Assembly: GCF_014643735.1 (NCBI RefSeq)
Contig: NZ_BMKA01000004.1
Span: forward strand, 124,001-188,000
Source: Neptunicoccus cionae
GTDB lineage: Bacteria; Pseudomonadota; Alphaproteobacteria; Rhodobacterales; Rhodobacteraceae
Length of the DNA: 64,000 bases
Reading direction: 5' to 3'
This document shows positions 1-64,000 of the stretch, piece by piece; position 1 is the first letter of the stretch, and each line of letters starts with the position of its first letter. Below the pieces are notes generated by a model. The model did not search any database. It saw nothing but the letters and a program-made list of their open reading frames with translations, and was not told the origin of the DNA. A program made the translations under genes and the position numbers.

Positions 1-216
1 GCGTTGCGGTTTTGTGGCATTGAAATGCACCGCCGTTGCCTGTCGCTGGCCCATAATGCGGATTTTGAAACCATTGAAGACACCACCGTTCGCGCGCCGC
101 TTGAGGCCCGCAACCTGCAAATGGGCGCAGAACTGGTGCTAAAAACCGATACACTGAAAGATGCCAAAGCGCTGATCGCGCTGGCACGGACATTTAACGC
201 AAGGAACATCCTATGA
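1..216 (+). CDS. mtnK: S-methyl-5-thioribose kinase, C-terminal fragment
   Basis: The reading frame is open from the first base of the window, so only the last 71 residues of the gene are present. The fragment contains the segment [20 protein letters not shown], which resembles the C-terminal region of methylthioribose kinases, where an RR..GLAH.AD.E.IED pattern is usual. MtnK phosphorylates 5-methylthioribose at C1. The TGA stop overlaps the ATG of mtnA by four bases, the expected partner that isomerises the kinase product. The family call rests on a short stretch plus this context, so it is good but not certain. Confidence 0.8.
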
Positions 217-1310
217 AAGTAAACGGCACCCATTACCGCTCTTTGTGGTGGAATGCACAGGATGACGTGCTGGAGATCATCGACCAGCGCTCCCTGCCGT
301 ATGAATTTATCACTCAGCAAGTGAAAACGCTGGAGGATTTTGAAGACGCGATCGTGGAAATGCGTGTGCGTGGTGCGCCTCTGATCGGGGCGACGGCCGC
401 CTATGGCATGGCGCTGGCGTTAAAGCTGGACGCCTCGGATGCCCATATGGATGCAGCGTGGGAGCGGTTGAATGAAACCCGCCCCACTGCGATCAACTTG
501 CGTTGGGCTTTGAACCGTTGTCGCGAGGCAATGCGCCCCCTGCCCGAAGCAGAGCGTGCGGCGGCAGCTTTACAGCTTGCCCATGACATCGCGGATGAAG
601 ACGTGGAAATCTGCCGCCAGATCGGGGAACACGGGTTGAAATTGATCCGTGAAATCGCCGCGAAAAAACCGGCCGGTGAACCTGTCCGCTTGCTGACCCA
701 CTGTAACGCAGGCTGGATTGCGACTGTGGACTGGGGCACTGCCACAAGCCCGATGTATCACGCCCATGACGCCGGAATCCCGCTGCACGTCTGGGTTGAT
801 GAAACCCGTCCGCGCAACCAAGGGGCATTGACCTCTTGGGAATTGGGTAGCCACGGTGTACCACATACCTATGTGACAGATAACGCCGGAGGCCATTTGA
901 TGCAGCACGGACAGGTCGATATGGTTATTGTCGGCACCGACCGCACCACGCGGCGGGGCGATGTGTGCAACAAGATCGGCACCTATCTCAAAGCACTCGC
1001 CGCCCATGATAACGGGGTTCCGTTCTATGTGGCTCTGCCCTCTCCGACCATCGACTGGACCGTGGATGACGGCGTGGCCGAGATCCCGATCGAGGAACGC
1101 AGCCCGCGCGAGACCACCCATATTCAAGGCACGATGGAAGACGGTTCGATCGGTGTGGTTCAGGTCACGCCCGAAGGCACACCGGGGGGCAATCCTGCCT
1201 TCGACGTGACGCCGAACCGGCTGGTCACAGGTCTGATCACCGAACGGGGCGTATGCGAGGCGACACCCGAAGGGCTCGCTGCGTTGTTCCCTGAAATGGC
1301 AGGCGCCTAA
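213..1310 (+). CDS. mtnA: S-methyl-5-thioribose-1-phosphate isomerase
   Basis: This 365-residue protein has the usual length of MtnA, an eIF2B-like aldose-ketose isomerase that turns methylthioribose-1-phosphate into methylthioribulose-1-phosphate in the cytoplasm. Visible family motifs are [13 protein letters not shown] near residues 53-65, LTHCNAGW with the catalytic Cys164, and [19 protein letters not shown] with the catalytic Asp243. It is translationally coupled to the upstream kinase fragment (ATGA overlap) and followed after two bases by a SorC-type regulator and an aldolase. This context suggests the DHAP shunt rather than the full methionine salvage pathway, since no mtnB/C/D is seen here. 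Confidence 0.95.
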
Positions 1311-1312
1311 AA

Positions 1313-2308
1313 GTGGCGCCTGCGTCCGCCTCCTCTGCGCGTCCGGGCGTTGATTCAGCCGGACGCGGATCGCGGCAGGACGATCTTATCATCGAGGCCG
1401 CATGGCTTTATTTCCATGACGGGTTGAACCAGAACGAAATCGCCAAGCGGCTCGATGTCAGCCGCGCCTCTGTGGTTAATTATCTCGCCGAGGCCCGCCG
1501 CCGCGATTATGTGCGCATTACGCTGGACAGCGATGTGTTTCGCAACAACCGGCTGGCGTCCGAATTGCGAGCGAAATTCGGGCTGGTTGATGCGCTGGTG
1601 GTGCCCGAGGACGGCAGTTCACAACAACGCTCCGCAGAGCGGGTGATCCGCGCAGCATCTGATTGGTTGCCCCATCTTCTGGAACCCGGCGATCATCTGG
1701 GCATCGCATGGGGCGAAACGATTTACCGGCTGGCCCAAATCGCGCCGAAACTAATGATGGACGATCTGACGATTGTGCAGTTGTTGGGCTCGAAACCCTC
1801 TGAAATCGGCTTTGCGGCAGAGAACTGTGCAGCAACGCTGGCGCAACGGTTTAGCGCCTATTGCGCCAATCTGCATGTGCCGCTGATGCTGTCCACGGCA
1901 GAGTTATGTGAGCAATTGAAGGCCGAACCGATGGTAGCGGCGCAGCTTAAAATGGTGACAGATTGCAAGAAAGTGATCTTTGCCGCAGGCACCACCGACC
2001 CTGACAGCCATATCGCCATGACCGGCTTGCTGGACGCACCAACACTGGAGCAAATGCGCAAGGATGGGGCTGCTGCCGCAATATGCGGCCGCGTGATAGA
2101 TTTTGAAGGCACGCCTATGCCCGCTCCGAACGAGGACAGGCTGATCGGAGTCACACTGGAACAGATGCGCGCCAAAGAGATGGGCATCCTTGTCTCTGCC
2201 GGACTGGACCGCGTTGGTGCTGCCGCTGCCGCCATTCGCGGCGACTACGTCACCCATTTCATCACATGCTCGGCTTCTGCTGAAAAACTACTGGAAGACA
2301 CATTATGA
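1313..2308 (+). CDS. SorC/DeoR-type sugar-phosphate-responsive regulator
   Basis: A 331-residue protein with an N-terminal helix-turn-helix (about residues 38-60, LNQNEIAKRLDVSRASVVNY) and a long C-terminal SorC-type sugar-binding domain (GDHLGIAWGETIYRL, VQLLGSK, ICGRVIDFEG). Members sense phosphorylated sugars and control the neighbouring operon. It starts with GTG two bases after mtnA and its stop overlaps the aldolase start by four bases, so it is embedded inside the catabolic operon. The first 20 residues are low in conservation and the true start could be slightly downstream. A likely ligand, by inference, is methylthioribulose- or deoxyribulose-1-phosphate. Confidence 0.85.
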   Translation: MAPASASSARPGVDSAGRGSRQDDLIIEAAWLYFHDGLNQNEIAKRLDVSRASVVNYLAEARRRDYVRITLDSDVFRNNRLASELRAKFGLVDALVVPEDGSSQQRSAERVIRAASDWLPHLLEPGDHLGIAWGETIYRLAQIAPKLMMDDLTIVQLLGSKPSEIGFAAENCAATLAQRFSAYCANLHVPLMLSTAELCEQLKAEPMVAAQLKMVTDCKKVIFAAGTTDPDSHIAMTGLLDAPTLEQMRKDGAAAAICGRVIDFEGTPMPAPNEDRLIGVTLEQMRAKEMGILVSAGLDRVGAAAAAIRGDYVTHFITCSASAEKLLEDTL

Positions 2309-2964
2309 CCCCCGCCCAAGACACCGCCCTGCGCCAAAGCATCATCGACGGATGTCTGTGGATGAAAAACAGCGGACTGAATCAAGGCACCTCTGGCAAT
2401 ATCTCTGTGCGCTACGGCGAGGGCATGCTGATCACGCCCTCCGGTGTGCCATACGAAAAGATGCGTCCTGATATGCTGTGCACCATGCCGCTGTCCGGCG
2501 ATCCGGATCTGTCGGGCGATATTCGTCCCTCGACCGAATGGCGGTTCCATCAGTCGATCCTGCACAGCAAACCGGATGTGACGGCGGTTGTCCACGCCCA
2601 TCCGGTGCACGCCACAGCGATCGCAGTGCAGCGTCGCCCGATTCCAGCCTGTCACTATATGATCGCGGCTTTTGGGGGAAATGATGTGCCGCTGGTGGAT
2701 TACGCGCTGTTTGGCAGTGACGAACTGGCTCGCATGGTCGCGGATGCAATGGCACAGCGAACCGGCTGCATCATGGCCAATCACGGCGCTGTGGTAGCAG
2801 GGGAATCCCTTGACCGCGCGCTTTGGCGGATGGAGGAACTGGACAATCTCGCGCGGGTCTATTTGCTAGCACTCTCCACCGGAACGCCCGAAATACTGAC
2901 GGACGCCCAGATGGAGGAGGTGGTTGCAGCGTTCGGGAACTATGGCCCGAAGGACATGGACTGA
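2305..2964 (+). CDS. class II aldolase, probable 5-methylthioribulose-1-phosphate / 5-deoxyribulose-1-phosphate aldolase (DHAP shunt)
   Basis: A 219-residue class II aldolase/adducin protein, the size of fuculose-phosphate aldolases. Zinc ligands are visible as HAHPVHA (His97 and His99) and NHG (His160), with the probable catalytic Glu78 in PSTEWRFH. The GTSGNISVR motif near residue 28 is the phosphate-binding loop. With MtnK and MtnA in the same operon the family knowledge points to the DHAP shunt, in which this aldolase splits methylthioribulose-1-phosphate into dihydroxyacetone phosphate and methylthioacetaldehyde, or 5-deoxyribulose-1-phosphate into DHAP and acetaldehyde. An MtnB-type dehydratase belongs to the same superfamily and is the main alternative. 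Confidence 0.85.
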   Translation: MTPAQDTALRQSIIDGCLWMKNSGLNQGTSGNISVRYGEGMLITPSGVPYEKMRPDMLCTMPLSGDPDLSGDIRPSTEWRFHQSILHSKPDVTAVVHAHPVHATAIAVQRRPIPACHYMIAAFGGNDVPLVDYALFGSDELARMVADAMAQRTGCIMANHGAVVAGESLDRALWRMEELDNLARVYLLALSTGTPEILTDAQMEEVVAAFGNYGPKDMD

Positions 2965-2980
2965 CGACCGCGCCGCCAGT

Positions 2981-4054
2981 TCAGCCGCGGATCGCTTTGA
3001 CGAGCATTTCCAGAAACGCCGGCTGATCGGCAGAGTTCAGCCAGCGCATCACCGCGACGATATTGTCGTCTGGGCTGATCCAGATGCAGTTCCCCCCTGC
3101 CCCCAAGGCATTATAGGCGTTAGAGGGCAGTTCGGGGTTTGCACCCGGACCACGGTTCAGCCACCACAGAAATCCGTACTTTTCAAGCGTCGGGGTGGGT
3201 GTCAGCGACCGCGCCATCCAATCTTGGGGCAGGATCTGGTCGCCGTTCCAATTGCCGTTTTGACTGATGAACAGACCGAAACGCGCGTGATCATTGGCGC
3301 TGATCACCATGCCGCCGCCCCAATGGCCGCCCCCTGTCACAGATTGCACGCGCTGCCAGTTCAGATCGACCCATGAGGTCGAATAACCGTCCCAGCGCCA
3401 TGTGTCGGACGCGCCGATCGGGTCCATGATCCGCTCTTTCAGAACCTCGGGCAGCGGTCGGTTAAAGCGCCGTAGCAGCGCATAGGCCAACGCGTTTACC
3501 CGCACATCGTTATATTCATAATGACTGCCCGGCGCACCGACTTTGCGCAACTGACCCTTGTTGCTGTTGTCCCCATCCGGCCCGATTTCACGGTGGTGGT
3601 CGATCTGGTCATCCTTGCCAAACAACACCCCGCGCCATTCGCTGTTCATTTGCAACATATGTCGCCAAGTGATCGCCGCGTTCTGCGCAGAGGAAAAATG
3701 GGGGCCGTCCACGCTCCGGCTGATCGGCTCGTCAAGATCGCCAATCAAACCATCCTTAACCGCCAGTCCTGCCAAAACCGAAAGATAACTTTTGGCGATA
3801 GAAAACGTCATGTCAGGCCGGTCCGGATCACCCCATTCTGCCACCGGTTTCCCGTGATGCAGGATCACCCCTGCCGGTCCACCCCGTTCGGTCACGGGGC
3901 CGACCACCTCGGCCCACGGGCCCGTTTCCTGCCACTCGTAACTGCCCGCATAAGCGCCGTTGTCATGGAACATGCTACGGGGCCAGTTTGTCTCATGGGA
4001 GAGCGCGAAATCAACAACGCCTTGCAGCGCGGGAATCGTAATTGAGGATGTCAT
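2981..4054 (-). CDS. serine hydrolase of the beta-lactamase / 6-aminohexanoate-dimer hydrolase class
   Basis: This 357-residue protein carries the S-x-x-K nucleophile motif (SIAK, Ser85-Lys88) followed by SYLSVLAG, and a YND segment around Tyr181 at the place of the usual Y-x-N. A GGGMVISANDHARFG segment is typical of this class near the C-terminus. No signal peptide is seen, so it is probably cytoplasmic. Substrate is unknown; relatives hydrolyse esters or linear amides. AAAGG lies eight bases before the ATG. It is convergent with the aldolase operon and divergent from TRAP transporter 1. Confidence 0.8.
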   Translation of the reverse strand: MTSSITIPALQGVVDFALSHETNWPRSMFHDNGAYAGSYEWQETGPWAEVVGPVTERGGPAGVILHHGKPVAEWGDPDRPDMTFSIAKSYLSVLAGLAVKDGLIGDLDEPISRSVDGPHFSSAQNAAITWRHMLQMNSEWRGVLFGKDDQIDHHREIGPDGDNSNKGQLRKVGAPGSHYEYNDVRVNALAYALLRRFNRPLPEVLKERIMDPIGASDTWRWDGYSTSWVDLNWQRVQSVTGGGHWGGGMVISANDHARFGLFISQNGNWNGDQILPQDWMARSLTPTPTLEKYGFLWWLNRGPGANPELPSNAYNALGAGGNCIWISPDDNIVAVMRWLNSADQPAFLEMLVKAIRG

Positions 4055-4381
4055 GACAATGCCTTTGGTCTTGTTCTTTAATCGGTATTTCGGTCCGCAT
4101 GATATTGCACCGGTTCACCGGCGCAACTGCGTTCGTCCGTGGGTCGCCCTTCCCTGCTTCAGCCGCATCTTTACCTATGGTTGTGACCGATTGACGACCC
4201 GTGCAATTTCTCTGCGTCAATCTGCGCAAAACTGTGGTTAATATTTTGATTTACCCCCGACTCTTGGTTCATAACCTGTTACAAACACGACAAAACCAAT
4301 AGGTTTTGGTTTAAAATTTGACGTGAGCGCGGCTAGGGTTTCCGCCAATGCGCTGACACAGCTTCCACAGGAGGAACTACG
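4055..4381. promoter_or_regulatory. divergent intergenic region with two inverted repeats
   Basis: The 327-base gap between the serine hydrolase and TRAP transporter 1 holds no convincing gene. It is more AT-rich than its surroundings near 4235-4320. Two inverted repeats stand out: ATTGACG at 4190-4196 with CGTCAAT at 4215-4221, and a compact perfect palindrome CAAAACC-AATA-GGTTTTG at 4291-4308. The second lies about 75 bases before the dctP start and is a good operator candidate for the TRAP operon. A strong AGGAGGA ribosome-binding site lies just before the ATG at 4382. No regulator gene is adjacent. Confidence 0.5.
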
Positions 4382-5392
4382 ATGAAAAAATTGATCCAAA
4401 CGCTCGCACTTGGTGTGACAGCCCTCGGGACATCCCTTTCGGGTGTCAGCGCGGAAGAATGGCGGCTGAATAACTTTCTGCCAGAAACCCGCCCCGAAAC
4501 AGCAGAGATCGAACAGTTTGTAAAAGACGTAAACGCCACCGTTGAAGGCGATTTTGAGCTGAAGCTTTACAGCGGCGGATCCCTTGGTTTGCCAAACACC
4601 GACACACTGCGATTCCTGCCAAAAGGCGCTGTTGAGATGAGCCTGATGTGGGCGAATTATCTGGGCCGTGACGCACCTGCGCTCAGCTCCGTGGTGGTAC
4701 AGGGCACCATCGGATCGATCGACGAATTTGAGAAAGCGATTCCGGCTGTTCAGGAAATTTACGAAGAGGAATTCACAGACTGGGATGTAACCTCGGTTGG
4801 TTATGTGGCGATTCCGATGCTGTCCGTTTCCGTGTTCTGCCGTGATGAACCTGTGCGCACCATCGAAGACCTGAAGTCCAAGAAACTGCGGGTTTGGGCG
4901 CGGGATCAGGTGGAAACCTTCACCCGTCTTGGTGTTGCCGCCCAGATCATTCCGCAAGAAGAAATGTATGTGGCGATGAAAACCGGCGTTGTGGATTGTG
5001 CGCTTTACCCAGCACTTTATGCCCACACCGTTTCCTTGCAAGAAGTGGCGAGCCATGCGTCGTTCCTCTACCCGATGGCGTCCGGTCCTTACGTGATTGG
5101 TGTGGCCACTGAGCGTTGGGAAGAAACCGACGAGGCGATCAAATCCGCGATCACCACAGCAGCGGACGACTTGTGGAACCGTACAAACCAGTACGAAGAT
5201 GATCAGGCCCGCGAAATGGAAGCCCGTGAAAAACTGGCCGAACAGGGTGTGACCTGGGCCGAGGATTTTTCCGATGCGGACCGCGAATTGTTTGTGTCTT
5301 CCGTGACAGAAACATGGGCAATGCTGGCCGAAGAAGCCGGCGGTAATGCGCCAGCCTACCGCGAACGTGTTCTAAAAGCCTTGGGTCGCTAA
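4382..5392 (+). CDS. TRAP transporter substrate-binding protein (DctP family), system 1
   Basis: A 336-residue periplasmic protein with an N-terminal signal peptide ending near GVSAEE. The DctP fold is visible through GGSLGLPNTDTLRFLPKGAV and the ligand-arginine region KKLRVWARDQVETFTRLG, followed by MYVAMKTGVVDCALYP. It binds a small carboxylate-type ligand and hands it to the DctQM membrane pair encoded next. The start is preceded by a strong AGGAGGA. It is not closely similar to the two other DctP proteins in this window. The ligand cannot be read from the sequence. Confidence 0.92.
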   Translation: MKKLIQTLALGVTALGTSLSGVSAEEWRLNNFLPETRPETAEIEQFVKDVNATVEGDFELKLYSGGSLGLPNTDTLRFLPKGAVEMSLMWANYLGRDAPALSSVVVQGTIGSIDEFEKAIPAVQEIYEEEFTDWDVTSVGYVAIPMLSVSVFCRDEPVRTIEDLKSKKLRVWARDQVETFTRLGVAAQIIPQEEMYVAMKTGVVDCALYPALYAHTVSLQEVASHASFLYPMASGPYVIGVATERWEETDEAIKSAITTAADDLWNRTNQYEDDQAREMEAREKLAEQGVTWAEDFSDADRELFVSSVTETWAMLAEEAGGNAPAYRERVLKALGR

Positions 5393-5402
5393 GACGGATC
5401 TG

Positions 5403-5936
5403 ATGCAGAAGATTAAACACATGATTGCGCAGGGGCTGAACGGCTTGGCCCTTGCTTGTGCTTCCGCGGCTGCGCTTGGCATGGTGTCTATTGTGGGCAT
5501 CATCATGTATTCCGTGCTGATGCGCAAATTTGCAAATTCGCCGGTTCATATCACCGAAGAGGTGGTCGGCCTGTTGCTGAGCGTTTCGCTGTTTCTGGGG
5601 CTGCCGATGGTGACGCTGAACGCCAAACATGTGCGGGTTGCGCTGTTGGCAGACCGTTTGACGGGCGCGATGCACACCGGCATCCAGATCGCGGCCCTGC
5701 TGGTGGGTATCGTGTTCTTTTCATGGCTGATCTACGAGACAATTCCGTGGTTCGAGTTTGCCTTTAAACGTAGCCTCAAAACCGAAACCTCTCGGATTTT
5801 GCTGTACCCTTGGATGGCGCTGATGCCGCTGTCCCTGTTCCTGACGCTGGTCATTTTCGTGGCGCGGCTGCTGGGACTGATCGACCGGATGCCTAAACCC
5901 GACCCTGACCAACCTCTTAACGGATCAGCCCACTGA
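5403..5936 (+). CDS. TRAP transporter small permease (DctQ family), system 1
   Basis: A 177-residue inner-membrane protein with four predicted hydrophobic segments (about residues 15-38, 50-70, 90-112 and 133-155), the DctQ layout. It sits between the binding protein and the large permease and its stop codon overlaps the start of the next gene. DctQ proteins form a complex with DctM and dock the loaded binding protein. ITEEVVGLLLSVSLFLGLP corresponds to the family's conserved W/TEE..R/L segment. Confidence 0.88.
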   Translation: MQKIKHMIAQGLNGLALACASAAALGMVSIVGIIMYSVLMRKFANSPVHITEEVVGLLLSVSLFLGLPMVTLNAKHVRVALLADRLTGAMHTGIQIAALLVGIVFFSWLIYETIPWFEFAFKRSLKTETSRILLYPWMALMPLSLFLTLVIFVARLLGLIDRMPKPDPDQPLNGSAH

Positions 5937-7228
5937 TGTCTTTCTGGCTTACTTTGATCGGCGGCCTTCTGGCCACCGCCAGCACCGGCGTTGCCTTGGG
6001 CGTGGCCCTTGGCCTGACCGGTCTGACTATCCTGCACTTCTTTTCCAATGGCGCAACGTCGCTTGCGATTGACGCGATCTGGAATGTATTCAATTCCTTC
6101 ACGCTGAGCGCTGTGCCGATGTTCATCCTGCTGGGCGAAATCCTGTTGCGCAGTGGCATCAGCCAGAAGGCCTATGCCGCGTTTTCCCCCCTGTTCCGCA
6201 GGGTGCCGGGCGGTTTGCTGCACACCAATATTGCTGTCTGCACCCTGTTTGGCGCTGTCAGCGGATCGAGCCTGTCTACCGCCGCTTCTGTAGGCCTTGT
6301 CGCCTATCCCGAGATGACCAATCGGGGCTATGACAAAGACACCATTACGGGCAGTCTAGCAGGGGGCGGCACCCTTGGCCTGTTGATCCCGCCCAGCCTG
6401 TCCTTCCTGATTTACGGGGCGCTGACCGAGACCTCTATCGGGCGTCTGTTCGCGGCGGGGATCATTCCCGGCTTGCTCGCCGGATTGCTGTTCATGGCCT
6501 ATCTACTGGTCAAAAGCATCCGAAATCCCCATATCGCGCCCCGCGATGACACCCCTGTCGGCTTTTGGCTGGCGCTGCGCGGTTTCCGTCAGATCTGGCC
6601 GCTGCTGGCGCTGATCTTTGCGGTGATCGGCAGCATTGTTGCAGGGTTTGCCACCCCTACCGAAGCGGCGGGTGTGGGTGTGGTCCTTGCGGTGATCATC
6701 TCGTCCATTTGGGGCGATCTGACGTTCAAAAAACTGATAGAGGCGATTTATCAGTCAGTGCTGCTGTTCACGTCTGTCGGCTTTCTGGTGCTTGGCGCCA
6801 CGATCCTTGCGCAATCCGTAAGTGTTCTGGGCATCCCCCAACAAATCCTGTCCACCGTGGCGGACAGCGGGCTTGGCACCTATAGCGTCCTGCTGATCGT
6901 AGTGCTGGTCTATCTGGTACTGGGCTGTTTCTTTGACGGGCTGTCGCTGATGATCATGACCCTGCCAGTGGTGTTTCCGCTGCTGACCGGCCTTGGCTTT
7001 GATGCGATCTGGATCGGCGTGCTTATCACCATTGTGATTGAAATCGGCCAGATTACCCCGCCGGTGGGTTTGAACCTGTCAGTGCTTAGCGCCCTGACAA
7101 ATGGGCAGGTCAGCCTTGGTCGCGTTGCTGTTGCCACCGTGCCTTACTGGGTGATCCATCTGTTCATGATTTTCATCCTGACGCTGTTCCCCGCAATCGC
7201 GCTCTTCCTTCCTGACCTGTTATTTTAG
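5936..7228 (+). CDS. TRAP transporter large permease (DctM family), system 1
   Basis: A 430-residue, strongly hydrophobic protein of normal DctM length with about twelve membrane segments. Family motifs include VPMFILLGEILLRSG, GAVSGSSLSTAASVG, LAGGGTLGLLIPPSLSFLIYG and GFATPTEAAGVGVVLA. DctM carries the sodium-coupled transport pathway. It overlaps dctQ by one base (TGATG) and is followed after 12 bases by an OsmC gene, which may belong to the same transcript. Confidence 0.93.
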   Translation: MSFWLTLIGGLLATASTGVALGVALGLTGLTILHFFSNGATSLAIDAIWNVFNSFTLSAVPMFILLGEILLRSGISQKAYAAFSPLFRRVPGGLLHTNIAVCTLFGAVSGSSLSTAASVGLVAYPEMTNRGYDKDTITGSLAGGGTLGLLIPPSLSFLIYGALTETSIGRLFAAGIIPGLLAGLLFMAYLLVKSIRNPHIAPRDDTPVGFWLALRGFRQIWPLLALIFAVIGSIVAGFATPTEAAGVGVVLAVIISSIWGDLTFKKLIEAIYQSVLLFTSVGFLVLGATILAQSVSVLGIPQQILSTVADSGLGTYSVLLIVVLVYLVLGCFFDGLSLMIMTLPVVFPLLTGLGFDAIWIGVLITIVIEIGQITPPVGLNLSVLSALTNGQVSLGRVAVATVPYWVIHLFMIFILTLFPAIALFLPDLLF

Positions 7229-7240
7229 AAAGGCCCAGAT

Positions 7241-7645
7241 ATGGCTTTGAAACTGAAACCCAAACCCTTTGGCCCCGTCTTTGTTATTTTTGAGGGCAGC
7301 GATAATTTCCTCTATGCCTACGGCGATCCTGCCAATGCCACGCCGCATCCGCCGGTGAATTCTCCGGTGGATACGATGCTGGCCTCGCTTGGTTCCTGCA
7401 TCGTGAAGTCCGTTCAATGGGCAGCAGACCAGCAGAAGGTCACTCCGCAGCCGTTTCAGGTTAAGGTGGACGGGTTGAAATCTACCGATCTGCCGGGACG
7501 GGTCGAATCCGTGACGATCACCGTTGTCGGTTCCATTGTTGAGGACGCCGAACTGGCAGAGAAGATCGTCAAACAGGCGAAATCTGTCTGCACGGTCAGC
7601 AACTCCCTTACCACCAAAGTCGAAATCGTCATCGCGGTTGGATAA
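7241..7645 (+). CDS. OsmC family peroxide-reducing protein
   Basis: A 134-residue protein with the two cysteines that define OsmC/Ohr proteins: Cys53 in LASLGSCIVKSV and Cys117 in AKSVCTVSNSL. These proteins reduce organic or inorganic hydroperoxides, though many OsmC relatives have unknown substrates. AGAAAGG lies just before the ATG. Its position between a TRAP transporter and a cytochrome P450 could fit protection from oxidant by-products, but that is inference. Confidence 0.87.
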   Translation: MALKLKPKPFGPVFVIFEGSDNFLYAYGDPANATPHPPVNSPVDTMLASLGSCIVKSVQWAADQQKVTPQPFQVKVDGLKSTDLPGRVESVTITVVGSIVEDAELAEKIVKQAKSVCTVSNSLTTKVEIVIAVG

Positions 7646-7687
7646 TCCTGTCGCTCGCATTTCCCCATTCCGGCCAGAGGCACCCCT

Positions 7688-8869
7688 GTGAGCAAGACCG
7701 TTCCGATTGACACAATAACTACGCTCGACATGCTGGATCGCGATCCAGGCGCAGTCTTCCGGCGTCTGCGCCGCGACATGCCCATCGCGCGAATTGCGTC
7801 GATCAACCGGATCATTCTGACCAAGGCGGATGATACCTATCTGGCGAAAACCGATACGCAGCATTTCGGTTCCAGCGATCCAACAACGCCGATGCAGCGG
7901 GCTTTTGGCGGGCATACTCTGATGCGCAAGGACGGTGAGGCCCATCAGGTGGAACGGGCCGCCATGACGGAAACCTTCCGCATCACCCCTGCACGCAACC
8001 ACTGGCAAGGCGTTTTTGATACAATCGCAGCGCAAGCGGTTGACGCCCTGCCCAAAGGAGAAACCGTGGACCTGCGCAGCGCCCTTGCGGTGCCAATGAC
8101 GGTAGCGTTTTTGAAACAGGTTCTCGGCATAGAACCGGAACCGGACGGGCAGTTGTTTGACTGGGCCGATGCGCTGATCACGGGGGCGATGAACGGCGGT
8201 TTTTCGGAAGATGTGTTTGCGATCAGCGACAAAGCAAACGGCGAGATGAACGCCTGTTTTGACCGGATGATCGAGCAGCACCGCGCCAATCCCAACCCTT
8301 CGGTTCTGGCTGTCATGGCCAATGCAGATGCTCCGCTACCGCTCAGCCAGATTAGAACTAACATGAAAATCTGCATCGGCGGGGCTGTTGTGGAAACCCG
8401 CGATGCGCTGCTTACTACGTTGCACGGATTGCTGCAAAACCCCGAACAGACCCAGTATTGTCTGGACACAGGCCGCTGGGATCTGGCGACCGAGGAAGGT
8501 CTGCGCTGGGTTGCCCCGATTCAGACAAGCCCGCGGATCGTGCAGAAAAATTATACCCTGCGCGGCGTCACCCTGCCCGCAGGAGAAACAGTGCTGGTCA
8601 GCCAAGCCTCTGCCAACCACGACGAGGATTACTGGCACGAACCGGAGCGTTTTAACCTGCACCGTCAAGGCCCCGCAAACCAAACCTTCGGTCTTGGCCC
8701 GCACCGCTGCATGGGGGGTGGCATCTACCGCCACTTTATCAGTCGCTCATTGCTTCCAACGCTGTTTGAACGCTTCCCGCGGGTGCAACCAGTTGCGGGA
8801 CACACGGTCGAGTTTCGCGGATTTGGCTTCAGAGGTCCGACTGACCTGCCGGTTCAACTGTATATTTGA
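7688..8869 (+). CDS. cytochrome P450
   Basis: A soluble 393-residue bacterial P450 with a GTG start. The haem-binding loop is FGLGPHRCMGG (cysteine near residue 342) and the K-helix E-x-x-R is EEGLRW. The I-helix reads IGGAVVETRDALLTT, in which the usual acid-threonine pair of A/G-G-x-D/E-T-T is not clearly present; relatives with an E-P-R-D-like I-helix share this. P450s oxidise organic substrates with electrons from a ferredoxin and reductase; neither partner is encoded nearby. The AGAGG at 7675 supports the GTG start. Confidence 0.92.
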   Translation: MSKTVPIDTITTLDMLDRDPGAVFRRLRRDMPIARIASINRIILTKADDTYLAKTDTQHFGSSDPTTPMQRAFGGHTLMRKDGEAHQVERAAMTETFRITPARNHWQGVFDTIAAQAVDALPKGETVDLRSALAVPMTVAFLKQVLGIEPEPDGQLFDWADALITGAMNGGFSEDVFAISDKANGEMNACFDRMIEQHRANPNPSVLAVMANADAPLPLSQIRTNMKICIGGAVVETRDALLTTLHGLLQNPEQTQYCLDTGRWDLATEEGLRWVAPIQTSPRIVQKNYTLRGVTLPAGETVLVSQASANHDEDYWHEPERFNLHRQGPANQTFGLGPHRCMGGGIYRHFISRSLLPTLFERFPRVQPVAGHTVEFRGFGFRGPTDLPVQLYI

Positions 8870-8924
8870 TCGCTATCTTTCCTTACTTTCCGATGGATGA
8901 CACATAAGAAAGCGGATGCGACGG

Positions 8925-8970
8925 TGTATTTGGGTCAAAATACATCGACTCTTTGGGTATTTTACCCAAA
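8925..8970. promoter_or_regulatory. pair of inverted repeats upstream of the class V aminotransferase
   Basis: Two perfect palindromes lie side by side: TGTATTT-gggtca-AAATACA at 8925-8944 and TTTGGGTA-ttt-TACCCAAA at 8952-8970. Both contain TTTGGGT. They end one base before the ribosome-binding site (AGAGG) of the aminotransferase. Related GGGTC/ACCC elements in AT-rich sequence also precede the neighbouring Lrp-type regulator (10865-10915). The likely reader is that regulator, by proximity; this is inference. Confidence 0.5.
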
Positions 8971-8981
8971 AGAGGTGCCCC

Positions 8982-10418
8982 ATGTCTTTATCTACATTCC
9001 GCGATGCCCTGAAATCCGACGATCTGGTCGCCCAACTGCGTGACAGCGTGATCGGGGACGGTATGAAAATCCCCGGCCTGTTCGGGAATGTGTCACTGGT
9101 CTATGCGGATTATGTGGCATCGGGACGGGCGCTTGGTCCTGTAGAGGATTACATCCGCGAACACGTCCTGCCCTATTACGCCAATTCCCATACCGAGGCA
9201 TCTTATTGCGGGGCTTACATGACACGTCTTCGCGCCGAAGCGCGGGCGGAAATTGCGCGGTTAACCCATGCCGACGACTGCAGCGTTGTATTTACTGGCG
9301 CTGGTGCGACGGCCGGACTGAACCGGTTGGTGTCCCTGTTCGGCGTCAACACCGCTCAAAAAGCTGTGGTATTTGTAGGCCCCTATGAACATCACTCCAA
9401 CCTGTTGCCGTGGCGCGAAAGCAATGCCGAGATCGTGGAAATCCCCGAAACCGCGCAGGGCGGTCCGGATCTGGCGGTACTAGAGGCAGAGCTGCTGTCG
9501 CGCAGCGATGCGGATGTAAAAATAGGCAGTTTCTCTGCCGCCAGTAACGTGACCGGCATTGTCACCGATCCTGTGGGAACCACACGGCTGCTGAAAGCCC
9601 ACGGTGCCCTTTCAGTTTGGGATTATGCCGGCGGCGGACCCTACCTTCCGATTGACATGAACGCGGCACCGGATTGTTTGATCGACGCGGTCGTTGTGTC
9701 CACCCATAAATTCCCCGGCGGACCGGGGGGCAGTGGCGTGTTGATTGTGCGGGATACAACTGTTGTGCGTGACACCCCCACATGGCCGGGTGGCGGCACC
9801 GTGACTTTTGTCTCGCCGTGGGACCACGCCTATTCCAGCAGCATCAGCGCTCGGGAAGAAGCCGGAACCCCGAATGTGATCGGCGATATCCGTGCCGCAC
9901 TGGCCTTTATGGTAAAAGACGCCATCGGGCAGGACTTTATCACGCAGCGCGAGGCAGAACTGAACCGGATGGCCTTTGACGGGTGGCGTGACAATCCGCA
10001 ACTGTCTCTGTTGGCGGCAGATCAGGAAGACCGGCTGCCGATTTTTTCATTTCTTGTGCGCCGCGCGGATAGCACTCCGTTTCACCACCAGCTGTTCACC
10101 CGTATGCTAAGCGATGTTTACGGCATTCAGACCCGTGGCGGCTGTGCCTGTGCCGGCCCTTATGCGCACCGCTTGCTGAATATCGCGCAGGCAGAATCCG
10201 AAGGCCTGTTTAACGATCTGCGTGCCGGCAAGGAAATGCGCAAACCCGGTTGGGTGCGGCTGAACTTCAGCTATCTGATGGATGACGCGCAAGTGCGTTA
10301 TGTGCTGGACAGTGTAAACGAACTGACCGCCCGTCTGGAGGAATTGGAAAAGCACTATACCGTGGACCCGTCCACCGCCCGTTTCTCTATCAAACCGGAC
10401 AGCCGCGCCGTCGCCTAA
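8982..10418 (+). CDS. aminotransferase class V / cysteine desulfurase-like PLP enzyme
   Basis: A 478-residue PLP enzyme of the NifS/SufS superfamily. The PLP lysine is in VVVSTHKFPGGPGG, and the cofactor-binding stretch FTGAGATAGLNRLVSLFG precedes it. GGCACAGPYAHRLL near the C-terminus holds cysteines at the place where desulfurases carry the active-site cysteine, but this subfamily is not a proven desulfurase. The longer frame starting at 8916 has no ribosome-binding site; the ATG at 8982 follows AGAGGT and two palindromes. It converges with an Lrp-type regulator, with stops overlapping by four bases. Confidence 0.82.
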   Translation: MSLSTFRDALKSDDLVAQLRDSVIGDGMKIPGLFGNVSLVYADYVASGRALGPVEDYIREHVLPYYANSHTEASYCGAYMTRLRAEARAEIARLTHADDCSVVFTGAGATAGLNRLVSLFGVNTAQKAVVFVGPYEHHSNLLPWRESNAEIVEIPETAQGGPDLAVLEAELLSRSDADVKIGSFSAASNVTGIVTDPVGTTRLLKAHGALSVWDYAGGGPYLPIDMNAAPDCLIDAVVVSTHKFPGGPGGSGVLIVRDTTVVRDTPTWPGGGTVTFVSPWDHAYSSSISAREEAGTPNVIGDIRAALAFMVKDAIGQDFITQREAELNRMAFDGWRDNPQLSLLAADQEDRLPIFSFLVRRADSTPFHHQLFTRMLSDVYGIQTRGGCACAGPYAHRLLNIAQAESEGLFNDLRAGKEMRKPGWVRLNFSYLMDDAQVRYVLDSVNELTARLEELEKHYTVDPSTARFSIKPDSRAVA

Positions 10419-10864
10419 AGCGGTAGGGCGCGGTTGTTGGCGATGGCTTCCATTGTGATCAACGAGGTGACGGATTCCAGCGCCTCGTCCACGATCAGTT
10501 TCTGATACACCCGATCAAAATCGGTGATGTCAGCGGCTACGACTTTCAACATATAATCGTACTCCCCCGCGATCCGGAAGAAATCTACCACGTTCGGAAT
10601 CAAAAGCACGCGGCGGCGGAAATCCTGCAACCAAGTCACCGAATGCTGCCGCGTCTTCAGCATCACAAACACCGTCAGCCCCATACCCAGCTTGGCCGGA
10701 TCAAGCCGCACAGTTTCCCCGACGATCACGCCAGTGTCTTTCATCGTCTTGATCCGCCGCCAGCAGGCATTCTGCGACAGGCCGATCTGATCCGCGAGCT
10801 CCCGCTGCGGGATTGACGAATCCTCTTGCAGCTTTTGAAGAATTTTCTGATCAATGTGATCCAT
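10415..10864 (-). CDS. Lrp/AsnC family transcriptional regulator
   Basis: A 149-residue protein with the N-terminal winged HTH (IDQKILQKLQEDSSIPQRELADQIGLSQNACWRRIKTM) and a C-terminal RAM/AsnC effector domain (GEYDYMLKVVA near residue 95). The start at 10864 is chosen because AAGGTGGG precedes it; a frame beginning 30 bases upstream lacks such a site. Lrp proteins sense amino acids. Its neighbour is a PLP aminotransferase-like enzyme, a common pairing. Repeated GGGT/ACCC elements near both genes suggest it controls itself and the aminotransferase. Confidence 0.9.
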   Translation of the reverse strand: MDHIDQKILQKLQEDSSIPQRELADQIGLSQNACWRRIKTMKDTGVIVGETVRLDPAKLGMGLTVFVMLKTRQHSVTWLQDFRRRVLLIPNVVDFFRIAGEYDYMLKVVAADITDFDRVYQKLIVDEALESVTSLITMEAIANNRALPL

Positions 10865-10993
10865 ATAACCCACCTTTTTAGGGTCATTATACACAAAAAG
10901 ACCCGAATGTCGGGATATTTCTTTTATTTGTAGATCATTTTTTCAAGAATCATTGCGCTGCCGGAGAAACTCACCGGCAGCGCAAACTGCATG

Positions 10994-12061
10994 TTACAGA
11001 CAGTCTGCGAGAGCCTTGGCGAGGTTGCGCAGCACGTCAGGATACAGCGCCGCCCCCGGTTCCAGATCAGCGCCGAGCGGGTCAAGAACACCGGTTTTTG
11101 CCTCTGATCCATCCATCACAGCACGGATGATACCCGGGTTGAACTGCGGTTCGCTCAAGACACAAGTCACGTTTTGATCGGCCACACGGCCCTGAACTTC
11201 CGCAATCCGCGCAGGGCTGGGATCAGACGCATCGGACAGGGAAATGGCACCGGACGCGGGGAAATCGAAGGACTTCTCAAAATACTGATAGGCATCGTGG
11301 AACACGATAAAATTCCGCGCCCGCACCGGATCAAGAATCCCTGCAATTTCGGTCTTGAGCACGGCAAGCTCCGCTTGGCCTGCCTGCGCATTCGCACGGT
11401 AAGTTTCGGCGTTCTCCGGATCAACTTCGGACAGTTGCGCCGCAATCACTCCAAGCCAATGTGCGCCGTTATCAATGGAAAGCCACCCATGGGGATCTTC
11501 ATCGCCGTGCGCATGGCCGTGATGGCCGTCTTCGGCGTGCTCTTCATGCTTTTCGTGATCATCATCAATCTTGCTATCATCGTCGTGATCATCGTGCCCG
11601 TCTTCGTGTTCAGCATGCTCTTCATGGGCGTGGTTATCTTTCTCATGCTTTGCATGATCGTCGTGCGCGTCATGTCCGTCTTCGTTGCCATGATCATGAG
11701 AAAACAGCGCAGTCTGACGGAAGGGCAGTTGCAGCGTTCCTTCTGTCTCTAACAGCTCTACCACGGCCGCATCTGATGTCAGGGTTTCCACCCCGTCCTT
11801 CATCCAAGGCGTCATTCCGCGGCTAACCCAGAACACAACTTCGGCGTCCTGCAAGGCGCGGGCCTGTGACGGGCGCAGGCTATATTCATGAGGGCTGGCA
11901 CCGGGGGAAACGATCAAGGACGGCGTGCCGACACCTTCCATAACGCGAGTCACCAGAGAGTGGACCGGCGCAATATCTACTGCCACGCGCGGCGCATCGG
12001 CAAGCGCGACACCTGCGGGCGTCAACGCAGTTACAACAAGAGGAAAGAGGTTTCTGGACAT
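10994..12061 (-). CDS. znuA: zinc ABC transporter substrate-binding protein
   Basis: A 355-residue periplasmic zinc-binding protein with a signal peptide (MSRNLFPLVVTALTPAGVALA). Zinc ligands appear in PVHSLV, SPHEYSLRPSQ, DPHGWLS and FHDAYQYFE. Between residues about 122 and 187 lies a His/Asp/Glu-rich loop with about 19 histidines, the charged loop typical of ZnuA, here unusually long. The ATG at 12061 is preferred over one 12 bases upstream because GGAG is well spaced before it. The gene is divergent from zur with two Zur boxes between them. Confidence 0.95.
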   Translation of the reverse strand: MSRNLFPLVVTALTPAGVALADAPRVAVDIAPVHSLVTRVMEGVGTPSLIVSPGASPHEYSLRPSQARALQDAEVVFWVSRGMTPWMKDGVETLTSDAAVVELLETEGTLQLPFRQTALFSHDHGNEDGHDAHDDHAKHEKDNHAHEEHAEHEDGHDDHDDDSKIDDDHEKHEEHAEDGHHGHAHGDEDPHGWLSIDNGAHWLGVIAAQLSEVDPENAETYRANAQAGQAELAVLKTEIAGILDPVRARNFIVFHDAYQYFEKSFDFPASGAISLSDASDPSPARIAEVQGRVADQNVTCVLSEPQFNPGIIRAVMDGSEAKTGVLDPLGADLEPGAALYPDVLRNLAKALADCL

Positions 12062-12073
12062 CAGCGGCTCCAT

Positions 12074-12091
12074 GTGATTTTATTACATTAC
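12074..12091 (-). promoter_or_regulatory. Zur box 1 (znuA side)
   Basis: On the minus strand this reads GTAATGTAATAAAATCAC, close to the alphaproteobacterial Zur box pattern G-x-A-ATGTTATAACAT-x-C. It starts 13 bases upstream of the preferred znuA start. Zinc-loaded Zur bound here would block znuA transcription. Confidence 0.75.
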
Positions 12092-12104
12092 AAGTCGAGT
12101 AGTG

Positions 12105-12122
12105 GAAATGTAATAACATGAC
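12105..12122 (+). promoter_or_regulatory. Zur box 2 overlapping the zur start codon
   Basis: The sequence GAAATGTAATAACATGAC matches the Zur box pattern better than box 1 and contains the proposed ATG of zur (12118-12120) within its right half. The two boxes are 13 bases apart, which would allow one bound Zur array to shut off both directions. No normal ribosome-binding site fits between box 2 and the ATG. Confidence 0.75.
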
Positions 12123-12636
12123 AAGTGCGACGCCGCATAAAAAAGCGATTGGCCCTGACACAGTCGGGTTTGAATGCCACGACCACAGCCATTGCATCAG
12201 CGAGGCTTTGATCGCCGCAGAGACCCACTGCGCCGAGAAGGGATTGCGTTTTACGCCTGCCCGCCGCAAGTCTCTGGAGATTCTTTTGCAGGAACACCGC
12301 GCACTCGGGGCTTATGAAATGCTCGACAGATTGCGGGATGCGGGATTCGGGTCACAACCCCCTGTGGCTTACCGCGCGCTGGAGTTCCTTGTCGCCAACG
12401 GGTTCGCCCATAAGATCGAACAATTGAACGCATTTATCGCCTGCGCCCACCCTGGCGCAAGCCACACCCCGGCCTTTATGATCTGTCGCTTGTGTCAGTC
12501 CGTAGCCGAGGCAAAATCCACACCGGCACGCGGCTCGCTCGGGGATGCAGCACGGGCCGCCGGTTTCCAAATAGAGCGCGCCGTGGTCGAAGCCGAGGGC
12601 ATCTGCCCGTCCTGCGTAAAGAAAGACCCCGCATGA
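12118..12636 (+). CDS. zur: Fur family zinc uptake regulator
   Basis: A 172-residue Fur-family repressor. The winged-helix region covers FTPARRKSLEILLQEHRALGAYEMLDRLR, and metal sites are suggested by FECHDHSHC near the N-terminus, FIACAHPGASHTPAFMICRLCQS (CxxC) and the final CPSC. The context with znuA and znuCB identifies it as Zur rather than Fur. Its ATG lies inside a Zur box and lacks an obvious ribosome-binding site, so translation may be leaderless or start slightly downstream. The stop overlaps znuC by four bases. Confidence 0.93.
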   Translation: MTSATPHKKAIGPDTVGFECHDHSHCISEALIAAETHCAEKGLRFTPARRKSLEILLQEHRALGAYEMLDRLRDAGFGSQPPVAYRALEFLVANGFAHKIEQLNAFIACAHPGASHTPAFMICRLCQSVAEAKSTPARGSLGDAARAAGFQIERAVVEAEGICPSCVKKDPA

Positions 12637-13412
12637 GCCTTGTCTCCGTCGAAAACGTAAGTGTCGGATACGGTGCGAATACGGTATTGCGCAACGTGTC
12701 CTTCGCCGTCACCCCGAAAGAAATCGTCACAATCGTCGGGCCTAACGGGTCTGGCAAGACAACTCTGTTGCGCACGTTGATCGGCGCGATCCGACCTTCA
12801 ACAGGGCGGATCAGCCAGAAACCCGGCTTGCGGATCGGCTATGTTCCCCAGAAGTTACACATTGACCCGACGCTTCCAATTACTGTGAACCGCTTCCTGC
12901 GGCTTCCCAACAGCAAGGCAGACCGCAAAACCTGCGCCGCTGCTTTGGAACGGGCCGGTGTGCCTGATCTGACCAACCGGCAAATGTCTGCGCTGTCGGG
13001 CGGACAATTGCAGCGGGTTCTGCTGGCGCGTGCGCTGGTAAACGAGCCGGATCTTTTGCTGCTGGACGAAGCCACCCAAGGGCTGGACCAGCCCGGATCG
13101 GCCGCGTTTTACCGCCAGATTGAAGAGGTTCGCCGCGAAACCGGTTGTGCTGTGGTGATGATTAGCCACGAACTTCATGTGGTGATGAGCGCCTCTGACA
13201 GGGTGATATGCCTGAACGGGCATGTGTGCTGTGAAGGCACGCCGGATATTGTGTCAGCCGCGCCGGAATACCGCGCGTTGTTTGGAACCGGCACCGGCGG
13301 GGCACTGGCGCTCTATCGCCATGAACATGACCACGCCCATGATGAAAACTGCGACCATGGCCATGCGCATGACCACAAGAACAACCACAGACAAACAGAG
13401 GCCGCCGAATAA
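12633..13412 (+). CDS. znuC: zinc ABC transporter ATP-binding protein
   Basis: A 259-residue ABC ATPase with Walker A GPNGSGKTT, signature LSGGQLQR and Walker B LLLLDEAT. The start at 12633 overlaps the zur stop (ATGA); the longer open frame upstream runs inside zur. The last 30 or so residues form a His-rich tail (RHEHDHAHDENCDHGHAHDH), unusual for the cytoplasmic ATPase and possibly a zinc sensor or store. It powers import through ZnuB. Confidence 0.94.
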   Translation: MSLVSVENVSVGYGANTVLRNVSFAVTPKEIVTIVGPNGSGKTTLLRTLIGAIRPSTGRISQKPGLRIGYVPQKLHIDPTLPITVNRFLRLPNSKADRKTCAAALERAGVPDLTNRQMSALSGGQLQRVLLARALVNEPDLLLLDEATQGLDQPGSAAFYRQIEEVRRETGCAVVMISHELHVVMSASDRVICLNGHVCCEGTPDIVSAAPEYRALFGTGTGGALALYRHEHDHAHDENCDHGHAHDHKNNHRQTEAAE

Positions 13413-14203
13413 TGCTTGATGATTTTATGACACGCGCCGCGCTTGCTGGTGTGGGCGTTGCCTGTGCTGCTGCCCCTTTGGGCAGTTTTGTTGTCTGGCG
13501 GCGCATGGCCTATTTTGGCGACGCCACATCCCACGCGGCGATTTTGGGGGTGGCGTTATCTCTCGCCCTGCAAATGTCGATCTTTGCCGGTGCGATGGCT
13601 GTCGCGCTCGGGATGGCGCTCACCGTGACGATGCTGGCGGGGCGCGGCTATGGCATGGATACGCTTCTTGGTGTGCTGGCCCATTCCGCGCTGGCGTTCG
13701 GTCTGGTGGCTGTGTCGTTCCTGTCGGGCGTCCGAATTGATCTGATGGCGTATCTGTTCGGGGATATTCTGGCGGTGTCCCGCGGAGACTTGCTGATCAT
13801 CTGGGGTGGTGCGTTGCTGGTCATCGGCCTTATTGCATGGCGCTGGTCGGCCCTGCTAACCGCGACCCTAAGCGAAGAGCTTGCCTATGCCAGCGGGATT
13901 GATCCCAAACGCGAGCAATTGATCCTGACCCTGTCGCTGGCGGTGACTGTGGCGGTAGCGATCAAAGTTGTCGGCGCGCTGCTGATTGCTGCGATGTTGA
14001 TTATTCCGGCTGCGGCGGCAAGGCCGCTGGCGCGGACACCCGAACAAATGGCCCTTGCCGCAGCTCTCACCGGCGGAGCATCGGCGGTGATCGGAATGCA
14101 AGCGGCCTTCACGCTCGACACGCCAGCGGGGCCGACAATTGTTTGCGTGGCCGCGATACTGTTCGCCCTAACAAGCCTCCTGCGCCCTTTCCTAAAGTCC
14201 TGA
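13412..14203 (+). CDS. znuB: zinc ABC transporter permease
   Basis: A 263-residue membrane protein of the ABC-3 family with about eight hydrophobic segments. Typical motifs are PLGSFVVWRRMAYFGDATSH near residue 25 and the coupling helix region VVGALLIAAMLIIPAAAARP. It overlaps znuC by one base and closes the zur-znuC-znuB operon. Together with ZnuA it forms the high-affinity zinc importer. Confidence 0.94.
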   Translation: MLDDFMTRAALAGVGVACAAAPLGSFVVWRRMAYFGDATSHAAILGVALSLALQMSIFAGAMAVALGMALTVTMLAGRGYGMDTLLGVLAHSALAFGLVAVSFLSGVRIDLMAYLFGDILAVSRGDLLIIWGGALLVIGLIAWRWSALLTATLSEELAYASGIDPKREQLILTLSLAVTVAVAIKVVGALLIAAMLIIPAAAARPLARTPEQMALAAALTGGASAVIGMQAAFTLDTPAGPTIVCVAAILFALTSLLRPFLKS

Positions 14204-14257
14204 GCAAGCAATATCTTAGGAAAGAGTGATCTCGCTGAAGCACGCCATGATCCTGAG

Positions 14258-14797
14258 TCAACCCAGCGGATGGTGGGCCATTTCAGCCGCGATTTCATCG
14301 TCGATGGGCGTGTCATAGGTTTGCAACAGATACCCGAGCACAGAATAAAACCCCACGGTTGCGATCAGATCAATCACCGCCTTGCGCCCGAGCGCCTCTG
14401 CCAGTTCTGCCTCTTGGGCGGGGGACAGTTTCTTGTGGTCGATCAGTGCATCGACTGCGCGCACGATCAGGCCGTCTTCTCCTTCTGGCATATCCCGAAC
14501 CGCAGCAATCCGCGCGTCTTCCATGCCAAGTGCGCGGGCACGGCTGACGTGATGTGCCCATTCATAATCCGAGCCGAGCCGCACACCGGTGCGCAGAATG
14601 ACCACTTCTGAACGGATCGCCCCGAGATGGCTATTTTTCACCACATGCTGACGCAAAGGCGCCCAAGCGGCGAGCAGATCGGGATGATGGGCCATCGTGC
14701 GATAGACATTCAGCTTACCTGCGAAATCTTCCCGCAGGTCGGCAATGTCTTCGGGCCAATCCGCGTCTGATACGGGGGGGCAGGGCGAATGGATCAT
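14258..14797 (-). CDS. carboxymuconolactone decarboxylase / AhpD-like family protein
   Basis: A 179-residue helical protein with the family core EVVILRTGVRLGSDYEWAHH, where the Glu, Tyr-Glu and two His residues match CMD-family active-site positions. It has no CxxC, so it is closer to CMD-like proteins than to AhpD disulfide reductases. The ATG at 14797 follows GAAAGG; an upstream GTG at 14821 is possible. It is convergent with znuB and stands alone. True substrate unknown. Confidence 0.8.
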   Translation of the reverse strand: MIHSPCPPVSDADWPEDIADLREDFAGKLNVYRTMAHHPDLLAAWAPLRQHVVKNSHLGAIRSEVVILRTGVRLGSDYEWAHHVSRARALGMEDARIAAVRDMPEGEDGLIVRAVDALIDHKKLSPAQEAELAEALGRKAVIDLIATVGFYSVLGYLLQTYDTPIDDEIAAEMAHHPLG

Positions 14798-14868
14798 GGG
14801 TTTACCTTTCTTGGTCTTCACAAAGTCCTATCGCGGATCGCGAGTAAAGAAAATGCGGCGTGTCAGCG

Positions 14869-15822
14869 TCAGGCACTGTAATTCTTGTAAGCTTCATATG
14901 CAGCGACCAAATCCTGCACAATCAACCCGTGGGATTTATAGGCCGTGATCTCTGCGTGACTGCCCCTGCCCTGCGCCTTCCCGTCCAGCACTGCGCCGAT
15001 CTCGGTGATTTGGTAGCTGTCATCAATCACGCCTGCCTGACGTGCGCCGATAAATTCACCTGCCTCGCGGCTGGCGCTTTCGGCGGAGTCGGTGAAGGCA
15101 TTGACACGGGCCACCGCCCTGTCGTCTATCTCGCGGCTGTCCGCAAGGCTCGCCCCGACGAGGTTGATATGCTGGCCAGCCTCCAGGAGGTCGCCAGACA
15201 GAAACGGTGTTTTAGATGCCGTTGTCGTGTGAATGACATCCGCACCCTTTATGGCCTCGCCAAGGTCGGATACCACGCAAACGCGGTCGGACTGGTCCGA
15301 AAATTGCGCGGACATGGCACGGGCCTGTTCAGGACGTCTTGCCCAAATGCGCAAGGTCGCTGTCTTAAAACCATGAAGCGAAGTCCGGATGTGCCATTCC
15401 GCCTGTTCCCCTGCGCCACAAACGGTAATCACTTGCGGGTCGGGGCGGGCCAAAGCGCGGGTGGCAACCATCGACATGGCCGCCGTGCGCATTGCGGTGA
15501 TCCGGTCCGCGTCACAAATCGCCAGAGGACTCCCGGTCTCGCTGTCAAACAGGGACACAAACCCCTGATGGCTCGACAGGCCCATGGCGGGAGCTTCGGG
15601 GAACAGGCTTAGAATTTTAGCGCCGTGAACCGCAGGCGTTGCGAGGCTTCCATACATGACCCCCATGCGCCCCTTTTCGTTAACGGGTGCTGCAAATCGG
15701 GGCGGATGACTGGCCGCCCCCCGTGACACAGCGATCATCGCTTTTTCCAGCGGATCGAAAAGGTCTGCGAAGGTGATCAACTGCGAGAGCTTTTGCGCGT
15801 CGAGAAAAACTGGACTGTCCAT
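14869..15822 (-). CDS. ornithine cyclodeaminase / mu-crystallin family enzyme (ketimine reductase or DauB-like amino-acid dehydrogenase)
   Basis: A 317-residue NAD(P)-binding protein. The Rossmann motif VCGAGEQAEWHI (around residues 134-145) and the substrate region KILSLFPEAPAMGLSSHQG with SLFDSETGSPLAICD fit the OCD/mu-crystallin family. Members reduce cyclic ketimines, make alanine or arginine from keto acids, or cyclise ornithine; DauB of the D-arginine pathway belongs here. It is the last gene of TRAP operon 2 and overlaps dctQ by one base. A DauA-like dehydrogenase is encoded 8 kb away. The exact reaction cannot be fixed from sequence. Confidence 0.87.
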   Translation of the reverse strand: MDSPVFLDAQKLSQLITFADLFDPLEKAMIAVSRGAASHPPRFAAPVNEKGRMGVMYGSLATPAVHGAKILSLFPEAPAMGLSSHQGFVSLFDSETGSPLAICDADRITAMRTAAMSMVATRALARPDPQVITVCGAGEQAEWHIRTSLHGFKTATLRIWARRPEQARAMSAQFSDQSDRVCVVSDLGEAIKGADVIHTTTASKTPFLSGDLLEAGQHINLVGASLADSREIDDRAVARVNAFTDSAESASREAGEFIGARQAGVIDDSYQITEIGAVLDGKAQGRGSHAEITAYKSHGLIVQDLVAAYEAYKNYSA

Positions 15823-16331
15823 TAACGATGATTTCTTTCGGTTACTTGGGCGATCAGATGGAGAAGAATGATGCCACAGCTAAGCGGAACAACACTGCCC
15901 ACCAGCGCCATATTTATCCCCAACCCGGGGGAGAAGCGGTTGCTGCTGCGCCACATGAAGCCACGCTCGAAGTTCATATTCGGCCCGTAAAAGGAATAGT
16001 ACAGAACCGGCAACAAAAATATCCCGATGGCAAGAACAGATACGCCGAGACGCAGCCAGCGCATTGCGTCTGCGCCTGACCCGGTGCCTGTATCCTTCGG
16101 CGTGATCACACGAGGATCGAGCTTGCGTTTGAAAGCGCAGGTCGCCCCGAGCAACCCCGCCCAGATCATAAGATAGCGGGCCAGTTCCTCGGTCCATGTG
16201 AAGGGAAAGTCAAATCCGTAACGCGCCCAGATTTGCAGCAGCACGGTTAGAACCATGGCCACCAGCGCAAGTTTGGCTAGGGTCAGGCATACGCGGTCAA
16301 CTGCCGCGCTTGCCTGTTGGATCACTCTCAT
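15822..16331 (-). CDS. TRAP transporter small permease (DctQ family), system 2
   Basis: A 169-residue membrane protein with four hydrophobic segments and the conserved FTWTEELARYLMIWAGLLGA motif. The unusual stretch FYGPNMNFERGF is matched by FFGPNTNPARGY in the system 3 DctQ, showing that the two systems are paralogues. It overlaps dctP by four bases. Confidence 0.93.
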   Translation of the reverse strand: MRVIQQASAAVDRVCLTLAKLALVAMVLTVLLQIWARYGFDFPFTWTEELARYLMIWAGLLGATCAFKRKLDPRVITPKDTGTGSGADAMRWLRLGVSVLAIGIFLLPVLYYSFYGPNMNFERGFMWRSSNRFSPGLGINMALVGSVVPLSCGIILLHLIAQVTERNHR

Positions 16332-17308
16332 TGACGGGTGGATTCAGCCAGAGCGCGGAAATGCTCTACAGATGCGGGCGGCATCAAGGCTTCGTAAGCT
16401 TCGGCACTGCGCTTTTTCAGGTCGGCATAGGCGTCAGGTTCCAGTTCCGAAACGGTCACGCCTGCCTTTTTCAAACCTTCCAGTTCGCCAGCGGCGGCTT
16501 TTGCGGTCCAGACACGGTTGTTTGCGTTAGCTGTTTCTACCGCAGTGTCTACCTTGGCGCGGGTTTCATCGTCCAGATCGTTGTACCAGTCCGCCGACAT
16601 CAGGGCCGAGCGGAAAGGCGTGCCCGCGCCGATGTTTGTATAATGTTTGAGAAATTCCGTGTGGCGGAAAATTAGTGCCACAACGGGCGGGTTGAAATAG
16701 CCATCCACAATGCCTTGCTGCACGGCTCCGGCAAATTCGGGCATATCTACCACCACACCCTGAACGCCCCATTCCTTGAACAGTTCGATCTGTGTGGAAT
16801 CGATCGCCCGCAACCGCAGATCAGCCATATCTTCGACTTTGGTGACTGGCGTGGTGGCGTTGAAAACACCCATCGTGCCGCCCAGACCCGGCAAACCTGC
16901 GATCTTGATGCCTTGGGCTTCCATAGACGCCTTCACCCCGTTCAACAGGTCGCTTTCGGTGTCTTGGGTCGCGCGAAAGAAATGTTCCATATCGTCGAAC
17001 ATATAGGGCGCAAGGAAGCCGAGAATGTTCTTGTCCACCTCGTTGATCATCACAAAATTTGTCAGACCAAACTGCAACAACCCCTGACTAAGCTGGTCCA
17101 CCACTTCAGGATCTTTTCCAAGCGCGCCGCCTGTGAAGACATTTGCCTCAAGCCCTTGGTCTTTCAAACTGGCGGCCAGATCTTCGGCATAAACATAATC
17201 CGAACAGGCCGCCACGGGCGGGCATCCGACTGCGATTTTGATTTCCTGCGCGAATGCCGGAGCGCTGGTCAGCAGCAGGGTTGCTGCGGCGATAAGGGAT
17301 TGTTTCAT
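16328..17308 (-). CDS. TRAP transporter substrate-binding protein (DctP family), system 2
   Basis: A 326-residue periplasmic protein with a signal peptide ending at APAFAQ. DctP features include YMFDDMEHF, DLRLRAIDSTQIELFKEWG (ligand arginine region) and GIVDGYFNPP. These segments align with YFFDDMDQL, GVRMRALDEVQINTFEQWG and GVAGGYVNPA of the system 3 binding protein, so both likely bind related ligands. A pair of cysteines after the signal peptide (VGCPPVAACSD) could form a disulfide. CAGGAG precedes the ATG. Confidence 0.93.
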   Translation of the reverse strand: MKQSLIAAATLLLTSAPAFAQEIKIAVGCPPVAACSDYVYAEDLAASLKDQGLEANVFTGGALGKDPEVVDQLSQGLLQFGLTNFVMINEVDKNILGFLAPYMFDDMEHFFRATQDTESDLLNGVKASMEAQGIKIAGLPGLGGTMGVFNATTPVTKVEDMADLRLRAIDSTQIELFKEWGVQGVVVDMPEFAGAVQQGIVDGYFNPPVVALIFRHTEFLKHYTNIGAGTPFRSALMSADWYNDLDDETRAKVDTAVETANANNRVWTAKAAAGELEGLKKAGVTVSELEPDAYADLKKRSAEAYEALMPPASVEHFRALAESTRQ

Positions 17309-17338
17309 TGTAAACTCCTGTTGTTCAAGTTGGTTAAA

Positions 17339-18658
17339 TCAGCGGATGAGCCCCAACGCGCGGGGCAGAGCAAGCGTCAGGTCGGGCATCAGAATAAGCA
17401 GAACCAGCAGTGCGATTTGCACCAGCAGGAACGGCAAAATCGCAAGACTGAGCCGAAGATAATTCACCCCGCTGGCCGAGGAAATTACCATCAGGCACCC
17501 CCCGAACGGCGGAGAGATCAGGCCAAGTGTCAGGTTCAGACAACTCACCACCCCCACATGGACCGGATCGGCCCCGCCAGCGATTGCTGCGGGGATTAAA
17601 ACCGGCACCAAAAGCACCAGCGCCATCGAAACATCCATCACCATTCCGGCCGCGAACATAATGCCACTGGCGAGCAGAAAATAAGATGTGCTCGTCAGCC
17701 CCGCGCTTTGCACCAGAGAGGCAATTTGATCCGGCACCCGCAGGATGCCCATCAGATAACCAAACACGGCGGCGGCAAATAGGATCATAAAGATGGAACC
17801 GGTCAGCATCGCTGTGCGCTCTACCGACTGCGATGTCAGACGTGCCGTTTCCACCAAAGCACGGCGCGGGCCGTTCCGGTTCAGCAACGAATAGAAAAAC
17901 ACCAGAACTAAGGTGATTGCGACAGCGATTGCTGCGGCCTCTGTCGGGGTGACAACGCCGAACACGATACCCGCCACGATCGTCACAGGAATGAGCAGCG
18001 CCGGCAAAGCCCGCAACAATGTGGGGAAGACGGGTGGCAAGGCCTCACCCGTACCACCGGGGTGGTTTTCGCGTCGTGCCACCCAAAAGTTATAGGCAAA
18101 CAGAAACACCGCCATCAGCAGGCCGGGCACAATGCCACCCGCAAACAGGGCCGCTACCGAAACATTCATCAGCGCCCCGTAAAAGATAAACACGATACTT
18201 GGCGGGATAATCGGCCCAATCACGCAACTCGCCGCTGTCAGGGCCGCTGCGAAATCTGCCTTGTAACCCTTTTCGACCATTGCAGGCACCAGCGTGTTGG
18301 TGGTCGCCGCCGCATCCGCAACTGCCGAACCGGAAATCCCCGCAAGGAAAACACTGGATGCGATGTTCACATAGCCAAGCCCGCCCTTCAGACGCCCGAC
18401 CCCCAGCATCGCCAGATCAATCAGCACCCGCGTCACGCCGCCTTTGGTCATCGCCTCGCCCGCGAGAATAAATAAGGGCATCGCCAGAAAGGTAAAAACG
18501 TCGATCTGGCTGAAAATTCTCTGAGGAAGAATCCCGAGATATGCGCTATGATCTGTCAGCACAAAGGCCAGCACAGCAGCAGCACCTGCGATGTAGCTGA
18601 TAGCGACGCCCGAAAACACTGCGGCGAGCGCAAACAACAGTAAAATTATCCAACCCAT
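17339..18658 (-). CDS. TRAP transporter large permease (DctM family), system 2
   Basis: A 439-residue protein with about twelve membrane segments. Motifs include MPLFILAGEAMTKGGVTRVL, GISGSAVADAAATTNTLVPA and PIIPPSIVFIFYGALM. It is closely similar along its length to the system 3 DctM (MPLFILAGELMNRGGVTKSL, GISGSAVADAAALSNTLVPA). It is the first gene of the operon dctM-dctP-dctQ-OCD, with AAGGAG before the ATG, and is divergent from an XRE-cupin regulator. Confidence 0.94.
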   Translation of the reverse strand: MGWIILLLFALAAVFSGVAISYIAGAAAVLAFVLTDHSAYLGILPQRIFSQIDVFTFLAMPLFILAGEAMTKGGVTRVLIDLAMLGVGRLKGGLGYVNIASSVFLAGISGSAVADAAATTNTLVPAMVEKGYKADFAAALTAASCVIGPIIPPSIVFIFYGALMNVSVAALFAGGIVPGLLMAVFLFAYNFWVARRENHPGGTGEALPPVFPTLLRALPALLIPVTIVAGIVFGVVTPTEAAAIAVAITLVLVFFYSLLNRNGPRRALVETARLTSQSVERTAMLTGSIFMILFAAAVFGYLMGILRVPDQIASLVQSAGLTSTSYFLLASGIMFAAGMVMDVSMALVLLVPVLIPAAIAGGADPVHVGVVSCLNLTLGLISPPFGGCLMVISSASGVNYLRLSLAILPFLLVQIALLVLLILMPDLTLALPRALGLIR

Positions 18659-18687
18659 ATCAACTCCTTGATCCCAGAATGGTTTTA

Positions 18688-18720
18688 CGATAGGAAAAAT
18701 GTCAAGGAATTTTCTTATCG
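18688..18720. promoter_or_regulatory. inverted repeat operator between dctM2 and the XRE-cupin regulator
   Basis: Arms CGATAGGAAAA (18688-18698) and TTTTCTTATCG (18710-18720) are inverted with one mismatch and an 11-base spacer. The repeat fills the centre of the 71-base divergent promoter region, ending nine bases before the regulator start. It is the probable binding site of the XRE-cupin protein. A related TTTTCGTATACG element occurs upstream of the DauA-like gene at 23181. Confidence 0.65.
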
Positions 18721-18729
18721 GAAAAAATC

Positions 18730-19368
18730 ATGGCAACTGGCAAACCTGACATCCCCTTAGAAAACAAGCGCGCTGCTTTTGGTGCGATGGTCCAAAATCT
18801 GCGCCGCAGTCAGAACCTGACGCTTCAGCAGGTATCAGACGCAAGTGGGCTGGCGGTTTCTACGATTTCCAAAATCGAAAACTCGCACCTCTCGCCCACC
18901 TACGACGTGATGCTGAAGCTGGCACAGGGGCTTGGAACGGATATTGTCTCTATTCTGGACGGAGCATCGGCGCTTGAACCGAAACCCTCGCCGTTGGGGC
19001 GGTTGGCGGTTTGTCGCAAGAACGAACTGCCCGATCTTGACGCTGGGCATTACATGTTCAACCCGATTGCCACCCAGCTCAAAAACCGCCTGATTGACGC
19101 GACCTATGCCACGGTGCGCGCGCGGGAGTTTTCGGAATTCAAGGCACCGATCAGCCATGCCGGTGAAGAACTGGTTGTCGTTCTAAGCGGGGCCGTCGAT
19201 CTTTACACCGACCTTTACGAACCGATCCGTCTGAACACAGGGGACAGCGTCTATTATGATGCGGTCATGGCCCATTGCTATGTTTCAGTCAGCAAAGACG
19301 ACGCGGTGATCCTCAATATTGTTTCAGGTGCTTCAATGGATAAGGAATTTCTAAATGCTAAATCGTGA
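18730..19368 (+). CDS. XRE family regulator with C-terminal cupin domain (1)
   Basis: A 212-residue protein with an N-terminal HTH_3 domain (LQQVSDASGLAVSTISKIENSHLSPT, about residues 33-60) and a C-terminal cupin (HAGEELVVVLSGAVDLYTDL, about residues 139-200). Such regulators sense small metabolites through the cupin. It is a paralogue of the regulator at 22487-23107. It faces TRAP operon 2 across a palindromic operator and overlaps the amidase gene by 14 bases, so it likely controls both. Confidence 0.92.
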   Translation: MATGKPDIPLENKRAAFGAMVQNLRRSQNLTLQQVSDASGLAVSTISKIENSHLSPTYDVMLKLAQGLGTDIVSILDGASALEPKPSPLGRLAVCRKNELPDLDAGHYMFNPIATQLKNRLIDATYATVRAREFSEFKAPISHAGEELVVVLSGAVDLYTDLYEPIRLNTGDSVYYDAVMAHCYVSVSKDDAVILNIVSGASMDKEFLNAKS

Positions 19369-20767
19369 AGAGTGGGTCGCACAGGATCTGGTCGGGCTAA
19401 GTGCGCTTGCCGCAAAGGGCGATGTGTCCCGTCGTGAAATCCTGCAAACTGCAATCCGCGAGATTGAATCGCAAAACCAAGCGGTGAACGCGGTGGTGCT
19501 GACACGGTTTGAAGAGGCGCTTGACCAACTGGATAGGACCGAACAGGCGGACCGCTTTACGGGGATGCCGTATCTGATCAAGGATTTGCACGCGCCGGTT
19601 AAGGGGATGCCACTGTCTAATGGCAGCGAGAAATTTGTGGGCACCGAGATGGGGTTTGACTCCACCACTGTTTCAAGGCTGCGCAAGGCCGGTATCGCAC
19701 TGTTGGGGCGCACGGCCTCGCCCGAGTTTGGCTTGACGATCACCACAGAAAGCCGCGCTTGGGGGGCGACGCGAAATCCGTGGAACCTTGAACGCAGCGC
19801 AGGTGGATCATCGGGCGGCGCGGGGGCAGCCGTGGCCAGCGGCATGGTGCCCGCGGCCCACGCCACAGACAGCGCCGGATCAATTCGCATCCCCGCAGCC
19901 TTTAACGGTCTGGTCGGGCTGAAACCCACACGGGGCGTCAATGCCATCGGCCCCCATCGCGGTGATCCCAATTTCGGCATGAGCCACGAACACGCCGTCA
20001 GCCGGACTGTGCGCGACACGGCTGTGTTGCTGGACATTACAGCCGGACCGGATGCCGGTTGCCCCTACTTTACGCCTGCCCCCGAAGGCGGATTTGAAGC
20101 CCTGTGCAAGACAGCCCCTCCGCCGTTGCGAATTGGTTTTCTGACAGACCGGTTTGATGGAAAAGCCATTGATCCCGACAGCGCAGCAGCGGTTGCGAAT
20201 ACCGCAAAACTGCTGGCCGATCTTGGACATACAGTCGAAGAAGCCAGACCGGACTTCGACTTTGAGACCTTGACCGCCAATGCCTTCCGCCTCCTTGTCA
20301 GTTCGCTCGCCGGATTTTTCCCGCCGGAGTTTTGCGAAGGTCCGATGGAAGGGTTTGAACCTATGACCCGCAAGTCCATGCGATATGCAGCAAATGTCGG
20401 ACTGCACGAATACCTGCAACGGGCCGCAGTTGTTAACGCCGAAGTGCGCAAGATGTCCGCGTTTTTCGAAAGATACGACATTCTGATGACGGCCTCCACC
20501 AACGGCGCAGCACTTCCGCTAGGCGTGGCACATCTGGATCAGGACATCGAATTTGATGCTTTTGTTGATCTGGTTCTGGACAAAAGCCCGTTTTCGGTGC
20601 CGTTTAATGCCTCCGGCCAACCTGCGATCACGCTGCCGGTCCACCAGAGTGCGGAGGGTATGCCCATCGGTGTCCAACTGGTCAGCGCGTTCGGGCAAGA
20701 CGGCAAGTTGTTGCAACTCGCCGCGCAGATGGAAGCTGCGTCTGACTGGAAAACCCTCGCGCCGTAA
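19355..20767 (+). CDS. amidase signature family amidohydrolase
   Basis: A 470-residue amidase with the Ser-Ser-Lys triad: lysine in YLIKDLHAP (near residue 72), the glycine-serine stretch RSAGGSSGGAGAAVASG (near residues 148-163) and nucleophile region DSAGSIRIPAAFNGLVGLKP. These enzymes hydrolyse carboxamides to acid and ammonia. AAGGAA lies before the ATG, inside the 3' end of the regulator. Cytoplasmic, no signal peptide. Substrate unknown, but it is coupled to an amino-acid-related TRAP module. Confidence 0.92.
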   Translation: MLNREEWVAQDLVGLSALAAKGDVSRREILQTAIREIESQNQAVNAVVLTRFEEALDQLDRTEQADRFTGMPYLIKDLHAPVKGMPLSNGSEKFVGTEMGFDSTTVSRLRKAGIALLGRTASPEFGLTITTESRAWGATRNPWNLERSAGGSSGGAGAAVASGMVPAAHATDSAGSIRIPAAFNGLVGLKPTRGVNAIGPHRGDPNFGMSHEHAVSRTVRDTAVLLDITAGPDAGCPYFTPAPEGGFEALCKTAPPPLRIGFLTDRFDGKAIDPDSAAAVANTAKLLADLGHTVEEARPDFDFETLTANAFRLLVSSLAGFFPPEFCEGPMEGFEPMTRKSMRYAANVGLHEYLQRAAVVNAEVRKMSAFFERYDILMTASTNGAALPLGVAHLDQDIEFDAFVDLVLDKSPFSVPFNASGQPAITLPVHQSAEGMPIGVQLVSAFGQDGKLLQLAAQMEAASDWKTLAP

Positions 20768-20782
20768 CACCCGTTAAACACT

Positions 20783-20814
20783 GCCCCTGCCGGACCCTTG
20801 TGAAAGGCGGGGGC
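20783..20814 (+). terminator. possible weak terminator after the amidase
   Basis: GCCCCTGCC and GGCGGGGGC form a nine-pair stem (one G-T pair) with a 14-base loop. A short T/G-rich stretch follows, not a clean T-run, so termination may be incomplete and the MFS gene could be partly co-transcribed. Confidence 0.4.
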
Positions 20815-20863
20815 TTGTGGTTCGTTACGCGGGCCCGAGCCCAGCAAAGTAAGGTGGCGCCCC

Positions 20864-22078
20864 ATGACAGCTATAACCCGTCCGAAAACGCATCTCGCCG
20901 TTCTGATTATTTTGGGGATCACCCATCTGTTGAATGATCTGATGCAGTCGCTTATTCCGGCGTCCTATCCGATCCTGAAAGCCGCCTATGGGCTGGATTT
21001 CACCCAAATCGGCATGATCACTCTGACGTTTCAGGTGGCGGGCGCGATGCTGCAGCCAGTGATCGGGATGATCACGGACAAACACCCCGCGCCTTATTCA
21101 CCGGTCGTGGGGATGATGTTCACGCTGTCGGGGCTGGTGTGTCTTGCCTATGCGCCAAGCTATGGCACGATACTGGTATCAGTGGCGCTGATCGGGATCG
21201 GATCGTCTATCTTTCACCCCGAAGCCACGCGCATGGCGCGCTACGCATCTGGCGGGCGGCACGGATTTGCACAGGGTATCTTTCAGGTGGGCGGTCAGGC
21301 GGGTGGTGCGCTTGGCCCCGTGCTCGCCGCTTTGATCATCGTGCCTTGGGGTCAGCCGAGCCTTGCGGGGTTTGCCGTGCTCGCGCTGATGGCGATGATG
21401 TTGCTGACATGGATCGGCAGCAAACAACGCAGCATCAGCGCAGAGTTCTTCCGCCTGCGCGCAGCGGTTAATGGCGGCGGCGATGCCACAGATGCACCAC
21501 GCCACGCCCCATTAACGATCGGAATCGGTCTGTTTGTACTGACCTTTCTTATGTTTACCAAGAACACCTATAACGAGAGTTTCCGCTCCTATTATACGTT
21601 CTACCTGATTGAGGAATTCGGCCTGTCCATTCCATCCGCCCAGATCATGCTGTTCATTTTTCTGCTGGCTGCTGCCTTTGGCGTGCTGATTGGTGGAATT
21701 GTCGGTGACAGGATCGGGCGGTACCGGATCATCTGGATTTCCGTCCTTGGTCCGCTGCCGTTCACCTTGATCCTGCCCTATGCAGACCTGTTTTGGACCG
21801 GCGTTCTAACGGTCGTCATCAACCTGATCATGGCCAGCGCCTTTGCCTCAATTTTGATCTACGCGATAGACCTGTTGCCCAACCGGATCGGAATGATCGG
21901 CGGTTTGTTTTACGGGCTGAACTTTGGATTGGGGGGCATCGCGGCAGCTATGCTTGGGGGGCTGGCGGACAGTTACGGGGTGGATTCGGTCTATTTGTTC
22001 TGTTCCTTCCTGCCCCTTGCCGGACTGGCAACGTGGTTCCTGCCACGGCTGAATGACGGCAAGGGACGCACCACTTAA
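20864..22078 (+). CDS. MFS transporter, fosmidomycin-resistance (Fsr)-like
   Basis: A 404-residue protein with twelve hydrophobic segments. The start HLLNDLMQSLIPASYPILK and the segment GIGSSIFHPEATRMARYASG are characteristic of Fsr-type carriers, which usually export small molecules. It lies between the amidase and RidA genes and may export a product or toxic intermediate of the pathway. Direction and substrate are not visible. Confidence 0.85.
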   Translation: MTAITRPKTHLAVLIILGITHLLNDLMQSLIPASYPILKAAYGLDFTQIGMITLTFQVAGAMLQPVIGMITDKHPAPYSPVVGMMFTLSGLVCLAYAPSYGTILVSVALIGIGSSIFHPEATRMARYASGGRHGFAQGIFQVGGQAGGALGPVLAALIIVPWGQPSLAGFAVLALMAMMLLTWIGSKQRSISAEFFRLRAAVNGGGDATDAPRHAPLTIGIGLFVLTFLMFTKNTYNESFRSYYTFYLIEEFGLSIPSAQIMLFIFLLAAAFGVLIGGIVGDRIGRYRIIWISVLGPLPFTLILPYADLFWTGVLTVVINLIMASAFASILIYAIDLLPNRIGMIGGLFYGLNFGLGGIAAAMLGGLADSYGVDSVYLFCSFLPLAGLATWFLPRLNDGKGRTT

Positions 22079-22109
22079 ACCTTCAATCAACACCAAAGAG
22101 GAGACTACC

Positions 22110-22499
22110 ATGCCAATCGAAACTATCGGCGGCGCTGTGAAACTGCCGGACGGAACACCGGTTCCTTTGTCCAAAGCCGTCAAGGTCGGCGACCTGTTGA
22201 TGCTGTCAGGCCAGCTTGGCTTTGGCGCAGACGGACGCATTGTGGAAGGCGGGATCGAGGCCCAGACCAAACAATGTATCGAGAACGCCAAGGCGGTTCT
22301 GGCGGAGGCCGGGTCGGATTTGTCGCAAGTGGTGAAAGCGTCGATCTGGTTAACTGACACAGCGGATTTTGCCGCGTTCAACCGCGCCTACGGTGAATAC
22401 TTCCCGTCCCATCCCCCTGCCCGATCTGCCGTCTGTTCAGGGCTGATGGTTCCCGGCGCCGTGGTAGAGATTGAATTCATCGCCCATCAACCGGACTGA
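22110..22499 (+). CDS. RidA family enamine/imine deaminase
   Basis: A 129-residue RidA/YjgF protein. The conserved C-terminal motif HPPARSAVCSGL contains the active-site arginine and VVEIEFIA the conserved glutamate. RidA proteins hydrolyse reactive imines made by PLP enzymes or amino acid oxidases. AAGAGGAG precedes the ATG at 22110, making the longer frame unlikely. It sits next to a D-amino acid dehydrogenase-like gene whose product would be an imine. It converges with the second XRE-cupin regulator, overlapping its 3' end by 13 bases. Confidence 0.92.
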   Translation: MPIETIGGAVKLPDGTPVPLSKAVKVGDLLMLSGQLGFGADGRIVEGGIEAQTKQCIENAKAVLAEAGSDLSQVVKASIWLTDTADFAAFNRAYGEYFPSHPPARSAVCSGLMVPGAVVEIEFIAHQPD

Positions 22500-23107
22500 T
22501 CAGAAACCTGTTCGTCACCGACCTGTAGGCGTTGGGGTTCTGTGCAAATGCAGAAAACCTCGGCGTCCTGCCCACCGGTGTTCAGATAGGCGTGTCCCAT
22601 GGTGCTATCGAGATAGATGCTTTCGCCGGCTTTCAGTGTGACGGGCGCATAGAACTCTGAATGGACCTCTATTTCGCCTGCAATCACCACAAGGAATTCT
22701 TCGCCGCCATGCTGCTCCAAAGGACCAAAATCCGCCAGAGAAGAAGCCTTGATCGTCGCGTGAATCGGCATCATCCGCTTGTTCGTAAGGTCCGAACACA
22801 GGTAGCGGTATTCATAGTTCGGCGTATCAATTACCACCCCGTCGCCCACGCGGGACGGAGAAAACCGGCTGTTCGGCACTTGTATCGCACCGGCGCTGTC
22901 GTCCTCTCCGATCAGCTGCCCGACAGTCAGCTCCAACCCGTCGGCAAGGCGCAACAGTTTGTCGAGCGTTGGAGACAGCGCCCCGTTTTCAATCTTTGAA
23001 ATGGTCGAAACCGAAACGCCAGAGAGCTTTGCAAGACCATTCAGCGTCAACTGCCGGGCTTTGCGCAAGTGTCTGAGCCGTGATCCCAAATCATCTGGTG
23101 CAGCCAT
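22487..23107 (-). CDS. XRE family regulator with C-terminal cupin domain (2)
   Basis: A 206-residue protein with HTH region LNGLAKLSGVSVSTISKIENGALSPT and cupin HGGEEFLVVIAGEIEVHSEF. Domain order, length and motifs match the regulator at 18730, so the two are paralogues. It is transcribed away from the DauA-like/TRAP 3 operon across a 160-base AT-rich region and probably controls that operon. Confidence 0.92.
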   Translation of the reverse strand: MAAPDDLGSRLRHLRKARQLTLNGLAKLSGVSVSTISKIENGALSPTLDKLLRLADGLELTVGQLIGEDDSAGAIQVPNSRFSPSRVGDGVVIDTPNYEYRYLCSDLTNKRMMPIHATIKASSLADFGPLEQHGGEEFLVVIAGEIEVHSEFYAPVTLKAGESIYLDSTMGHAYLNTGGQDAEVFCICTEPQRLQVGDEQVSDQSG

Positions 23108-23180
23108 GGAGATAATCCCTCTGATCGGGCGGAGTGGATGGTCATAAAACTATAACGAGATTTCCGGAAAAGGGAAGTAG

Positions 23181-23196
23181 TTTTCGTATACGATAA
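23181..23196. promoter_or_regulatory. operator-like element upstream of the DauA-like operon
   Basis: TTTTCGTATACGATAA includes the palindrome CGTATACG and resembles the TTTTCTTATCG arm of the operator at 18688-18720, differing by one inserted base. A second palindrome, TTTCCGGAAA, lies at 23161-23170. Either could bind the XRE-cupin regulator. Confidence 0.45.
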
Positions 23197-23268
23197 TTTT
23201 TAGTTGCTTTTTGAAAATCTGCGGATAGCCTGAGATCCGTGGGAATCGCCACGAAAGGGCAAGTGTTT

Positions 23269-24411
23269 ATGTCACAAACTACCATGACAGCCGATGTGAT
23301 CGTCATTGGCGCCGGTATCGCCGGAGCCTCGGTCGCGGCCAATCTGTCCGAAAGCTGCACCGTTTTGCTGGCTGAAATGGAATCCCAACCGGGCTATCAC
23401 ACCACGGGCCGCTCTGCTGCGGTGTTCGCGCCAAGTTACGGACCGGAAGGGGTGCGTGCGCTGACACGGGCGTCCCGCGGGTTTTACGATGCACCGCCAG
23501 AAGGGTTCTGTGATGCGCCGCTGCTGACGCCGCGTGAAATCCTGATGATTGCGCGGGAAGATCAAGCTGCGGCCCTTGACGCGCTAATCGAAACCGCGTC
23601 CCGTGACACTGCCGTTGAACGGCTTGATGCGGCAGGCTTGCAGGACCATCAACCGCTGCTGCGCGCTGGCTATGCAAATGCAGGGATGCTTGATCGGGGC
23701 GGGCAGGACATTGACGTGGCCGCGCTGCACCAAGGGTATCTGCGCCAGTTCAAATCCCGTGGCGGCACCTTGTTGCGGGATGCCGAGGTTATTTCCCTTC
23801 AGCATGACGCCACCGGCTGGTCGGTCGACACGAAAGCGGGCACATTGAAGGCGCCAGTGGTGGTGAATGCGGCCGGAGCATGGGCGGACCAGATCGGCGC
23901 GCTGGCCGAAGCCGAGGCCATCGGGCTAAAGCCGAAACGCCGCACTGCGATGATGGTGCAAGAGCCTGCCGGCTTCACCCGTCGCGATGCGCCCATCACC
24001 ATCGATATCGAAGAACAGTTTTACCTGAAACCCGATGCCGGACGGCTGCTGTTATCCCCCGCGGATGAAACGCCAAGCGATCCTTGTGATGCGCAGCCGG
24101 ACGAAATGGACGTGGCGATCTGTGCAGACCGGATCATGAAAGCCTTTGATCTGGACATCCGCCGGATTGAAACCAAATGGGCCGGATTGCGCAGCTTTGT
24201 GGCGGACAAGGAACCCGTCATCGGGTTTTCCACCACGGCGCAGGGTTTCTTTTGGATGGCGGGGCAAGGTGGATATGGTATTCAGACCGCCCCCGCCGCC
24301 GGTCGTCTGGCAAGCGCGCTTGTCCAAGGAAAGCCGGTGCCAAGCGATCTGATAGATCACGGATTTGATCAAGCGCGCGTGTCCCCCGAACGCAAAGGGT
24401 TGGTCGCATGA
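23269..24411 (+). CDS. D-amino acid dehydrogenase, DauA (D-arginine dehydrogenase)-like FAD enzyme
   Basis: A 380-residue flavoprotein of the DAO family. The FAD motif is VIVIGAGIAGASVAANL. Several stretches recall Pseudomonas DauA: QPGYHTTGRSAAVFA, QDIDVAALHQGYLR, LKPKRRTAMM, WAGLRSFVADKEPVIGF and GFFWMAGQGGYGIQT. DauA oxidises D-arginine and other D-amino acids to imino acids. The start at 23269 follows GAAAGG; an ATG-like start 30 bases earlier is possible. It overlaps dctM3 by four bases. The exact D-amino acid is not known. Confidence 0.85.
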   Translation: MSQTTMTADVIVIGAGIAGASVAANLSESCTVLLAEMESQPGYHTTGRSAAVFAPSYGPEGVRALTRASRGFYDAPPEGFCDAPLLTPREILMIAREDQAAALDALIETASRDTAVERLDAAGLQDHQPLLRAGYANAGMLDRGGQDIDVAALHQGYLRQFKSRGGTLLRDAEVISLQHDATGWSVDTKAGTLKAPVVVNAAGAWADQIGALAEAEAIGLKPKRRTAMMVQEPAGFTRRDAPITIDIEEQFYLKPDAGRLLLSPADETPSDPCDAQPDEMDVAICADRIMKAFDLDIRRIETKWAGLRSFVADKEPVIGFSTTAQGFFWMAGQGGYGIQTAPAAGRLASALVQGKPVPSDLIDHGFDQARVSPERKGLVA

Positions 24412-25691
24412 TCTGGATCGTCCCCCTTATCGCCGCCGCCTTGCTGGCCTCTGGTCTGGCGCTGGCTTATGTGATCGGGGGGGCCGCTGCGCTGACGTTT
24501 ATTCTGTCAGATAACTCTCGCTATCTGGCGGTTCTGCCCCAGAAGGTTTTCTCCCAGATCAGCATTTTCTCCTTGCTTGCCATGCCGCTGTTCATCCTCG
24601 CCGGAGAGCTGATGAACCGTGGGGGCGTTACCAAATCCCTGATCGACCTGTCTATGGCATTGATCGGGCGGCTGCGCGGCGGGCTTGGGCATGTGAACAT
24701 CATGACATCCGTGTTTTTCGCCGGCATCTCCGGTTCAGCCGTGGCGGACGCGGCAGCGCTGTCCAACACGCTGGTGCCTGCCATGCGGGAACGGGGCTAC
24801 AGCGCGGAATATGCGGGGGCGATCACGGCAGCTTCGTCGATTATCGGCCCGATTGTACCCCCTTCAATTATCCTCATTTTCTATGGCGCCTTGATGCAGA
24901 CATCCGTTGCCGCGCTGTTCGTGGCCGGTATCCTGCCCGGACTGCTGCTGGCTGCTGTTCTGTTTGCGGTGAACGCATGGTTTGCATGGCGCGAGGATCA
25001 CCCCCGCGTCGAAAAAGGCGATGCCCCTGCCCTGCTGCCTGCTATCTTCAAAGCCCTGCCTGCCCTGTGCCTGCCCATCATCATCGTGGGTGGCATCGTG
25101 CTAGGCTGGATGACACCAACAGAAGCCGCTGCCGTGGCCGTGTTTGCAGCCGTCATCGCCGCTTTCTTCTATACGCCGCTGTCCCTGACCGATCTGTGGG
25201 AGAGCTTTACCCGCACCGCCATTCTGACAGGGTCAATCTTTATGATCCTCTGCGCTGTTGCGGCTTTCGGTCATCTGGCCGCGCTGGAGCGCATCCCCCA
25301 AGCCATCGCAGGTCTGGTGGAACAGATGGGACTGGGGCCGGTCGGGTTTCTGCTGGTGATGAACCTGATCTTCATCATTGCCGGAATGATCATGGATGTT
25401 CCCGTAGCACTGGCTTTGCTGGTGCCGCTGCTAGCACCTGTTGCGCTCGCCAACGGGGCGGACCCTGTGCATCTGGGGATTGTGATCTGCTTTAACCTTT
25501 GCATCGGGCTGGTGTCACCGCCTTTGGGGGGATGTCTGCTGATCGTGTCCACCGTCACCGGTGTGGACTACTGGAAGCTCGCCCGCGCGGTTATCCCCTT
25601 TATTGTCGCCGAAGTAATTGCACTTGGAATACTGGTCTTTACGCCGGAAATCAGCCTCTGGCTGCCCCGGACGCTGGGCTTGTGGAAATAA
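24408..25691 (+). CDS. TRAP transporter large permease (DctM family), system 3
   Basis: A 427-residue twelve-segment membrane protein, a clear paralogue of the system 2 permease at 17339 (shared GISGSAVADAAA and NTLVPAM segments, SIIGPIVPPSIILIFYGALM here). It is coupled to the DauA-like gene (ATGA overlap) and leads into dctP3 and dctQ3, giving the same M-P-Q order as system 2. Confidence 0.94.
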   Translation: MIWIVPLIAAALLASGLALAYVIGGAAALTFILSDNSRYLAVLPQKVFSQISIFSLLAMPLFILAGELMNRGGVTKSLIDLSMALIGRLRGGLGHVNIMTSVFFAGISGSAVADAAALSNTLVPAMRERGYSAEYAGAITAASSIIGPIVPPSIILIFYGALMQTSVAALFVAGILPGLLLAAVLFAVNAWFAWREDHPRVEKGDAPALLPAIFKALPALCLPIIIVGGIVLGWMTPTEAAAVAVFAAVIAAFFYTPLSLTDLWESFTRTAILTGSIFMILCAVAAFGHLAALERIPQAIAGLVEQMGLGPVGFLLVMNLIFIIAGMIMDVPVALALLVPLLAPVALANGADPVHLGIVICFNLCIGLVSPPLGGCLLIVSTVTGVDYWKLARAVIPFIVAEVIALGILVFTPEISLWLPRTLGLWK

Positions 25692-25723
25692 AATCAATCA
25701 ACTTAACAGGGAAGGAAAATACA

Positions 25724-26695
25724 ATGAAACTGACAAAGATCCTGACGGCCTCTGCCGTTGCACTAAGCTTTGCGATGCCCGCTACGGCAGAAGTCAAAAT
25801 CGCGCTGGACAGCCCGCCTGATTTGGAAAAATCCGGCACATATGTCTGGGCCCACACCTTTGGCAAACACCTGAACGCCAACGGCATAGAAGCCGCAGAA
25901 TACGAGCGCAACTCTTTGGGTGAAGAAGCAGAGCGGCTGGATCAGGTCAGTCAGGGGCTGCTCGAAGTGTCCATGTCGGACGCCAAATCCGCCGGCACGC
26001 TTGATTCCACCATTTTTGGTTCGATGATGCCCTATTTCTTTGACGATATGGACCAACTGGACACTGCCCTTGATGAAGGCGGTATGCTGGCCAAGATCAA
26101 CGAAGGCACAACGCCAAAGGGCGTGCGGGTGCTTGATCTGGTGATGACCGGCACACCCACCGGCATTTTTACCACCGAAGTTCCAATCCGCAAGTTTGAA
26201 GACATGCAAGGCGTGCGGATGCGCGCACTCGACGAGGTGCAGATCAACACGTTTGAACAATGGGGATCCAAAGGCACGATCGTTTCATGGTCCGAGGTGC
26301 CAAATGCGCTGCAAACCGGCGTTGCGGGTGGTTACGTCAACCCTGCCTTTGTACCGCTGACCTACGGACACACGGCTTTCATAAAGTATTTCACCAACGC
26401 AGAGATGAGCCCTTCTGTCCGCGTCGCCATTGCGTCCGAAGACTGGTATCAATCCCTTACGGATGAAGAACGCGCAACGGTACAAGACGCCGTAGATGCG
26501 GCCCATAAAGCCAACCGCGAACTGGTGTCCGACGATGCCGAAGTGCTGAAGCAACTGGAAGAAGCGGGCATCGAAGTGATTGAGCTGACCTCTGAAGAGC
26601 GTGGCAAATTCCGCGCGGCAAGCCAGCCGCTGTACGAGTCGACCAAAATGCCCGAAGGCGGCTTGGAAGCCTGGAACACAGCGGTCGGGCGCTAA
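25724..26695 (+). CDS. TRAP transporter substrate-binding protein (DctP family), system 3
   Basis: A 323-residue periplasmic protein with signal peptide MKLTKILTASAVALSFAMPA. Ligand-site features include MRALDEVQINTFEQWG and GVAGGYVNPAFVPLTYGHT. A strong AGGGAAGGA precedes the ATG at 25724; the longer frame overlaps dctM3 and is not used. It is paralogous to the system 2 binding protein. Lying between a D-amino acid dehydrogenase and deacylases, its ligand may be an amino acid derivative. Confidence 0.94.
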   Translation: MKLTKILTASAVALSFAMPATAEVKIALDSPPDLEKSGTYVWAHTFGKHLNANGIEAAEYERNSLGEEAERLDQVSQGLLEVSMSDAKSAGTLDSTIFGSMMPYFFDDMDQLDTALDEGGMLAKINEGTTPKGVRVLDLVMTGTPTGIFTTEVPIRKFEDMQGVRMRALDEVQINTFEQWGSKGTIVSWSEVPNALQTGVAGGYVNPAFVPLTYGHTAFIKYFTNAEMSPSVRVAIASEDWYQSLTDEERATVQDAVDAAHKANRELVSDDAEVLKQLEEAGIEVIELTSEERGKFRAASQPLYESTKMPEGGLEAWNTAVGR

Positions 26696-26698
26696 AAG

Positions 26699-27223
26699 AT
26701 GCGGGCGATTTCCAATACACTCAACCGGCTGTCGTGGGGGTTGAACCGCGTGGCGGTGATCGGCGCCGCGCTGGCTGTGGCTGTGATGCTGGCCGCTGCC
26801 GGTTGGCAGGTGATCGCCCGTTACCTTCTGCATCAACCGCCCGTCTGGACCGAAGAGCTGGCGCGGTTCTCTATGGTCTGGGGCGGGTTGCTTGGCGCGT
26901 CCTGCGCCTATCGTTACCGGCTGGACCCGACCCTATTTCCGAACGCGCTAAAGGCACACGGGGCCAAGGGTCTGGCCTTTACACTTGCGCGGACCTTCGG
27001 GGTGATGTGCTTCATTCTGCCCATCCTGTGGTTCAGCTTCTTTGGGCCGAACACCAACCCCGCGCGGGGCTATATCGCGCGGCTGGCAGGGCGGCAAACC
27101 GAAACGATGGATCTGCCGATGGTGGTCTTTGGCATCGCCATCCCGATTGCCTTCACGATAATCCTAATTCATGTGCTGGCCGATCTGGTCAACGCTATCG
27201 CCGACTTGAGGACTGCGAAATGA
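26699..27223 (+). CDS. TRAP transporter small permease (DctQ family), system 3
   Basis: A 174-residue membrane protein with four hydrophobic segments and the WTEELARFSMVWGGLLGASC motif. FFGPNTNPARGY matches the system 2 DctQ. It overlaps the following MlrC-type gene by four bases. Confidence 0.93.
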   Translation: MRAISNTLNRLSWGLNRVAVIGAALAVAVMLAAAGWQVIARYLLHQPPVWTEELARFSMVWGGLLGASCAYRYRLDPTLFPNALKAHGAKGLAFTLARTFGVMCFILPILWFSFFGPNTNPARGYIARLAGRQTETMDLPMVVFGIAIPIAFTIILIHVLADLVNAIADLRTAK

Positions 27224-28668
27224 AACTGTTTATGGCCTCTCTGGCAACCGAGACGAACTCTTTTTCCCCGATCCCGACAGGGTGGAGCGGCTTTAAGGAG
27301 CACCTTTACACCAAAGAAGCTTCACGTGGGGATGCGGGTCTTTACGCGGCAGCCGCAACGTTGTGGCGCAAACGGGCCGAGGCTTTGGGATGGGACGTGG
27401 CGGAAGGACTGTCCACCTACGCCCAACCTGCCGGTCCAACCGTGCGGTCTGTTTATGAAACCATGCGCGACGATATTCTGGATGATCTGCGGGCCGCCAT
27501 GCCGGTGGATGTGGTTCTGATGTCGATGCACGGCGCGATGATTGCCCAAGGCTATGACGATTGCGAAGGCGATATGATGCTGGCGGTGCGCGATATCGTA
27601 GGGCCGGATGCGGTGATCGGGCTGGAGCTTGACCCCCACTGCCATCTGACGGAACTGATGCTGGAACATGCGACGGCGATCATTTGTTACAAGGAATATC
27701 CCCACGTTGACGTGGTGGAACGGGCGGAGGAACTGTTCACCCTTTGCGCCGATGCAGCAACCGGCAAGACGCAGCCCGTGATGCGGGATTATGACTGCCG
27801 GATGATGGCCATGTATCACACCCCGTTTGAACCGGTGCGCAGCTACGTGGATCGCATGTCCGCAATGGAAGGGGCGGGCGGCATCCTGTCGGTGTCTCTG
27901 GTGCATGGGTTCCCTTGGGGTGACAATCCGCGGTGCGGCGCGCGCACGCTGGTAATTACGGATGGCGATGCGGAACTGGCAGACCAACGGGCCAAAGCGC
28001 TCGGGAAGGAGCTGTGGGAAATGCGCGATCAACTGCGCCAGTTTCCCACAATGTCAGACGGATTGGATAAGGCGGTGGCCCTTAACGCAGCCCCTATTGT
28101 GCTGGCGGATTTTGCCGATAACGCAGGAGGCGGCGCACCTTCGGATTCCACCTTTGTACTGGTTGAGGCAATCAAGCGCGGCCTGAAAGATATTGCCTTC
28201 GCCACCTTTTGGGATCCGGTTCTTGTGGGCATGTGTATAGATGCCGGCGAGGGCGCGGAAATGGCAGTGCGGATCGGCGGCAAGATCGGTCCGATGTCCG
28301 GCGATCCGGTCGATTTGAACGTGGTGGTGCGCGGGATACAGCGGGACTCTGTCCAGCATCTTGGCAAGGCCGAGATGAACATGGGCGATTGCGTCTGGCT
28401 GGAATCCGATGGCATCCATATTGTGGTGAACACACGGCGCACTCAGACGTTTCATCCTGAAGCCTTCACCAATCTTGGCATGGACCTGAGCGCGATGAAA
28501 TACATCGTGGTCAAATCCTCGCAGCATTTTTATGACGGGTTCGCACCGATTGCAGCCGAAGTTATCCACCTAGGCACACCGGGCGCGATAACACCTGATT
28601 TCACCATCGTACCTTTTACCAAACGGGACGGAAACTACTGGCCCAAAGTGGAAAACCCCTTCACCTAG
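27220..28668 (+). CDS. M81 family metallopeptidase (MlrC/microcystinase-like)
   Basis: A 482-residue zinc hydrolase of the MlrC family. Motifs are ATETNSFSPIPT at the N-terminus, MSMHGAMIAQGYDDCEGDMM, LELDPHCHLTELM and DFADNAGGGAPSDSTFVL, which carry the probable metal ligands. MlrC cleaves the linear tetrapeptide left from microcystin; most homologues have unknown peptide or amide substrates. The ATG at 27220 overlaps the dctQ3 stop; a long frame from 26734 runs within dctQ3 and is not used. It is coupled to a TRAP importer, so the substrate is probably imported by it. Confidence 0.92.
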   Translation: MKLFMASLATETNSFSPIPTGWSGFKEHLYTKEASRGDAGLYAAAATLWRKRAEALGWDVAEGLSTYAQPAGPTVRSVYETMRDDILDDLRAAMPVDVVLMSMHGAMIAQGYDDCEGDMMLAVRDIVGPDAVIGLELDPHCHLTELMLEHATAIICYKEYPHVDVVERAEELFTLCADAATGKTQPVMRDYDCRMMAMYHTPFEPVRSYVDRMSAMEGAGGILSVSLVHGFPWGDNPRCGARTLVITDGDAELADQRAKALGKELWEMRDQLRQFPTMSDGLDKAVALNAAPIVLADFADNAGGGAPSDSTFVLVEAIKRGLKDIAFATFWDPVLVGMCIDAGEGAEMAVRIGGKIGPMSGDPVDLNVVVRGIQRDSVQHLGKAEMNMGDCVWLESDGIHIVVNTRRTQTFHPEAFTNLGMDLSAMKYIVVKSSQHFYDGFAPIAAEVIHLGTPGAITPDFTIVPFTKRDGNYWPKVENPFT

Positions 28669-28680
28669 AAAGAGACCCCC

Positions 28681-30183
28681 ATGGCGCACAGCTTTGACAT
28701 TATCCTGCGCAACGGACGCGTTATGGATCCGGAGACCGGCTTTGATCAGGTTTGCGATCTTGCGATAAGCGGCGGGACCATCGCGGCGATTGGCAGTTTT
28801 TACGGCACCGCTCCGCAAGACATTGATGCGAGCGGATTGATCGTCGCCCCCGGTTTTCTGGACCTGCACGCCCATGGCCAGTCTGTTGCTGCGGACCGGA
28901 TGCAGGCCTTTGACGGTGTGACAACCACGCTGGAACTGGAAGTGGGCGCATTGCCCGTGGCGGACTGGTACGCACAGCAGGCAGAAAAGCCGCGTGCCTT
29001 GAACTACGGCACAGCAGCGGCGTGGATTTTCGGGCGCAAGGCCGCCTTTGGCGCGATCGAACTGGACGCCTCGGTCCATCCGATTGACCAGATGGGCGCA
29101 GGATCGGACGATATGGGCTGGTCCACCGAAGCAGCCTCCCCCGAAAGAACCGCCGAGATCGTCGCCCATGTGCGCCAAGGTCTGGAGGACGGTGCCATCG
29201 GGATCGGCTTGCCCAATGGCTATGCCCCCGGTGCGGGTGTGAAGGAAATGGCCGACATCTGCGATCTGGCCTATGAATACAGCTCCCCCACGTTCACCCA
29301 TATCGCCTATCTCAGCAATATTGATCCGCAAAGCTCCGTTGACAGCTATGTCCGCTTGATCGGGCTGGCGGGGGCCACGGGCGCGCATATGCACATATGT
29401 CATCTGAACTCTACTTCGCTGATGGATATTGAACGGGTGGTTGAACTGGTGAAAAAGGCCCAAGCTCAGGGCCTGCCTGTCACAACCGAGGCCTATCCCT
29501 ACGGGACCGGCGCAACAGTTGTCAGCGCCGGTTTTTTCATGGACCCCGATTTTAAGAACCGCACCGGTAGCGATTATTCAAACATCGAATTGATCCGCAA
29601 CCACCACCGCTTTACAGGGCGCGAAGATATGCGAACCGCGCGGGAAGAAGATCCCACCGATCTGGTGATGTGGCACTTCCTTGACGTGGAAGCCAACGAT
29701 GAACACCGCCGCCTGCTGGACCTTTCCGTAACCTACCCGGGCGGGTCTATCGCATCCGATGCCATGCCATGGATAAACGAGGACGGCAGCATCTATGAAG
29801 GACTGGACTGGCCGCTTCCTGAAAACGTGTCGGCCCATCCGCGATCTTCCGGCACGTTCACCCGTTTTCTGCGCGAACATGTGCGTGAACGCGAAACCAT
29901 GCCCCTGATGGAGGCTCTGGCCAAATGCACCACGCTTCCGGCCAAGGTTATCGAAACCTGCGCCCCTGCGATCCGCAAAAAGGTGCGTTTGCAGGAAGGC
30001 TGCGATGCGGACATCGTTGTATTTGACATGGAAACGTTGATCGACAAAGCAGATTTCACCGCGATGAACCGCCCGTCGGAAGGGGTAAAACACTTGCTGG
30101 TGAACGGTACCTTCGTGATCCGTGACGGGAAATTGGACACCGCGGCAGCACCCGGCCAGCCGATCAAACGCGGCGCGGCGTGA
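28681..30183 (+). CDS. N-acyl-D-amino-acid deacylase-like amidohydrolase
   Basis: A 500-residue amidohydrolase-3 family protein. Zinc ligands include DLHAHGQ (His63, His65), FTHIAYLSN, HMHICHLNS and the late aspartate in ASDAMPW. Where classical D-aminoacylases have a bridging Cys near residue 96, this one has VTTTLELEVG, suggesting a glutamate bridge as in N-acyl-D-glutamate deacylase relatives. It would release D-amino acids from N-acyl-D-amino acids. AGAAAGAG lies before the ATG. It is followed with GTGA overlap by a COG0523 GTPase. Confidence 0.87.
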   Translation: MAHSFDIILRNGRVMDPETGFDQVCDLAISGGTIAAIGSFYGTAPQDIDASGLIVAPGFLDLHAHGQSVAADRMQAFDGVTTTLELEVGALPVADWYAQQAEKPRALNYGTAAAWIFGRKAAFGAIELDASVHPIDQMGAGSDDMGWSTEAASPERTAEIVAHVRQGLEDGAIGIGLPNGYAPGAGVKEMADICDLAYEYSSPTFTHIAYLSNIDPQSSVDSYVRLIGLAGATGAHMHICHLNSTSLMDIERVVELVKKAQAQGLPVTTEAYPYGTGATVVSAGFFMDPDFKNRTGSDYSNIELIRNHHRFTGREDMRTAREEDPTDLVMWHFLDVEANDEHRRLLDLSVTYPGGSIASDAMPWINEDGSIYEGLDWPLPENVSAHPRSSGTFTRFLREHVRERETMPLMEALAKCTTLPAKVIETCAPAIRKKVRLQEGCDADIVVFDMETLIDKADFTAMNRPSEGVKHLLVNGTFVIRDGKLDTAAAPGQPIKRGAA

Positions 30184-31079
30184 GCGTCCCTGTTCTACTT
30201 GTCACAGGGTTTCTTGGCGCGGGAAAGACCACCTTCATCAATCGCCTTTTGCAACAGGACCACGGGCGCCGGATTGCTGCGATTGTGAATGACTTTGGTT
30301 CGATCAACATCGACGCCGCCCTGTTGGACAGTTCTGCGGACGGGGTGATCGGGCTGAAAAACGGGTGCATCTGTTGTTCCTTGCAAGGCGATCTGATGCG
30401 CACGCTCAGACAGGTTCTTTCACGCGATCCTGTCCCTGATCTGATTGTGATAGAAGCCAGCGGCGTGGCTGATCCTGCGGGCATAACGCAATCGCTGATG
30501 GACCCGGTGATCTGGACACAGGCGCGGCTGGAAACCGTCATCGGCATTATAGATGCTACCGATTCTGCGCGGCAGAATGATCCTTTGTGGCTGGCACAAC
30601 TGCGCGGGTCTGATGTGTTGTGCCTGTCAAAAACCGCGATTGCGGACGGGGCGGACATAGACAGGCTCCGGCTGGCTGTGTCGGTTCGCGGCAACAAACT
30701 GATGCTCGATATGGAAGAGCCTATCCCGCTGGAGGCGCTGTTTATTGGCGATGCTCCGTCACGCAATCATCCAACCGTACCTGTACACCCCGAAAACCGC
30801 TTCTGCCATCTGGAGTGGCGCTGCAATGCGCCGATGGATCTGCAACAGTTTCAGACTGCGATAACCACCCTTGCTCCGATGCTGCTACGCGCCAAAGGGT
30901 TCGTGCAGTTCAAAGGCCAATCGGAAGCCACCCTGTTCCAGCTGGCGGGAAACCGTGTCGCCCTGTCCCGCGCACCGGAACACACAGACACGGGCAGCGC
31001 CCTCGTTCTGATCGGAGAACGCGGCGCGTTTGAACCTGAAGTTGTACAGAGCACGCTGGATCGCCTAGCACCACATTAA
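30180..31079 (+). CDS. COG0523/CobW-type G3E GTPase, probable metallochaperone
   Basis: A 299-residue G3E GTPase with Walker A GFLGAGKTT, the metal-binding GCICC motif (NGCICCSLQGDL, near residue 62) and Walker B-like DLIVIEASG. The C-terminal CobW_C domain follows. The guanine-specificity motif reads SKTA instead of NKxD. Relatives deliver zinc, cobalt or iron to target enzymes using GTP. GTG start overlaps the deacylase stop. The location after two zinc-dependent hydrolases suggests they are its clients. No Zur box is visible nearby. Confidence 0.9.
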   Translation: MSVPVLLVTGFLGAGKTTFINRLLQQDHGRRIAAIVNDFGSINIDAALLDSSADGVIGLKNGCICCSLQGDLMRTLRQVLSRDPVPDLIVIEASGVADPAGITQSLMDPVIWTQARLETVIGIIDATDSARQNDPLWLAQLRGSDVLCLSKTAIADGADIDRLRLAVSVRGNKLMLDMEEPIPLEALFIGDAPSRNHPTVPVHPENRFCHLEWRCNAPMDLQQFQTAITTLAPMLLRAKGFVQFKGQSEATLFQLAGNRVALSRAPEHTDTGSALVLIGERGAFEPEVVQSTLDRLAPH

Positions 31080-31152
31080 ACGGCGAAACTGAAAAACGTC
31101 GTGCAAAATTCCGCTGCGGAGTCGCCGAACGCACTGGCCATGGGTCGGAAAA

Positions 31153-31192
31153 CTGTAAAGAATGGGTAAACAATTCTATATTCGGTTTACAG
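31153..31192. promoter_or_regulatory. inverted repeats directly upstream of the HpaR-like regulator
   Basis: CTGTAAA (31153-31159) pairs with TTTACAG (31186-31192), and nested inside it GTAAAC (31166-31171) pairs with GTTTAC (31185-31190). The right arm touches the ATG at 31193. MarR proteins bind such palindromes, so autoregulation is likely. Confidence 0.5.
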
Positions 31193-31633
31193 ATGACTTC
31201 GAAAATTCCTTCCACCTCCCGCTCCCTGCCGATTGCCCTGATGCGCGCGCGTGAAGGTGTGATGATACCCATTCGCGAGATGCTTGCGGATACTGGAATT
31301 ACCGAACAGCAATGGCGGGTCTTGCGGGTGCTTTCGGAATTCGGTGCGCTGGACTCCACCACGCTGGCGGACCGCGCCAGCCTGCTGTTCCCCAGCTTGA
31401 CACGGATTGCAGCAACCATGCGCGACAAGGGTCTTATTACACAAACCCGTGGTGAACAGGACCGCCGGAAACAGATCATCGCGATCACGCCAGAGGGTCA
31501 GAAAATTATCGACGACCGCACCGAAGAAGCGGTGCAAATCGTGGCCGATTTCAAAGACCGGCTCGGGCTGGAAAAATACGAACAACTTCTGGATCTTCTC
31601 GGGCAGCTTGATCCAGGACATCGCAAAGAATAG
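31193..31633 (+). CDS. MarR family regulator, HpaR-like
   Basis: A 146-residue MarR protein. The winged helix covers TTLADRASLLFPSLTRIAATMRDKGLI with the wing EQDRRKQIIAITPEG. The FPSLTRI segment resembles HpaR, repressor of homoprotocatechuate genes, but no aromatic pathway is encoded here. It is followed after 11 bases by the tartrate dehydratase-like gene, which it probably controls. Confidence 0.9.
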   Translation: MTSKIPSTSRSLPIALMRAREGVMIPIREMLADTGITEQQWRVLRVLSEFGALDSTTLADRASLLFPSLTRIAATMRDKGLITQTRGEQDRRKQIIAITPEGQKIIDDRTEEAVQIVADFKDRLGLEKYEQLLDLLGQLDPGHRKE

Positions 31634-31644
31634 GAATACATCCC

Positions 31645-32808
31645 ATGCGAATTATAGATATAGTCGAAGTCACAAAACCAATCGCTTCCCCGATCCGCAA
31701 CGCCTATATCGACTTCTCCAAAATGACCGCCAGTCTGGTGGCTGTCGTCACCGATCAGGTGCGCGACGGACGGCGGGTTGTGGGATACGGGTTCAACTCT
31801 AACGGGCGCTATGGTCAGGGTGGGCTGATCCGCGAACGCTTCAAAGATCGCATCCTGACGGCGGATCCTGAAACTCTGTTGGATAACAGCGGAGAAAACC
31901 TCGACGGGCATAAAATCTGGGCTGCGATGATGCAGAACGAAAAACCGGGCGGGCATGGAGAACGTTCGGTGGCGGTTGGAACGCTTGATATGGCGGTGTG
32001 GGACGCGATTGCGAAGATTGCCGAAAAGCCGCTGTTCCACCTGCTGGCAGAGCGCAAGGGGATCAAACCGGACCCCCGTGTGTTTGTGTATGCGGCGGGC
32101 GGGTATTACTATCCCGGCAAGGATGACAGCGCGCTGCGCGCGGAGATGCGCAGTTATCTTGATCGCGGCTATACGGTTGTGAAAATGAAAATCGGCGGCG
32201 CGTCACTGGCGGAAGATCAGCGCAGGATCGAAGCCGTTCTGGATGAAATCGGCAGCGCGGCGCAACTGGCTGTGGATGCAAACGGGCGCTTTGATCTGGA
32301 AACGGCCATCGCCTATGCCAAGATGCTGCGCGACTACCCGTTGTTCTGGTACGAAGAAATCGGCGATCCGCTGGATTATGCCCTGCAAGCGGCCATGTCC
32401 GAATTTTACCCCGCGCCCATGGCCACAGGGGAAAACCTGTTTTCCCATCAGGACGCCCGCAACTTGCTGCGCTATGGCGGAATGCGGCCGGATCGGGACT
32501 GGCTGCAATTTGACTGTGCCCTGTCTTATGGTTTGGTGGAATATGAACGAACGCTCGATGTGCTTGCACAGTTTGGCTGGTCGCCGAAACGCTGTATCCC
32601 CCACGGCGGGCATCAGATGTCGCTAAACATCGCAGCGGGTCTGGGGCTGGGCGGGAACGAGAGTTATCCCGATCTGTTCCAACCCTATGGCGGCTTTCCC
32701 GACGGGGTTAAGGTGATCGACGGCCATATCACCATGCCGGAACTGGTTGGCATCGGGTTTGAGGGCAAAACCGATCTGATCAAAGTGATGCGCGAACTGG
32801 CGGAATAA
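31645..32808 (+). CDS. tarD: enolase superfamily dehydratase, D(-)-tartrate dehydratase-like
   Basis: A 387-residue mandelate racemase/enolase superfamily member. The start (VEVTKPIASPIRNAYIDFSK) and YGFNSNGRYGQGGLIRERF resemble Bradyrhizobium D-tartrate dehydratase. Catalytic lysines are in VVKMKIGG (KxK), metal ligands in AVDANGRF, YEEIGDP and ATGENLF, and the catalytic histidine in IPHGGHQMS. It would dehydrate D-tartrate to oxaloacetate in the cytoplasm. Strong family resemblance, but related acid-sugar dehydratases cannot be fully excluded. Confidence 0.88.
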   Translation: MRIIDIVEVTKPIASPIRNAYIDFSKMTASLVAVVTDQVRDGRRVVGYGFNSNGRYGQGGLIRERFKDRILTADPETLLDNSGENLDGHKIWAAMMQNEKPGGHGERSVAVGTLDMAVWDAIAKIAEKPLFHLLAERKGIKPDPRVFVYAAGGYYYPGKDDSALRAEMRSYLDRGYTVVKMKIGGASLAEDQRRIEAVLDEIGSAAQLAVDANGRFDLETAIAYAKMLRDYPLFWYEEIGDPLDYALQAAMSEFYPAPMATGENLFSHQDARNLLRYGGMRPDRDWLQFDCALSYGLVEYERTLDVLAQFGWSPKRCIPHGGHQMSLNIAAGLGLGGNESYPDLFQPYGGFPDGVKVIDGHITMPELVGIGFEGKTDLIKVMRELAE

Positions 32809-32824
32809 CCCACGGCGGGCAGCG

Positions 32825-33415
32825 TTAGTTCCGGTTGCCCGACACCACATGTTCACTGTCGATTCCGCCAAGGGAATGGAACAATCCGCCGGTGTTGCTG
32901 ACGCCGAACTTCTTAAGCAGTTTGGCGCGGTAGACTTCGACCGTGCGATAGGAAATATCCAGTTTAAGGGCGATTTCCTTGCTGGTCAGACCGTCTGACA
33001 GATGGCTCAGGATTTCGCGCTCGCGGCGGGTCAGTGGCAGATAGGGGCGCACTGCGGACAGGTCGGCAAAGCTCCAAACCGCGCGCTCCAGCGGGTTTTC
33101 CGGCGTGAACGTATGTCCGCGCACACGGCACCAGAACAGGGTTGCGTCTTTACGCGCCATGATCCGTTCATCCCAATAGCTGTTGGTCGCGCGCAACTGC
33201 TGCACCCCACGGTCACGGATGTTCACGAACTCTTCCTGCGAGGGGTAGAGGATCGAAAACAACTGGTCGCACAATTCGTCCCGCGAATACCCGAACATTT
33301 GCGCAAAAGCGGTGTTACATTCGCGGATAACACGGTTCTGGGTCACGACAAGCCCCACCGGCGCATGGATAAACGCCAGTTCTGCCAAGGAGTTGTCGCC
33401 GAAATCAGAACACAT
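32825..33415 (-). CDS. PAS-LuxR type transcriptional regulator
   Basis: A protein of about 196 residues with an N-terminal PAS domain (APVGLVVTQNRVIRECNTAF to about residue 110) and a C-terminal LuxR HTH (LTRREREILSHLSDGLTSKE, then ALKLDISYRTVEVYRAKLL). No response-regulator aspartate domain is present, so the PAS domain is the likely sensor. The ATG at 33415 is chosen for its GGTGGAAAT site; an ATG at 33430 or a TTG at 33463 is possible. It is divergent from the Liv-type importer and tail-to-tail with tarD. Confidence 0.87.
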   Translation of the reverse strand: MCSDFGDNSLAELAFIHAPVGLVVTQNRVIRECNTAFAQMFGYSRDELCDQLFSILYPSQEEFVNIRDRGVQQLRATNSYWDERIMARKDATLFWCRVRGHTFTPENPLERAVWSFADLSAVRPYLPLTRREREILSHLSDGLTSKEIALKLDISYRTVEVYRAKLLKKFGVSNTGGLFHSLGGIDSEHVVSGNRN

Positions 33416-33527
33416 ACGTATTTCCACCATCTTGCCCAAACGGGTCCAATGCTGGACCTTCAAGGTTCAAGTTAAACAACGGGTCTGCGATGGGCAACCA
33501 CCGGAGCGCGCGTTATGGGAGGATATT

Positions 33528-34727
33528 ATGAAGACATTCACACGTCTGGCCGCTGCACTGGCCGGCGCGGCCACTTTTGCGAGCGCCGCATGGGCAGAAG
33601 ACCCGATCAAAATCGCCCTGATCCACGGACTTTCCGGCAGCAGTTTTGAAGCTTTTTCCAAACAGGCCCAGACCGGTTTCGAACTGGGGCTGGAATATGC
33701 CACCGACGGGACCAACACCGTTAAGGGCCACCCGATCGAAGTGATTATCAAGGACACGCAGTTCAAGCCTGACGTGGCCCGCGCCGTTCTGGCCGAGGCT
33801 TATGGCGACGATGAAGTGCTGCTGGCCGTTGGCGCCACATCTTCGGGTGTGACTAAAGGGATGCTGCCGATTGCAGAAGAATACGAAAAAATTCTGATCG
33901 TGGAACCCGCAGTTGCAGACAGTCTGACCGGACCGGACAGCAACCGTTACATCTTCAAAACCTCGCGCAACTCCAGCATGGATATGCAGGCACAGGCGCT
34001 GGCACTGAAGCCGGATGAAAACCTGTTTGTGGCAACGATTGCCGAAGATTACGCCTTTGGTCAGGACGGGATCGCCGCCTTTAAAGCCGCCCTTGACGGT
34101 ACGGGTGCGACCGTGGTGAGCGAAGAATACGTGCCACAGGGCACTGCCGATTTCACCGCCGCTGCCGAACGCATGTTCAACGCGCTGAAGGATAAAGAAG
34201 GCCGCAAGGTTATCCTCGTTTATATCGCTGGTGGTGGTGATGCGCCGGGCAAGATTCAGGCACTCGACCCGAGCCGTTATGGCATCGAGATTTCCATGGG
34301 CGGGCATATCCTGCCGGTTCTGCCCACCTACAAACGCTTTCCGGGCATGGAAGGCGCCGTTTATTACTACTACGAGGCTTACGACAATCCGGTGAACAAC
34401 TGGCTGGTTAAGGAACATCAGGCCCGCTTTGACGGCCCGCCGGATTTCTTTACCGCAGGTGGTATGGCCGCAGCGCTGGCTGTTGTGAAAGCGATTGAGA
34501 CAGCCGACAGCCTTGATACCGAAGATCTGATTAAAGCGATGGAAGGCATGTCCTGGGACACCCCAAAAGGCGAGATGACATTCCGCCCCGAAGACCATCA
34601 GGCGCTGCAATCCATGGTACACTTTAAAATCCGTGTGGATGAGAACGTGGACTGGGCGATCCCCGATCTGGTGCGCATTATCGAACCTTCGGAGATGAAC
34701 ATCCCCGTTGGCCGCACCAACAACTGA
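33528..34727 (+). CDS. branched-chain-type ABC transporter substrate-binding protein, system A
   Basis: A 399-residue type-I periplasmic binding protein with a signal peptide (ATFASAAWAEDP). The family features IALIHGLSGSSFEAFSKQ, EVIIKDTQFKPDVARAVL and AVGATSSGVTKGMLPIAEEY are visible. The ATG at 33528 follows GGGAGGA; the longer frame crosses the divergent promoter. It begins an operon with livG, livF, livH, livM and an alpha/beta hydrolase. Ligands of this class include amino acids, amides, urea and aromatic acids. Confidence 0.92.
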   Translation: MKTFTRLAAALAGAATFASAAWAEDPIKIALIHGLSGSSFEAFSKQAQTGFELGLEYATDGTNTVKGHPIEVIIKDTQFKPDVARAVLAEAYGDDEVLLAVGATSSGVTKGMLPIAEEYEKILIVEPAVADSLTGPDSNRYIFKTSRNSSMDMQAQALALKPDENLFVATIAEDYAFGQDGIAAFKAALDGTGATVVSEEYVPQGTADFTAAAERMFNALKDKEGRKVILVYIAGGGDAPGKIQALDPSRYGIEISMGGHILPVLPTYKRFPGMEGAVYYYYEAYDNPVNNWLVKEHQARFDGPPDFFTAGGMAAALAVVKAIETADSLDTEDLIKAMEGMSWDTPKGEMTFRPEDHQALQSMVHFKIRVDENVDWAIPDLVRIIEPSEMNIPVGRTNN

Positions 34728-34735
34728 TTGCCAAA

Positions 34736-34765
34736 GGACCGGCGCGCGATGGGCTGCGCCGGTCC
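34736..34765 (+). repeat. intercistronic stem-loop after the binding-protein gene
   Basis: GGACCGGCGC and GCGCCGGTCC form a perfect ten-pair stem with a ten-base loop, starting nine bases after the stop codon. No T-run follows. Such stems often stabilise the abundant binding-protein transcript and reduce read-through into the ATPase genes. Confidence 0.7.
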
Positions 34766-34786
34766 AGACAACAGGAATTTTTCTAA

Positions 34787-35554
34787 ATGTCCGAACCATC
34801 TCTCGTCACGCGGGATCTGACCATTCGTTTTGGGGGTCATGTCGCCGTCAATCAGGTGTCCTGCGCCTTTCATCCCGGTGAACTGACGGTTATCGTCGGG
34901 CCGAACGGGGCGGGTAAGACCACCTATTTTAACCTGATCTCCGGCCAGTTGACCGCAACCTCGGGTCAGGTTTTGAAAGGTGGGCAAAATCTGGTTGGCC
35001 TGTCGCCCTCTGCCCGTGCGCGGCAGGGTGTTGGGCGCGCGTTCCAGCTGACCAATCTGTTTCCCCAACTTAGCGTGCTTGAGAACATCCGCCTTGCGGT
35101 GCAGGCGCGCTCTGGTCACGGCTGGCGGCTGTTGCGCCGTGCAGACAGCTTTACCGAACTCACCCGAAAGGCCGAACATTACCTGGAGGCGACACGCCTT
35201 TCAGGTGTCGCCCACACTACCGCAGCCGCACTGCCCCACGGCGACCAGCGCAAACTGGAGGTGGCGCTTTTGATGGCGATGGAGCCGGATATTTACATGT
35301 TTGACGAACCCACTGCGGGCATGTCGCTGGATCACGCGCCCGATGTGCTCGACCTGATATTCCAGATCAAGGCGGACCCTACAAAAACCGTGTTGCTGGT
35401 GGAACACAAGATGGATGTAGTGCGCAAACTGGCGGACCGGATCATTGTGTTACACAACGGCGAACTGTTGGCAGACGGCGCCCCCGAGGAAGTGATGTCG
35501 AGCCAGATTGTGCGGGACGTCTATCTTGGCACCGCAACGGAGGAAACCGCGTGA
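34787..35554 (+). CDS. ABC transporter ATP-binding protein, LivG-type, system A
   Basis: A 255-residue ATPase with Walker A GPNGAGKTT, the Q-loop region GVGRAFQLTNLFPQLSVLEN, a Walker B at MEPDIYMFDEPT and switch VLLVEHKMDVV. The usual LSGG signature is replaced by LPHGDQRKLEVALLMA, as in many LivG-type ATPases that have LSYGxQR. It overlaps livF by four bases. Confidence 0.92.
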   Translation: MSEPSLVTRDLTIRFGGHVAVNQVSCAFHPGELTVIVGPNGAGKTTYFNLISGQLTATSGQVLKGGQNLVGLSPSARARQGVGRAFQLTNLFPQLSVLENIRLAVQARSGHGWRLLRRADSFTELTRKAEHYLEATRLSGVAHTTAAALPHGDQRKLEVALLMAMEPDIYMFDEPTAGMSLDHAPDVLDLIFQIKADPTKTVLLVEHKMDVVRKLADRIIVLHNGELLADGAPEEVMSSQIVRDVYLGTATEETA

Positions 35555-36255
35555 CCCTTCTGAGCCTGAACAATATGAAAACCGACATCGGCCAATATGC
35601 CGTGCTGCATGGTGTGACGCTGGATATTCCTGAAGGCGGCGTGTTTGTGCTGCTGGGGCGTAACGGAGCGGGCAAGACGACGACCCTGCGATCCATCATG
35701 GGGCTGTGGACCCCTACCCCCGGTTCTGTCACCTTTCGCGGTGCGGATATTACCGGCCTTCACACGGCAGATATTGCCCGCAAAGGCATCGCTTACGTGC
35801 CGGAAAACATGGGCATCTTCGGCGGCCTGACAGTCGAGGAAAACCTGATCCTTGCCACCGACAAGGGGCGGTTCGACCAAGCCCGTCTGAAACGGATATA
35901 CGAGCTGTTTCCAGCACTAGAGCAGTTCTGGACCAAACAAGCGTGGAGCCTGTCTGGCGGGCAGAAACAAATGCTCGCCGTTGCCCGCGCCATAATCGAA
36001 CCCCGCGCGTTGATCCTGATTGACGAACCGACCAAGGGGCTTGCCCCGTCAATCGTCGCGGCGATGGCCGAAGCCTTTCGCGAGATTTCCCAAAACGCCA
36101 CGATCCTGCTGGTAGAGCAGAACTTTCACTTTGCCAAAAGCATCGGACGCGACATGGCGGTGATTGACGACGGACTGGTGGCCCATGCCGGAACAATGGC
36201 GGATTTTGCCGCTGACACTGAATTGCAAGAGCGGCTGCTAAGCCTGTCTGCTTAA
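35551..36255 (+). CDS. ABC transporter ATP-binding protein, LivF-type, system A
   Basis: A 234-residue ATPase with Walker A GRNGAGKTT, signature LSGGQKQML and Walker B ALILIDEPTKGLAPS. It pairs with the preceding LivG-type ATPase as the heterodimeric motor of the importer. GTG start within the ATPase overlap. Confidence 0.92.
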   Translation: MTLLSLNNMKTDIGQYAVLHGVTLDIPEGGVFVLLGRNGAGKTTTLRSIMGLWTPTPGSVTFRGADITGLHTADIARKGIAYVPENMGIFGGLTVEENLILATDKGRFDQARLKRIYELFPALEQFWTKQAWSLSGGQKQMLAVARAIIEPRALILIDEPTKGLAPSIVAAMAEAFREISQNATILLVEQNFHFAKSIGRDMAVIDDGLVAHAGTMADFAADTELQERLLSLSA

Positions 36256-36263
36256 GGAGTATC

Positions 36264-37256
36264 ATGGAAAACCTATCACAGATTTTAGGGCGGTTTGGCG
36301 GGGTTTACCTGCTGCCTGTCGGGCTTGCGCTGGGGGCGTTTGTACTGATTGGCGCACCCGCATCTTGGGCGACGCTGACGATTGCGGGGCTGTCGATGGG
36401 GATGATGGTCTTCCTGATGGCCTCCGGTCTAAGCCTGATTTTCGGGCTGATGGACGTGCTGAACTTCGGCCATTCCGCCTTTATCAGCTTTGGTGCATTC
36501 GTTGCCGCCACAGTGCTCTCCGCGCTGAGCGGTTGGGTCGGGGCCGACAGTGTGTTCCTGAATTCTATGGCGTTGGTGTTCGCCTTGCTTGCAGCGACTT
36601 CATTCGGCCTCGCGGCGGGGTGGTTTTTTGAAACCGTTATTATCCGTCCGGTTTATCACGACCATTTGCGCCAGATCCTGATCACAATGGGGGCGTTAAT
36701 CGTGTCCGAACAGATCATTCTGGCACTTTGGGGCGGCACCCCGATCACCGTGCTGCGCCCGCATTTTCTGGAAGGCGCGATCATCCTTGGCAACGTCAGT
36801 GTTGAAGTCTACCGCCTGTTCGCCTTTGCGCTGGGGCTGGTGGCCTTTATCGGTCTGTATCTGGTGCTCAACCGTTCGCGCATCGGATTGCTGGTGCGCG
36901 CAGGTGTTGAAAACCGCGAGATGGTTGAATCCCTTGGTTTTCGCATCGACCGCCTGTTCATCGGTGTCTTTATGGTCGGCTCGGCACTGGCCGCAGTGGG
37001 CGGGGCCATGTGGGCAGGATACGAAACCCTGATCACCCCTGCCCTTGGCGGCGAGATGATGATCGTTGTCTTTATTGTCGTTATCATCGGCGGGTTGGGT
37101 TCGATTGAGGGAACTTTGCTTGGCGCGATCATGGTGGGGCTAACAGCGAATTACGTCGGCTTTCTTGCGCCTAAACTGGCGTTGGCCTCAAACATGATCC
37201 TGATGACCATAATCCTTTTGTGGCGGCCGAACGGCCTGCGTCCGGCGGTGAAATAG
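36264..37256 (+). CDS. ABC transporter permease, LivH-type, system A
   Basis: A 330-residue membrane protein with the LivH features GLSLIFGLMDVLNFGHSAF near residue 53 and the late loop VVIIGGLGSIEGTLLGAIMVG. About eight to nine hydrophobic segments are seen. AAGGAGT lies before the ATG. The stop is directly followed by the livM start. Confidence 0.92.
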   Translation: MENLSQILGRFGGVYLLPVGLALGAFVLIGAPASWATLTIAGLSMGMMVFLMASGLSLIFGLMDVLNFGHSAFISFGAFVAATVLSALSGWVGADSVFLNSMALVFALLAATSFGLAAGWFFETVIIRPVYHDHLRQILITMGALIVSEQIILALWGGTPITVLRPHFLEGAIILGNVSVEVYRLFAFALGLVAFIGLYLVLNRSRIGLLVRAGVENREMVESLGFRIDRLFIGVFMVGSALAAVGGAMWAGYETLITPALGGEMMIVVFIVVIIGGLGSIEGTLLGAIMVGLTANYVGFLAPKLALASNMILMTIILLWRPNGLRPAVK

Positions 37257-38339
37257 ATGTCCGCTCCTGTCTCCAATCCCAATGTCGGCGAGATTGCCGT
37301 CAAGTCCACCGTGTTGCTGATCGCCGCCCTGCTGTGTTTCGCGCCGTTCCTGTTTCAGGACGTGCGGGCATTGGAAGTCGCCGCACGGATCTGTGTCTTT
37401 ATCGTGCTGGTGGCGAGCTATGATCTGTTGATCGGCTACACCGGAATTGTCAGTTTCGCCCACACCATGTTCTTTGGCTTTGGCGCTTACGGTGCGGCGA
37501 TCCTGTTGCGCCAGATGGGGCCGGGGTGGGATGCTGTGATCCTTGGCGGGCTGGCTGGTGTGCTGGTCTCGCTGGTTGTGGCAACCGCGATCGGCCTTCT
37601 CAGCCTGCGGGTCAAAGCGATCTTCTTTGCGATGATCACGCTGGCAGCAGCCTCTGTCGCGCTGGTTCTGGCCTCGCAACTGTCCCATTTCACGGGCGGT
37701 GAGGATGGGATCACCTATCGCGCGCCGGATTTGTTCAAACCTGCCTTTAAACTGATGACAGGTGACGACGGCAAAGTGATGCGGATTTTCGGGGTGAAAC
37801 TGAACGGCAAGCTCGCTGCCTATTACTTTGTATTTGTAACCTGCCTGATACTGTTCTTTGTCATGCTGCGGGTGGTCGGTTCACCGCTTGGCACTGTGCT
37901 GAAAGCGATCCGTGAAAACGAGGCCCGTGCCGAGGCGATCGGCTACCGCGTTGTCGCCTACCGCACCTTTGTGTTCTGCCTCTCCGCCGCCATTGCCAGC
38001 CTTGCCGGAACGGTTTACGCGGTCTGGTTGAAATACACCGGACCTGACACCGCGCTGTCCTTTGCCATTATGATCGACATCCTTTTGATGGTTGTGATTG
38101 GCGGCATGGGCACCATGTGGGGTGCGGTTATCGGGGCGGTCCTGATGGTGATTGCGCAGTACTACCTGCGGGACCTGATGGGCGTCGCCGCAGATGCCAC
38201 TGCTAATATCCCGCTGCTGCCAGAGTTGCTGAACCCGGATCGCTGGCTGTTCTGGCTGGGCATCATCTTCATCCTGCTGGTCTATTTCTTTCCCAAAGGG
38301 ATCGTCGGGACCATCACGCAAAAAGGGGTGCGCGGATGA
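37257..38339 (+). CDS. ABC transporter permease, LivM-type, system A
   Basis: A 360-residue membrane protein with LivM features LIGYTGIVSFAHTMFFGFGAYG and VVIGGMGTMWGAVIGAVL. It abuts livH with no gap and overlaps the alpha/beta hydrolase gene by four bases. With livH it forms the translocation pore. Confidence 0.92.
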   Translation: MSAPVSNPNVGEIAVKSTVLLIAALLCFAPFLFQDVRALEVAARICVFIVLVASYDLLIGYTGIVSFAHTMFFGFGAYGAAILLRQMGPGWDAVILGGLAGVLVSLVVATAIGLLSLRVKAIFFAMITLAAASVALVLASQLSHFTGGEDGITYRAPDLFKPAFKLMTGDDGKVMRIFGVKLNGKLAAYYFVFVTCLILFFVMLRVVGSPLGTVLKAIRENEARAEAIGYRVVAYRTFVFCLSAAIASLAGTVYAVWLKYTGPDTALSFAIMIDILLMVVIGGMGTMWGAVIGAVLMVIAQYYLRDLMGVAADATANIPLLPELLNPDRWLFWLGIIFILLVYFFPKGIVGTITQKGVRG

Positions 38340-39178
38340 CCACCCCCCGTTTTGCGATTGTTCCGGTGATGGACCACGAAATCCACGTCACCGAATGGGG
38401 CGATCCGTCCAATCCACCACTGATCCTGTCCCACGCAATGGCGCGCACTGGGCGGGACTTTGACGAAATGGCCTGCGCTCTGTCTGACAGTTATTATGTG
38501 CTGTGCCCTGACATGATCGGGCGGGGGCTGTCCAGTTGGTCTGCCAACCCCGAAGCAGAATATTCTATCGAATATTATGCTGGTATCAGCGCGGACCTGT
38601 TGGACGTTTACGGTTTGGAAAACGTGTCATGGCTTGGCACGTCGATGGGTGGTTTGATCGGGATGCGGCTTGCGTCGGGACGGGATGCGGACCGGATCAA
38701 ACAACTGTTGATCAATGACATCGGACCCGAAGTGCCAAAAGCCTCGATAGAGCGTATCCTGTCCTACGTGGGCGATCTGCCCCGCTTCGCCGGGTACAGC
38801 GCGGGCGAAAAATGGTTGCGCGGGGCCTATCATCCTTTCGGTCCCGCGAGTGATGAATTCTGGCACCGCATGGCGCGCACGTCCCTGCGCCGCACCGCAA
38901 CCGGAGATCTGACGCTCCATTATGATCCGGCGATCACCATCCAGTTTTCCGCCTCTGCGGACGAATTGCACAGCTGGCACCGATGGGAACAGATCACCGC
39001 ACCGACCCACGTTATACGCGGGGCTTCATCCGATATGCTGACCGCAGAGATTGCCGCGCAAATGTGCGATAGCGGACCCAAACCGCAACTGACGGAATTT
39101 GTTGGCTGTGGTCATGCGCCAAGCCTGTCGCGCAACAAAGACATCCAGATCATCCGCGAAATTCTGTCAGCCCCCTAA
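38336..39178 (+). CDS. alpha/beta hydrolase
   Basis: A 280-residue alpha/beta fold hydrolase. The nucleophile elbow is LGTSMGG (Ser103), and the catalytic histidine is in VGCGHAPSL. The oxyanion region LSHAMARTGRDFDEMA precedes. No signal peptide. It is translationally coupled to livM, so the imported compound may be an ester or lactone hydrolysed by this enzyme. Exact substrate unknown. Confidence 0.88.
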   Translation: MTTPRFAIVPVMDHEIHVTEWGDPSNPPLILSHAMARTGRDFDEMACALSDSYYVLCPDMIGRGLSSWSANPEAEYSIEYYAGISADLLDVYGLENVSWLGTSMGGLIGMRLASGRDADRIKQLLINDIGPEVPKASIERILSYVGDLPRFAGYSAGEKWLRGAYHPFGPASDEFWHRMARTSLRRTATGDLTLHYDPAITIQFSASADELHSWHRWEQITAPTHVIRGASSDMLTAEIAAQMCDSGPKPQLTEFVGCGHAPSLSRNKDIQIIREILSAP

Positions 39179-39191
39179 CCCGCGGAGGGCG

Positions 39192-40112
39192 TTAAATGTG
39201 GGGGATGATGAAATCTGGCACTATGCCGGAACGCGCGATCAATGCCTGCGGATCGGCACCGGAATGTGCGCCAAAGCCCGTCACCAAAGCGGTAGACACG
39301 CCAATCAAACCACCGCCAAGAATATCCGTATGAAGCGTGTCCCCAACCATTAAAATACGCGCCGCCTCGGGTGCCTTTGATTGGCGGGCAAGCGCCCGCT
39401 CAAAAACGCTGCCAAAAGGCTTCCCCAGAAACACAGGTTCGCCCCCTGTTGCGTCTGCCAGCGCGTGGGCGAAAAATCCCGGCTCGCGGGACAGACCGTC
39501 CTCGCGCGGGGCAACAATATCCGGATTGCCCACAATCACAGGCCGTTGGTTCCGCGCGATTGAGCCTTCCAGCAAGGACTGGCGGTGATCCGTCCAACCG
39601 TCTGAACCCACCAGCAGAAAGCCGTCAACCTGATCGTAAAGTACCGGATCATCGGCCAGAAAACTGATCCGGTGGGTTTCAAATTCCGCAGTCCCATATG
39701 CCGGGTTAAGCATCACACCCCAATGACGAGGGGCGCAATCTGACAGATGATGCAACAAGGCTTCGCGACTTGTGACGACCTCTGGTTCGGTGAAATCGAA
39801 CCCCAGACGGGCATAGCGCTCCATCATCGTGGCTTTGGGATAGCCAGCAGAGTTTGAGACCACCATCACGGATTTACCCGCCGCCCTTAGGGACGCGATC
39901 CGCTCTGGCGCACCCGCAATTGCGGTTTCGCCGATGTTCAAAACACCGTAGGCATCGAACAGGATCAGATCATAGGGTTCTGCCACCTGCTCCAGCGAGT
40001 CCGCCGTTTTGGGTACACAAGAAAAAGCAACCTGTGGCAAACGCGGGCGCACTTTTTCGTAGGCCTCAAACACCCACTGCGCCCGCGCCTGTGCGTTCGG
40101 GTGGTCGATCAC
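39192..40112 (-). CDS. HAD superfamily class IIA hydrolase (TIGR01459-like)
   Basis: A 306-residue HAD-IIA protein. Motif I is LILFDAYGVLN with nucleophile Asp53; the second aspartate of DxD, normally the general acid, is Tyr55, as in a subgroup that has DxWGV. Motif II is VVSNSAG, the lysine lies in LGKPFGSVFE and motif IV is MVGDTLHTDILGG. The substrate is unknown. The GTG start overlaps the Rnk-like gene stop, so both are one operon. Confidence 0.88.
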   Translation of the reverse strand: MIDHPNAQARAQWVFEAYEKVRPRLPQVAFSCVPKTADSLEQVAEPYDLILFDAYGVLNIGETAIAGAPERIASLRAAGKSVMVVSNSAGYPKATMMERYARLGFDFTEPEVVTSREALLHHLSDCAPRHWGVMLNPAYGTAEFETHRISFLADDPVLYDQVDGFLLVGSDGWTDHRQSLLEGSIARNQRPVIVGNPDIVAPREDGLSREPGFFAHALADATGGEPVFLGKPFGSVFERALARQSKAPEAARILMVGDTLHTDILGGGLIGVSTALVTGFGAHSGADPQALIARSGIVPDFIIPHI

Positions 40113-40543
40113 GGATTTTCCGCGCTTTGGGCAACCTCGATCACGGTCAGGGTTTTACGCTCGTCATCTCTCGTGTCCCAAAAGAAACTGGCCCCTTCTG
40201 CAAGCCCCAAAAGCGCAACGCCGATTGGCGTCATTACGGAAATCCGCTGCCGATCAATATCCGCATCCTCAGGATAGACGAGCGTGACTGATTTCACCTG
40301 CCCTGTCGTTTCATCGCGGTATGTCACCTTGCGCCCGATGGACACCACATTGGCCGGCATCTTGGCCGGTTTCACGATCCGCGCGCGCCCCAACTCTCCG
40401 AGCAGGCGATCCGCAAGATCGGGATTGCGATCCAGCGCCCCCTCTGCCAGCGCTTCGATATGGCCAAGCTCGTCAGCGTTGATAACAATTTTCGGCGCGC
40501 GGGGCGTGCGTGTCTTGCGGCTCGGCGCAGATGATAGGGTCAT
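40109..40543 (-). CDS. rnk: Rnk / GreA-GreB C-terminal domain protein
   Basis: A 144-residue protein with a basic N-terminus and the GreA/B C-terminal FKBP-like fold (IGRKVTYRDETTGQVKSVTLVYPEDADI, then VMTPIGVALLGLAEGASFFW). Rnk proteins bind RNA polymerase near the secondary channel but lack the acidic coiled-coil tip. AAGGAGAT precedes the ATG. The HAD gene follows with overlap. Confidence 0.85.
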   Translation of the reverse strand: MTLSSAPSRKTRTPRAPKIVINADELGHIEALAEGALDRNPDLADRLLGELGRARIVKPAKMPANVVSIGRKVTYRDETTGQVKSVTLVYPEDADIDRQRISVMTPIGVALLGLAEGASFFWDTRDDERKTLTVIEVAQSAENP

Positions 40544-40642
40544 CAGAAGATCTCCTTGATCTTAAATTTAGTTTTAGTCGACAAAAACCGGCGCAGCGCA
40601 GGCCACACCGGAACATGGTTTTTTACAGAATAAAGAGGAGTG

Positions 40643-41107
40643 TCAGGCAGCAGGGCTGACGTGTGACACACATAAGGTTGCAGTTGTGCCATCTTCGCAC
40701 AGCAAGGGCGCTTCTTCGCCAGCCCGCATCCCGATCAGCGTCGCTCCAAGCACAGAGGACACCGGAATAACGCCGCCCCCGACACCGGGTCTGGCACGAT
40801 GCACAAGCAGGCCGGACCGCTCTGGACCGCCATCAATCGTGTAGCTTACAACACTGCCGCCCGTGACCGCGTCACAGACTTGCACAGTGTCCAACACGCG
40901 CGCCCCGAAAATCTTGCGCTTCAAAAGAGCTGTGATCAACGGGGTGGACGGACGGCGTCCGGTTTCACACTGTCGCAGATGGCGCTGAAGTTGCTGATGC
41001 TCCTGATCGCTGATTGCGCCGGAAAACGGGGGCACTTTGGCGGGCAGTTGGGTTGTTTTGCCATGCGTATCAACGCTGGTTTCAAGGGGACGACGGATAT
41101 TGCTCAT
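40643..41107 (-). CDS. GreA/GreB-like C-terminal domain protein
   Basis: A 154-residue protein. Its C-terminal half (VLDTVQVCDAVTGGSVVSYTIDGGPE, then VIPVSSVLGATLIGMRAGEE) fits the GreA/B-like domain of the neighbouring Rnk-like protein but is more diverged. The N-terminal half resembles the Rnk helical region only weakly. GGAGTAAAC precedes the ATG. Probably an RNA-polymerase-associated protein; function unknown. Confidence 0.7.
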   Translation of the reverse strand: MSNIRRPLETSVDTHGKTTQLPAKVPPFSGAISDQEHQQLQRHLRQCETGRRPSTPLITALLKRKIFGARVLDTVQVCDAVTGGSVVSYTIDGGPERSGLLVHRARPGVGGGVIPVSSVLGATLIGMRAGEEAPLLCEDGTTATLCVSHVSPAA

Positions 41108-41461
41108 GTTTACTCCTCGGACGCCTTGCGCCCTGTTTCACAACTGGCTGTTTGAAAACACCCCAGGAAGCCTTGCAAGCGCACATGCGCTTTCACCGCC
41201 CGGGGTTAAGAGCGGTTGAGTAAAGGAAATCGTGAGAGTTCAGCTTTGTTCAACATACCAAAAAGCTAGGCACTCGGGTTCGGATAGTCAATCACCCGAT
41301 ACCGTTCCCAAGCAAAACAGGCGGGAATATACCCAGAGCACGGCGCCCCGTGCCAGCAAGGATCAAAAATTGCTTTGTAGCAAACAGTTCTTATATAACA
41401 GATTGAAACAGCAAAATAACCCGCTCCAGCTTTGGGCCGCGGGAGAACTGACTTGGGGCAG
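41108..41461. other. 354-base divergent intergenic region
   Basis: No convincing gene is seen between the GreA-like gene and the EEP-family gene. It holds a near-perfect palindrome AAGCGCA-ca-TGCGCTT at 41177-41192 and a small GC hairpin GCACGG-cgcc-CCGTGC at 41338-41353, followed by AT-rich sequence near 41385-41420 that could contain the promoter of the EEP/cardiolipin synthase pair. I do not recognise any RNA gene. Confidence 0.4.
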
Positions 41462-42187
41462 ATGGTCCAGCCGATGAACAACCGTACACAATTGCGTGTG
41501 GCCAGCTATAACATCCGCAAGGCTGTCGGACTGGATTGGCGGCGTGATGCAGAGCGTATCGTGCGGGTCTTGCACGAAATCGACGCCGATGTGGTGGTGT
41601 TGCAGGAGTCTGACAAACGTGTCGGACAGCGTTCCGGCGTTTTGCCTGCGGCGCAACTTCAAAACGATCTCGGGTATGTCATGGCCGATCTTTCGATCCG
41701 ACCGCGCAGCCACGGCTGGCACGGCAACGCTATTTTCTACCGTCAGAACGCGCTTGATCTGAAACAGGCCAACCGCATTCATTTACCTACATTAGAACCG
41801 CGCGGCGCCGTAGCAGCACGTTTCGCACAGCCTGGTGTAGAAGTTATCGGCGTCCATCTGGGGCTGACCCGCCGCATACGCGCGCGACAGCTTTCGGCCT
41901 TGCGGGCCTATATGGAACGGGCCGACCATCCTGTGCTTATGGCGGGAGATTTTAACATCTGGGCGCGGGGCGGTCCGGCGGGTGATCTTTTAGGTCAGGA
42001 AACCGAAATGGTCCTTCCGGGCAACAGTTTTCACGCGGCCCGCCCCACCGCTCCACTCGACCGGTTTGTGCTGCGCGGTAATATCCGGCAGGTGTCGAGC
42101 CATGTGCATCATTCCGCACTGGCGGCGAAAGCCTCTGACCACTTGCCTGTGGTAATTGACGCCGAGGTATCACACGCGTGCACATAA
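41462..42187 (+). CDS. endonuclease/exonuclease/phosphatase family protein
   Basis: A 241-residue EEP-fold hydrolase with RVASYNIRKAVGLD, the metal glutamate in VVLQESDKR, GDFNIW and the C-terminal SDHLPVV. It cleaves phosphodiester bonds in nucleic acids or lipids. The ATG at 41462 is preferred because GGGG lies before it; another ATG is 12 bases further. It overlaps the cardiolipin synthase gene by ten bases, and the pairing of these two genes suggests a lipid-linked role. Confidence 0.88.
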   Translation: MVQPMNNRTQLRVASYNIRKAVGLDWRRDAERIVRVLHEIDADVVVLQESDKRVGQRSGVLPAAQLQNDLGYVMADLSIRPRSHGWHGNAIFYRQNALDLKQANRIHLPTLEPRGAVAARFAQPGVEVIGVHLGLTRRIRARQLSALRAYMERADHPVLMAGDFNIWARGGPAGDLLGQETEMVLPGNSFHAARPTAPLDRFVLRGNIRQVSSHVHHSALAAKASDHLPVVIDAEVSHACT

Positions 42188-43614
42188 ATATCCTCCTTGG
42201 CCTACACGGAATAATCGTATTAATCTTTACGCTTCGTATTCTTTTGCGGGACGACCTGTCCCCCCCTGCCCGATTGGCGTGGTTTGTGGTGCTTAATGTG
42301 GTGCCTTTCGCAGGCAGTGCTGTTTATTTTCTGTTCGGGGAAATCGACCTTGGTAAAAAGGCCAAGCAAGCACGCCAGTTGGTGTCGCGCAACATTTACG
42401 ACCATGCCGGTGATCTGAAAGGTCGCGAGGAAGACGTGAACACCGACATCGCGCGCCAATACCGGTCCGTGTTCCGGTACGGCGCTTCGATCAACGGGTT
42501 TTATCCGGTGAACGGCAACCACGCAGCCCTTATGGCGGACGGGGCGGAAACGCTCCAACGGATGGTCGCGGACATCGACGGGGCGCAGCACCATGTACAT
42601 ATGCTTTGCTATATCTGGCTGGAAGACCACACCGGCACCGATCTGGCAGAGGCACTGATCCGCGCCACGAAACGGGGCGTAACCTGTCGCGCGGTGGCAG
42701 ATGGGCTTGGGTCGCGCAAGTTGATCAAATCAACACTTTGGCGGCGGATGAAGGAGGCAGGGGTAGAACTGGCGGTGGCGCTGCCGCTTGACCGGCCTTT
42801 CCACACCATTCTGACCAGCCGTCTTGATCTGCGAAACCACCGCAAGATTACCGTGATTGATGGGCAGATCACCTATTGCGGCAGCCGCAACTACGCCGAT
42901 CCGGAGTTTTTGGTCAAAGCCAGATATGCCCCTTGGGTCGATATTATGGTGCGATTTGAAGGTCCGATCGTGGCGCAAAACCAGCTGTTGTTTGTCAGTG
43001 ACTGGGCGCAGGCGACGGGCGAAACACTTGACGATCTCGTACAGCCGGTGACACCTTTTAAGGACGGGTTCCCTGCACAGGCACTAGGCTTTGGACCGGT
43101 AGAGCGGCGCGGCGCCACACCGCAATTATTCTCAACCGCCATTGCCTGCGCACACGAGCAGATCATCCTTTCAACGCCCTATTTCGTACCGGATGGCACC
43201 GTTCTGGATGCGCTGTGCACCGCAGCGCTGCGCGGCGTTCGGGTAACGCTGGTGTTCCCCAAACGCAACGACAGCAAGATCGTGGCAGCCGCCAGCAAGA
43301 GCTATTACCTGAAGCTGCTCGAAGCAGGGTGTGAGATTTTCGAATACAAGGGCGGTCTGCTTCATGCAAAAACCCTGACTGTAGACGGCAGACTGGGGCT
43401 GGTCGGCTCTTCCAACCTCGACATTCGCAGCTTCGATTTGAACTTTGAAAACAACATCCTGTTTCAGGACGAAACCCTTGCGGGCGAAATTTTTGAGCGC
43501 CAGCAGGTTTATATCTCCGGCGCCGATCCTGTGACGTTAATTCACGTGTCAAACTGGCCTTATCATCGCCGGATCTGGAACAATATCATCGCCACCATTG
43601 GGCCGATCCTTTAA
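42178..43614 (+). CDS. cls: cardiolipin synthase (phospholipase D family)
   Basis: A 478-residue membrane-anchored protein with two N-terminal hydrophobic helices (about residues 1-20 and 32-52) and two HKD motifs, HRKITVIDGQITYCGSRNY and HAKTLTVDGRLGLVGSSN. It condenses two phosphatidylglycerols, or PG and another lipid, into cardiolipin. The start is GTG at 42178. It converges with the AraC-type regulator with a four-base stop overlap. Confidence 0.9.
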   Translation: MHINILLGLHGIIVLIFTLRILLRDDLSPPARLAWFVVLNVVPFAGSAVYFLFGEIDLGKKAKQARQLVSRNIYDHAGDLKGREEDVNTDIARQYRSVFRYGASINGFYPVNGNHAALMADGAETLQRMVADIDGAQHHVHMLCYIWLEDHTGTDLAEALIRATKRGVTCRAVADGLGSRKLIKSTLWRRMKEAGVELAVALPLDRPFHTILTSRLDLRNHRKITVIDGQITYCGSRNYADPEFLVKARYAPWVDIMVRFEGPIVAQNQLLFVSDWAQATGETLDDLVQPVTPFKDGFPAQALGFGPVERRGATPQLFSTAIACAHEQIILSTPYFVPDGTVLDALCTAALRGVRVTLVFPKRNDSKIVAAASKSYYLKLLEAGCEIFEYKGGLLHAKTLTVDGRLGLVGSSNLDIRSFDLNFENNILFQDETLAGEIFERQQVYISGADPVTLIHVSNWPYHRRIWNNIIATIGPIL

Positions 43615-44678
43615 GCGTGATCTGCGCCGTGCTCTGATTTTTCATCCCGCATCTTGCCCCGACGCCCATAGGGGGTTTCATTGAAACGGGCCTTGTAATG
43701 CCGCGTAAACAACCCGTTAGAGCTGAACCCAGCCGCCATAGCGATTTCGGTGACGTTCAGGTTGGTCTCCGTTAACAGGGTGCGCGCGCGGTCCAGCCGC
43801 ATGTTGCGATAGACAGTGGCGGGCGTTTCATCGAACAGCTTCTTGAACTGCCGCTCCATTTGCCGACGCGAGAATTCGCCCTTTTCTGCAAGCTCTTCGA
43901 GCGTCAGCGGGTCTTCTATGTTGTCGTGCATCGCCCGAAGTACCGCCAACACCTTTGGATCGCGCGAGTTGATCGCCTTGGCAATTGAACTGCGTTGTTC
44001 GCGTGCCGGTGACAGGTCTCCCCCGCTCAGACACATGTCAGACACGGCAGTCGCGAAGGCCTCTCCGTAGTCGTCCTGAATAATCGAAAGCATCATTTCG
44101 GTCGCAGCCACACCACCGCCGCAGGTGTACATGCCGCGATCCGCTTCAAAGCGGCGGCTGGTGGGGTGCAGTTCGGGAAAGGTTTCAACAAAACCGGGCT
44201 GGTTTTCCCAGTGCAAGGTGAACCGACGATCGTGCAACAAGCCGGCGCGTGCAAGTGTGGCAGCACCCGTGCAAATGCCGCCCATATTCCCGCCGAACCG
44301 CGCGTGCTTGCGCACCGCCTGTAGCACAGCAGCAGAGGCAACTTCAGTGCCACGATTGCCAGAACACACCCAGAGATGCATATCCGGCGTGACCCCGTCG
44401 AGATCCCCGTGCGCGCCCACATCAACGCCCGACGAAGAACAAACCGCACCGCCGGTTTCAGACAGAACGACCCAGCCGTAAAGCGGTTTTTGCGCCAGCT
44501 GGTTTGCAATGCGCAGCGGATCGACTGCAGAACTGAACGCCAGCAGCGTGAATTCCGGCAGCACCAAAAAGCCAAAGCGACGGGTGTCTTTGACGCGGGT
44601 CACAGGGAAGCTAAACGCCCCCGCAGGAACAACATCCACAGGCGCGTTAAAAGCGGGGGTTCGAGAAGCAGAGCACAT
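43611..44678 (-). CDS. GlxA-type AraC family transcriptional regulator
   Basis: A protein of about 355 residues with an N-terminal DJ-1/PfpI-like domain (FLVLPEFTLLAFSSAVDPLR, then MGGICTGAATLARAGLL with the elbow cysteine) and a C-terminal AraC double HTH (TNLNVTEIAMAAGFSSNGLF, then RHYKARFNETP). Similar regulators control glycine betaine, carnitine or arginine catabolism. ATG at 44678 or TTG at 44702 could be the start. No clear target is adjacent. Confidence 0.88.
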   Translation of the reverse strand: MCSASRTPAFNAPVDVVPAGAFSFPVTRVKDTRRFGFLVLPEFTLLAFSSAVDPLRIANQLAQKPLYGWVVLSETGGAVCSSSGVDVGAHGDLDGVTPDMHLWVCSGNRGTEVASAAVLQAVRKHARFGGNMGGICTGAATLARAGLLHDRRFTLHWENQPGFVETFPELHPTSRRFEADRGMYTCGGGVAATEMMLSIIQDDYGEAFATAVSDMCLSGGDLSPAREQRSSIAKAINSRDPKVLAVLRAMHDNIEDPLTLEELAEKGEFSRRQMERQFKKLFDETPATVYRNMRLDRARTLLTETNLNVTEIAMAAGFSSNGLFTRHYKARFNETPYGRRGKMRDEKSEHGADHA

Positions 44679-44790
44679 GGCGGGGCGAAATCTTTTCAAC
44701 AAACATCAGACGAGAACAGGTCCTACGCTATTTACACCATTTCGCCCCTGTAACAAAAGGGCTGTTCTCCAGCCTCTACAACTATGGCCC

Positions 44791-45801
44791 CTAAACAGCG
44801 GCTTTTTCCATTGCTGTATTGTTCGCGTCCTGCGCCACGAAACAGGCAACCTTCCCATGCGCGGACGTCGGACACAGATCAGGCGCGCTTTGGCTGCATT
44901 TTGACAGGGCAACCGGACAGCGAGGATGGAAAGCACAGCCACTTGGCGGGTTCAACGGGCTTGGCGGTTCACCGGCCTGTGCCTCTACGCGGCGTTTGGG
45001 GTTTTCGATGTCAGGGATCGTCGCAAGCAACAGTTTGGAATAGGGATGCTGTGGATTGGTGAACAACTCCTCCACGGGGGCCTGTTCAACGATCCGGCCC
45101 AGATACATCACCGCGATATGGGTCGACATGTGGCGCACCACGCTTAGGTCGTGACTGATAAACAGATAAGTCAGGCCCAATTCATCCTGCAAGCGACGCA
45201 TCAGGTTCAGAATTTGCGCCTGCACCGATACATCCAGCGCCGAGGTCGGTTCGTCGCAGACCAGTAGTTCCGGTTCTGACGCAAGCGCACGGGCAATGGA
45301 AATCCGCTGTCGCTGGCCGCCGGAAAATTCATGCGGGTACTTCAGCGCGTCATCAGCGCCAAGACCGACTGTTTCAAGCAGTTCACGAACGCGAGCCAGT
45401 GTTTCGTCTTCACTGTTGCGCAGCTTCATCTCGCGGATCGGCTCTGCGATGATGTCACCGACACGCCAGCGCGGGTTCAGGCTTGAATGGGGATCCTGAA
45501 AGATCATCTGAACTTTGATCGGTCGGCCCGTTGCGCCGGTGCCAAAGCTGATGTCCCCGTTAGAGGTGGCGTAAAGCCCCGTCACCAGCCGCGCGACGGT
45601 AGATTTGCCGCAGCCAGATTCCCCGACGATGCTAAAGCAGGTGCCTTTTTCCACTGTGAAGGAGATATCGGACACCGCTTCCACGAAAAGCTTCGGGCGG
45701 CGTTCAAGCACACGGTTCAACCAAGGTGCGGACACATCAAAAACTTTGCTGACGTGGCTGACCGAAAGGGCGGGGGCGGTTTCCTGTTGAAGCTCGTTCA
45801 T
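44791..45801 (-). CDS. dipeptide/oligopeptide ABC transporter ATP-binding protein, DppF-type
   Basis: A 336-residue ATPase with Walker A GESGCGKST, signature FSGGQRQR and Walker B LLVCDEPTSALDVS, plus the oligopeptide-type C-terminal CAFHPRCPVALSKC cysteine cluster. The ATG at 45801 follows AGGAGG; the longer frame lies inside the upstream gene. It overlaps the DppD-type gene and is the last gene of the operon. Confidence 0.94.
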   Translation of the reverse strand: MNELQQETAPALSVSHVSKVFDVSAPWLNRVLERRPKLFVEAVSDISFTVEKGTCFSIVGESGCGKSTVARLVTGLYATSNGDISFGTGATGRPIKVQMIFQDPHSSLNPRWRVGDIIAEPIREMKLRNSEDETLARVRELLETVGLGADDALKYPHEFSGGQRQRISIARALASEPELLVCDEPTSALDVSVQAQILNLMRRLQDELGLTYLFISHDLSVVRHMSTHIAVMYLGRIVEQAPVEELFTNPQHPYSKLLLATIPDIENPKRRVEAQAGEPPSPLNPPSGCAFHPRCPVALSKCSQSAPDLCPTSAHGKVACFVAQDANNTAMEKAAV

Positions 45802-46811
45802 TGGGTTCCTCCTTGTTGCAACCAGCAGGCAGCACTTGTGGTGCCGACTTTCTGAAGCAGCGGCTTTTGCGCACTGCATTTTGGCCCCGCATGGGGGCAA
45901 CGGGGGTGGAAGGCACAGCCGGAAGGCCGCGCATTCAGCCGTGGCATGGAACCGTCAATCTGGGAGAGAACCTCAACACGGTCATGCAGGCTCGGGATCG
46001 CGGCCATCAGTCCTTTGGTGTAGGGGTGCTGGGGGTTGTGGATCACATCACCCACCGGACCGCTTTCCACCACACGCCCCGAGTACATAACACAAACCCG
46101 ATCCGCAGTCTCAGCGATCACGCCCATGTCGTGGGTCACAAGCATAATGCCCACACCGGTTTCGTCGCACAGTTTGCGTAGCAGCGCGGTGATCTGCGCC
46201 TGAATGGATACATCCAGTGCCGTGGTCGGCTCATCCGCGATGATCAACCGTGGACCCGCCGCCAGCGCAAGCGCGATCACAACACGCTGTCGCATACCGC
46301 CGGAAAACTGATGGGGATACTGGCGCAACCGTTCTTCGGGTGCGGGGATACCAACACTGCGCAGCAGTTCAAGGGCCCTGCCTTCTGCTTCGGTTTTGGA
46401 CATACCAGTGTGCAGGCGGATGGTTTCCACCAGTTGTTTGCCGACAGTAAACAGCGGGTTTAGCGCGGTCAGGGGATCCTGAAAGATCGCTCCCATCTCG
46501 CGGCCCCGAACCTTGGTCAGTTCGGCCTCGGTCAAGGTATCAACGCGGCGTCCCCCCACATGAATCGCGCCCTGCGCAATCCGTCCGGGGTGCTCTAACA
46601 AACCCAGCACCGCCAGTCCGGTGATGGACTTACCTGCCCCGCTTTCGCCCACCACCCCAAGGATTTCCCCCGGTGCGATTTGCATGGATACATCGTCAAT
46701 TGCTTTCAGAACCCCGCGCCTTGTCGGGAACTCCACGCTCAGCCCTTGCACATCCAGCGCAGGGGTGGCGTTGATCGAGTCTTCTGGCACGGGAATGGGC
46801 TGAACCATCAT
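45798..46811 (-). CDS. dipeptide/oligopeptide ABC transporter ATP-binding protein, DppD-type
   Basis: A 337-residue ATPase with Walker A GESGAGKSI, signature FSGGMRQR, Walker B LIIADEPTTALDVS and the CAFHPRCPHAGPKC cysteine motif. In Walker A the last residue is Ile instead of Thr or Ser. The ATG at 46811 follows GGAG; an ATG 12 bases upstream overlaps the preceding stop. It pairs with the DppF-type ATPase. Confidence 0.93.
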   Translation of the reverse strand: MMVQPIPVPEDSINATPALDVQGLSVEFPTRRGVLKAIDDVSMQIAPGEILGVVGESGAGKSITGLAVLGLLEHPGRIAQGAIHVGGRRVDTLTEAELTKVRGREMGAIFQDPLTALNPLFTVGKQLVETIRLHTGMSKTEAEGRALELLRSVGIPAPEERLRQYPHQFSGGMRQRVVIALALAAGPRLIIADEPTTALDVSIQAQITALLRKLCDETGVGIMLVTHDMGVIAETADRVCVMYSGRVVESGPVGDVIHNPQHPYTKGLMAAIPSLHDRVEVLSQIDGSMPRLNARPSGCAFHPRCPHAGPKCSAQKPLLQKVGTTSAACWLQQGGTQ

Positions 46812-46812
46812 G

Positions 46813-48285
46813 CTAGTCTCCATTCATCAGGGGAAAGGTTGGGGGGAAAATCTGTTCTACAGGCGGATGCCCGAGGGTGCGTTCGGGGTATTTTGCAACC
46901 AGTCCGTCGAACTGGTCCTGCATTGCGGCGCGGGCGGCCTTCATATCGATACCGGCCACATCGCCGTTGCGCATGGACAGGCGTCCGTCCACGATCGTTG
47001 CCTTGGTCACGCGACCTGTCGCGCCAAGGATCAGGGTTTGCACCGGATCAATGCGCGGTGCCATATAGCTGTCCGCCATGTCAAACACTGCGATATCCGC
47101 TTTGGCTCCGGCCCGCAGAACGCCGATGTCATCACGGCGCAGGGCCTTGGCCCCGTTCATGGTTGCAGCGTCAAACATCTGGGCCGAGGTGATCGAGGTA
47201 TGGCCGTCTTGTATCCGGCAGGCCATCATCCCCACAGCCATGTTCAGCACCATATCGGGCGGTGCGGTATCCGTGCCCATTGCAAGGTTGATCCCCATAT
47301 CCCGCAGCTTGGCGAAAGAGCGCAGCGCGCCACCGTGACGGGCAGCCACCAGCGGGCAATGGATCACCGAAACACCGGCATCGCGGTAAAGTTCAAGGTC
47401 CGTTTCTGTCGCCACTGACGCATGGGGCGCGAGCAGACGGGACGACAATGCGCCAAAGGACTGCAACCACTCCGGCGCGGTTTTGCCGTGCAGCGATTGC
47501 ACGGTTTGCAGTTCCATCAGGCCTTGCGCCATATGCAGGCGCACCGGACAATCCAGATCCTCCGCCGCGGCCATAGTACGTTCCAGCAGGGTCTGCGTGC
47601 AGGTTTCCACACGGTCGGGTGAGAGCATCGGGGACACGAGATCGCGGCCCTTTATGGACTGTGCAAAACCAATCGCATCCTCCAGACCTTTCAGACCGCG
47701 CGCTTCATCGAAACTTGCACGCATCTCTGCGGCATCATTCACAACCATTCCACCGGCGCGGTAAGCCGGTCCAAGCCAGACCCGAAGACCCATTTCCTGC
47801 GCGGCATCAGCAGCAGCGGAAAACTCGGCAACTGTTTCGCCCCACTCGCGGTAAAACAGCGATGCAATCGGCGCGGCGGAAGTGATCCCGTTCAGTAGCA
47901 ACTGCCCGAAGGCGAACCGTTTCTGCGCCACCAGTTCTTCGGGCGAGTACATCTCATAGGGGCCGCGATCCACATAGGACTGCGGCCAGACGCGGCCCTT
48001 TTGCTCGCTCGGCCAGTTGTCATGGGCCAGCAGCGTGGTGTCGAGATCAGACAGCGCGTCAAGGTCCACGAACCCCGGCGCGATCAGGGCCGCGCCCATG
48101 TCAAAACGGGCGCTCACCTCTGCGTCGAACTTTGGTCCGGCGTAAATGATCCGGTCGTTCTCAACCACCACTTCGCCCTGTTCTACCAAACGACGGCCTT
48201 GCGGTGTGTCCACAACAATCCAGTCGGCAGCCAGACACCAGCGGCCTGCAGGGCGTTGCCCGAGGGGAAGATCGTCAAAGCGCAT
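46813..48285 (-). CDS. amidohydrolase superfamily protein with altered metal motif
   Basis: A 490-residue metal-dependent hydrolase of the chlorohydrolase/deaminase group. The usual HxH after the first strand (PGFVNxHxH) reads PGFVDLDALSDLD, so Asp74 and Asp76 replace both histidines. Later ligand positions remain: VRLHMAQG, LLAPHASVA and MGTDTAPPD. It may use a different metal centre or reaction. It lies in the importer operon between the permeases plus cytosine-deaminase-like gene and the ATPases. Substrate unknown. Confidence 0.82.
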   Translation of the reverse strand: MRFDDLPLGQRPAGRWCLAADWIVVDTPQGRRLVEQGEVVVENDRIIYAGPKFDAEVSARFDMGAALIAPGFVDLDALSDLDTTLLAHDNWPSEQKGRVWPQSYVDRGPYEMYSPEELVAQKRFAFGQLLLNGITSAAPIASLFYREWGETVAEFSAAADAAQEMGLRVWLGPAYRAGGMVVNDAAEMRASFDEARGLKGLEDAIGFAQSIKGRDLVSPMLSPDRVETCTQTLLERTMAAAEDLDCPVRLHMAQGLMELQTVQSLHGKTAPEWLQSFGALSSRLLAPHASVATETDLELYRDAGVSVIHCPLVAARHGGALRSFAKLRDMGINLAMGTDTAPPDMVLNMAVGMMACRIQDGHTSITSAQMFDAATMNGAKALRRDDIGVLRAGAKADIAVFDMADSYMAPRIDPVQTLILGATGRVTKATIVDGRLSMRNGDVAGIDMKAARAAMQDQFDGLVAKYPERTLGHPPVEQIFPPTFPLMNGD

Positions 48286-49481
48286 CAGGGCGCCTCGATC
48301 AATGTGGCACCGTCACGGGCTGTTACTTTGCCTGCTTTCACCACCAGCTTACGGGGCGCATGGGTGACAATTGCATGGGCGACGGCAACACCTTCGACCA
48401 AAACCAGATCGCCCGGTGCGCCAACTTCCAGCGCACGGCGTTCCAGCCCCATCGCCACAGCCCCGCCACCTGCACAGATGTCCAGCGCCTGATACATTTC
48501 CTTGTCAGATCGCAAGTTGTTACGCAGCCCGACAAATTTCACCCGCTCCAGCATGTCGCCGTTGCCATAAGGACCCCAAGTGTCTTGAATACCGTCATTT
48601 CCAGACCCGATGCGAATGCCGTGCGCCTGCAATTGTTTGACCAGAGGAGCCGGACTGCTGGCTGGCGCAGTGGTCATAATCGCCACATCCAGCGCTGCGA
48701 GCCGTTCCAGCAGGCCCTCCACCCGTCCCTGATCCGGCATCCCCAGACAGAAGGCATGGGAAATCGTGATCATGCCTTTCATGCCCAAAGCCTCGGCCCG
48801 ATCCAGCGTCTGTTCCATCGAAAACGCGCCGAGTTCGCCCCGTTCGTGGAGGTGAATATCAATGCCCTTGCCGTGTTTTTCAGCCAATGCAAAGATTGTG
48901 TCGAGGTGGCCTTTAGGATCGTGATCGACACCGCAAGGATCAAGCCCCCCCATCAGGTCAGCACCCATTGCCATCGCCTCGTCCAGCAGTTCCGCAGTGC
49001 CAGGGCTGATCATCAGACCGGATTGCGGAAAGGCCACGGTCTGGATTTCCACCACATCTGCCAGTTTTTCCGCCGTTTCCATCACCCCTTCCAGCGCCCG
49101 CAATCCGCCGGTGGTATCAATGTCCACATGGCTGCGGATCAGGGTCGCACCATATCCGGCAGTTTTCAAAGCATGGCGCATGGATTGCACATGGGGGTCC
49201 ATGCCAAGGCGGGTTTTCATCTGGCGTTCGTTGTCGATCATCGCCATCAGATTGCCGCCGCCCACATCGTTGTGATACCACGGGAACCCCAGCAGGGACT
49301 TGTCCAGATGGGTGTGCGCTTCGGTCAATGCAGGGATCGCGATGTGCCCGCCTGCGTCTTCCACAGGTGTCGTGCCTGCCTCCTGATCCGGTGCGATTTT
49401 GGCAATGCGCCCGTTTTCGATCAACAGATCGGTAGGCTCCCCGTCCAGAATACGCAGATTTTTAATCAACAGATTGGTCAT
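48285..49481 (-). CDS. cytosine deaminase-like amidohydrolase
   Basis: A 398-residue amidohydrolase with EAHTHLDKS (HxH metal site plus lysine), IDIHLHERG, ISHAFCLGM and SGNDGIQDTW, the pattern of the CodA/AtzC group. These enzymes deaminate or hydrolyse nitrogen heterocycles. One-base overlap (TGATG) with the altered-metal amidohydrolase. The two enzymes probably act in sequence on the imported compound. Confidence 0.88.
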   Translation of the reverse strand: MTNLLIKNLRILDGEPTDLLIENGRIAKIAPDQEAGTTPVEDAGGHIAIPALTEAHTHLDKSLLGFPWYHNDVGGGNLMAMIDNERQMKTRLGMDPHVQSMRHALKTAGYGATLIRSHVDIDTTGGLRALEGVMETAEKLADVVEIQTVAFPQSGLMISPGTAELLDEAMAMGADLMGGLDPCGVDHDPKGHLDTIFALAEKHGKGIDIHLHERGELGAFSMEQTLDRAEALGMKGMITISHAFCLGMPDQGRVEGLLERLAALDVAIMTTAPASSPAPLVKQLQAHGIRIGSGNDGIQDTWGPYGNGDMLERVKFVGLRNNLRSDKEMYQALDICAGGGAVAMGLERRALEVGAPGDLVLVEGVAVAHAIVTHAPRKLVVKAGKVTARDGATLIEAP

Positions 49482-49508
49482 AGTCTTCTTTCCTTCAAAC
49501 GCTCAAGC

Positions 49509-50450
49509 TTAGCGCAATTTCGGGTTCAGCGCGTCGCGCAGCCAGTCGCCCAGCATGTTTACAGCCACCACAAGAATGCAGAGCTGGATGGAGGGGAACA
49601 GCACGATCCACCAAGAGCCCGAGAACAGATATTGGTTCCCGACACGGATCAGCGTCCCCAGCGAAGGCTGGTTTGGCGGCATTCCGACACCCAAGAAGGA
49701 CAGGGTTGCTTCGATCAGGATCGCCAGACCGAAGTTCAGGGTCGCGGCCACAAAGATCGGCGTCAGGGTGTTGGGAAGGATATGCTTCACCATCAGACGC
49801 CGCGCCGGAGTACCAACTAGGCGGGATGCCATGACGTATTCCTTGCGTCGCTCCACCATAGTTTGGGCGCGTACCACACGGGCGTATTGGACCCATGAAT
49901 ACATCGCAATGGCCAGCACAAGAACGGCGGCAACGCCAACTTCACGGAACGCAGGTGGCAGGAACTGCTGCGCGACGGAACTCACTAGGATCGCCACCAG
50001 AACAATCGGGATCGACAGCAACACATCGCCAATTCGCATAAGCACATTGTCAATCCAGCCACCGTAATAGCCCGCCATCAGACCAAGCCCGATGCCAACC
50101 ACCAGGGACACCGCAACCGATGCGATACCGATGATGATCGAGATCCGCGTTCCATACAGGATACCCGACAGGATATCGCGCCCCTGCACGTCAGTCCCCA
50201 GAAGGAAGGGCATCTGTCCGCCTTCCATCCAGATCGGCGGCAGTTCCGCGTTCCACAGCTCTAGCGCTGCGAGGTCATACGGGTTTTGCGGGGACAACAC
50301 AGGTGCCAGAAAGGCGGTGATGATCACCAGCAGCAGGACAATGGCCGCGCCCACCGCAGATTTGTGGGACTTGAAAGACCACCAAAGATCGCTGTCCCAA
50401 AACCGTTCCATCCGTGTCGGCACAGCTTTGCCAGAAGTTTGATCGCTCAT
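49509..50450 (-). CDS. dipeptide-type ABC transporter permease, DppC-type
   Basis: A 313-residue inner-membrane protein with an N-terminal cytoplasmic extension, about six hydrophobic segments and the coupling motif EYVMASRLVGTPARRLMVKHILP. GTDVQGRDILSGILYGTRIS is typical of DppC. It overlaps dppB by four bases. Confidence 0.93.
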   Translation of the reverse strand: MSDQTSGKAVPTRMERFWDSDLWWSFKSHKSAVGAAIVLLLVIITAFLAPVLSPQNPYDLAALELWNAELPPIWMEGGQMPFLLGTDVQGRDILSGILYGTRISIIIGIASVAVSLVVGIGLGLMAGYYGGWIDNVLMRIGDVLLSIPIVLVAILVSSVAQQFLPPAFREVGVAAVLVLAIAMYSWVQYARVVRAQTMVERRKEYVMASRLVGTPARRLMVKHILPNTLTPIFVAATLNFGLAILIEATLSFLGVGMPPNQPSLGTLIRVGNQYLFSGSWWIVLFPSIQLCILVVAVNMLGDWLRDALNPKLR

Positions 50451-51418
50451 TTTTCGGCTCCTCTCAGGCGGGGATCAATCACCGCATAGGTCATGTCAAC
50501 GATGGCGTTCAGGACGACAAAAATCAGGGCAACGATACACAGATAAGCAGCCATGATCGGGACATCGACAAAGGTCACAGCTTGGATGAACAGCAGCCCC
50601 ATTCCCGGCCATTGAAAGACAGTTTCGGTAACAAGGGCAAAGGCAATCAGCCCGCCGATTTGCATGGCTGTCATCGTTACAACCGGCATCAAACAGTTGC
50701 GCAGTGCGTGGCGGAAGTGGATGGAGCGGGCGGGAATGCCCCGTGCTCTTGCGAATTTAATGAAATCGGATCGCAAGACCTCCAGCATCTCGGCGCGGAC
50801 CAAACGCATTACCAGCGTTATCTGGAACAACGAAAGGGACAGGGCGGGCAAGACAATCGACATCCGCCCAGAATGGGACAGTAATCCGGTTGTCCACCAG
50901 CCCAGATCCACCGTGTCTCCGCGCCCGAAGGCAGGAAACCAGCCCAGCCAGACAGAGAACACAAGGATCAATCCGATCCCGACGACAAAACTGGGTAAGG
51001 ATATCCCGATGATAGAGGTGAACTGCATGGTTTCGGCGTACCAGCTTTGTCGTTTGATGGCGGTTATGACCCCCATCGGCACACCAACGATGAGCGATAT
51101 GAAGGTGGCTACCAGCACCAGCTCGAATGTGGCGGGAAACCGTTCCGCGATCATATCCAGCACATCGCGCTGGTTGCGGAAGGAAATTCCGAAATCCCCA
51201 GTCGCCGCGCGACCGACAAAAGTCGTGAATTGCACAAGGAAGGGTTTATCCAGCCCGAGCCGTTCGCGCAGATCATCGCGTTGCTCTTGGGTGGCTTGTT
51301 CGTTCAACATCTGATCCACAGGATCACCGACGAAACGAAAGATAACAAAGGCCAGAAACGTCACGGAGAGCATGACAAAAACGGCATTGGCGAGGCGCTT
51401 TATGATAAAAGCCAGCAT
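50447..51418 (-). CDS. dipeptide-type ABC transporter permease, DppB-type
   Basis: A 323-residue permease with the N-terminal IIKRLANAVFVMLSVTFLAF, the LGLDKPFLVQFTTFVGRAATGDFG segment of DppB and the coupling motif DFIKFARARGIPARSIHFRHALRN. It forms the pore with the DppC-type permease. Confidence 0.93.
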   Translation of the reverse strand: MLAFIIKRLANAVFVMLSVTFLAFVIFRFVGDPVDQMLNEQATQEQRDDLRERLGLDKPFLVQFTTFVGRAATGDFGISFRNQRDVLDMIAERFPATFELVLVATFISLIVGVPMGVITAIKRQSWYAETMQFTSIIGISLPSFVVGIGLILVFSVWLGWFPAFGRGDTVDLGWWTTGLLSHSGRMSIVLPALSLSLFQITLVMRLVRAEMLEVLRSDFIKFARARGIPARSIHFRHALRNCLMPVVTMTAMQIGGLIAFALVTETVFQWPGMGLLFIQAVTFVDVPIMAAYLCIVALIFVVLNAIVDMTYAVIDPRLRGAEK

Positions 51419-51485
51419 TGCAAGGGTCTCCGTTGCGAGAGCTAAAAAGAGGGGCGACGACCAGCGCCGCCCCAGTCCGGGAGAA

Positions 51486-53057
51486 TTACTTCGTTACATA
51501 CCACATGCGTGGTTTGTTATCAGGGAACTGCGGGAAATCGCTGAAGTCGTTGGACACAGCCCAAGCCATCGGCTGCTGGTGCAGCGGCATCATGATGACC
51601 TCTTCCTTGGCGATTTTCAGCGCGTCTGTTTCCATTTGCAGCCGTGTGTCACGGTCCAGTTCCACAGCGGCGGATTGGGTCAGCTTGTCCAGTTCAGGAT
51701 AGGACCAGTCGCCCCAGTTGAACACGCCTGAATTACCGGTTTTGGAATGCAGCACCTGAACGAGGATGGAATAGGTATCCAGCATCGGCAGGGTTGCCCA
51801 ACCCAAAGTGTAAACATCCGCTTTGCCGTTGGCCCGTTTCGGGGTTTGCTTGGCGGTCGGCCCGATGTCCAGTTTTGGGGACAACCCGACGCGGGACCAC
51901 ATTGATGCGATGGCCTGACAGAACTGTTCTTCGTTGACGTAGCTTTCGTTGGTGCAAACGAAGTCGAATTCGAACCCGTCTTCATATCCCGCTTCGGCCA
52001 AAAGGGTCTTGGCTTTTTCAGGATCATAACCGGCTGGGGTATCCAGTTCTTCAGAATACCCCGGGATGGAGGGTGCAACCAATAGGCCGGCATTGCGGGA
52101 CTTGCCGCGCATCACTTTTTGCTGGATCAGGTCCATATCAACGGCAAGCTCCATCGCCTGACGTACCCGCAAATCGTTCAACGGGTTTTCACCACCGGCG
52201 ACCAGTTCGTCCCGACGGTTAAAGCCGAGCATCACAGTGCGCAGATCAGTGCGCTCAAGCACTTTCAGATTGCTCGCCGCCTCCAAACGCGGCAAATCCT
52301 GCACAGGGGCAGAGTCTACGAAATCCACCTCACCGGACAGCAAAGCCGCCACACGGGTCGCCGCGGAAGAAATCGGCTGAAATTCAACGCGGGTCAGATT
52401 GTGTTTTGGTTCGTCCCACCAGCCTTCGTTCACGTTCAGAATGGTCTGCGCTTCGGGTGTGCGGGATTCCAGAATGAAAGGACCGGTGCCGTTCGTGTTG
52501 AAAGTCGCGTAACCCTCAATACCTGCGCTTACATCTGTCGGCTTCTCTGCATTATTGGCAACCAACCACCCCTTATCGAAGATATGGATGTTCGTCAGGT
52601 CGTTCAGCAACAACGGATATGCTCCGTTCAGCTCTATATCGATGGTGTAATCGTCCACCACCTTTGCGCTTTTGTATGCGGGAAGGTTGCCCTTTAGCGG
52701 TGAAGTTTCATCGGTAACGCGCAGCAGGCTGGCCATAACATCTTCAGCCGTGAAATCTGCGCCATCGTGGAACTTTACACCTTCACGCAGCGTGAACCGC
52801 CATGTGGTCGGAGACACCACTTCCCAGCTGGTCGCCAACGCAGGCTCGATTTCCAGATCGCGGTTATAACGAACCAGACCTTCGTAAATATTGTTCAGGA
52901 AGTTGATCGTATAGCTGTCCCCGTAAGAATAAGGGTCAAGCGAAACGATATCGCGGGGCGCGCCCCAACGGACCGTTTCCGCAGTGCTGGTGGTTGCAAG
53001 AAGAACAGCGGCAAGCCCCCCGAAGGTGATGCTCTGCAATTTTCTGGAAAATTTCAT
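51486..53057 (-). CDS. dipeptide-type ABC transporter substrate-binding protein
   Basis: A 523-residue SBP_bac_5 family periplasmic protein with a signal peptide (ATTSTAETV). Family features are SLDPYSYGDSYTINFLNNIYEGLVRYN and WRFTLREGVKFHDGADFTAEDV. The ATG at 53057 follows AGGGAATG; a start 27 bases upstream is unlikely. It begins the operon that includes the two amidohydrolases. Ligands of this class are peptides, opines, nickel complexes and other small molecules. Confidence 0.93.
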   Translation of the reverse strand: MKFSRKLQSITFGGLAAVLLATTSTAETVRWGAPRDIVSLDPYSYGDSYTINFLNNIYEGLVRYNRDLEIEPALATSWEVVSPTTWRFTLREGVKFHDGADFTAEDVMASLLRVTDETSPLKGNLPAYKSAKVVDDYTIDIELNGAYPLLLNDLTNIHIFDKGWLVANNAEKPTDVSAGIEGYATFNTNGTGPFILESRTPEAQTILNVNEGWWDEPKHNLTRVEFQPISSAATRVAALLSGEVDFVDSAPVQDLPRLEAASNLKVLERTDLRTVMLGFNRRDELVAGGENPLNDLRVRQAMELAVDMDLIQQKVMRGKSRNAGLLVAPSIPGYSEELDTPAGYDPEKAKTLLAEAGYEDGFEFDFVCTNESYVNEEQFCQAIASMWSRVGLSPKLDIGPTAKQTPKRANGKADVYTLGWATLPMLDTYSILVQVLHSKTGNSGVFNWGDWSYPELDKLTQSAAVELDRDTRLQMETDALKIAKEEVIMMPLHQQPMAWAVSNDFSDFPQFPDNKPRMWYVTK

Positions 53058-53095
53058 ATTTTCATTCCCTGTTATTGCACACAAATCCAGTTTGG

Positions 53096-53107
53096 ATCGT
53101 ATACATG
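53096..53107. promoter_or_regulatory. putative GntR operator on the dppA side
   Basis: ATCGTATACATG resembles the ATTGTATACAAT consensus of FadR-subfamily GntR regulators and lies 38 bases upstream of the dppA start. Confidence 0.5.
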
Positions 53108-53233
53108 GTTATAACAATAAAACCATTCTCACAGCGTGCAGCTCCCTAAATTTGCAGCTGTGGAACTGTCAAATGGCCTTATTCCGACCGACGTTAGCCA
53201 CAAAAAATCTATTTGGCTACAAAAAAATTAAAT

Positions 53234-53258
53234 ATTGTATTCAATCATTGTATCCAAT
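53234..53258. promoter_or_regulatory. tandem GntR operator-like boxes
   Basis: ATTGTATTCAAT (53234-53245) and ATTGTATCCAAT (53247-53258) are nearly identical, each an imperfect palindrome ATTG-N4-CAAT, separated by one base. They match the typical TTGTATACAA site of FadR-type GntR proteins and lie about 54 bases before the adjacent gntR gene. AT-rich DNA fills the rest of 53058-53311, with an IR TAGCCA/TGGCTA near 53195-53219. Confidence 0.65.
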
Positions 53259-53311
53259 ACTGTGGACACAATCGCTGACAATCTGCAGCATATATATGGT
53301 ATAGGGTTCAC

Positions 53312-54004
53312 ATGTATAAATCTTCGACACGCAGTTTTCCGGTCTATGATTCGCTTCGCAAGGCGATTATTGAACAAGCGCTCAAGCCCGGCGTGAAGCT
53401 TCCCGAGGATTCGATCGGGGAAACATTCAGCGTCAGCCGTACAACCGTGCGCAATGCGCTGGTGCGTCTGGATGCGGAAGGATTGGTGGATCTCCAGCCC
53501 AATCGCGGTGCCTCTGTGGCTGATCCCACAATCGAAGAAGCCCACGATATATTCGAGATGCGCCAGTGCCTTGAACGGGAAGTCATGCAAAGATTGTGCA
53601 AGATGGACGCGAAACCCATCGTTAAGGCGCTTAAGGCCCATCTGGCAGAAGAAAAGAAGTATCTGGACGTGGACACGACCCGTTCCATCCGGCTGGCTGG
53701 GGAATTTCACATTTTGCTGGCAGAACTGACAGGTTCAAAAATCCTCGCCAATTACGTCAATGAAATCGTCTCTCGGTGTTCATTGGTTCTGGCCCGTTTT
53801 GCACAGGCCCATTCCGCGCAATGCGGTTTGGAGGAGCACACGGAAATCATCGAGGCGATTGAAGCTGGCGATGCAGAGCGCGCTGCCAGCCAGATGCACA
53901 CGCATCTTCACGGCGTACAAGATCGTGCGCTTCTGAACCCGGACGACCAAGACAAAGACAACGTGAGCGATATTCTCGCCCGTTATGTCACGCATAACAG
54001 CTAA
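53312..54004 (+). CDS. GntR family regulator (FadR/FCD subfamily)
   Basis: A 230-residue protein with the winged HTH (SIGETFSVSRTTVRNALVRLDAEGLV) and an all-helical FCD effector domain (IFEMRQCLEREVMQRL, then GEFHILLAELTGSKIL). It is divergent from the dpp-type operon and co-directional with a flavin reductase and a racemase. The operator-like boxes near both sides suggest it represses both transcripts. Confidence 0.92.
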   Translation: MYKSSTRSFPVYDSLRKAIIEQALKPGVKLPEDSIGETFSVSRTTVRNALVRLDAEGLVDLQPNRGASVADPTIEEAHDIFEMRQCLEREVMQRLCKMDAKPIVKALKAHLAEEKKYLDVDTTRSIRLAGEFHILLAELTGSKILANYVNEIVSRCSLVLARFAQAHSAQCGLEEHTEIIEAIEAGDAERAASQMHTHLHGVQDRALLNPDDQDKDNVSDILARYVTHNS

Positions 54005-54047
54005 AGCACGCCAGCCCCCTTTTCACATTTTTTCCAAGGAGATTTCC

Positions 54048-54716
54048 ATGGAGTCCGTTTCCAAAACACAAGACAGCTTCGACTTTTCACAACTGGCCGC
54101 CCGCGACCGTTACAAACTGCTGATTGGTTCAGTGGTGCCACGCCCGATTGCATGGGTGACAACGGTGGATGAAAAAGGCCGCCCGAATGCTGCGCCTTTC
54201 AGCTTCTTTAACTGCCTGTCGTCGGACCCTGCGATCCTTGCGCTTGGCGTGGAAAACCACGAGGACCTGCGTTTTAAGGACACCGGCCATAATATCCGCG
54301 TGACCGAGGAATTTACCGTCAACATCGTGGATTTTGCGAATCTCCACCCGATGAACACCACGGCTGTGAACTTCCCGTCAGATGTGGATGAAATCACCGC
54401 CGCGGGGCTGACAATGATCCCCGGAGAGTTCGTGAACTGCCCCCAGATTGCCGAAGCCCCGATCCGGTTTGAATGCAAACGCCATGTGACACTGAACATC
54501 GGCAAGTCCCGTGAAATCGTGCTGGGCGAGGTTCTTGCGATGCACGCCCGTCCCGGTTTGGTGAACGAGCGTTACCACGTTGACGCCGCCGCACTTGATG
54601 CTTTGGGGCGTATGGGCGGCCACGGGTATTGCCGCAGCTTTGAAACTTTTGACCTGGCGACACCTTCGGAAGAAGACTGGCGCGCCAGCCAGAACCAAAA
54701 TGCGGTGGCACTGTAA
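54048..54716 (+). CDS. flavin reductase family protein (FMN split-barrel)
   Basis: A 222-residue protein. The motif YKLLIGSVVPRPIAWVTTVD with GRPNAAPFSFFNCLSSDPAI is the flavin reductase-like fold that binds FMN. Such proteins reduce flavin for monooxygenases, but some act otherwise. AAGGAG precedes the ATG at 54048; the longer frame overlaps gntR. It overlaps the racemase gene by one base. No monooxygenase is adjacent. Confidence 0.88.
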   Translation: MESVSKTQDSFDFSQLAARDRYKLLIGSVVPRPIAWVTTVDEKGRPNAAPFSFFNCLSSDPAILALGVENHEDLRFKDTGHNIRVTEEFTVNIVDFANLHPMNTTAVNFPSDVDEITAAGLTMIPGEFVNCPQIAEAPIRFECKRHVTLNIGKSREIVLGEVLAMHARPGLVNERYHVDAAALDALGRMGGHGYCRSFETFDLATPSEEDWRASQNQNAVAL

Positions 54717-55375
54717 TGCCGCCGCATTTATTGGTGGTAAACCCCAACGGCACCGCCGAGATGACGGACCGGATCGGTGCGGAGGCCAGACAGCATTTGC
54801 CTGCTGGCATAACCATGAGCACACGAACGAATCCAAGCGGGCCGCCGTCCATCCAAGGGGCAGCAGACGGCGCGGAAGCTTTGCCAGGGACGCTCCGGAT
54901 TCTGCAGGAAACCACTTTCGACCTGGCCTTGATCGCCTGCTTTGACGATACCGGCCTGACAGAAACCACAAGACAGCGCGTGTTTGGCATCGGGCAAGCC
55001 GCGATGCAGACAGCTCATGATTTGGGCCAGCCCTTCGCAGTTCTCACCACATCTGAATTGTCGGTTCCCGTCCTTGAAGCCAATGCTAAAGTCTATGGGT
55101 TAACGGACCGTTTAATCTGCATCCGCGCCAGCACCATTGCGGTTCTTGATTTTGAACAACAACGGGAATCCGCGAACAAAAGGCTGATTGCGGCGGCGCG
55201 CAGGCTGGTAGAGGACCACCCTGAAATTCGAACCATCGTTCTGGGCTGTGCTGGTATGGGTGGTCTTGCTGTTGAAATGGAACAGCAGCTAAATCTGCAA
55301 GTGATCGACCCAATCAAAGCTGCTGTTGTGAAGGCTGTGACCTCTCTCACGGTTCCGACCCCATCCCTACATTAG
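54716..55375 (+). CDS. Asp/Glu/hydantoin racemase family protein
   Basis: A 219-residue protein with the two catalytic cysteines of the family in IACFDDTGL (near residue 79) and IVLGCAGMGGL (near residue 180), and the NPNGTAEMT phosphate-like loop at the start. Hydantoin racemases interconvert 5-substituted hydantoins; related enzymes act on allantoin, maleate or amino acids. Last gene of the gntR transcript. Confidence 0.9.
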   Translation: MPPHLLVVNPNGTAEMTDRIGAEARQHLPAGITMSTRTNPSGPPSIQGAADGAEALPGTLRILQETTFDLALIACFDDTGLTETTRQRVFGIGQAAMQTAHDLGQPFAVLTTSELSVPVLEANAKVYGLTDRLICIRASTIAVLDFEQQRESANKRLIAAARRLVEDHPEIRTIVLGCAGMGGLAVEMEQQLNLQVIDPIKAAVVKAVTSLTVPTPSLH

Positions 55376-55426
55376 GTAAGGGGCGGCTTTTGACTACAAT
55401 CGGTTGAAAAATAATTTTATACCTTC

Positions 55427-55457
55427 TTGACCCTCCAGTGACTAGAACCCCCATATC
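55427..55457 (+). promoter_or_regulatory. CueR-type MerR promoter of copA
   Basis: TTGACC (55427) and a -10-like CATATC (55452) are separated by 19 bases, the long spacing of MerR-type promoters. The spacer holds the dyad CTCCAGTGACTAGAA, close to the CueR operator TTCCAGTNACTGGAA. CueR encoded downstream would activate it on copper(I). Confidence 0.75.
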
Positions 55458-55485
55458 GGGGGAAACAGACCAAAGAGGACCGGTC

Positions 55486-57999
55486 ATGGACGGAAAGAAT
55501 AACTATAGTTTCGGCATTGACGGGATGACCTGTGCATCTTGTGTCGGGCGGGTTGAAAAAGCCCTAAACGCTGTTTCAGGCGTCACGTCTGCCGAAGTGA
55601 ATCTCGCGGCAGAAACGGGACGAATACAAGCTGAAGCAAATTTGAAGGCAGCCGATGTGGTCGCTGTGCTGGAGTCTACGGGCTATCCGGCGCGCACATC
55701 TACGGTCCGCCTTGCGATTGAGAATATGACCTGCGCTTCCTGCGTCGGACGGGTTGAAAAGGCCCTTCTGGCTGTGCCGGGCGTGGTATCTGCTTCGGTC
55801 AATCTGGCGAATGAACAAGCGACGGTCGAAGTGCTTGGCACTGACGTGTCATCCAAAACCATCGCACAAGTGGGCACTGATGCAGGGTACCCGACGCGCA
55901 TCATCAGTGACGATGGCCCAGCAGAGGATACCACCGCACGCAAGGCCGCTGAAAGTGACCATATGCGCCGCATGACGCTGATTGCAGCTGCCCTCACGGC
56001 GCCCGTGTTCTTGATGGAAATGGGCGGCCATGCCATTCCAGCGATTCACCACTGGATCTTGGCCACGCTTGGCCAAACCACAAGCTGGGGCATCCAGTTC
56101 ATCCTGACCACGCTGGTCATGGTCTGGCCCGGACGGGTATTTTACCTCAAGGGGTTTCCGGCCCTCTTCAAAGGCGCACCGGATATGAACGCGCTTGTGG
56201 CTGTCGGCTCGGGCGCGGCTTGGGCGTTCTCGACGGTTGCTCTATTCGCGCCAACCTTCCTACCCGAAGGCACCCGCGTAGTTTATTTTGAAGCTGCCGC
56301 GGTAATCGTCACGCTGATCCTGCTCGGGCGCAGCCTTGAGGCGCGTGCCAAAGGGCGCACCGGAGAGGCGATCCGCAAGCTTATGACTCTTCAGGCAAAA
56401 TCCGCCCGTGTGAAACGGGATGGTGCCTTCGTGGAACTGCCTGTGGAAGAGATTGTCGCGGGCGACGTGCTTCAGGTGCGTCCCGGTGAGAAAATTCCTG
56501 TGGACGGTGTTGTGACGCAGGGCAATTCGTTCGTGGATGAAAGCATGATCACCGGCGAGCCTGTGCCGGTTGAGAAAACCGCAGATACAAAGATCGTTGG
56601 TGGCACCGTGAACGGCACCGGCGCGCTGACCTTTGAAGCGACCCATGTGGGACGGGACACCATGCTGTCCCAGATCATCCGCATGGTCGAAGACGCGCAA
56701 GGGGCAAAACTGCCTATTCAGGGTTTGGTCAACCGCATTACCTTATGGTTCGTGCCTGCTGTCATGGCCATAGCGGTTCTGACCTTCATCAGCTGGCTGG
56801 TGTTTGGGCCGAGCCCGACGCTCGGTTATGCGCTGGTAGCTGCGGTTGCGGTTCTTATTATCGCCTGCCCCTGCGCAATGGGTCTGGCAACGCCGACTTC
56901 TATAATGGTGGGGACCGGTCGCGCGGCTGAACTCGGGGTATTGTTCCGGCAGGGTGATGCGTTGCAAAGCCTGCACGATGTGAGGACCGTCGCGCTCGAC
57001 AAAACCGGCACGCTGACCGAAGGGCGACCCGAGCTCACCGATATGATTGCATCAGACGGGTTTGCACAAACCGAGGTGTTGCAAAGCGTTGCAGCGCTTG
57101 AGGCGAGTTCCGAACATCCGATCGCGCAAGCCATTGTGCGAAAGGCGCGGCTGGAGGGATTGGAACTGCCAGACGTTGCAGAGTTCCAGTCGATCACCGG
57201 CTACGGGATCAGCGGGCGCGTTAACGGAAAAACCGTTCTCGTCGGGGCGGACCGTTTGATGACACGGGAGTCTGTGGCGCTTGATACAGCCAAAACCACC
57301 GGCGACGCGCTGGGGCATGAAGGCAAGACCCCGCTTTACGTTGCAATCGACGGCCAGCTGGCAGCGGTAATTGCCGTGTCTGACCCGATCAAGCAAGGCA
57401 CCCCCGAAGCCATTTCGGCCCTACATGAACTGGGTTTGACAGTGGCGATGATCACAGGAGACAACAAAGGCACGGCCGATGCTATCGCACGGCGTCTGGG
57501 TATTGATACCGTGGTGGCCGAAGTGCTGCCCGATGGTAAGGTCAGTGCGATTGAACAGCTCGCACAGGAAGCCGGACCCATCGCATTTGTCGGGGATGGC
57601 ATTAATGACGCCCCCGCCCTTGCCCGCGCTGACGTAGGGATTGCCATCGGCACAGGCACGGATGTCGCGATTGAAGCTGCTGATGTGGTTCTGATGTCCG
57701 GCGATCTGGCAGGCGTGGTTAACGCAATCAACGTCAGCCAGCGGACCATGACAAACATCCGTCAGAACCTGTTTTGGGCGTTCAGTTACAACGGACTGCT
57801 GATCCCAGTAGCGGCGGGCGTGTTCTACCCGCTGTTTGGCTGGTTACTGTCTCCGGCACTCGCGGCTGGCGCTATGGCACTATCAAGCGTCTTTGTCCTG
57901 GCAAACGCTCTGCGGTTGCGCTGGATCACACCAGCGCTGCCCGAACACTCTACAACTGAAACCGGCAAGCAGGCGTTCGTTCCTGCAGCCGCGCAATAG
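55486..57999 (+). CDS. copA: copper(I)-translocating P-type ATPase
   Basis: An 837-residue P1B-type ATPase. Two N-terminal heavy-metal domains carry GMTCASC (about residue 13) and NMTCASC (about residue 83). The membrane CPC motif is [15 protein letters not shown], phosphorylation site [11 protein letters not shown] motif SSEHPIAQ and [14 protein letters not shown] the hinge. YN in FSYNGLL and MALSS near the end match Cu(I) transport sites. It exports copper. The ATG at 55486 follows GAGG and lies after the CueR-type promoter, so the longer frame is rejected. Confidence 0.96.
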
Positions 58000-58010
58000 G
58001 AGCCGGATTT

Positions 58011-58415
58011 ATGAATATCGGAGATGTTGCCAAACAGGCAGGGCTACCCGCCAAGACCATCCGCTACTACGAGGATATTGGGTTGATCAAACCTCTGCGG
58101 GATACCAACGGCTATCGCGCCTTCCGACCGAGCGATGTGCATAAACTCGTATTTCTCGCACGCTCGCGGGCACTGGGGTTCACGATTGAAGACTGCCGCG
58201 CGTTGCTTGCACTTTGGGAGGATCAGGACAGGGCAAGCGCAGATGTCCGAGCGATCGCCAAGGAACACCTTTCGCAGATTGAAACGAAGATAGCTGATCT
58301 GGAATCCATGCGCAGCACTCTGTCTGATCTGGTGCGCGATTGTGCAGGGGATTCCCGTCCCGACTGCCCGATCCTGCAAAAGCTGGAGAACTTCCCCGCC
58401 GGTCAGACCCAATAA
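58011..58415 (+). CDS. cueR: MerR family copper-responsive regulator
   Basis: A 134-residue protein with the HTH MNIGDVAKQAGLPAKTIRYY and a dimerisation helix. Two cysteines near the C-terminus, Cys111 and Cys119 in CAGDSRPDC, match the Cu(I) ligands of CueR (Cys112 and Cys120 in E. coli). It lies 11 bases after copA. GGAGCC precedes the ATG. Confidence 0.94.
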   Translation: MNIGDVAKQAGLPAKTIRYYEDIGLIKPLRDTNGYRAFRPSDVHKLVFLARSRALGFTIEDCRALLALWEDQDRASADVRAIAKEHLSQIETKIADLESMRSTLSDLVRDCAGDSRPDCPILQKLENFPAGQTQ

Positions 58416-58425
58416 AGCCGCTTAA

Positions 58426-58499
58426 TGATTGCCCTATGCATCATACTGTCCTTTGATCGCTGCAAAAACAGCGACCAAAGGACAGAGGCGGGGCAATCA
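58426..58499. terminator. long bipartite inverted repeat after cueR
   Basis: TGTCCTTTGATCGCTG (58447-58462) pairs with CAGCGACCAAAGGACA (58469-58484) around a CAAAAA loop, with one mismatch. Outside it, TGATTGCCC (58426-58434) pairs with GGGCAATCA (58491-58499). It lacks a T-run but sits between convergent operons and probably serves as a bidirectional terminator. The remaining bases to 58591 hold nothing I recognise. Confidence 0.6.
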
Positions 58500-58591
58500 T
58501 TCCATCGCAGACTGCCTTGCCCGTCCGATCGTTACAATCTGGTTGGACGCGGTGCGGTTGATCGACAACATACCGGTCGCGCCGGTCTAAA

Positions 58592-59911
58592 CTACCAACC
58601 AGCAAAGGGTGCGACGTCAGCATCGCTAACCAAACCGGCGCAGGCATCCTGAACCGCTGTCAACAGCAGCGCTGCGCCCTCTTCGGCCTGTTGCGCCGTC
58701 AGGGTCAGTGGGGGCGTCAGTTCCAGCACGTTTGACTGCATCCCGACGTAATAAAATACCGCGCCGAGCTGCCACGCCCGATAAACAGTTTTACGCGCCA
58801 GATCAGCATCGGGGGCATTGGTGGACGGGTCTACCAGCTCCACCCCGACGGCCAAGCCGCGTCCGCGAACATCGCCAATCTCCGGAACGGATTGCGCGCC
58901 AGTCAAAATGTGACCCTGCAACGCATCACCTGTCACACGCGCCGCGTGAGACAGATGTTCGGTCCCGATGGTCTTTAAGACCGCCAAAGCCGCAGCGGCG
59001 CAGACTGGATTTCCGTGCAGGGTTTGCATGGAAAAAGCAGGCGCATGATCCATCACCCATGCCGGACCGATTACCGCAGAGACTGGCAAACCGCCGCCCA
59101 ATCCTTTACCCAACACCAGAATATCCGGCGTGAAACCTTCGTGCATGTAGCAATGCAACGACCCTGTGCGTGCCAGACCGACTTTGACTTCGTCGCAGAC
59201 TGTCAGAATACCGTATCGGGCACAAAGCTTGGCCAGTCCGCCCAAAAAACCGGGAGGCGGCACGATGAGCCCACCATCCGCCTGTATCGGCTCCATGAAA
59301 AAGCAAGCGACCTCTTCCCCGGGACAAGAGGTTTCAAGCAAATGTTCTATATAATCCAGCAATGCCTGCCCGCTGGCATCACCATTAAACGGGCGGAAAG
59401 GATCGGGATAGGGCACGAGCGTCAGCCCGTCCTCCTTTGCCACACCGTCCTGAGCGCTATGTCCCGACACCGCCATAGAGCCTTGCGTGCCGCCGTGATA
59501 CGCCCCTGAAAACGCCATCATACGTGGGCGTTTCGTAGCAGCAGGTACAACCCGTGCGACAGTCTCGTTTGCGTCACTGCCCGAATGGCCCAACCAGACG
59601 CGGCGGTCCCCGTCCCCCGGTGTCAAACGCAACAGGGTTTCCGCCAGCTCAACAGCAATAGCATTTGTCCCCGACAGGATAGAGGCACCGGCTTGCACAG
59701 CCAGTGCCCCGTCAATCGCATCTCGTAGGGCCGGATGCCCGTGCCCGAGACTTGCAGCGCCCCATGACGCCGAAAGGTCCAGCAGACGACGGCCATCTTC
59801 CTCGATCAGGTAACAGCCCTCGCCCCTCGCCACTGCGAGCGGAAAGAACCGCAATTTTTGCAGAGCGGATAAGGCCGCTTCATCACGGGAATAAAGCGAC
59901 GCACCGGTCAT
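58592..59911 (-). CDS. class III aminotransferase
   Basis: A 439-residue PLP enzyme. The PLP lysine is in ILVLGKGLGGGLPVSAV, with GHSGSDANETV as the phosphate-binding loop, AYHGGTQGS and the aspartate in CDEVKVGLARTG. Omega-amino acids, diamines or keto acids are usual substrates. The ATG at 59911 overlaps the isochorismatase stop; the longer frame upstream lies inside that gene and is rejected. It is the last gene of the Liv-type system B operon. Confidence 0.92.
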   Translation of the reverse strand: MTGASLYSRDEAALSALQKLRFFPLAVARGEGCYLIEEDGRRLLDLSASWGAASLGHGHPALRDAIDGALAVQAGASILSGTNAIAVELAETLLRLTPGDGDRRVWLGHSGSDANETVARVVPAATKRPRMMAFSGAYHGGTQGSMAVSGHSAQDGVAKEDGLTLVPYPDPFRPFNGDASGQALLDYIEHLLETSCPGEEVACFFMEPIQADGGLIVPPPGFLGGLAKLCARYGILTVCDEVKVGLARTGSLHCYMHEGFTPDILVLGKGLGGGLPVSAVIGPAWVMDHAPAFSMQTLHGNPVCAAAALAVLKTIGTEHLSHAARVTGDALQGHILTGAQSVPEIGDVRGRGLAVGVELVDPSTNAPDADLARKTVYRAWQLGAVFYYVGMQSNVLELTPPLTLTAQQAEEGAALLLTAVQDACAGLVSDADVAPFAGW

Positions 59912-60555
59912 GACTTGGCTTGTTCCAGTTCTTCGATCAGCTCCTGCGTTGTCATCTGGCGGCAATAGCCTTTGATGGTTCGGATCGAATGGTCGTGGCG
60001 TTCTTGCGAATAGGTCATGCAAGCGTCTGTGACTTGCGTGACCAGATAGCCCAGATCACAAGCATCGCGGATCGCACCTTCGACACATTGATCGGTGATA
60101 ATTCCACTTATCACCAGTTGCTTCACCCCGAGGTTGCGCAGCACATAATCAATATGTGTGGACACAAACACCGAAGACGATGATTTCGGAAAAACGATCT
60201 CGTCGTCGCCCGGTGCGATTTCATCAATCACCTTGCCGTCCCAAGACCCTTTGGGCACATTAAAACCGGTGATCTTGTAATCGAGGCTGCGGTCGCGCCC
60301 GTCTTTCGTCAGGCTTTCGATAGTCGTGTAAAGCACTTCGCCTTTGGCTGCGCGAAAGGCGGCTTGCAGGCGTTGCATGTTGGGAATGATGCGGCTTTTC
60401 ATCTGCTCAAAGAACCAGCCGTAGTCCGCGTCGAACTCTGCATCGGGCATGTCCTTGAACTCTCCACCGTCGCGGCGCGCTGCAAAATTCTGCACGTCGA
60501 TAAACAGCAGGGCCGATTGCTCTATCTCTAACGGGACTTCGCGGGTGAGTGTCAT
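59908..60555 (-). CDS. isochorismatase family cysteine hydrolase
   Basis: A 215-residue protein with the Asp-Lys-Cys triad: Asp20 in LLFIDVQNF, Lys124 in FPKSSSSVF and Cys157 in ITDQCVEG. Members hydrolyse amides such as ureidoacrylate (RutB) or N-carbamoylsarcosine. Overlaps the NFGA gene by four bases. Substrate not known, but amide hydrolysis fits the operon. Confidence 0.92.
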   Translation of the reverse strand: MTLTREVPLEIEQSALLFIDVQNFAARRDGGEFKDMPDAEFDADYGWFFEQMKSRIIPNMQRLQAAFRAAKGEVLYTTIESLTKDGRDRSLDYKITGFNVPKGSWDGKVIDEIAPGDDEIVFPKSSSSVFVSTHIDYVLRNLGVKQLVISGIITDQCVEGAIRDACDLGYLVTQVTDACMTYSQERHDHSIRTIKGYCRQMTTQELIEELEQAKS

Positions 60556-61331
60556 TTCAGGTCCTTCTCTACAAATTCACGGGTGGCCTGCGCCAGCCAG
60601 CCTGCCCAGAGGGACTGACCGGCAGCATCTGCAATCTGGTCGTTACAAATCTCGATCAGGCTATGAGGCAGGTTTTTTGCTTCACCGTGGCGTGGCACAA
60701 ACCAGTCGCTTTCGTCGTCGATCTGGTAGGGTTCGTTCAGGCCGATGCGCGCGGCAGGCACAAAGGGTTCAAAAGCACGGGCCAGCGTGTGGGACGTTTT
60801 AGTATCGTCGCGAAACAGAAAGCCGATGTCCCACGGCCTGTATTGACCTGCCATCGTGCGGGTAAAACTGTGAATCGACAGCACAGCTTTGCAGGTAGGC
60901 TTTGCCAGTTGTTCATCCACCACGGTTTGATACGGCGTGAAGATTTCGTCTATGCGCTGGCGTTTTTGGTCCGCTGGCATGTGACTGTTTGCAGGCACCG
61001 ACACTCCGTCGCTGATCACAGGCATCGCGGTTTCGCTTTCCGGCGGGCGATTGCAATCAATCACCAGACGGCTGTAGCGTTGAAGAACCAGCGTCGCGCC
61101 AAGCATCTCCGCCATGTGTCGCGCGACCGGTTCGGCCCCGATGTCCCATGCGATATGTGCTTTCAGATCATCCTGTGACAGCCCCATATCCCCAAGCATC
61201 GTCGGGATTCTGCGACCGGCATGTTCGCAGACCAGAACAACCGGATAGTTGCTGTCAGGGTTAACCACTTCAAACGGGGGCGGATCATCCGGCCCCAGCA
61301 TCGTGTGTTGCGGTGTCGCGGTAAGCGCCAT
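60552..61331 (-). CDS. N-formylglutamate amidohydrolase family protein
   Basis: A 259-residue protein. Recognisable segments are VVLVCEHAGRRIP, WDIGAEPVARHMAEMLGA, RLVIDCNRPP and VLSIHSFTRT. Family members remove the formyl group of N-formylglutamate in histidine breakdown, but hut genes are absent here. In this operon it probably acts on a related N-acyl or N-formyl compound. Confidence 0.92.
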   Translation of the reverse strand: MALTATPQHTMLGPDDPPPFEVVNPDSNYPVVLVCEHAGRRIPTMLGDMGLSQDDLKAHIAWDIGAEPVARHMAEMLGATLVLQRYSRLVIDCNRPPESETAMPVISDGVSVPANSHMPADQKRQRIDEIFTPYQTVVDEQLAKPTCKAVLSIHSFTRTMAGQYRPWDIGFLFRDDTKTSHTLARAFEPFVPAARIGLNEPYQIDDESDWFVPRHGEAKNLPHSLIEICNDQIADAAGQSLWAGWLAQATREFVEKDLK

Positions 61332-61333
61332 GT

Positions 61334-62227
61334 TTACACTTTCTCCGCTTTCAATGTGGCCGAGGGGATAAGTCCGTTAGGGCGGAACAGCAGGACCAGA
61401 ACAACAATGCCTAGCCCGATTGGTTCGCGGAATTCCTGCATCTCGGGGGGAAGGAAAGCGGACAGGTAGATCTCGATAAAACCGAGCAGGAAGCCACCGG
61501 CCACTGCACCGCGCAGGGAGCCAAGCCCGCCGAGGATCGCTGCGATAAAGGCTTTGAGCACGGGCATGAACCCCATCAAAGGATCAACCGAAGCGCGTTG
61601 GCTGACCCACAGCACCGCTGCAACACCCGCCAGCAAACCGGACAGGGCAAACGCCCCCGCAATAACTGTGTTGGCACGGATTCCCATCAGGCGGGCCACG
61701 GCAAAATCTTCAGCCGCGGCGCGCATGGCGATGCCAGTTTTCTGATGTTTCATAAACCAGTCAAGGAAGACCAGCATCACAACCGTTGCGATGATCGCGG
61801 CAAGTTTGTTTACCCCGATCACCATCCCCATGATGTGAACACTGTCTGACAGCATCGCAGGCAATAGCACCGGCTGAGAGCGGGTTGAGATCAGGTTCTG
61901 GAACAACACCTGTAAAATCATCGCCACAGCAAAACTGGTCACAAGCATGGTCGCCCCCGATCCGTTGCGCACGGGGCGAAAGGCGATCCGTTCCATCAGC
62001 ACCGCAGCCACAACGGACGCCAGCAGCGCAAGGGGTACTGCGATTACAAACGATAGCCCCGCAATGCCGCAATACATCAGCACATAGCCCGCGATCGTCA
62101 TCAGTTCTCCGTGGGCGAAGTTGATCAGCCCCATGATAGAAAACACCACCGCCAGCCCAAGCGCCAGCAGCGCGTAAGTCCCGCCAAGCGCCAGCGCATT
62201 CACAGTTTGCTGTAGGAAAATATCCAT
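61334..62227 (-). CDS. ABC transporter permease, LivH-type, system B
   Basis: A 297-residue permease with the LivH features AVVFSIMGLINFAHGELMTIAGY and AAILGGLGSLRGAVAGGFLLG. It follows the LivF-type ATPase after three bases. A matching LivM permease and LivG ATPase are not in the window. Confidence 0.92.
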   Translation of the reverse strand: MDIFLQQTVNALALGGTYALLALGLAVVFSIMGLINFAHGELMTIAGYVLMYCGIAGLSFVIAVPLALLASVVAAVLMERIAFRPVRNGSGATMLVTSFAVAMILQVLFQNLISTRSQPVLLPAMLSDSVHIMGMVIGVNKLAAIIATVVMLVFLDWFMKHQKTGIAMRAAAEDFAVARLMGIRANTVIAGAFALSGLLAGVAAVLWVSQRASVDPLMGFMPVLKAFIAAILGGLGSLRGAVAGGFLLGFIEIYLSAFLPPEMQEFREPIGLGIVVLVLLFRPNGLIPSATLKAEKV

Positions 62228-62230
62228 AGG

Positions 62231-62947
62231 TCAATTGGCTCCTAGATAGGCATCTTGCATGGTGCCGCTGGCAGAAAGCTCCGCCGGTTTGCCCTGCTCT
62301 ACCACTTCGCCGTTCACCAGCACATAAGCGCGGTCTGCAACTTGCAGGGTCTTGGCGACGTTCTGTTCCACCACAAGCAGGGTCACATCCTGATCGCGCA
62401 GTTTCAGGATCAGATCGAAAATCTGGTCCACAATCAGGGGCGCCAGCCCGAGCGAGGGTTCGTCAAGCAGCAGCACACGGGGGTTTGACATCAGCGCCCG
62501 ACCGACTGCCAGCATTTGTTGCTGCCCGCCAGACAGGGTGCCTGCGTATTGGTCCTTGCGCTCCAGCAGGATGGGAAACAGTTCATAGACCCGCGCATAG
62601 GCGGCTTCGACCGCGTCCTTGTCGTTCAGCGCAAACGCCCCCATCCGCAAATTATCCGCGACACTCAGCGTGCCAAAGACACGGCGTCCTTCGGGGGACA
62701 GGGTCAGACCACTCGGCGCGAGCGTTTCGGGTGCGGCGCCGGTAATATCGCGCCCCTCAAACATCACCTGTCCGGAGGCCGTTGGAACAAGGCCGGTAAT
62801 CGCATTCATAATCGACGATTTTCCGGCCCCGTTCGCGCCCAGAAAGGCGACGATCTCGCCCTGCCGGATGTCAAAACTCACCCCACGCACCGCTTCCACA
62901 GCGCCGTAGCTGACATGAAGGTCGTTTGCTGAAAGAAGCGATTGCAT
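62231..62947 (-). CDS. ABC transporter ATP-binding protein, LivF-type, system B
   Basis: A 238-residue ATPase with Walker A GANGAGKSS, signature LSGGQQQML and Walker B VLLLDEPSLGLAPL, plus the LivF-typical LTLSPEGRRVFGTLSV. It follows the binding-protein gene after 12 bases. Confidence 0.92.
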   Translation of the reverse strand: MQSLLSANDLHVSYGAVEAVRGVSFDIRQGEIVAFLGANGAGKSSIMNAITGLVPTASGQVMFEGRDITGAAPETLAPSGLTLSPEGRRVFGTLSVADNLRMGAFALNDKDAVEAAYARVYELFPILLERKDQYAGTLSGGQQQMLAVGRALMSNPRVLLLDEPSLGLAPLIVDQIFDLILKLRDQDVTLLVVEQNVAKTLQVADRAYVLVNGEVVEQGKPAELSASGTMQDAYLGAN

Positions 62948-62959
62948 GGGGTGGCGTCC

Positions 62960-64000
62960 TTATTGCATGCGCGGCGCTGGGATCAGCGCGGCATCTGGAC
63001 TTGGCGAGCCGAGGAATTCGCGGCCCGCATCTTTCACACGGATCAGCGAGACCTGACGCACGGGCATACCATCGGTGCCTTTGTAGGTGATCGCACTGGT
63101 TGCGCCCTGTACGTTTTCGAGATTGGCGATGGCATCGCGCAGAGCTTTGGGATCAGTTGACCCGTCCGCCGCCAGAACCGCCGCTTCGATCACTTTGATC
63201 AGGTCATACCCTACAGCGTTGAATACCGTTTGGGATTCACTGCCGGTGGCGTCCATGTATTTCTTGTTGAAGGCTTCCAGCGGGGAGCCTTCTTCGGCAT
63301 AGCCAGCTGTTGTAAAGACAACGCCTTCGCCTGCATCCCCAAGGGAGAATGTGGTCGGGCTGTCGATCCCGTCAGACCCGATCATCTGGCTGGTTACACC
63401 GGCAGAGCGCAGCGCTTTTAGCATAGAGGGAAAATCAGGTTCGTAAGACGAGGTCATAATCACATCGGGTTGTTCCGGCAGCGCCGCAATCCGTGTAGCA
63501 ATGGCAGAGAAGTCCTGCTGGCCGATGGAATGGGTGTCCTGCCCCAAAACCTTGCCGCCCATTTTCTCAAACACTTCCGCAAAATAGAGTGGCATAGTGG
63601 TGTACTGGCTGTCGGGCGAATAAATAATGTAGGCGGTGTCGTGCCCTTGTTCTTGCGCCCAAGCCGCGGAAACTGTGGCCTGCACGTTGTCACCGGGGAA
63701 GTTGGCGAACATGTAATCGCCGCCGATCATCGGCAAAGTCGGCGAAGACGCACAAGTGGAAATCGCCGGAATTTCAGCCGAAGACACGATCCCAATCGCG
63801 GCCAGCGACGGGTCCGCATCACAGGGCAGGATCAGGGCAGAAACGCCTGTGTCCACCAGTTCCTGCACCGCGATAGAGGTCTGCGCCGCATCAGAGCGCA
63901 CGTCTTTTTCAATCAGTTCAATCTTGGTGGTGCCGCCAATCCCGCCAGCAGCGTTGATTTCATCAATGGCGATGTGGATGCCTTCCATCACCGGCGCATC
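62960..64000 (-). CDS. branched-chain-type ABC substrate-binding protein, system B (N-terminus beyond window)
   Basis: The frame is open through the window end, so the signal peptide and first residues are missing; about 346 residues are visible. GIHIAIDEINAAGGIGGTTKIELIEKD is the conserved start of the mature type-I fold, and VSALILPCDADPSLAAIGIVSSAEIP follows. The GTG at 63991 is an internal valine, not the start. It binds the imported ligand of system B. Confidence 0.9.
   Translation of the reverse strand, partial: DAPVMEGIHIAIDEINAAGGIGGTTKIELIEKDVRSDAAQTSIAVQELVDTGVSALILPCDADPSLAAIGIVSSAEIPAISTCASSPTLPMIGGDYMFANFPGDNVQATVSAAWAQEQGHDTAYIIYSPDSQYTTMPLYFAEVFEKMGGKVLGQDTHSIGQQDFSAIATRIAALPEQPDVIMTSSYEPDFPSMLKALRSAGVTSQMIGSDGIDSPTTFSLGDAGEGVVFTTAGYAEEGSPLEAFNKKYMDATGSESQTVFNAVGYDLIKVIEAAVLAADGSTDPKALRDAIANLENVQGATSAITYKGTDGMPVRQVSLIRVKDAGREFLGSPSPDAALIPAPRMQ

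Follow-up and report, generated by a model that had tools for sequence, protein, structure and literature searches.

A conserved alphaproteobacterial operon for a TRAP importer, a DauA-like dehydrogenase and an M81 peptidase, possibly for the use of D-amino-acid compounds

Results

The 64,000-nucleotide stretch of the Neptunicoccus cionae genome analyzed here (the window; contig NZ_BMKA01000004.1, 124,001–188,000) carries an operon whose core, a DauA-like D-amino-acid dehydrogenase, a TRAP importer, and an MlrC-like M81 peptidase, recurs across the Alphaproteobacteria. With a probability of about one half, the operon has a role in the catabolism of D-amino-acid compounds that are small and zwitterionic; short peptides containing a D-residue, such as peptidoglycan fragments, are the likeliest, and D-Ala-D-Ala would be the best single guess. 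Each of the enzymes is of a known kind, while their conserved association with this importer and peptidase is apparently unnamed. No description of the combination was found in the CC-licensed PMC literature, a limited scope that makes for weak evidence of novelty.

Two paralogous modules

Pfam and NCBIfam searches recovered, between window positions 14869 and 31079, every family that an earlier sequence-only reading had listed (DauA-like dehydrogenase, RidA, deacylase homologue, M81 peptidase, amidase, OCD/mu-crystallin enzyme, two TRAP importers, and an MFS carrier), and the genes form two units, each with its own XRE-cupin regulator and TRAP importer. Module 1 has, on the reverse strand, an OCD/mu-crystallin-family imine or ketimine reductase (14869–15822; PF02423, 2.2e-65), the TRAP subunits DctQ (Q1; 15822–16331; PF04290), the solute-binding protein (SBP) DctP (P1; 16328–17308; PF03480; best PDB match 4n8g; motif RAIDSTQ), and DctM (M1; 17339–18658; PF06808; TIGR00786 above cut-off) and, divergently on the forward strand, an XRE HTH and cupin regulator (18730–19368; PF01381, PF07883), an amidase-signature hydrolase (19355–20767; PF01425, 3.6e-85), an MFS transporter (20864–22078; PF07690), and a RidA-type imine deaminase (22110–22499; PF01042, 1.8e-31; the ORF opens at 22053, with a methionine at 22110).

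Module 2 (22487–31079) begins with the second XRE HTH and cupin regulator on the reverse strand (22487–23107; PF13560, PF07883), from which the forward-strand genes diverge: the DauA-like FAD D-amino-acid dehydrogenase (DAO; 23239–24411; probable start ATG 23269), DctM (M2; 24408–25691; PF06808, 1.7e-101), which overlaps the dehydrogenase gene by 4 bases, DctP (P2; 25724–26695; PF03480; motif RALDEVQ; start taken from the alignment), DctQ (Q2; 26699–27223; PF04290), the M81 metallopeptidase (27220–28668; PF07364, PF07171; 7ylq, 3.9e-92), an amidohydrolase of the PRK09061 subfamily (Amidohydro_3; 28681–30183; NF006560, 698 bits, cut-off 340), and a CobW-type metallochaperone GTPase (30180–31079; PF02492, PF07683). 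The TRAP sets of the two modules are paralogues (55% identity for DctM, 34% for DctP, and 37% for DctQ), as are the regulators (33% identity). Neither this paralogy of the TRAP sets nor the two regulators and the CobW GTPase had been part of the sequence-only reading. An enolase-superfamily gene (31645–32808), examined as a candidate dipeptide epimerase or N-acylamino-acid racemase, was set aside, its closest solved relative being Bll6730 (2dw7, 3.5e-222), which we take to be a D-tartrate dehydratase.

A DauA-like dehydrogenase, probably for neutral D-amino acids

The closest solved relative of the DauA-like protein is the Pseudomonas aeruginosa DADH (PaDADH; 3nyc, phmmer 6.7e-98, residues 16–385), and the first match outside of DauA is a glycine oxidase (6.1e-15). 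The window protein keeps four of four PaDADH positions, R222 and R305, which bind the substrate carboxylate, and the gate Y53/E246. PaDADH oxidizes D-amino acids except D-Asp and D-Glu, and its contacts with the guanidinium are E87 and E246 (PMC11193025). In the 20 DauA-like copies linked to a P2-type TRAP (the window and 19 loci), Y53, R222, and R305 are kept in all and the position of E87 is Glu in none (Ile in the window), and since the former are retained and the latter is gone, neutral D-amino acids are likelier candidate substrates than D-arginine. D-arginine itself is unlikely given the loss of E87 across these copies, and the E87 expected of a D-arginine dehydrogenase in the strict sense was not found in the window protein. 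The identification as DauA-like is upheld, with a PaDADH-type enzyme that has the carboxylate-binding residues and shares one operon with the TRAP importer and M81 peptidase.

Binding-protein motif and cargo

By sequence and by Foldseek, the top matches of P2 (AF2 model pLDDT 84.5) are 4n8g (Csal_0660) and 4ngu (Dde_1548), TRAP SBPs that presumably bind D-Ala-D-Ala; no mention of the ligand of either was found in the CC-licensed PMC literature. They resemble P2 in fold and in the RAxDxxQ motif, which is common to P1, P2, 4n8g, and 4ngu, but identity is 27–28% with 4n8g and 24–25% with 4ngu, and a long branch separates them from P2 in the tree.

Sister SBPs that adjoin canonical D-aminoacylases read RALNxxQ. 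Counting same-strand neighbors up to 5.5 kb away, canonical D-aminoacylases lie beside four of the five Asn SBPs and none of the 42 Asp SBPs (47 rows, 45 from loci and two from the window, after four exact repeats were merged and the L028 SBP, at 27% identity, was left out; the near-identical L001, L053, and L142 remain, and L053, L071, and L142 are short loci with few visible neighbors). The four D-aminoacylase-linked rows form one clade and the Asp/Asn split may thus reflect a single event. An M20 peptidase occurs beside both L170 (Asn) and L168 (Asp, RGKDGEQ), and so falls outside of the Asp/Asn rule. Because the window SBPs carry Asp where those beside canonical D-aminoacylases carry Asn, the RAxDxxQ motif points to a free amine on the substrate, and short D-amino-acid peptides or amides appear likelier as cargo than N-acyl-D-amino acids. 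The neighbors of related TRAPs have a recurrent D-amino-acid/peptide theme, including a D-cysteate sulfo-lyase-family gene and a canonical D-aminoacylase at L151, canonical D-aminoacylases at L154, L155, and L167, and an M19 dipeptidase at L171.

Hydrolases

The sequence-only reading had proposed N-acyl-D-amino acids as the cargo, with the amidohydrolase a true N-acyl-D-amino-acid deacylase, and the protein does share a lineage with the canonical D-aminoacylase and N-acyl-D-glutamate deacylase (1m7j and 3gip; 1.3e-26 against 3gip), aligns with canonical D-aminoacylases at the HxH, TH, SD, and HPR motifs, and is encoded with a TRAP whose sisters carry canonical D-aminoacylases. However, the alignment places TTLELEVG and CHLN in the window protein opposite GNCG and SHHK in the canonical enzymes of L151, L154, and L155. 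Neither the GNCG Cys, a metal ligand in canonical D-aminoacylases, nor the SHHK Lys was found in the aligned window protein, which is, as judged from its motifs, D-aminoacylase-like but non-canonical. As the SBP also carries Asp at the position that is Asn in all four D-aminoacylase-linked SBPs (one clade), and as an alpha/beta-hydrolase gene replaces the window-type amidohydrolase gene in relatives, a cargo of N-acyl-D-amino acids is improbable. The AF2 model of the amidohydrolase is poor (pLDDT 52.6). The CobW gene co-travels with the amidohydrolase in relatives, including L180, and the amidase-signature hydrolase of module 1 falls below the cut-off of the NCBIfam models among the 25 matches listed.

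The M81 protein contains both PF07364 and PF07171 and keeps the ELDPH and YPHVD motifs when aligned with 7ylq; the D-x-H ... H motif of M81 peptidases provides metal ligands. Against the NCBIfam model for MlrC it scores 317 bits (cut-off 999). The MlrC of the Mlr system for microcystin degradation is, like the window peptidase, an M81 protein (7ylq), but none of the scanned window genes was named MlrA, MlrB, or MlrD. MlrC cleaves the Adda-Glu bond of a peptide (PMC12474180). MlrC was considered as a mark exclusive to the D-amino-acid system and rejected, as M81 genes exist away from DauA and P-type SBPs in 11 regions, which were picked from 46 matches for lying away from DauA and show existence, not frequency; amongst these, L159 and L160 have distant DctM-like matches (28% and 34%) and L165 and L166 have a RidA.

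OCD and RidA

The window OCD scores under the cut-off of every NCBIfam model among the matches listed. Its loop reads GASLADSR, while L139 and L140 have GGDCPGK; the GGDCPGK-type loop of ornithine cyclodeaminase proper, which holds the catalytic Asp, was not found in the window OCD. The gene belongs to the operon neighboring that of DauA, and in the tree it is the sister clade (95/91) of the OCDs encoded in DauA operons. Looked up in related genomes, DauA-like and OCD genes occur together in 14 loci, 10 with a TRAP and four without, and the 10 TRAP-type operons (among them L175 of the class sample) end in an alpha/beta-hydrolase and an OCD. From these 10 operons and the four additional loci, the coupling of DauA and OCD in the family is real, as in Pseudomonas DauBA, in which DauB belongs to the OCD family. 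The earlier pairing of the two enzymes stands for relatives, in many of which DauA shares an operon with an OCD of a related clade, but the window OCD is part of module 1 and not a fixed part of the DauA set, as module 1 lies apart from DauA in L147 and L148. RidA (TIGR00004, 100.7 bits, just below the cut-off of 106.25, with the PF01042 family match) is near DauA in L001, L004, L104, and L108, but adjoins it in few relatives.

The operonic OCD has as its best PDB match a pyrroline-2-carboxylate reductase (6t3e, 2.2e-54), and the best matches of the window OCD are the mu-crystallin ketimine reductases 4bv8 and 2i99, as might be expected if the cargo were a D-proline or other cyclic D-imino-acid compound, which the DauA-like enzyme would convert to a cyclic ketimine (e.g., pyrroline-2-carboxylate) and the OCD to the L form. 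The fold is not decisive, as the second match of the operonic OCD is an archaeal alanine dehydrogenase, and no proline-pathway gene is among the genes identified in the operons; a cyclic cargo is doubtful at best.

Conservation across the Alphaproteobacteria

The module 2 core was found at L004, L012–L014, L017, L018, L020, L030, L099, L101, L104, L108, L111, L112, L114, L116, and others, as well as at L169, L172, L174, and L175 of the class sample. Of the loci named here, L012 is from Heliomarina baculiformis, a marine isolate, and L001 is from Amylibacter cionae. In the family sample (same strand, within 9 kb), regions with a DauA-like protein of at least 48% identity had an MlrC in 11 of 23, a P-type SBP in 10 of 23, and an OCD in 7 of 23, compared to 2 of 18, 0 of 18, and 0 of 18 for more distant DauA-like regions. 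The co-location of DauA with MlrC, SBP, and OCD exceeds chance, bearing out the grouping with TRAP and MlrC that had been noted from the window. Amongst the neighbors of DauA-like genes without a TRAP, 10 scanned proteins (nine hand-picked, next to or near DauA, from 67 unnamed operonic neighbors, where other choices were possible) belonged to mixed families with no common theme.

The two modules were seen next to each other in L001 and the window only (the L002 locus ends at XreCup2 and is uninformative). G145 carries module 1, with a sole, distant DauA-like match (41% identity, 1.3e-64) ~71 kb away and no P2-type SBP at 1e-30, and in G148 module 1 and the DauA operon are on different contigs. 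These distributions, and the separate regulator of each module, would fit two separate modules for different amides that neighbor each other in one clade, with RidA and OCD serving module 1 only and module 2 only deaminating D-amino acids to keto acids, without D-to-L conversion in this organism. Against this are the paralogy of the TRAPs and regulators and the sister relationship of the window OCD to the DauA-operon OCDs, and we regard such a separation as rather unlikely.

Discussion

The analysis establishes which genes are there, their paralogy, their synteny across relatives, and the residues that are retained; from these, the substrate, the cleavage step, the electron acceptor, the direction of flux, and D-to-L conversion are predicted. 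For the preferred reading, a catabolic operon for short D-residue peptides, the TRAP importer would bring the compound in, and the M81 peptidase and/or the amidohydrolase, the latter perhaps metallated by CobW, would cleave it. The freed neutral D-amino acid could then be oxidized to an imine by the DauA-like dehydrogenase, with electrons presumably passed to the respiratory chain. RidA would promote hydrolysis of the imine to a 2-keto acid and ammonia, or an OCD-family reductase would reduce it to the L-amino acid. The gene of that reductase is in the same operon in relatives; here a related gene is in the neighboring, paralogous module 1 (TRAP, amidase, RidA). The system for uptake and D-to-L conversion first suggested from the window therefore holds in part: the DauA-TRAP-M81 operon and the OCD clade of relatives support it, while the window's own OCD and an N-acyl cargo do not.

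Among the nearest described systems is the P. aeruginosa DauBAR pathway for the racemization of D-arginine, in which DauA is likewise an FAD dehydrogenase. There, DauA oxidizes a D-amino acid to the imine, DauB turns the keto acid into the L-amino acid, and Rid proteins can accelerate imine hydrolysis (PMC5619798). Unlike DauBAR, the window lacks E87, has XRE-cupin regulators and an OCD in the neighboring operon, and its operon holds a TRAP importer, an M81 peptidase, and an amidohydrolase with CobW.

D-amino-acid compounds, many of bacterial cell-wall origin, are counted as part of the refractory organic matter of the ocean. One Rhodobacteraceae strain has been grown on D-amino acids and peptidoglycan (PMC11747546), and six pelagic Roseobacter clusters are reported to be without a D-amino acid dehydrogenase (PMC12661815). 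It is possible, if still tentative, that scavenging of peptidoglycan-derived D-amino-acid peptides is widespread in the Alphaproteobacteria. A dedicated TRAP family would then have an SBP in which a single residue discriminates between free-amine (Asp) and N-acylated (Asn) D-amino-acid compounds, the M81 peptidase would hydrolyze D-peptides in the cytoplasm, and DauA paired with OCD/RidA would yield the L-amino acid or keto acid. A recognizable operon that imports and cleaves D-amino-acid compounds and then converts the D-amino acid to the L form or deaminates it would provide a marker for their turnover and would give M81 peptidases a physiological role beyond microcystin breakdown, and the substrate class of a TRAP could be tested simply at the Asp/Asn position of its SBP.

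Gene content and organisation

ORF and family scans of the window recovered all of the genes named in the sequence-only reading, together with two XRE-cupin regulators (XreCup1 and XreCup2) and one CobW GTPase, arranged in two compact units, each with a divergent organisation. In module 1 (14869–22499), OCD (ornithine cyclodeaminase/mu-crystallin family)-Q1-P1-M1 reads from the minus strand and XreCup1-amidase-MFS-RidA from the plus strand. In module 2 (22487–31079), the minus-strand gene is XreCup2 and the plus-strand run is DauA-M2-P2-Q2-MlrC-amidohydrolase-CobW, in which gene ends overlap at DauA/M2, Q2/MlrC, and amidohydrolase/CobW. The TRAP sets and regulators of the modules are paralogous pairs (identity: M, 55%; P, 34%; Q, 37%; regulators, 33%). 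By the DauA-like protein, the nearest relatives are Amylibacter cionae and a Rhodobacteraceae MAG (90% identity each).

An ABC-3 family (metal-type) ABC permease gene (13412–14203) lies immediately ahead of module 1. Downstream of the cluster, a MarR regulator and then an enolase-superfamily gene (31193–32808) are kept in L001–L003, and the closest solved relative of the latter's product is Bll6730 (2dw7, 3.5e-222), a D-tartrate dehydratase. Further along is a Peripla_BP_6 gene (33312–34727, plus strand) for a branched-chain-amino-acid-type ABC periplasmic binding protein; the 428-aa ORF opposite it (33513–34799, minus strand), without a Pfam match, is probably a chance antisense ORF.

Conserved neighbourhood of the DauA-like genes

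The DauA-like protein matched 51 loci in genome contigs, with an ORF of >35% identity recovered in 48. Counting same-strand genes within 9 kb, and with contig ends interrupting many loci so that some genes are missed, DauA was accompanied by a DctP-type solute-binding protein (SBP) in 12 of the 48 (L028 and L034 only 23–24% identical to P2), MlrC in 11, an alpha/beta-hydrolase in ten, OCD in six, and a D-aminoacylase-like amidohydrolase in five (L016 and L036 only 23–25% identical). A family sample of 198 genomes, with which this set shares members (G001 is the genome of L001), gave at least 50 matches across 42 genomes (E ≤ 1e-70, best nine candidates per genome), of which 41 were inspected, the nine lowest-scoring being omitted. 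Regions with a DauA of ≥48% identity (n = 23) held SBP in 10, MlrC in 11, OCD in seven, and amidohydrolase in four; those with a more distant DauA (n = 18) held MlrC in two, RidA in four, and SBP, OCD, and amidohydrolase in none. RidA seldom adjoins the closer copies (two of 48 loci; three of 23 regions). A class sample (385 genomes, 14 matched by a sister SBP) added four DauA-TRAP-MlrC operons (L169, L172, L174, and L175), one with OCD; in L172 a class-III aminotransferase gene is inserted between DauA and M2.

The operons differ in what follows MlrC: (a) an alpha/beta-hydrolase and OCD (L012, L013, L014, L017, L020, L111, L112, L114, L116, and L175), or the hydrolase without OCD (L018 and L030); (b) amidohydrolase and CobW (the window, L001, L002, L004, L099, L101, and L102); or (c) another MlrC gene and then RidA (L104 and L108). 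In the last, the tandem MlrC-like pair and RidA lie inside the DauA-TRAP operon (L104:13448–16375; L108:13358–16283). DauA and OCD occur together without TRAP in L006, L106, L107, and L115, the genome of L115 holding a TRAP-MlrC-hydrolase set on a separate contig (L149). In the Neptunicoccus locus L003 (8600–11700), MFS and DauA are directly followed by MarR and then the gene of the enolase family. Between MFS and MarR, no RidA, XreCup2, TRAP2, MlrC, amidohydrolase, or CobW was found, as if the set had been deleted.

Separability of module 1

Module 1, as far as the amidase, also occurs in L147 (G145) and L148 (G148). At 1e-20, G145 yields a single DauA-like match, a remote one (41%, 1.3e-64) lying ~71 kb away, and in G148 the DauA operon is on a different contig; module 1 is thus separable. 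A phage-type integrase gene downstream of its amidase in L148 (14604–15767) hints at mobility. The expected co-occurrence of OCD and DauA fails for the exact gene pair of the window but holds for the two families. Two genomes, of 4.3 and 5.3 Mb, contain five and three OCD-family genes, so OCD in seven of the 23 closer regions is not chance. The window OCD shares 38% identity with the OCD in the L012 operon and, in a 32-row tree carrying a long-branch warning, groups with two orthologues as sister (support 95/91) to a 14-row clade of the 13 DauA-linked OCDs included and L059, which is not DauA-linked. The window OCD has no GGDCPGK loop of the type present in L139/L140.

Predicted functions

Among solved structures, PaDADH (3nyc), the P. 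aeruginosa D-arginine dehydrogenase, is the closest to the DauA-like protein. In native numbering (chain number minus 6, an offset fitted to the residues named in the PaDADH literature), Y53, R222, E246, Y249, R305, and Q336 are conserved and H48V, T50A, E87I, M240I, and V242I are substituted. Across the window and 19 loci with a P2-type TRAP (L028, L034, and L126, whose TRAP matches are remote, left out), all 20 copies keep Y53, R222, and R305 and have a non-Glu residue at position 87. From these residues the protein is predicted to act as a dehydrogenase on neutral D-amino acids.

In the MlrC-like protein, the motifs ELDxH and YPHxD of the solved structure 7ylq are conserved. M81 is not confined to the system, also occurring where neither DauA nor a P-type SBP lies nearby (11 regions picked from 46 matches). 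The amidohydrolase, proposed as an N-acyl-D-amino-acid deacylase homologue, scores above the threshold of the PRK09061 subfamily (698 bits against a cut-off of 340; older CDD title ‘D-glutamate deacylase’) but lacks the canonical D-aminoacylase Cys and Lys motifs. It travels with CobW, as in L180 too, where both follow a TRAP without DauA. In the SBP tree, a long branch separates 4n8g/4ngu, the solved SBPs nearest to P2, from the other 47 SBPs. This branch, the wider spread of M81, and the scarcity of RidA beside the closer DauA copies weigh against the proposed reading. One operon, L151:3157–8438, combines a CuyA-family (D-cysteate sulfo-lyase) gene, a sister TRAP, and a canonical D-aminoacylase.

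Literature searches, with most subscription journals outside their scope, found no description of the combination and no experimental work on these genes. According to PMC5619798, DauB converts the keto acid to the L-amino acid and Rid proteins can speed imine hydrolysis. The chemistry proposed for the system is plausible. The module 2 core of DauA, TRAP, and MlrC is conserved, with the D-to-L step in N. cionae and the exact substrate putative, and the system is a conserved variant, apparently without a name, of the idea behind DauBA, the Pseudomonas D-to-L arginine pair, with dedicated import and cleavage.
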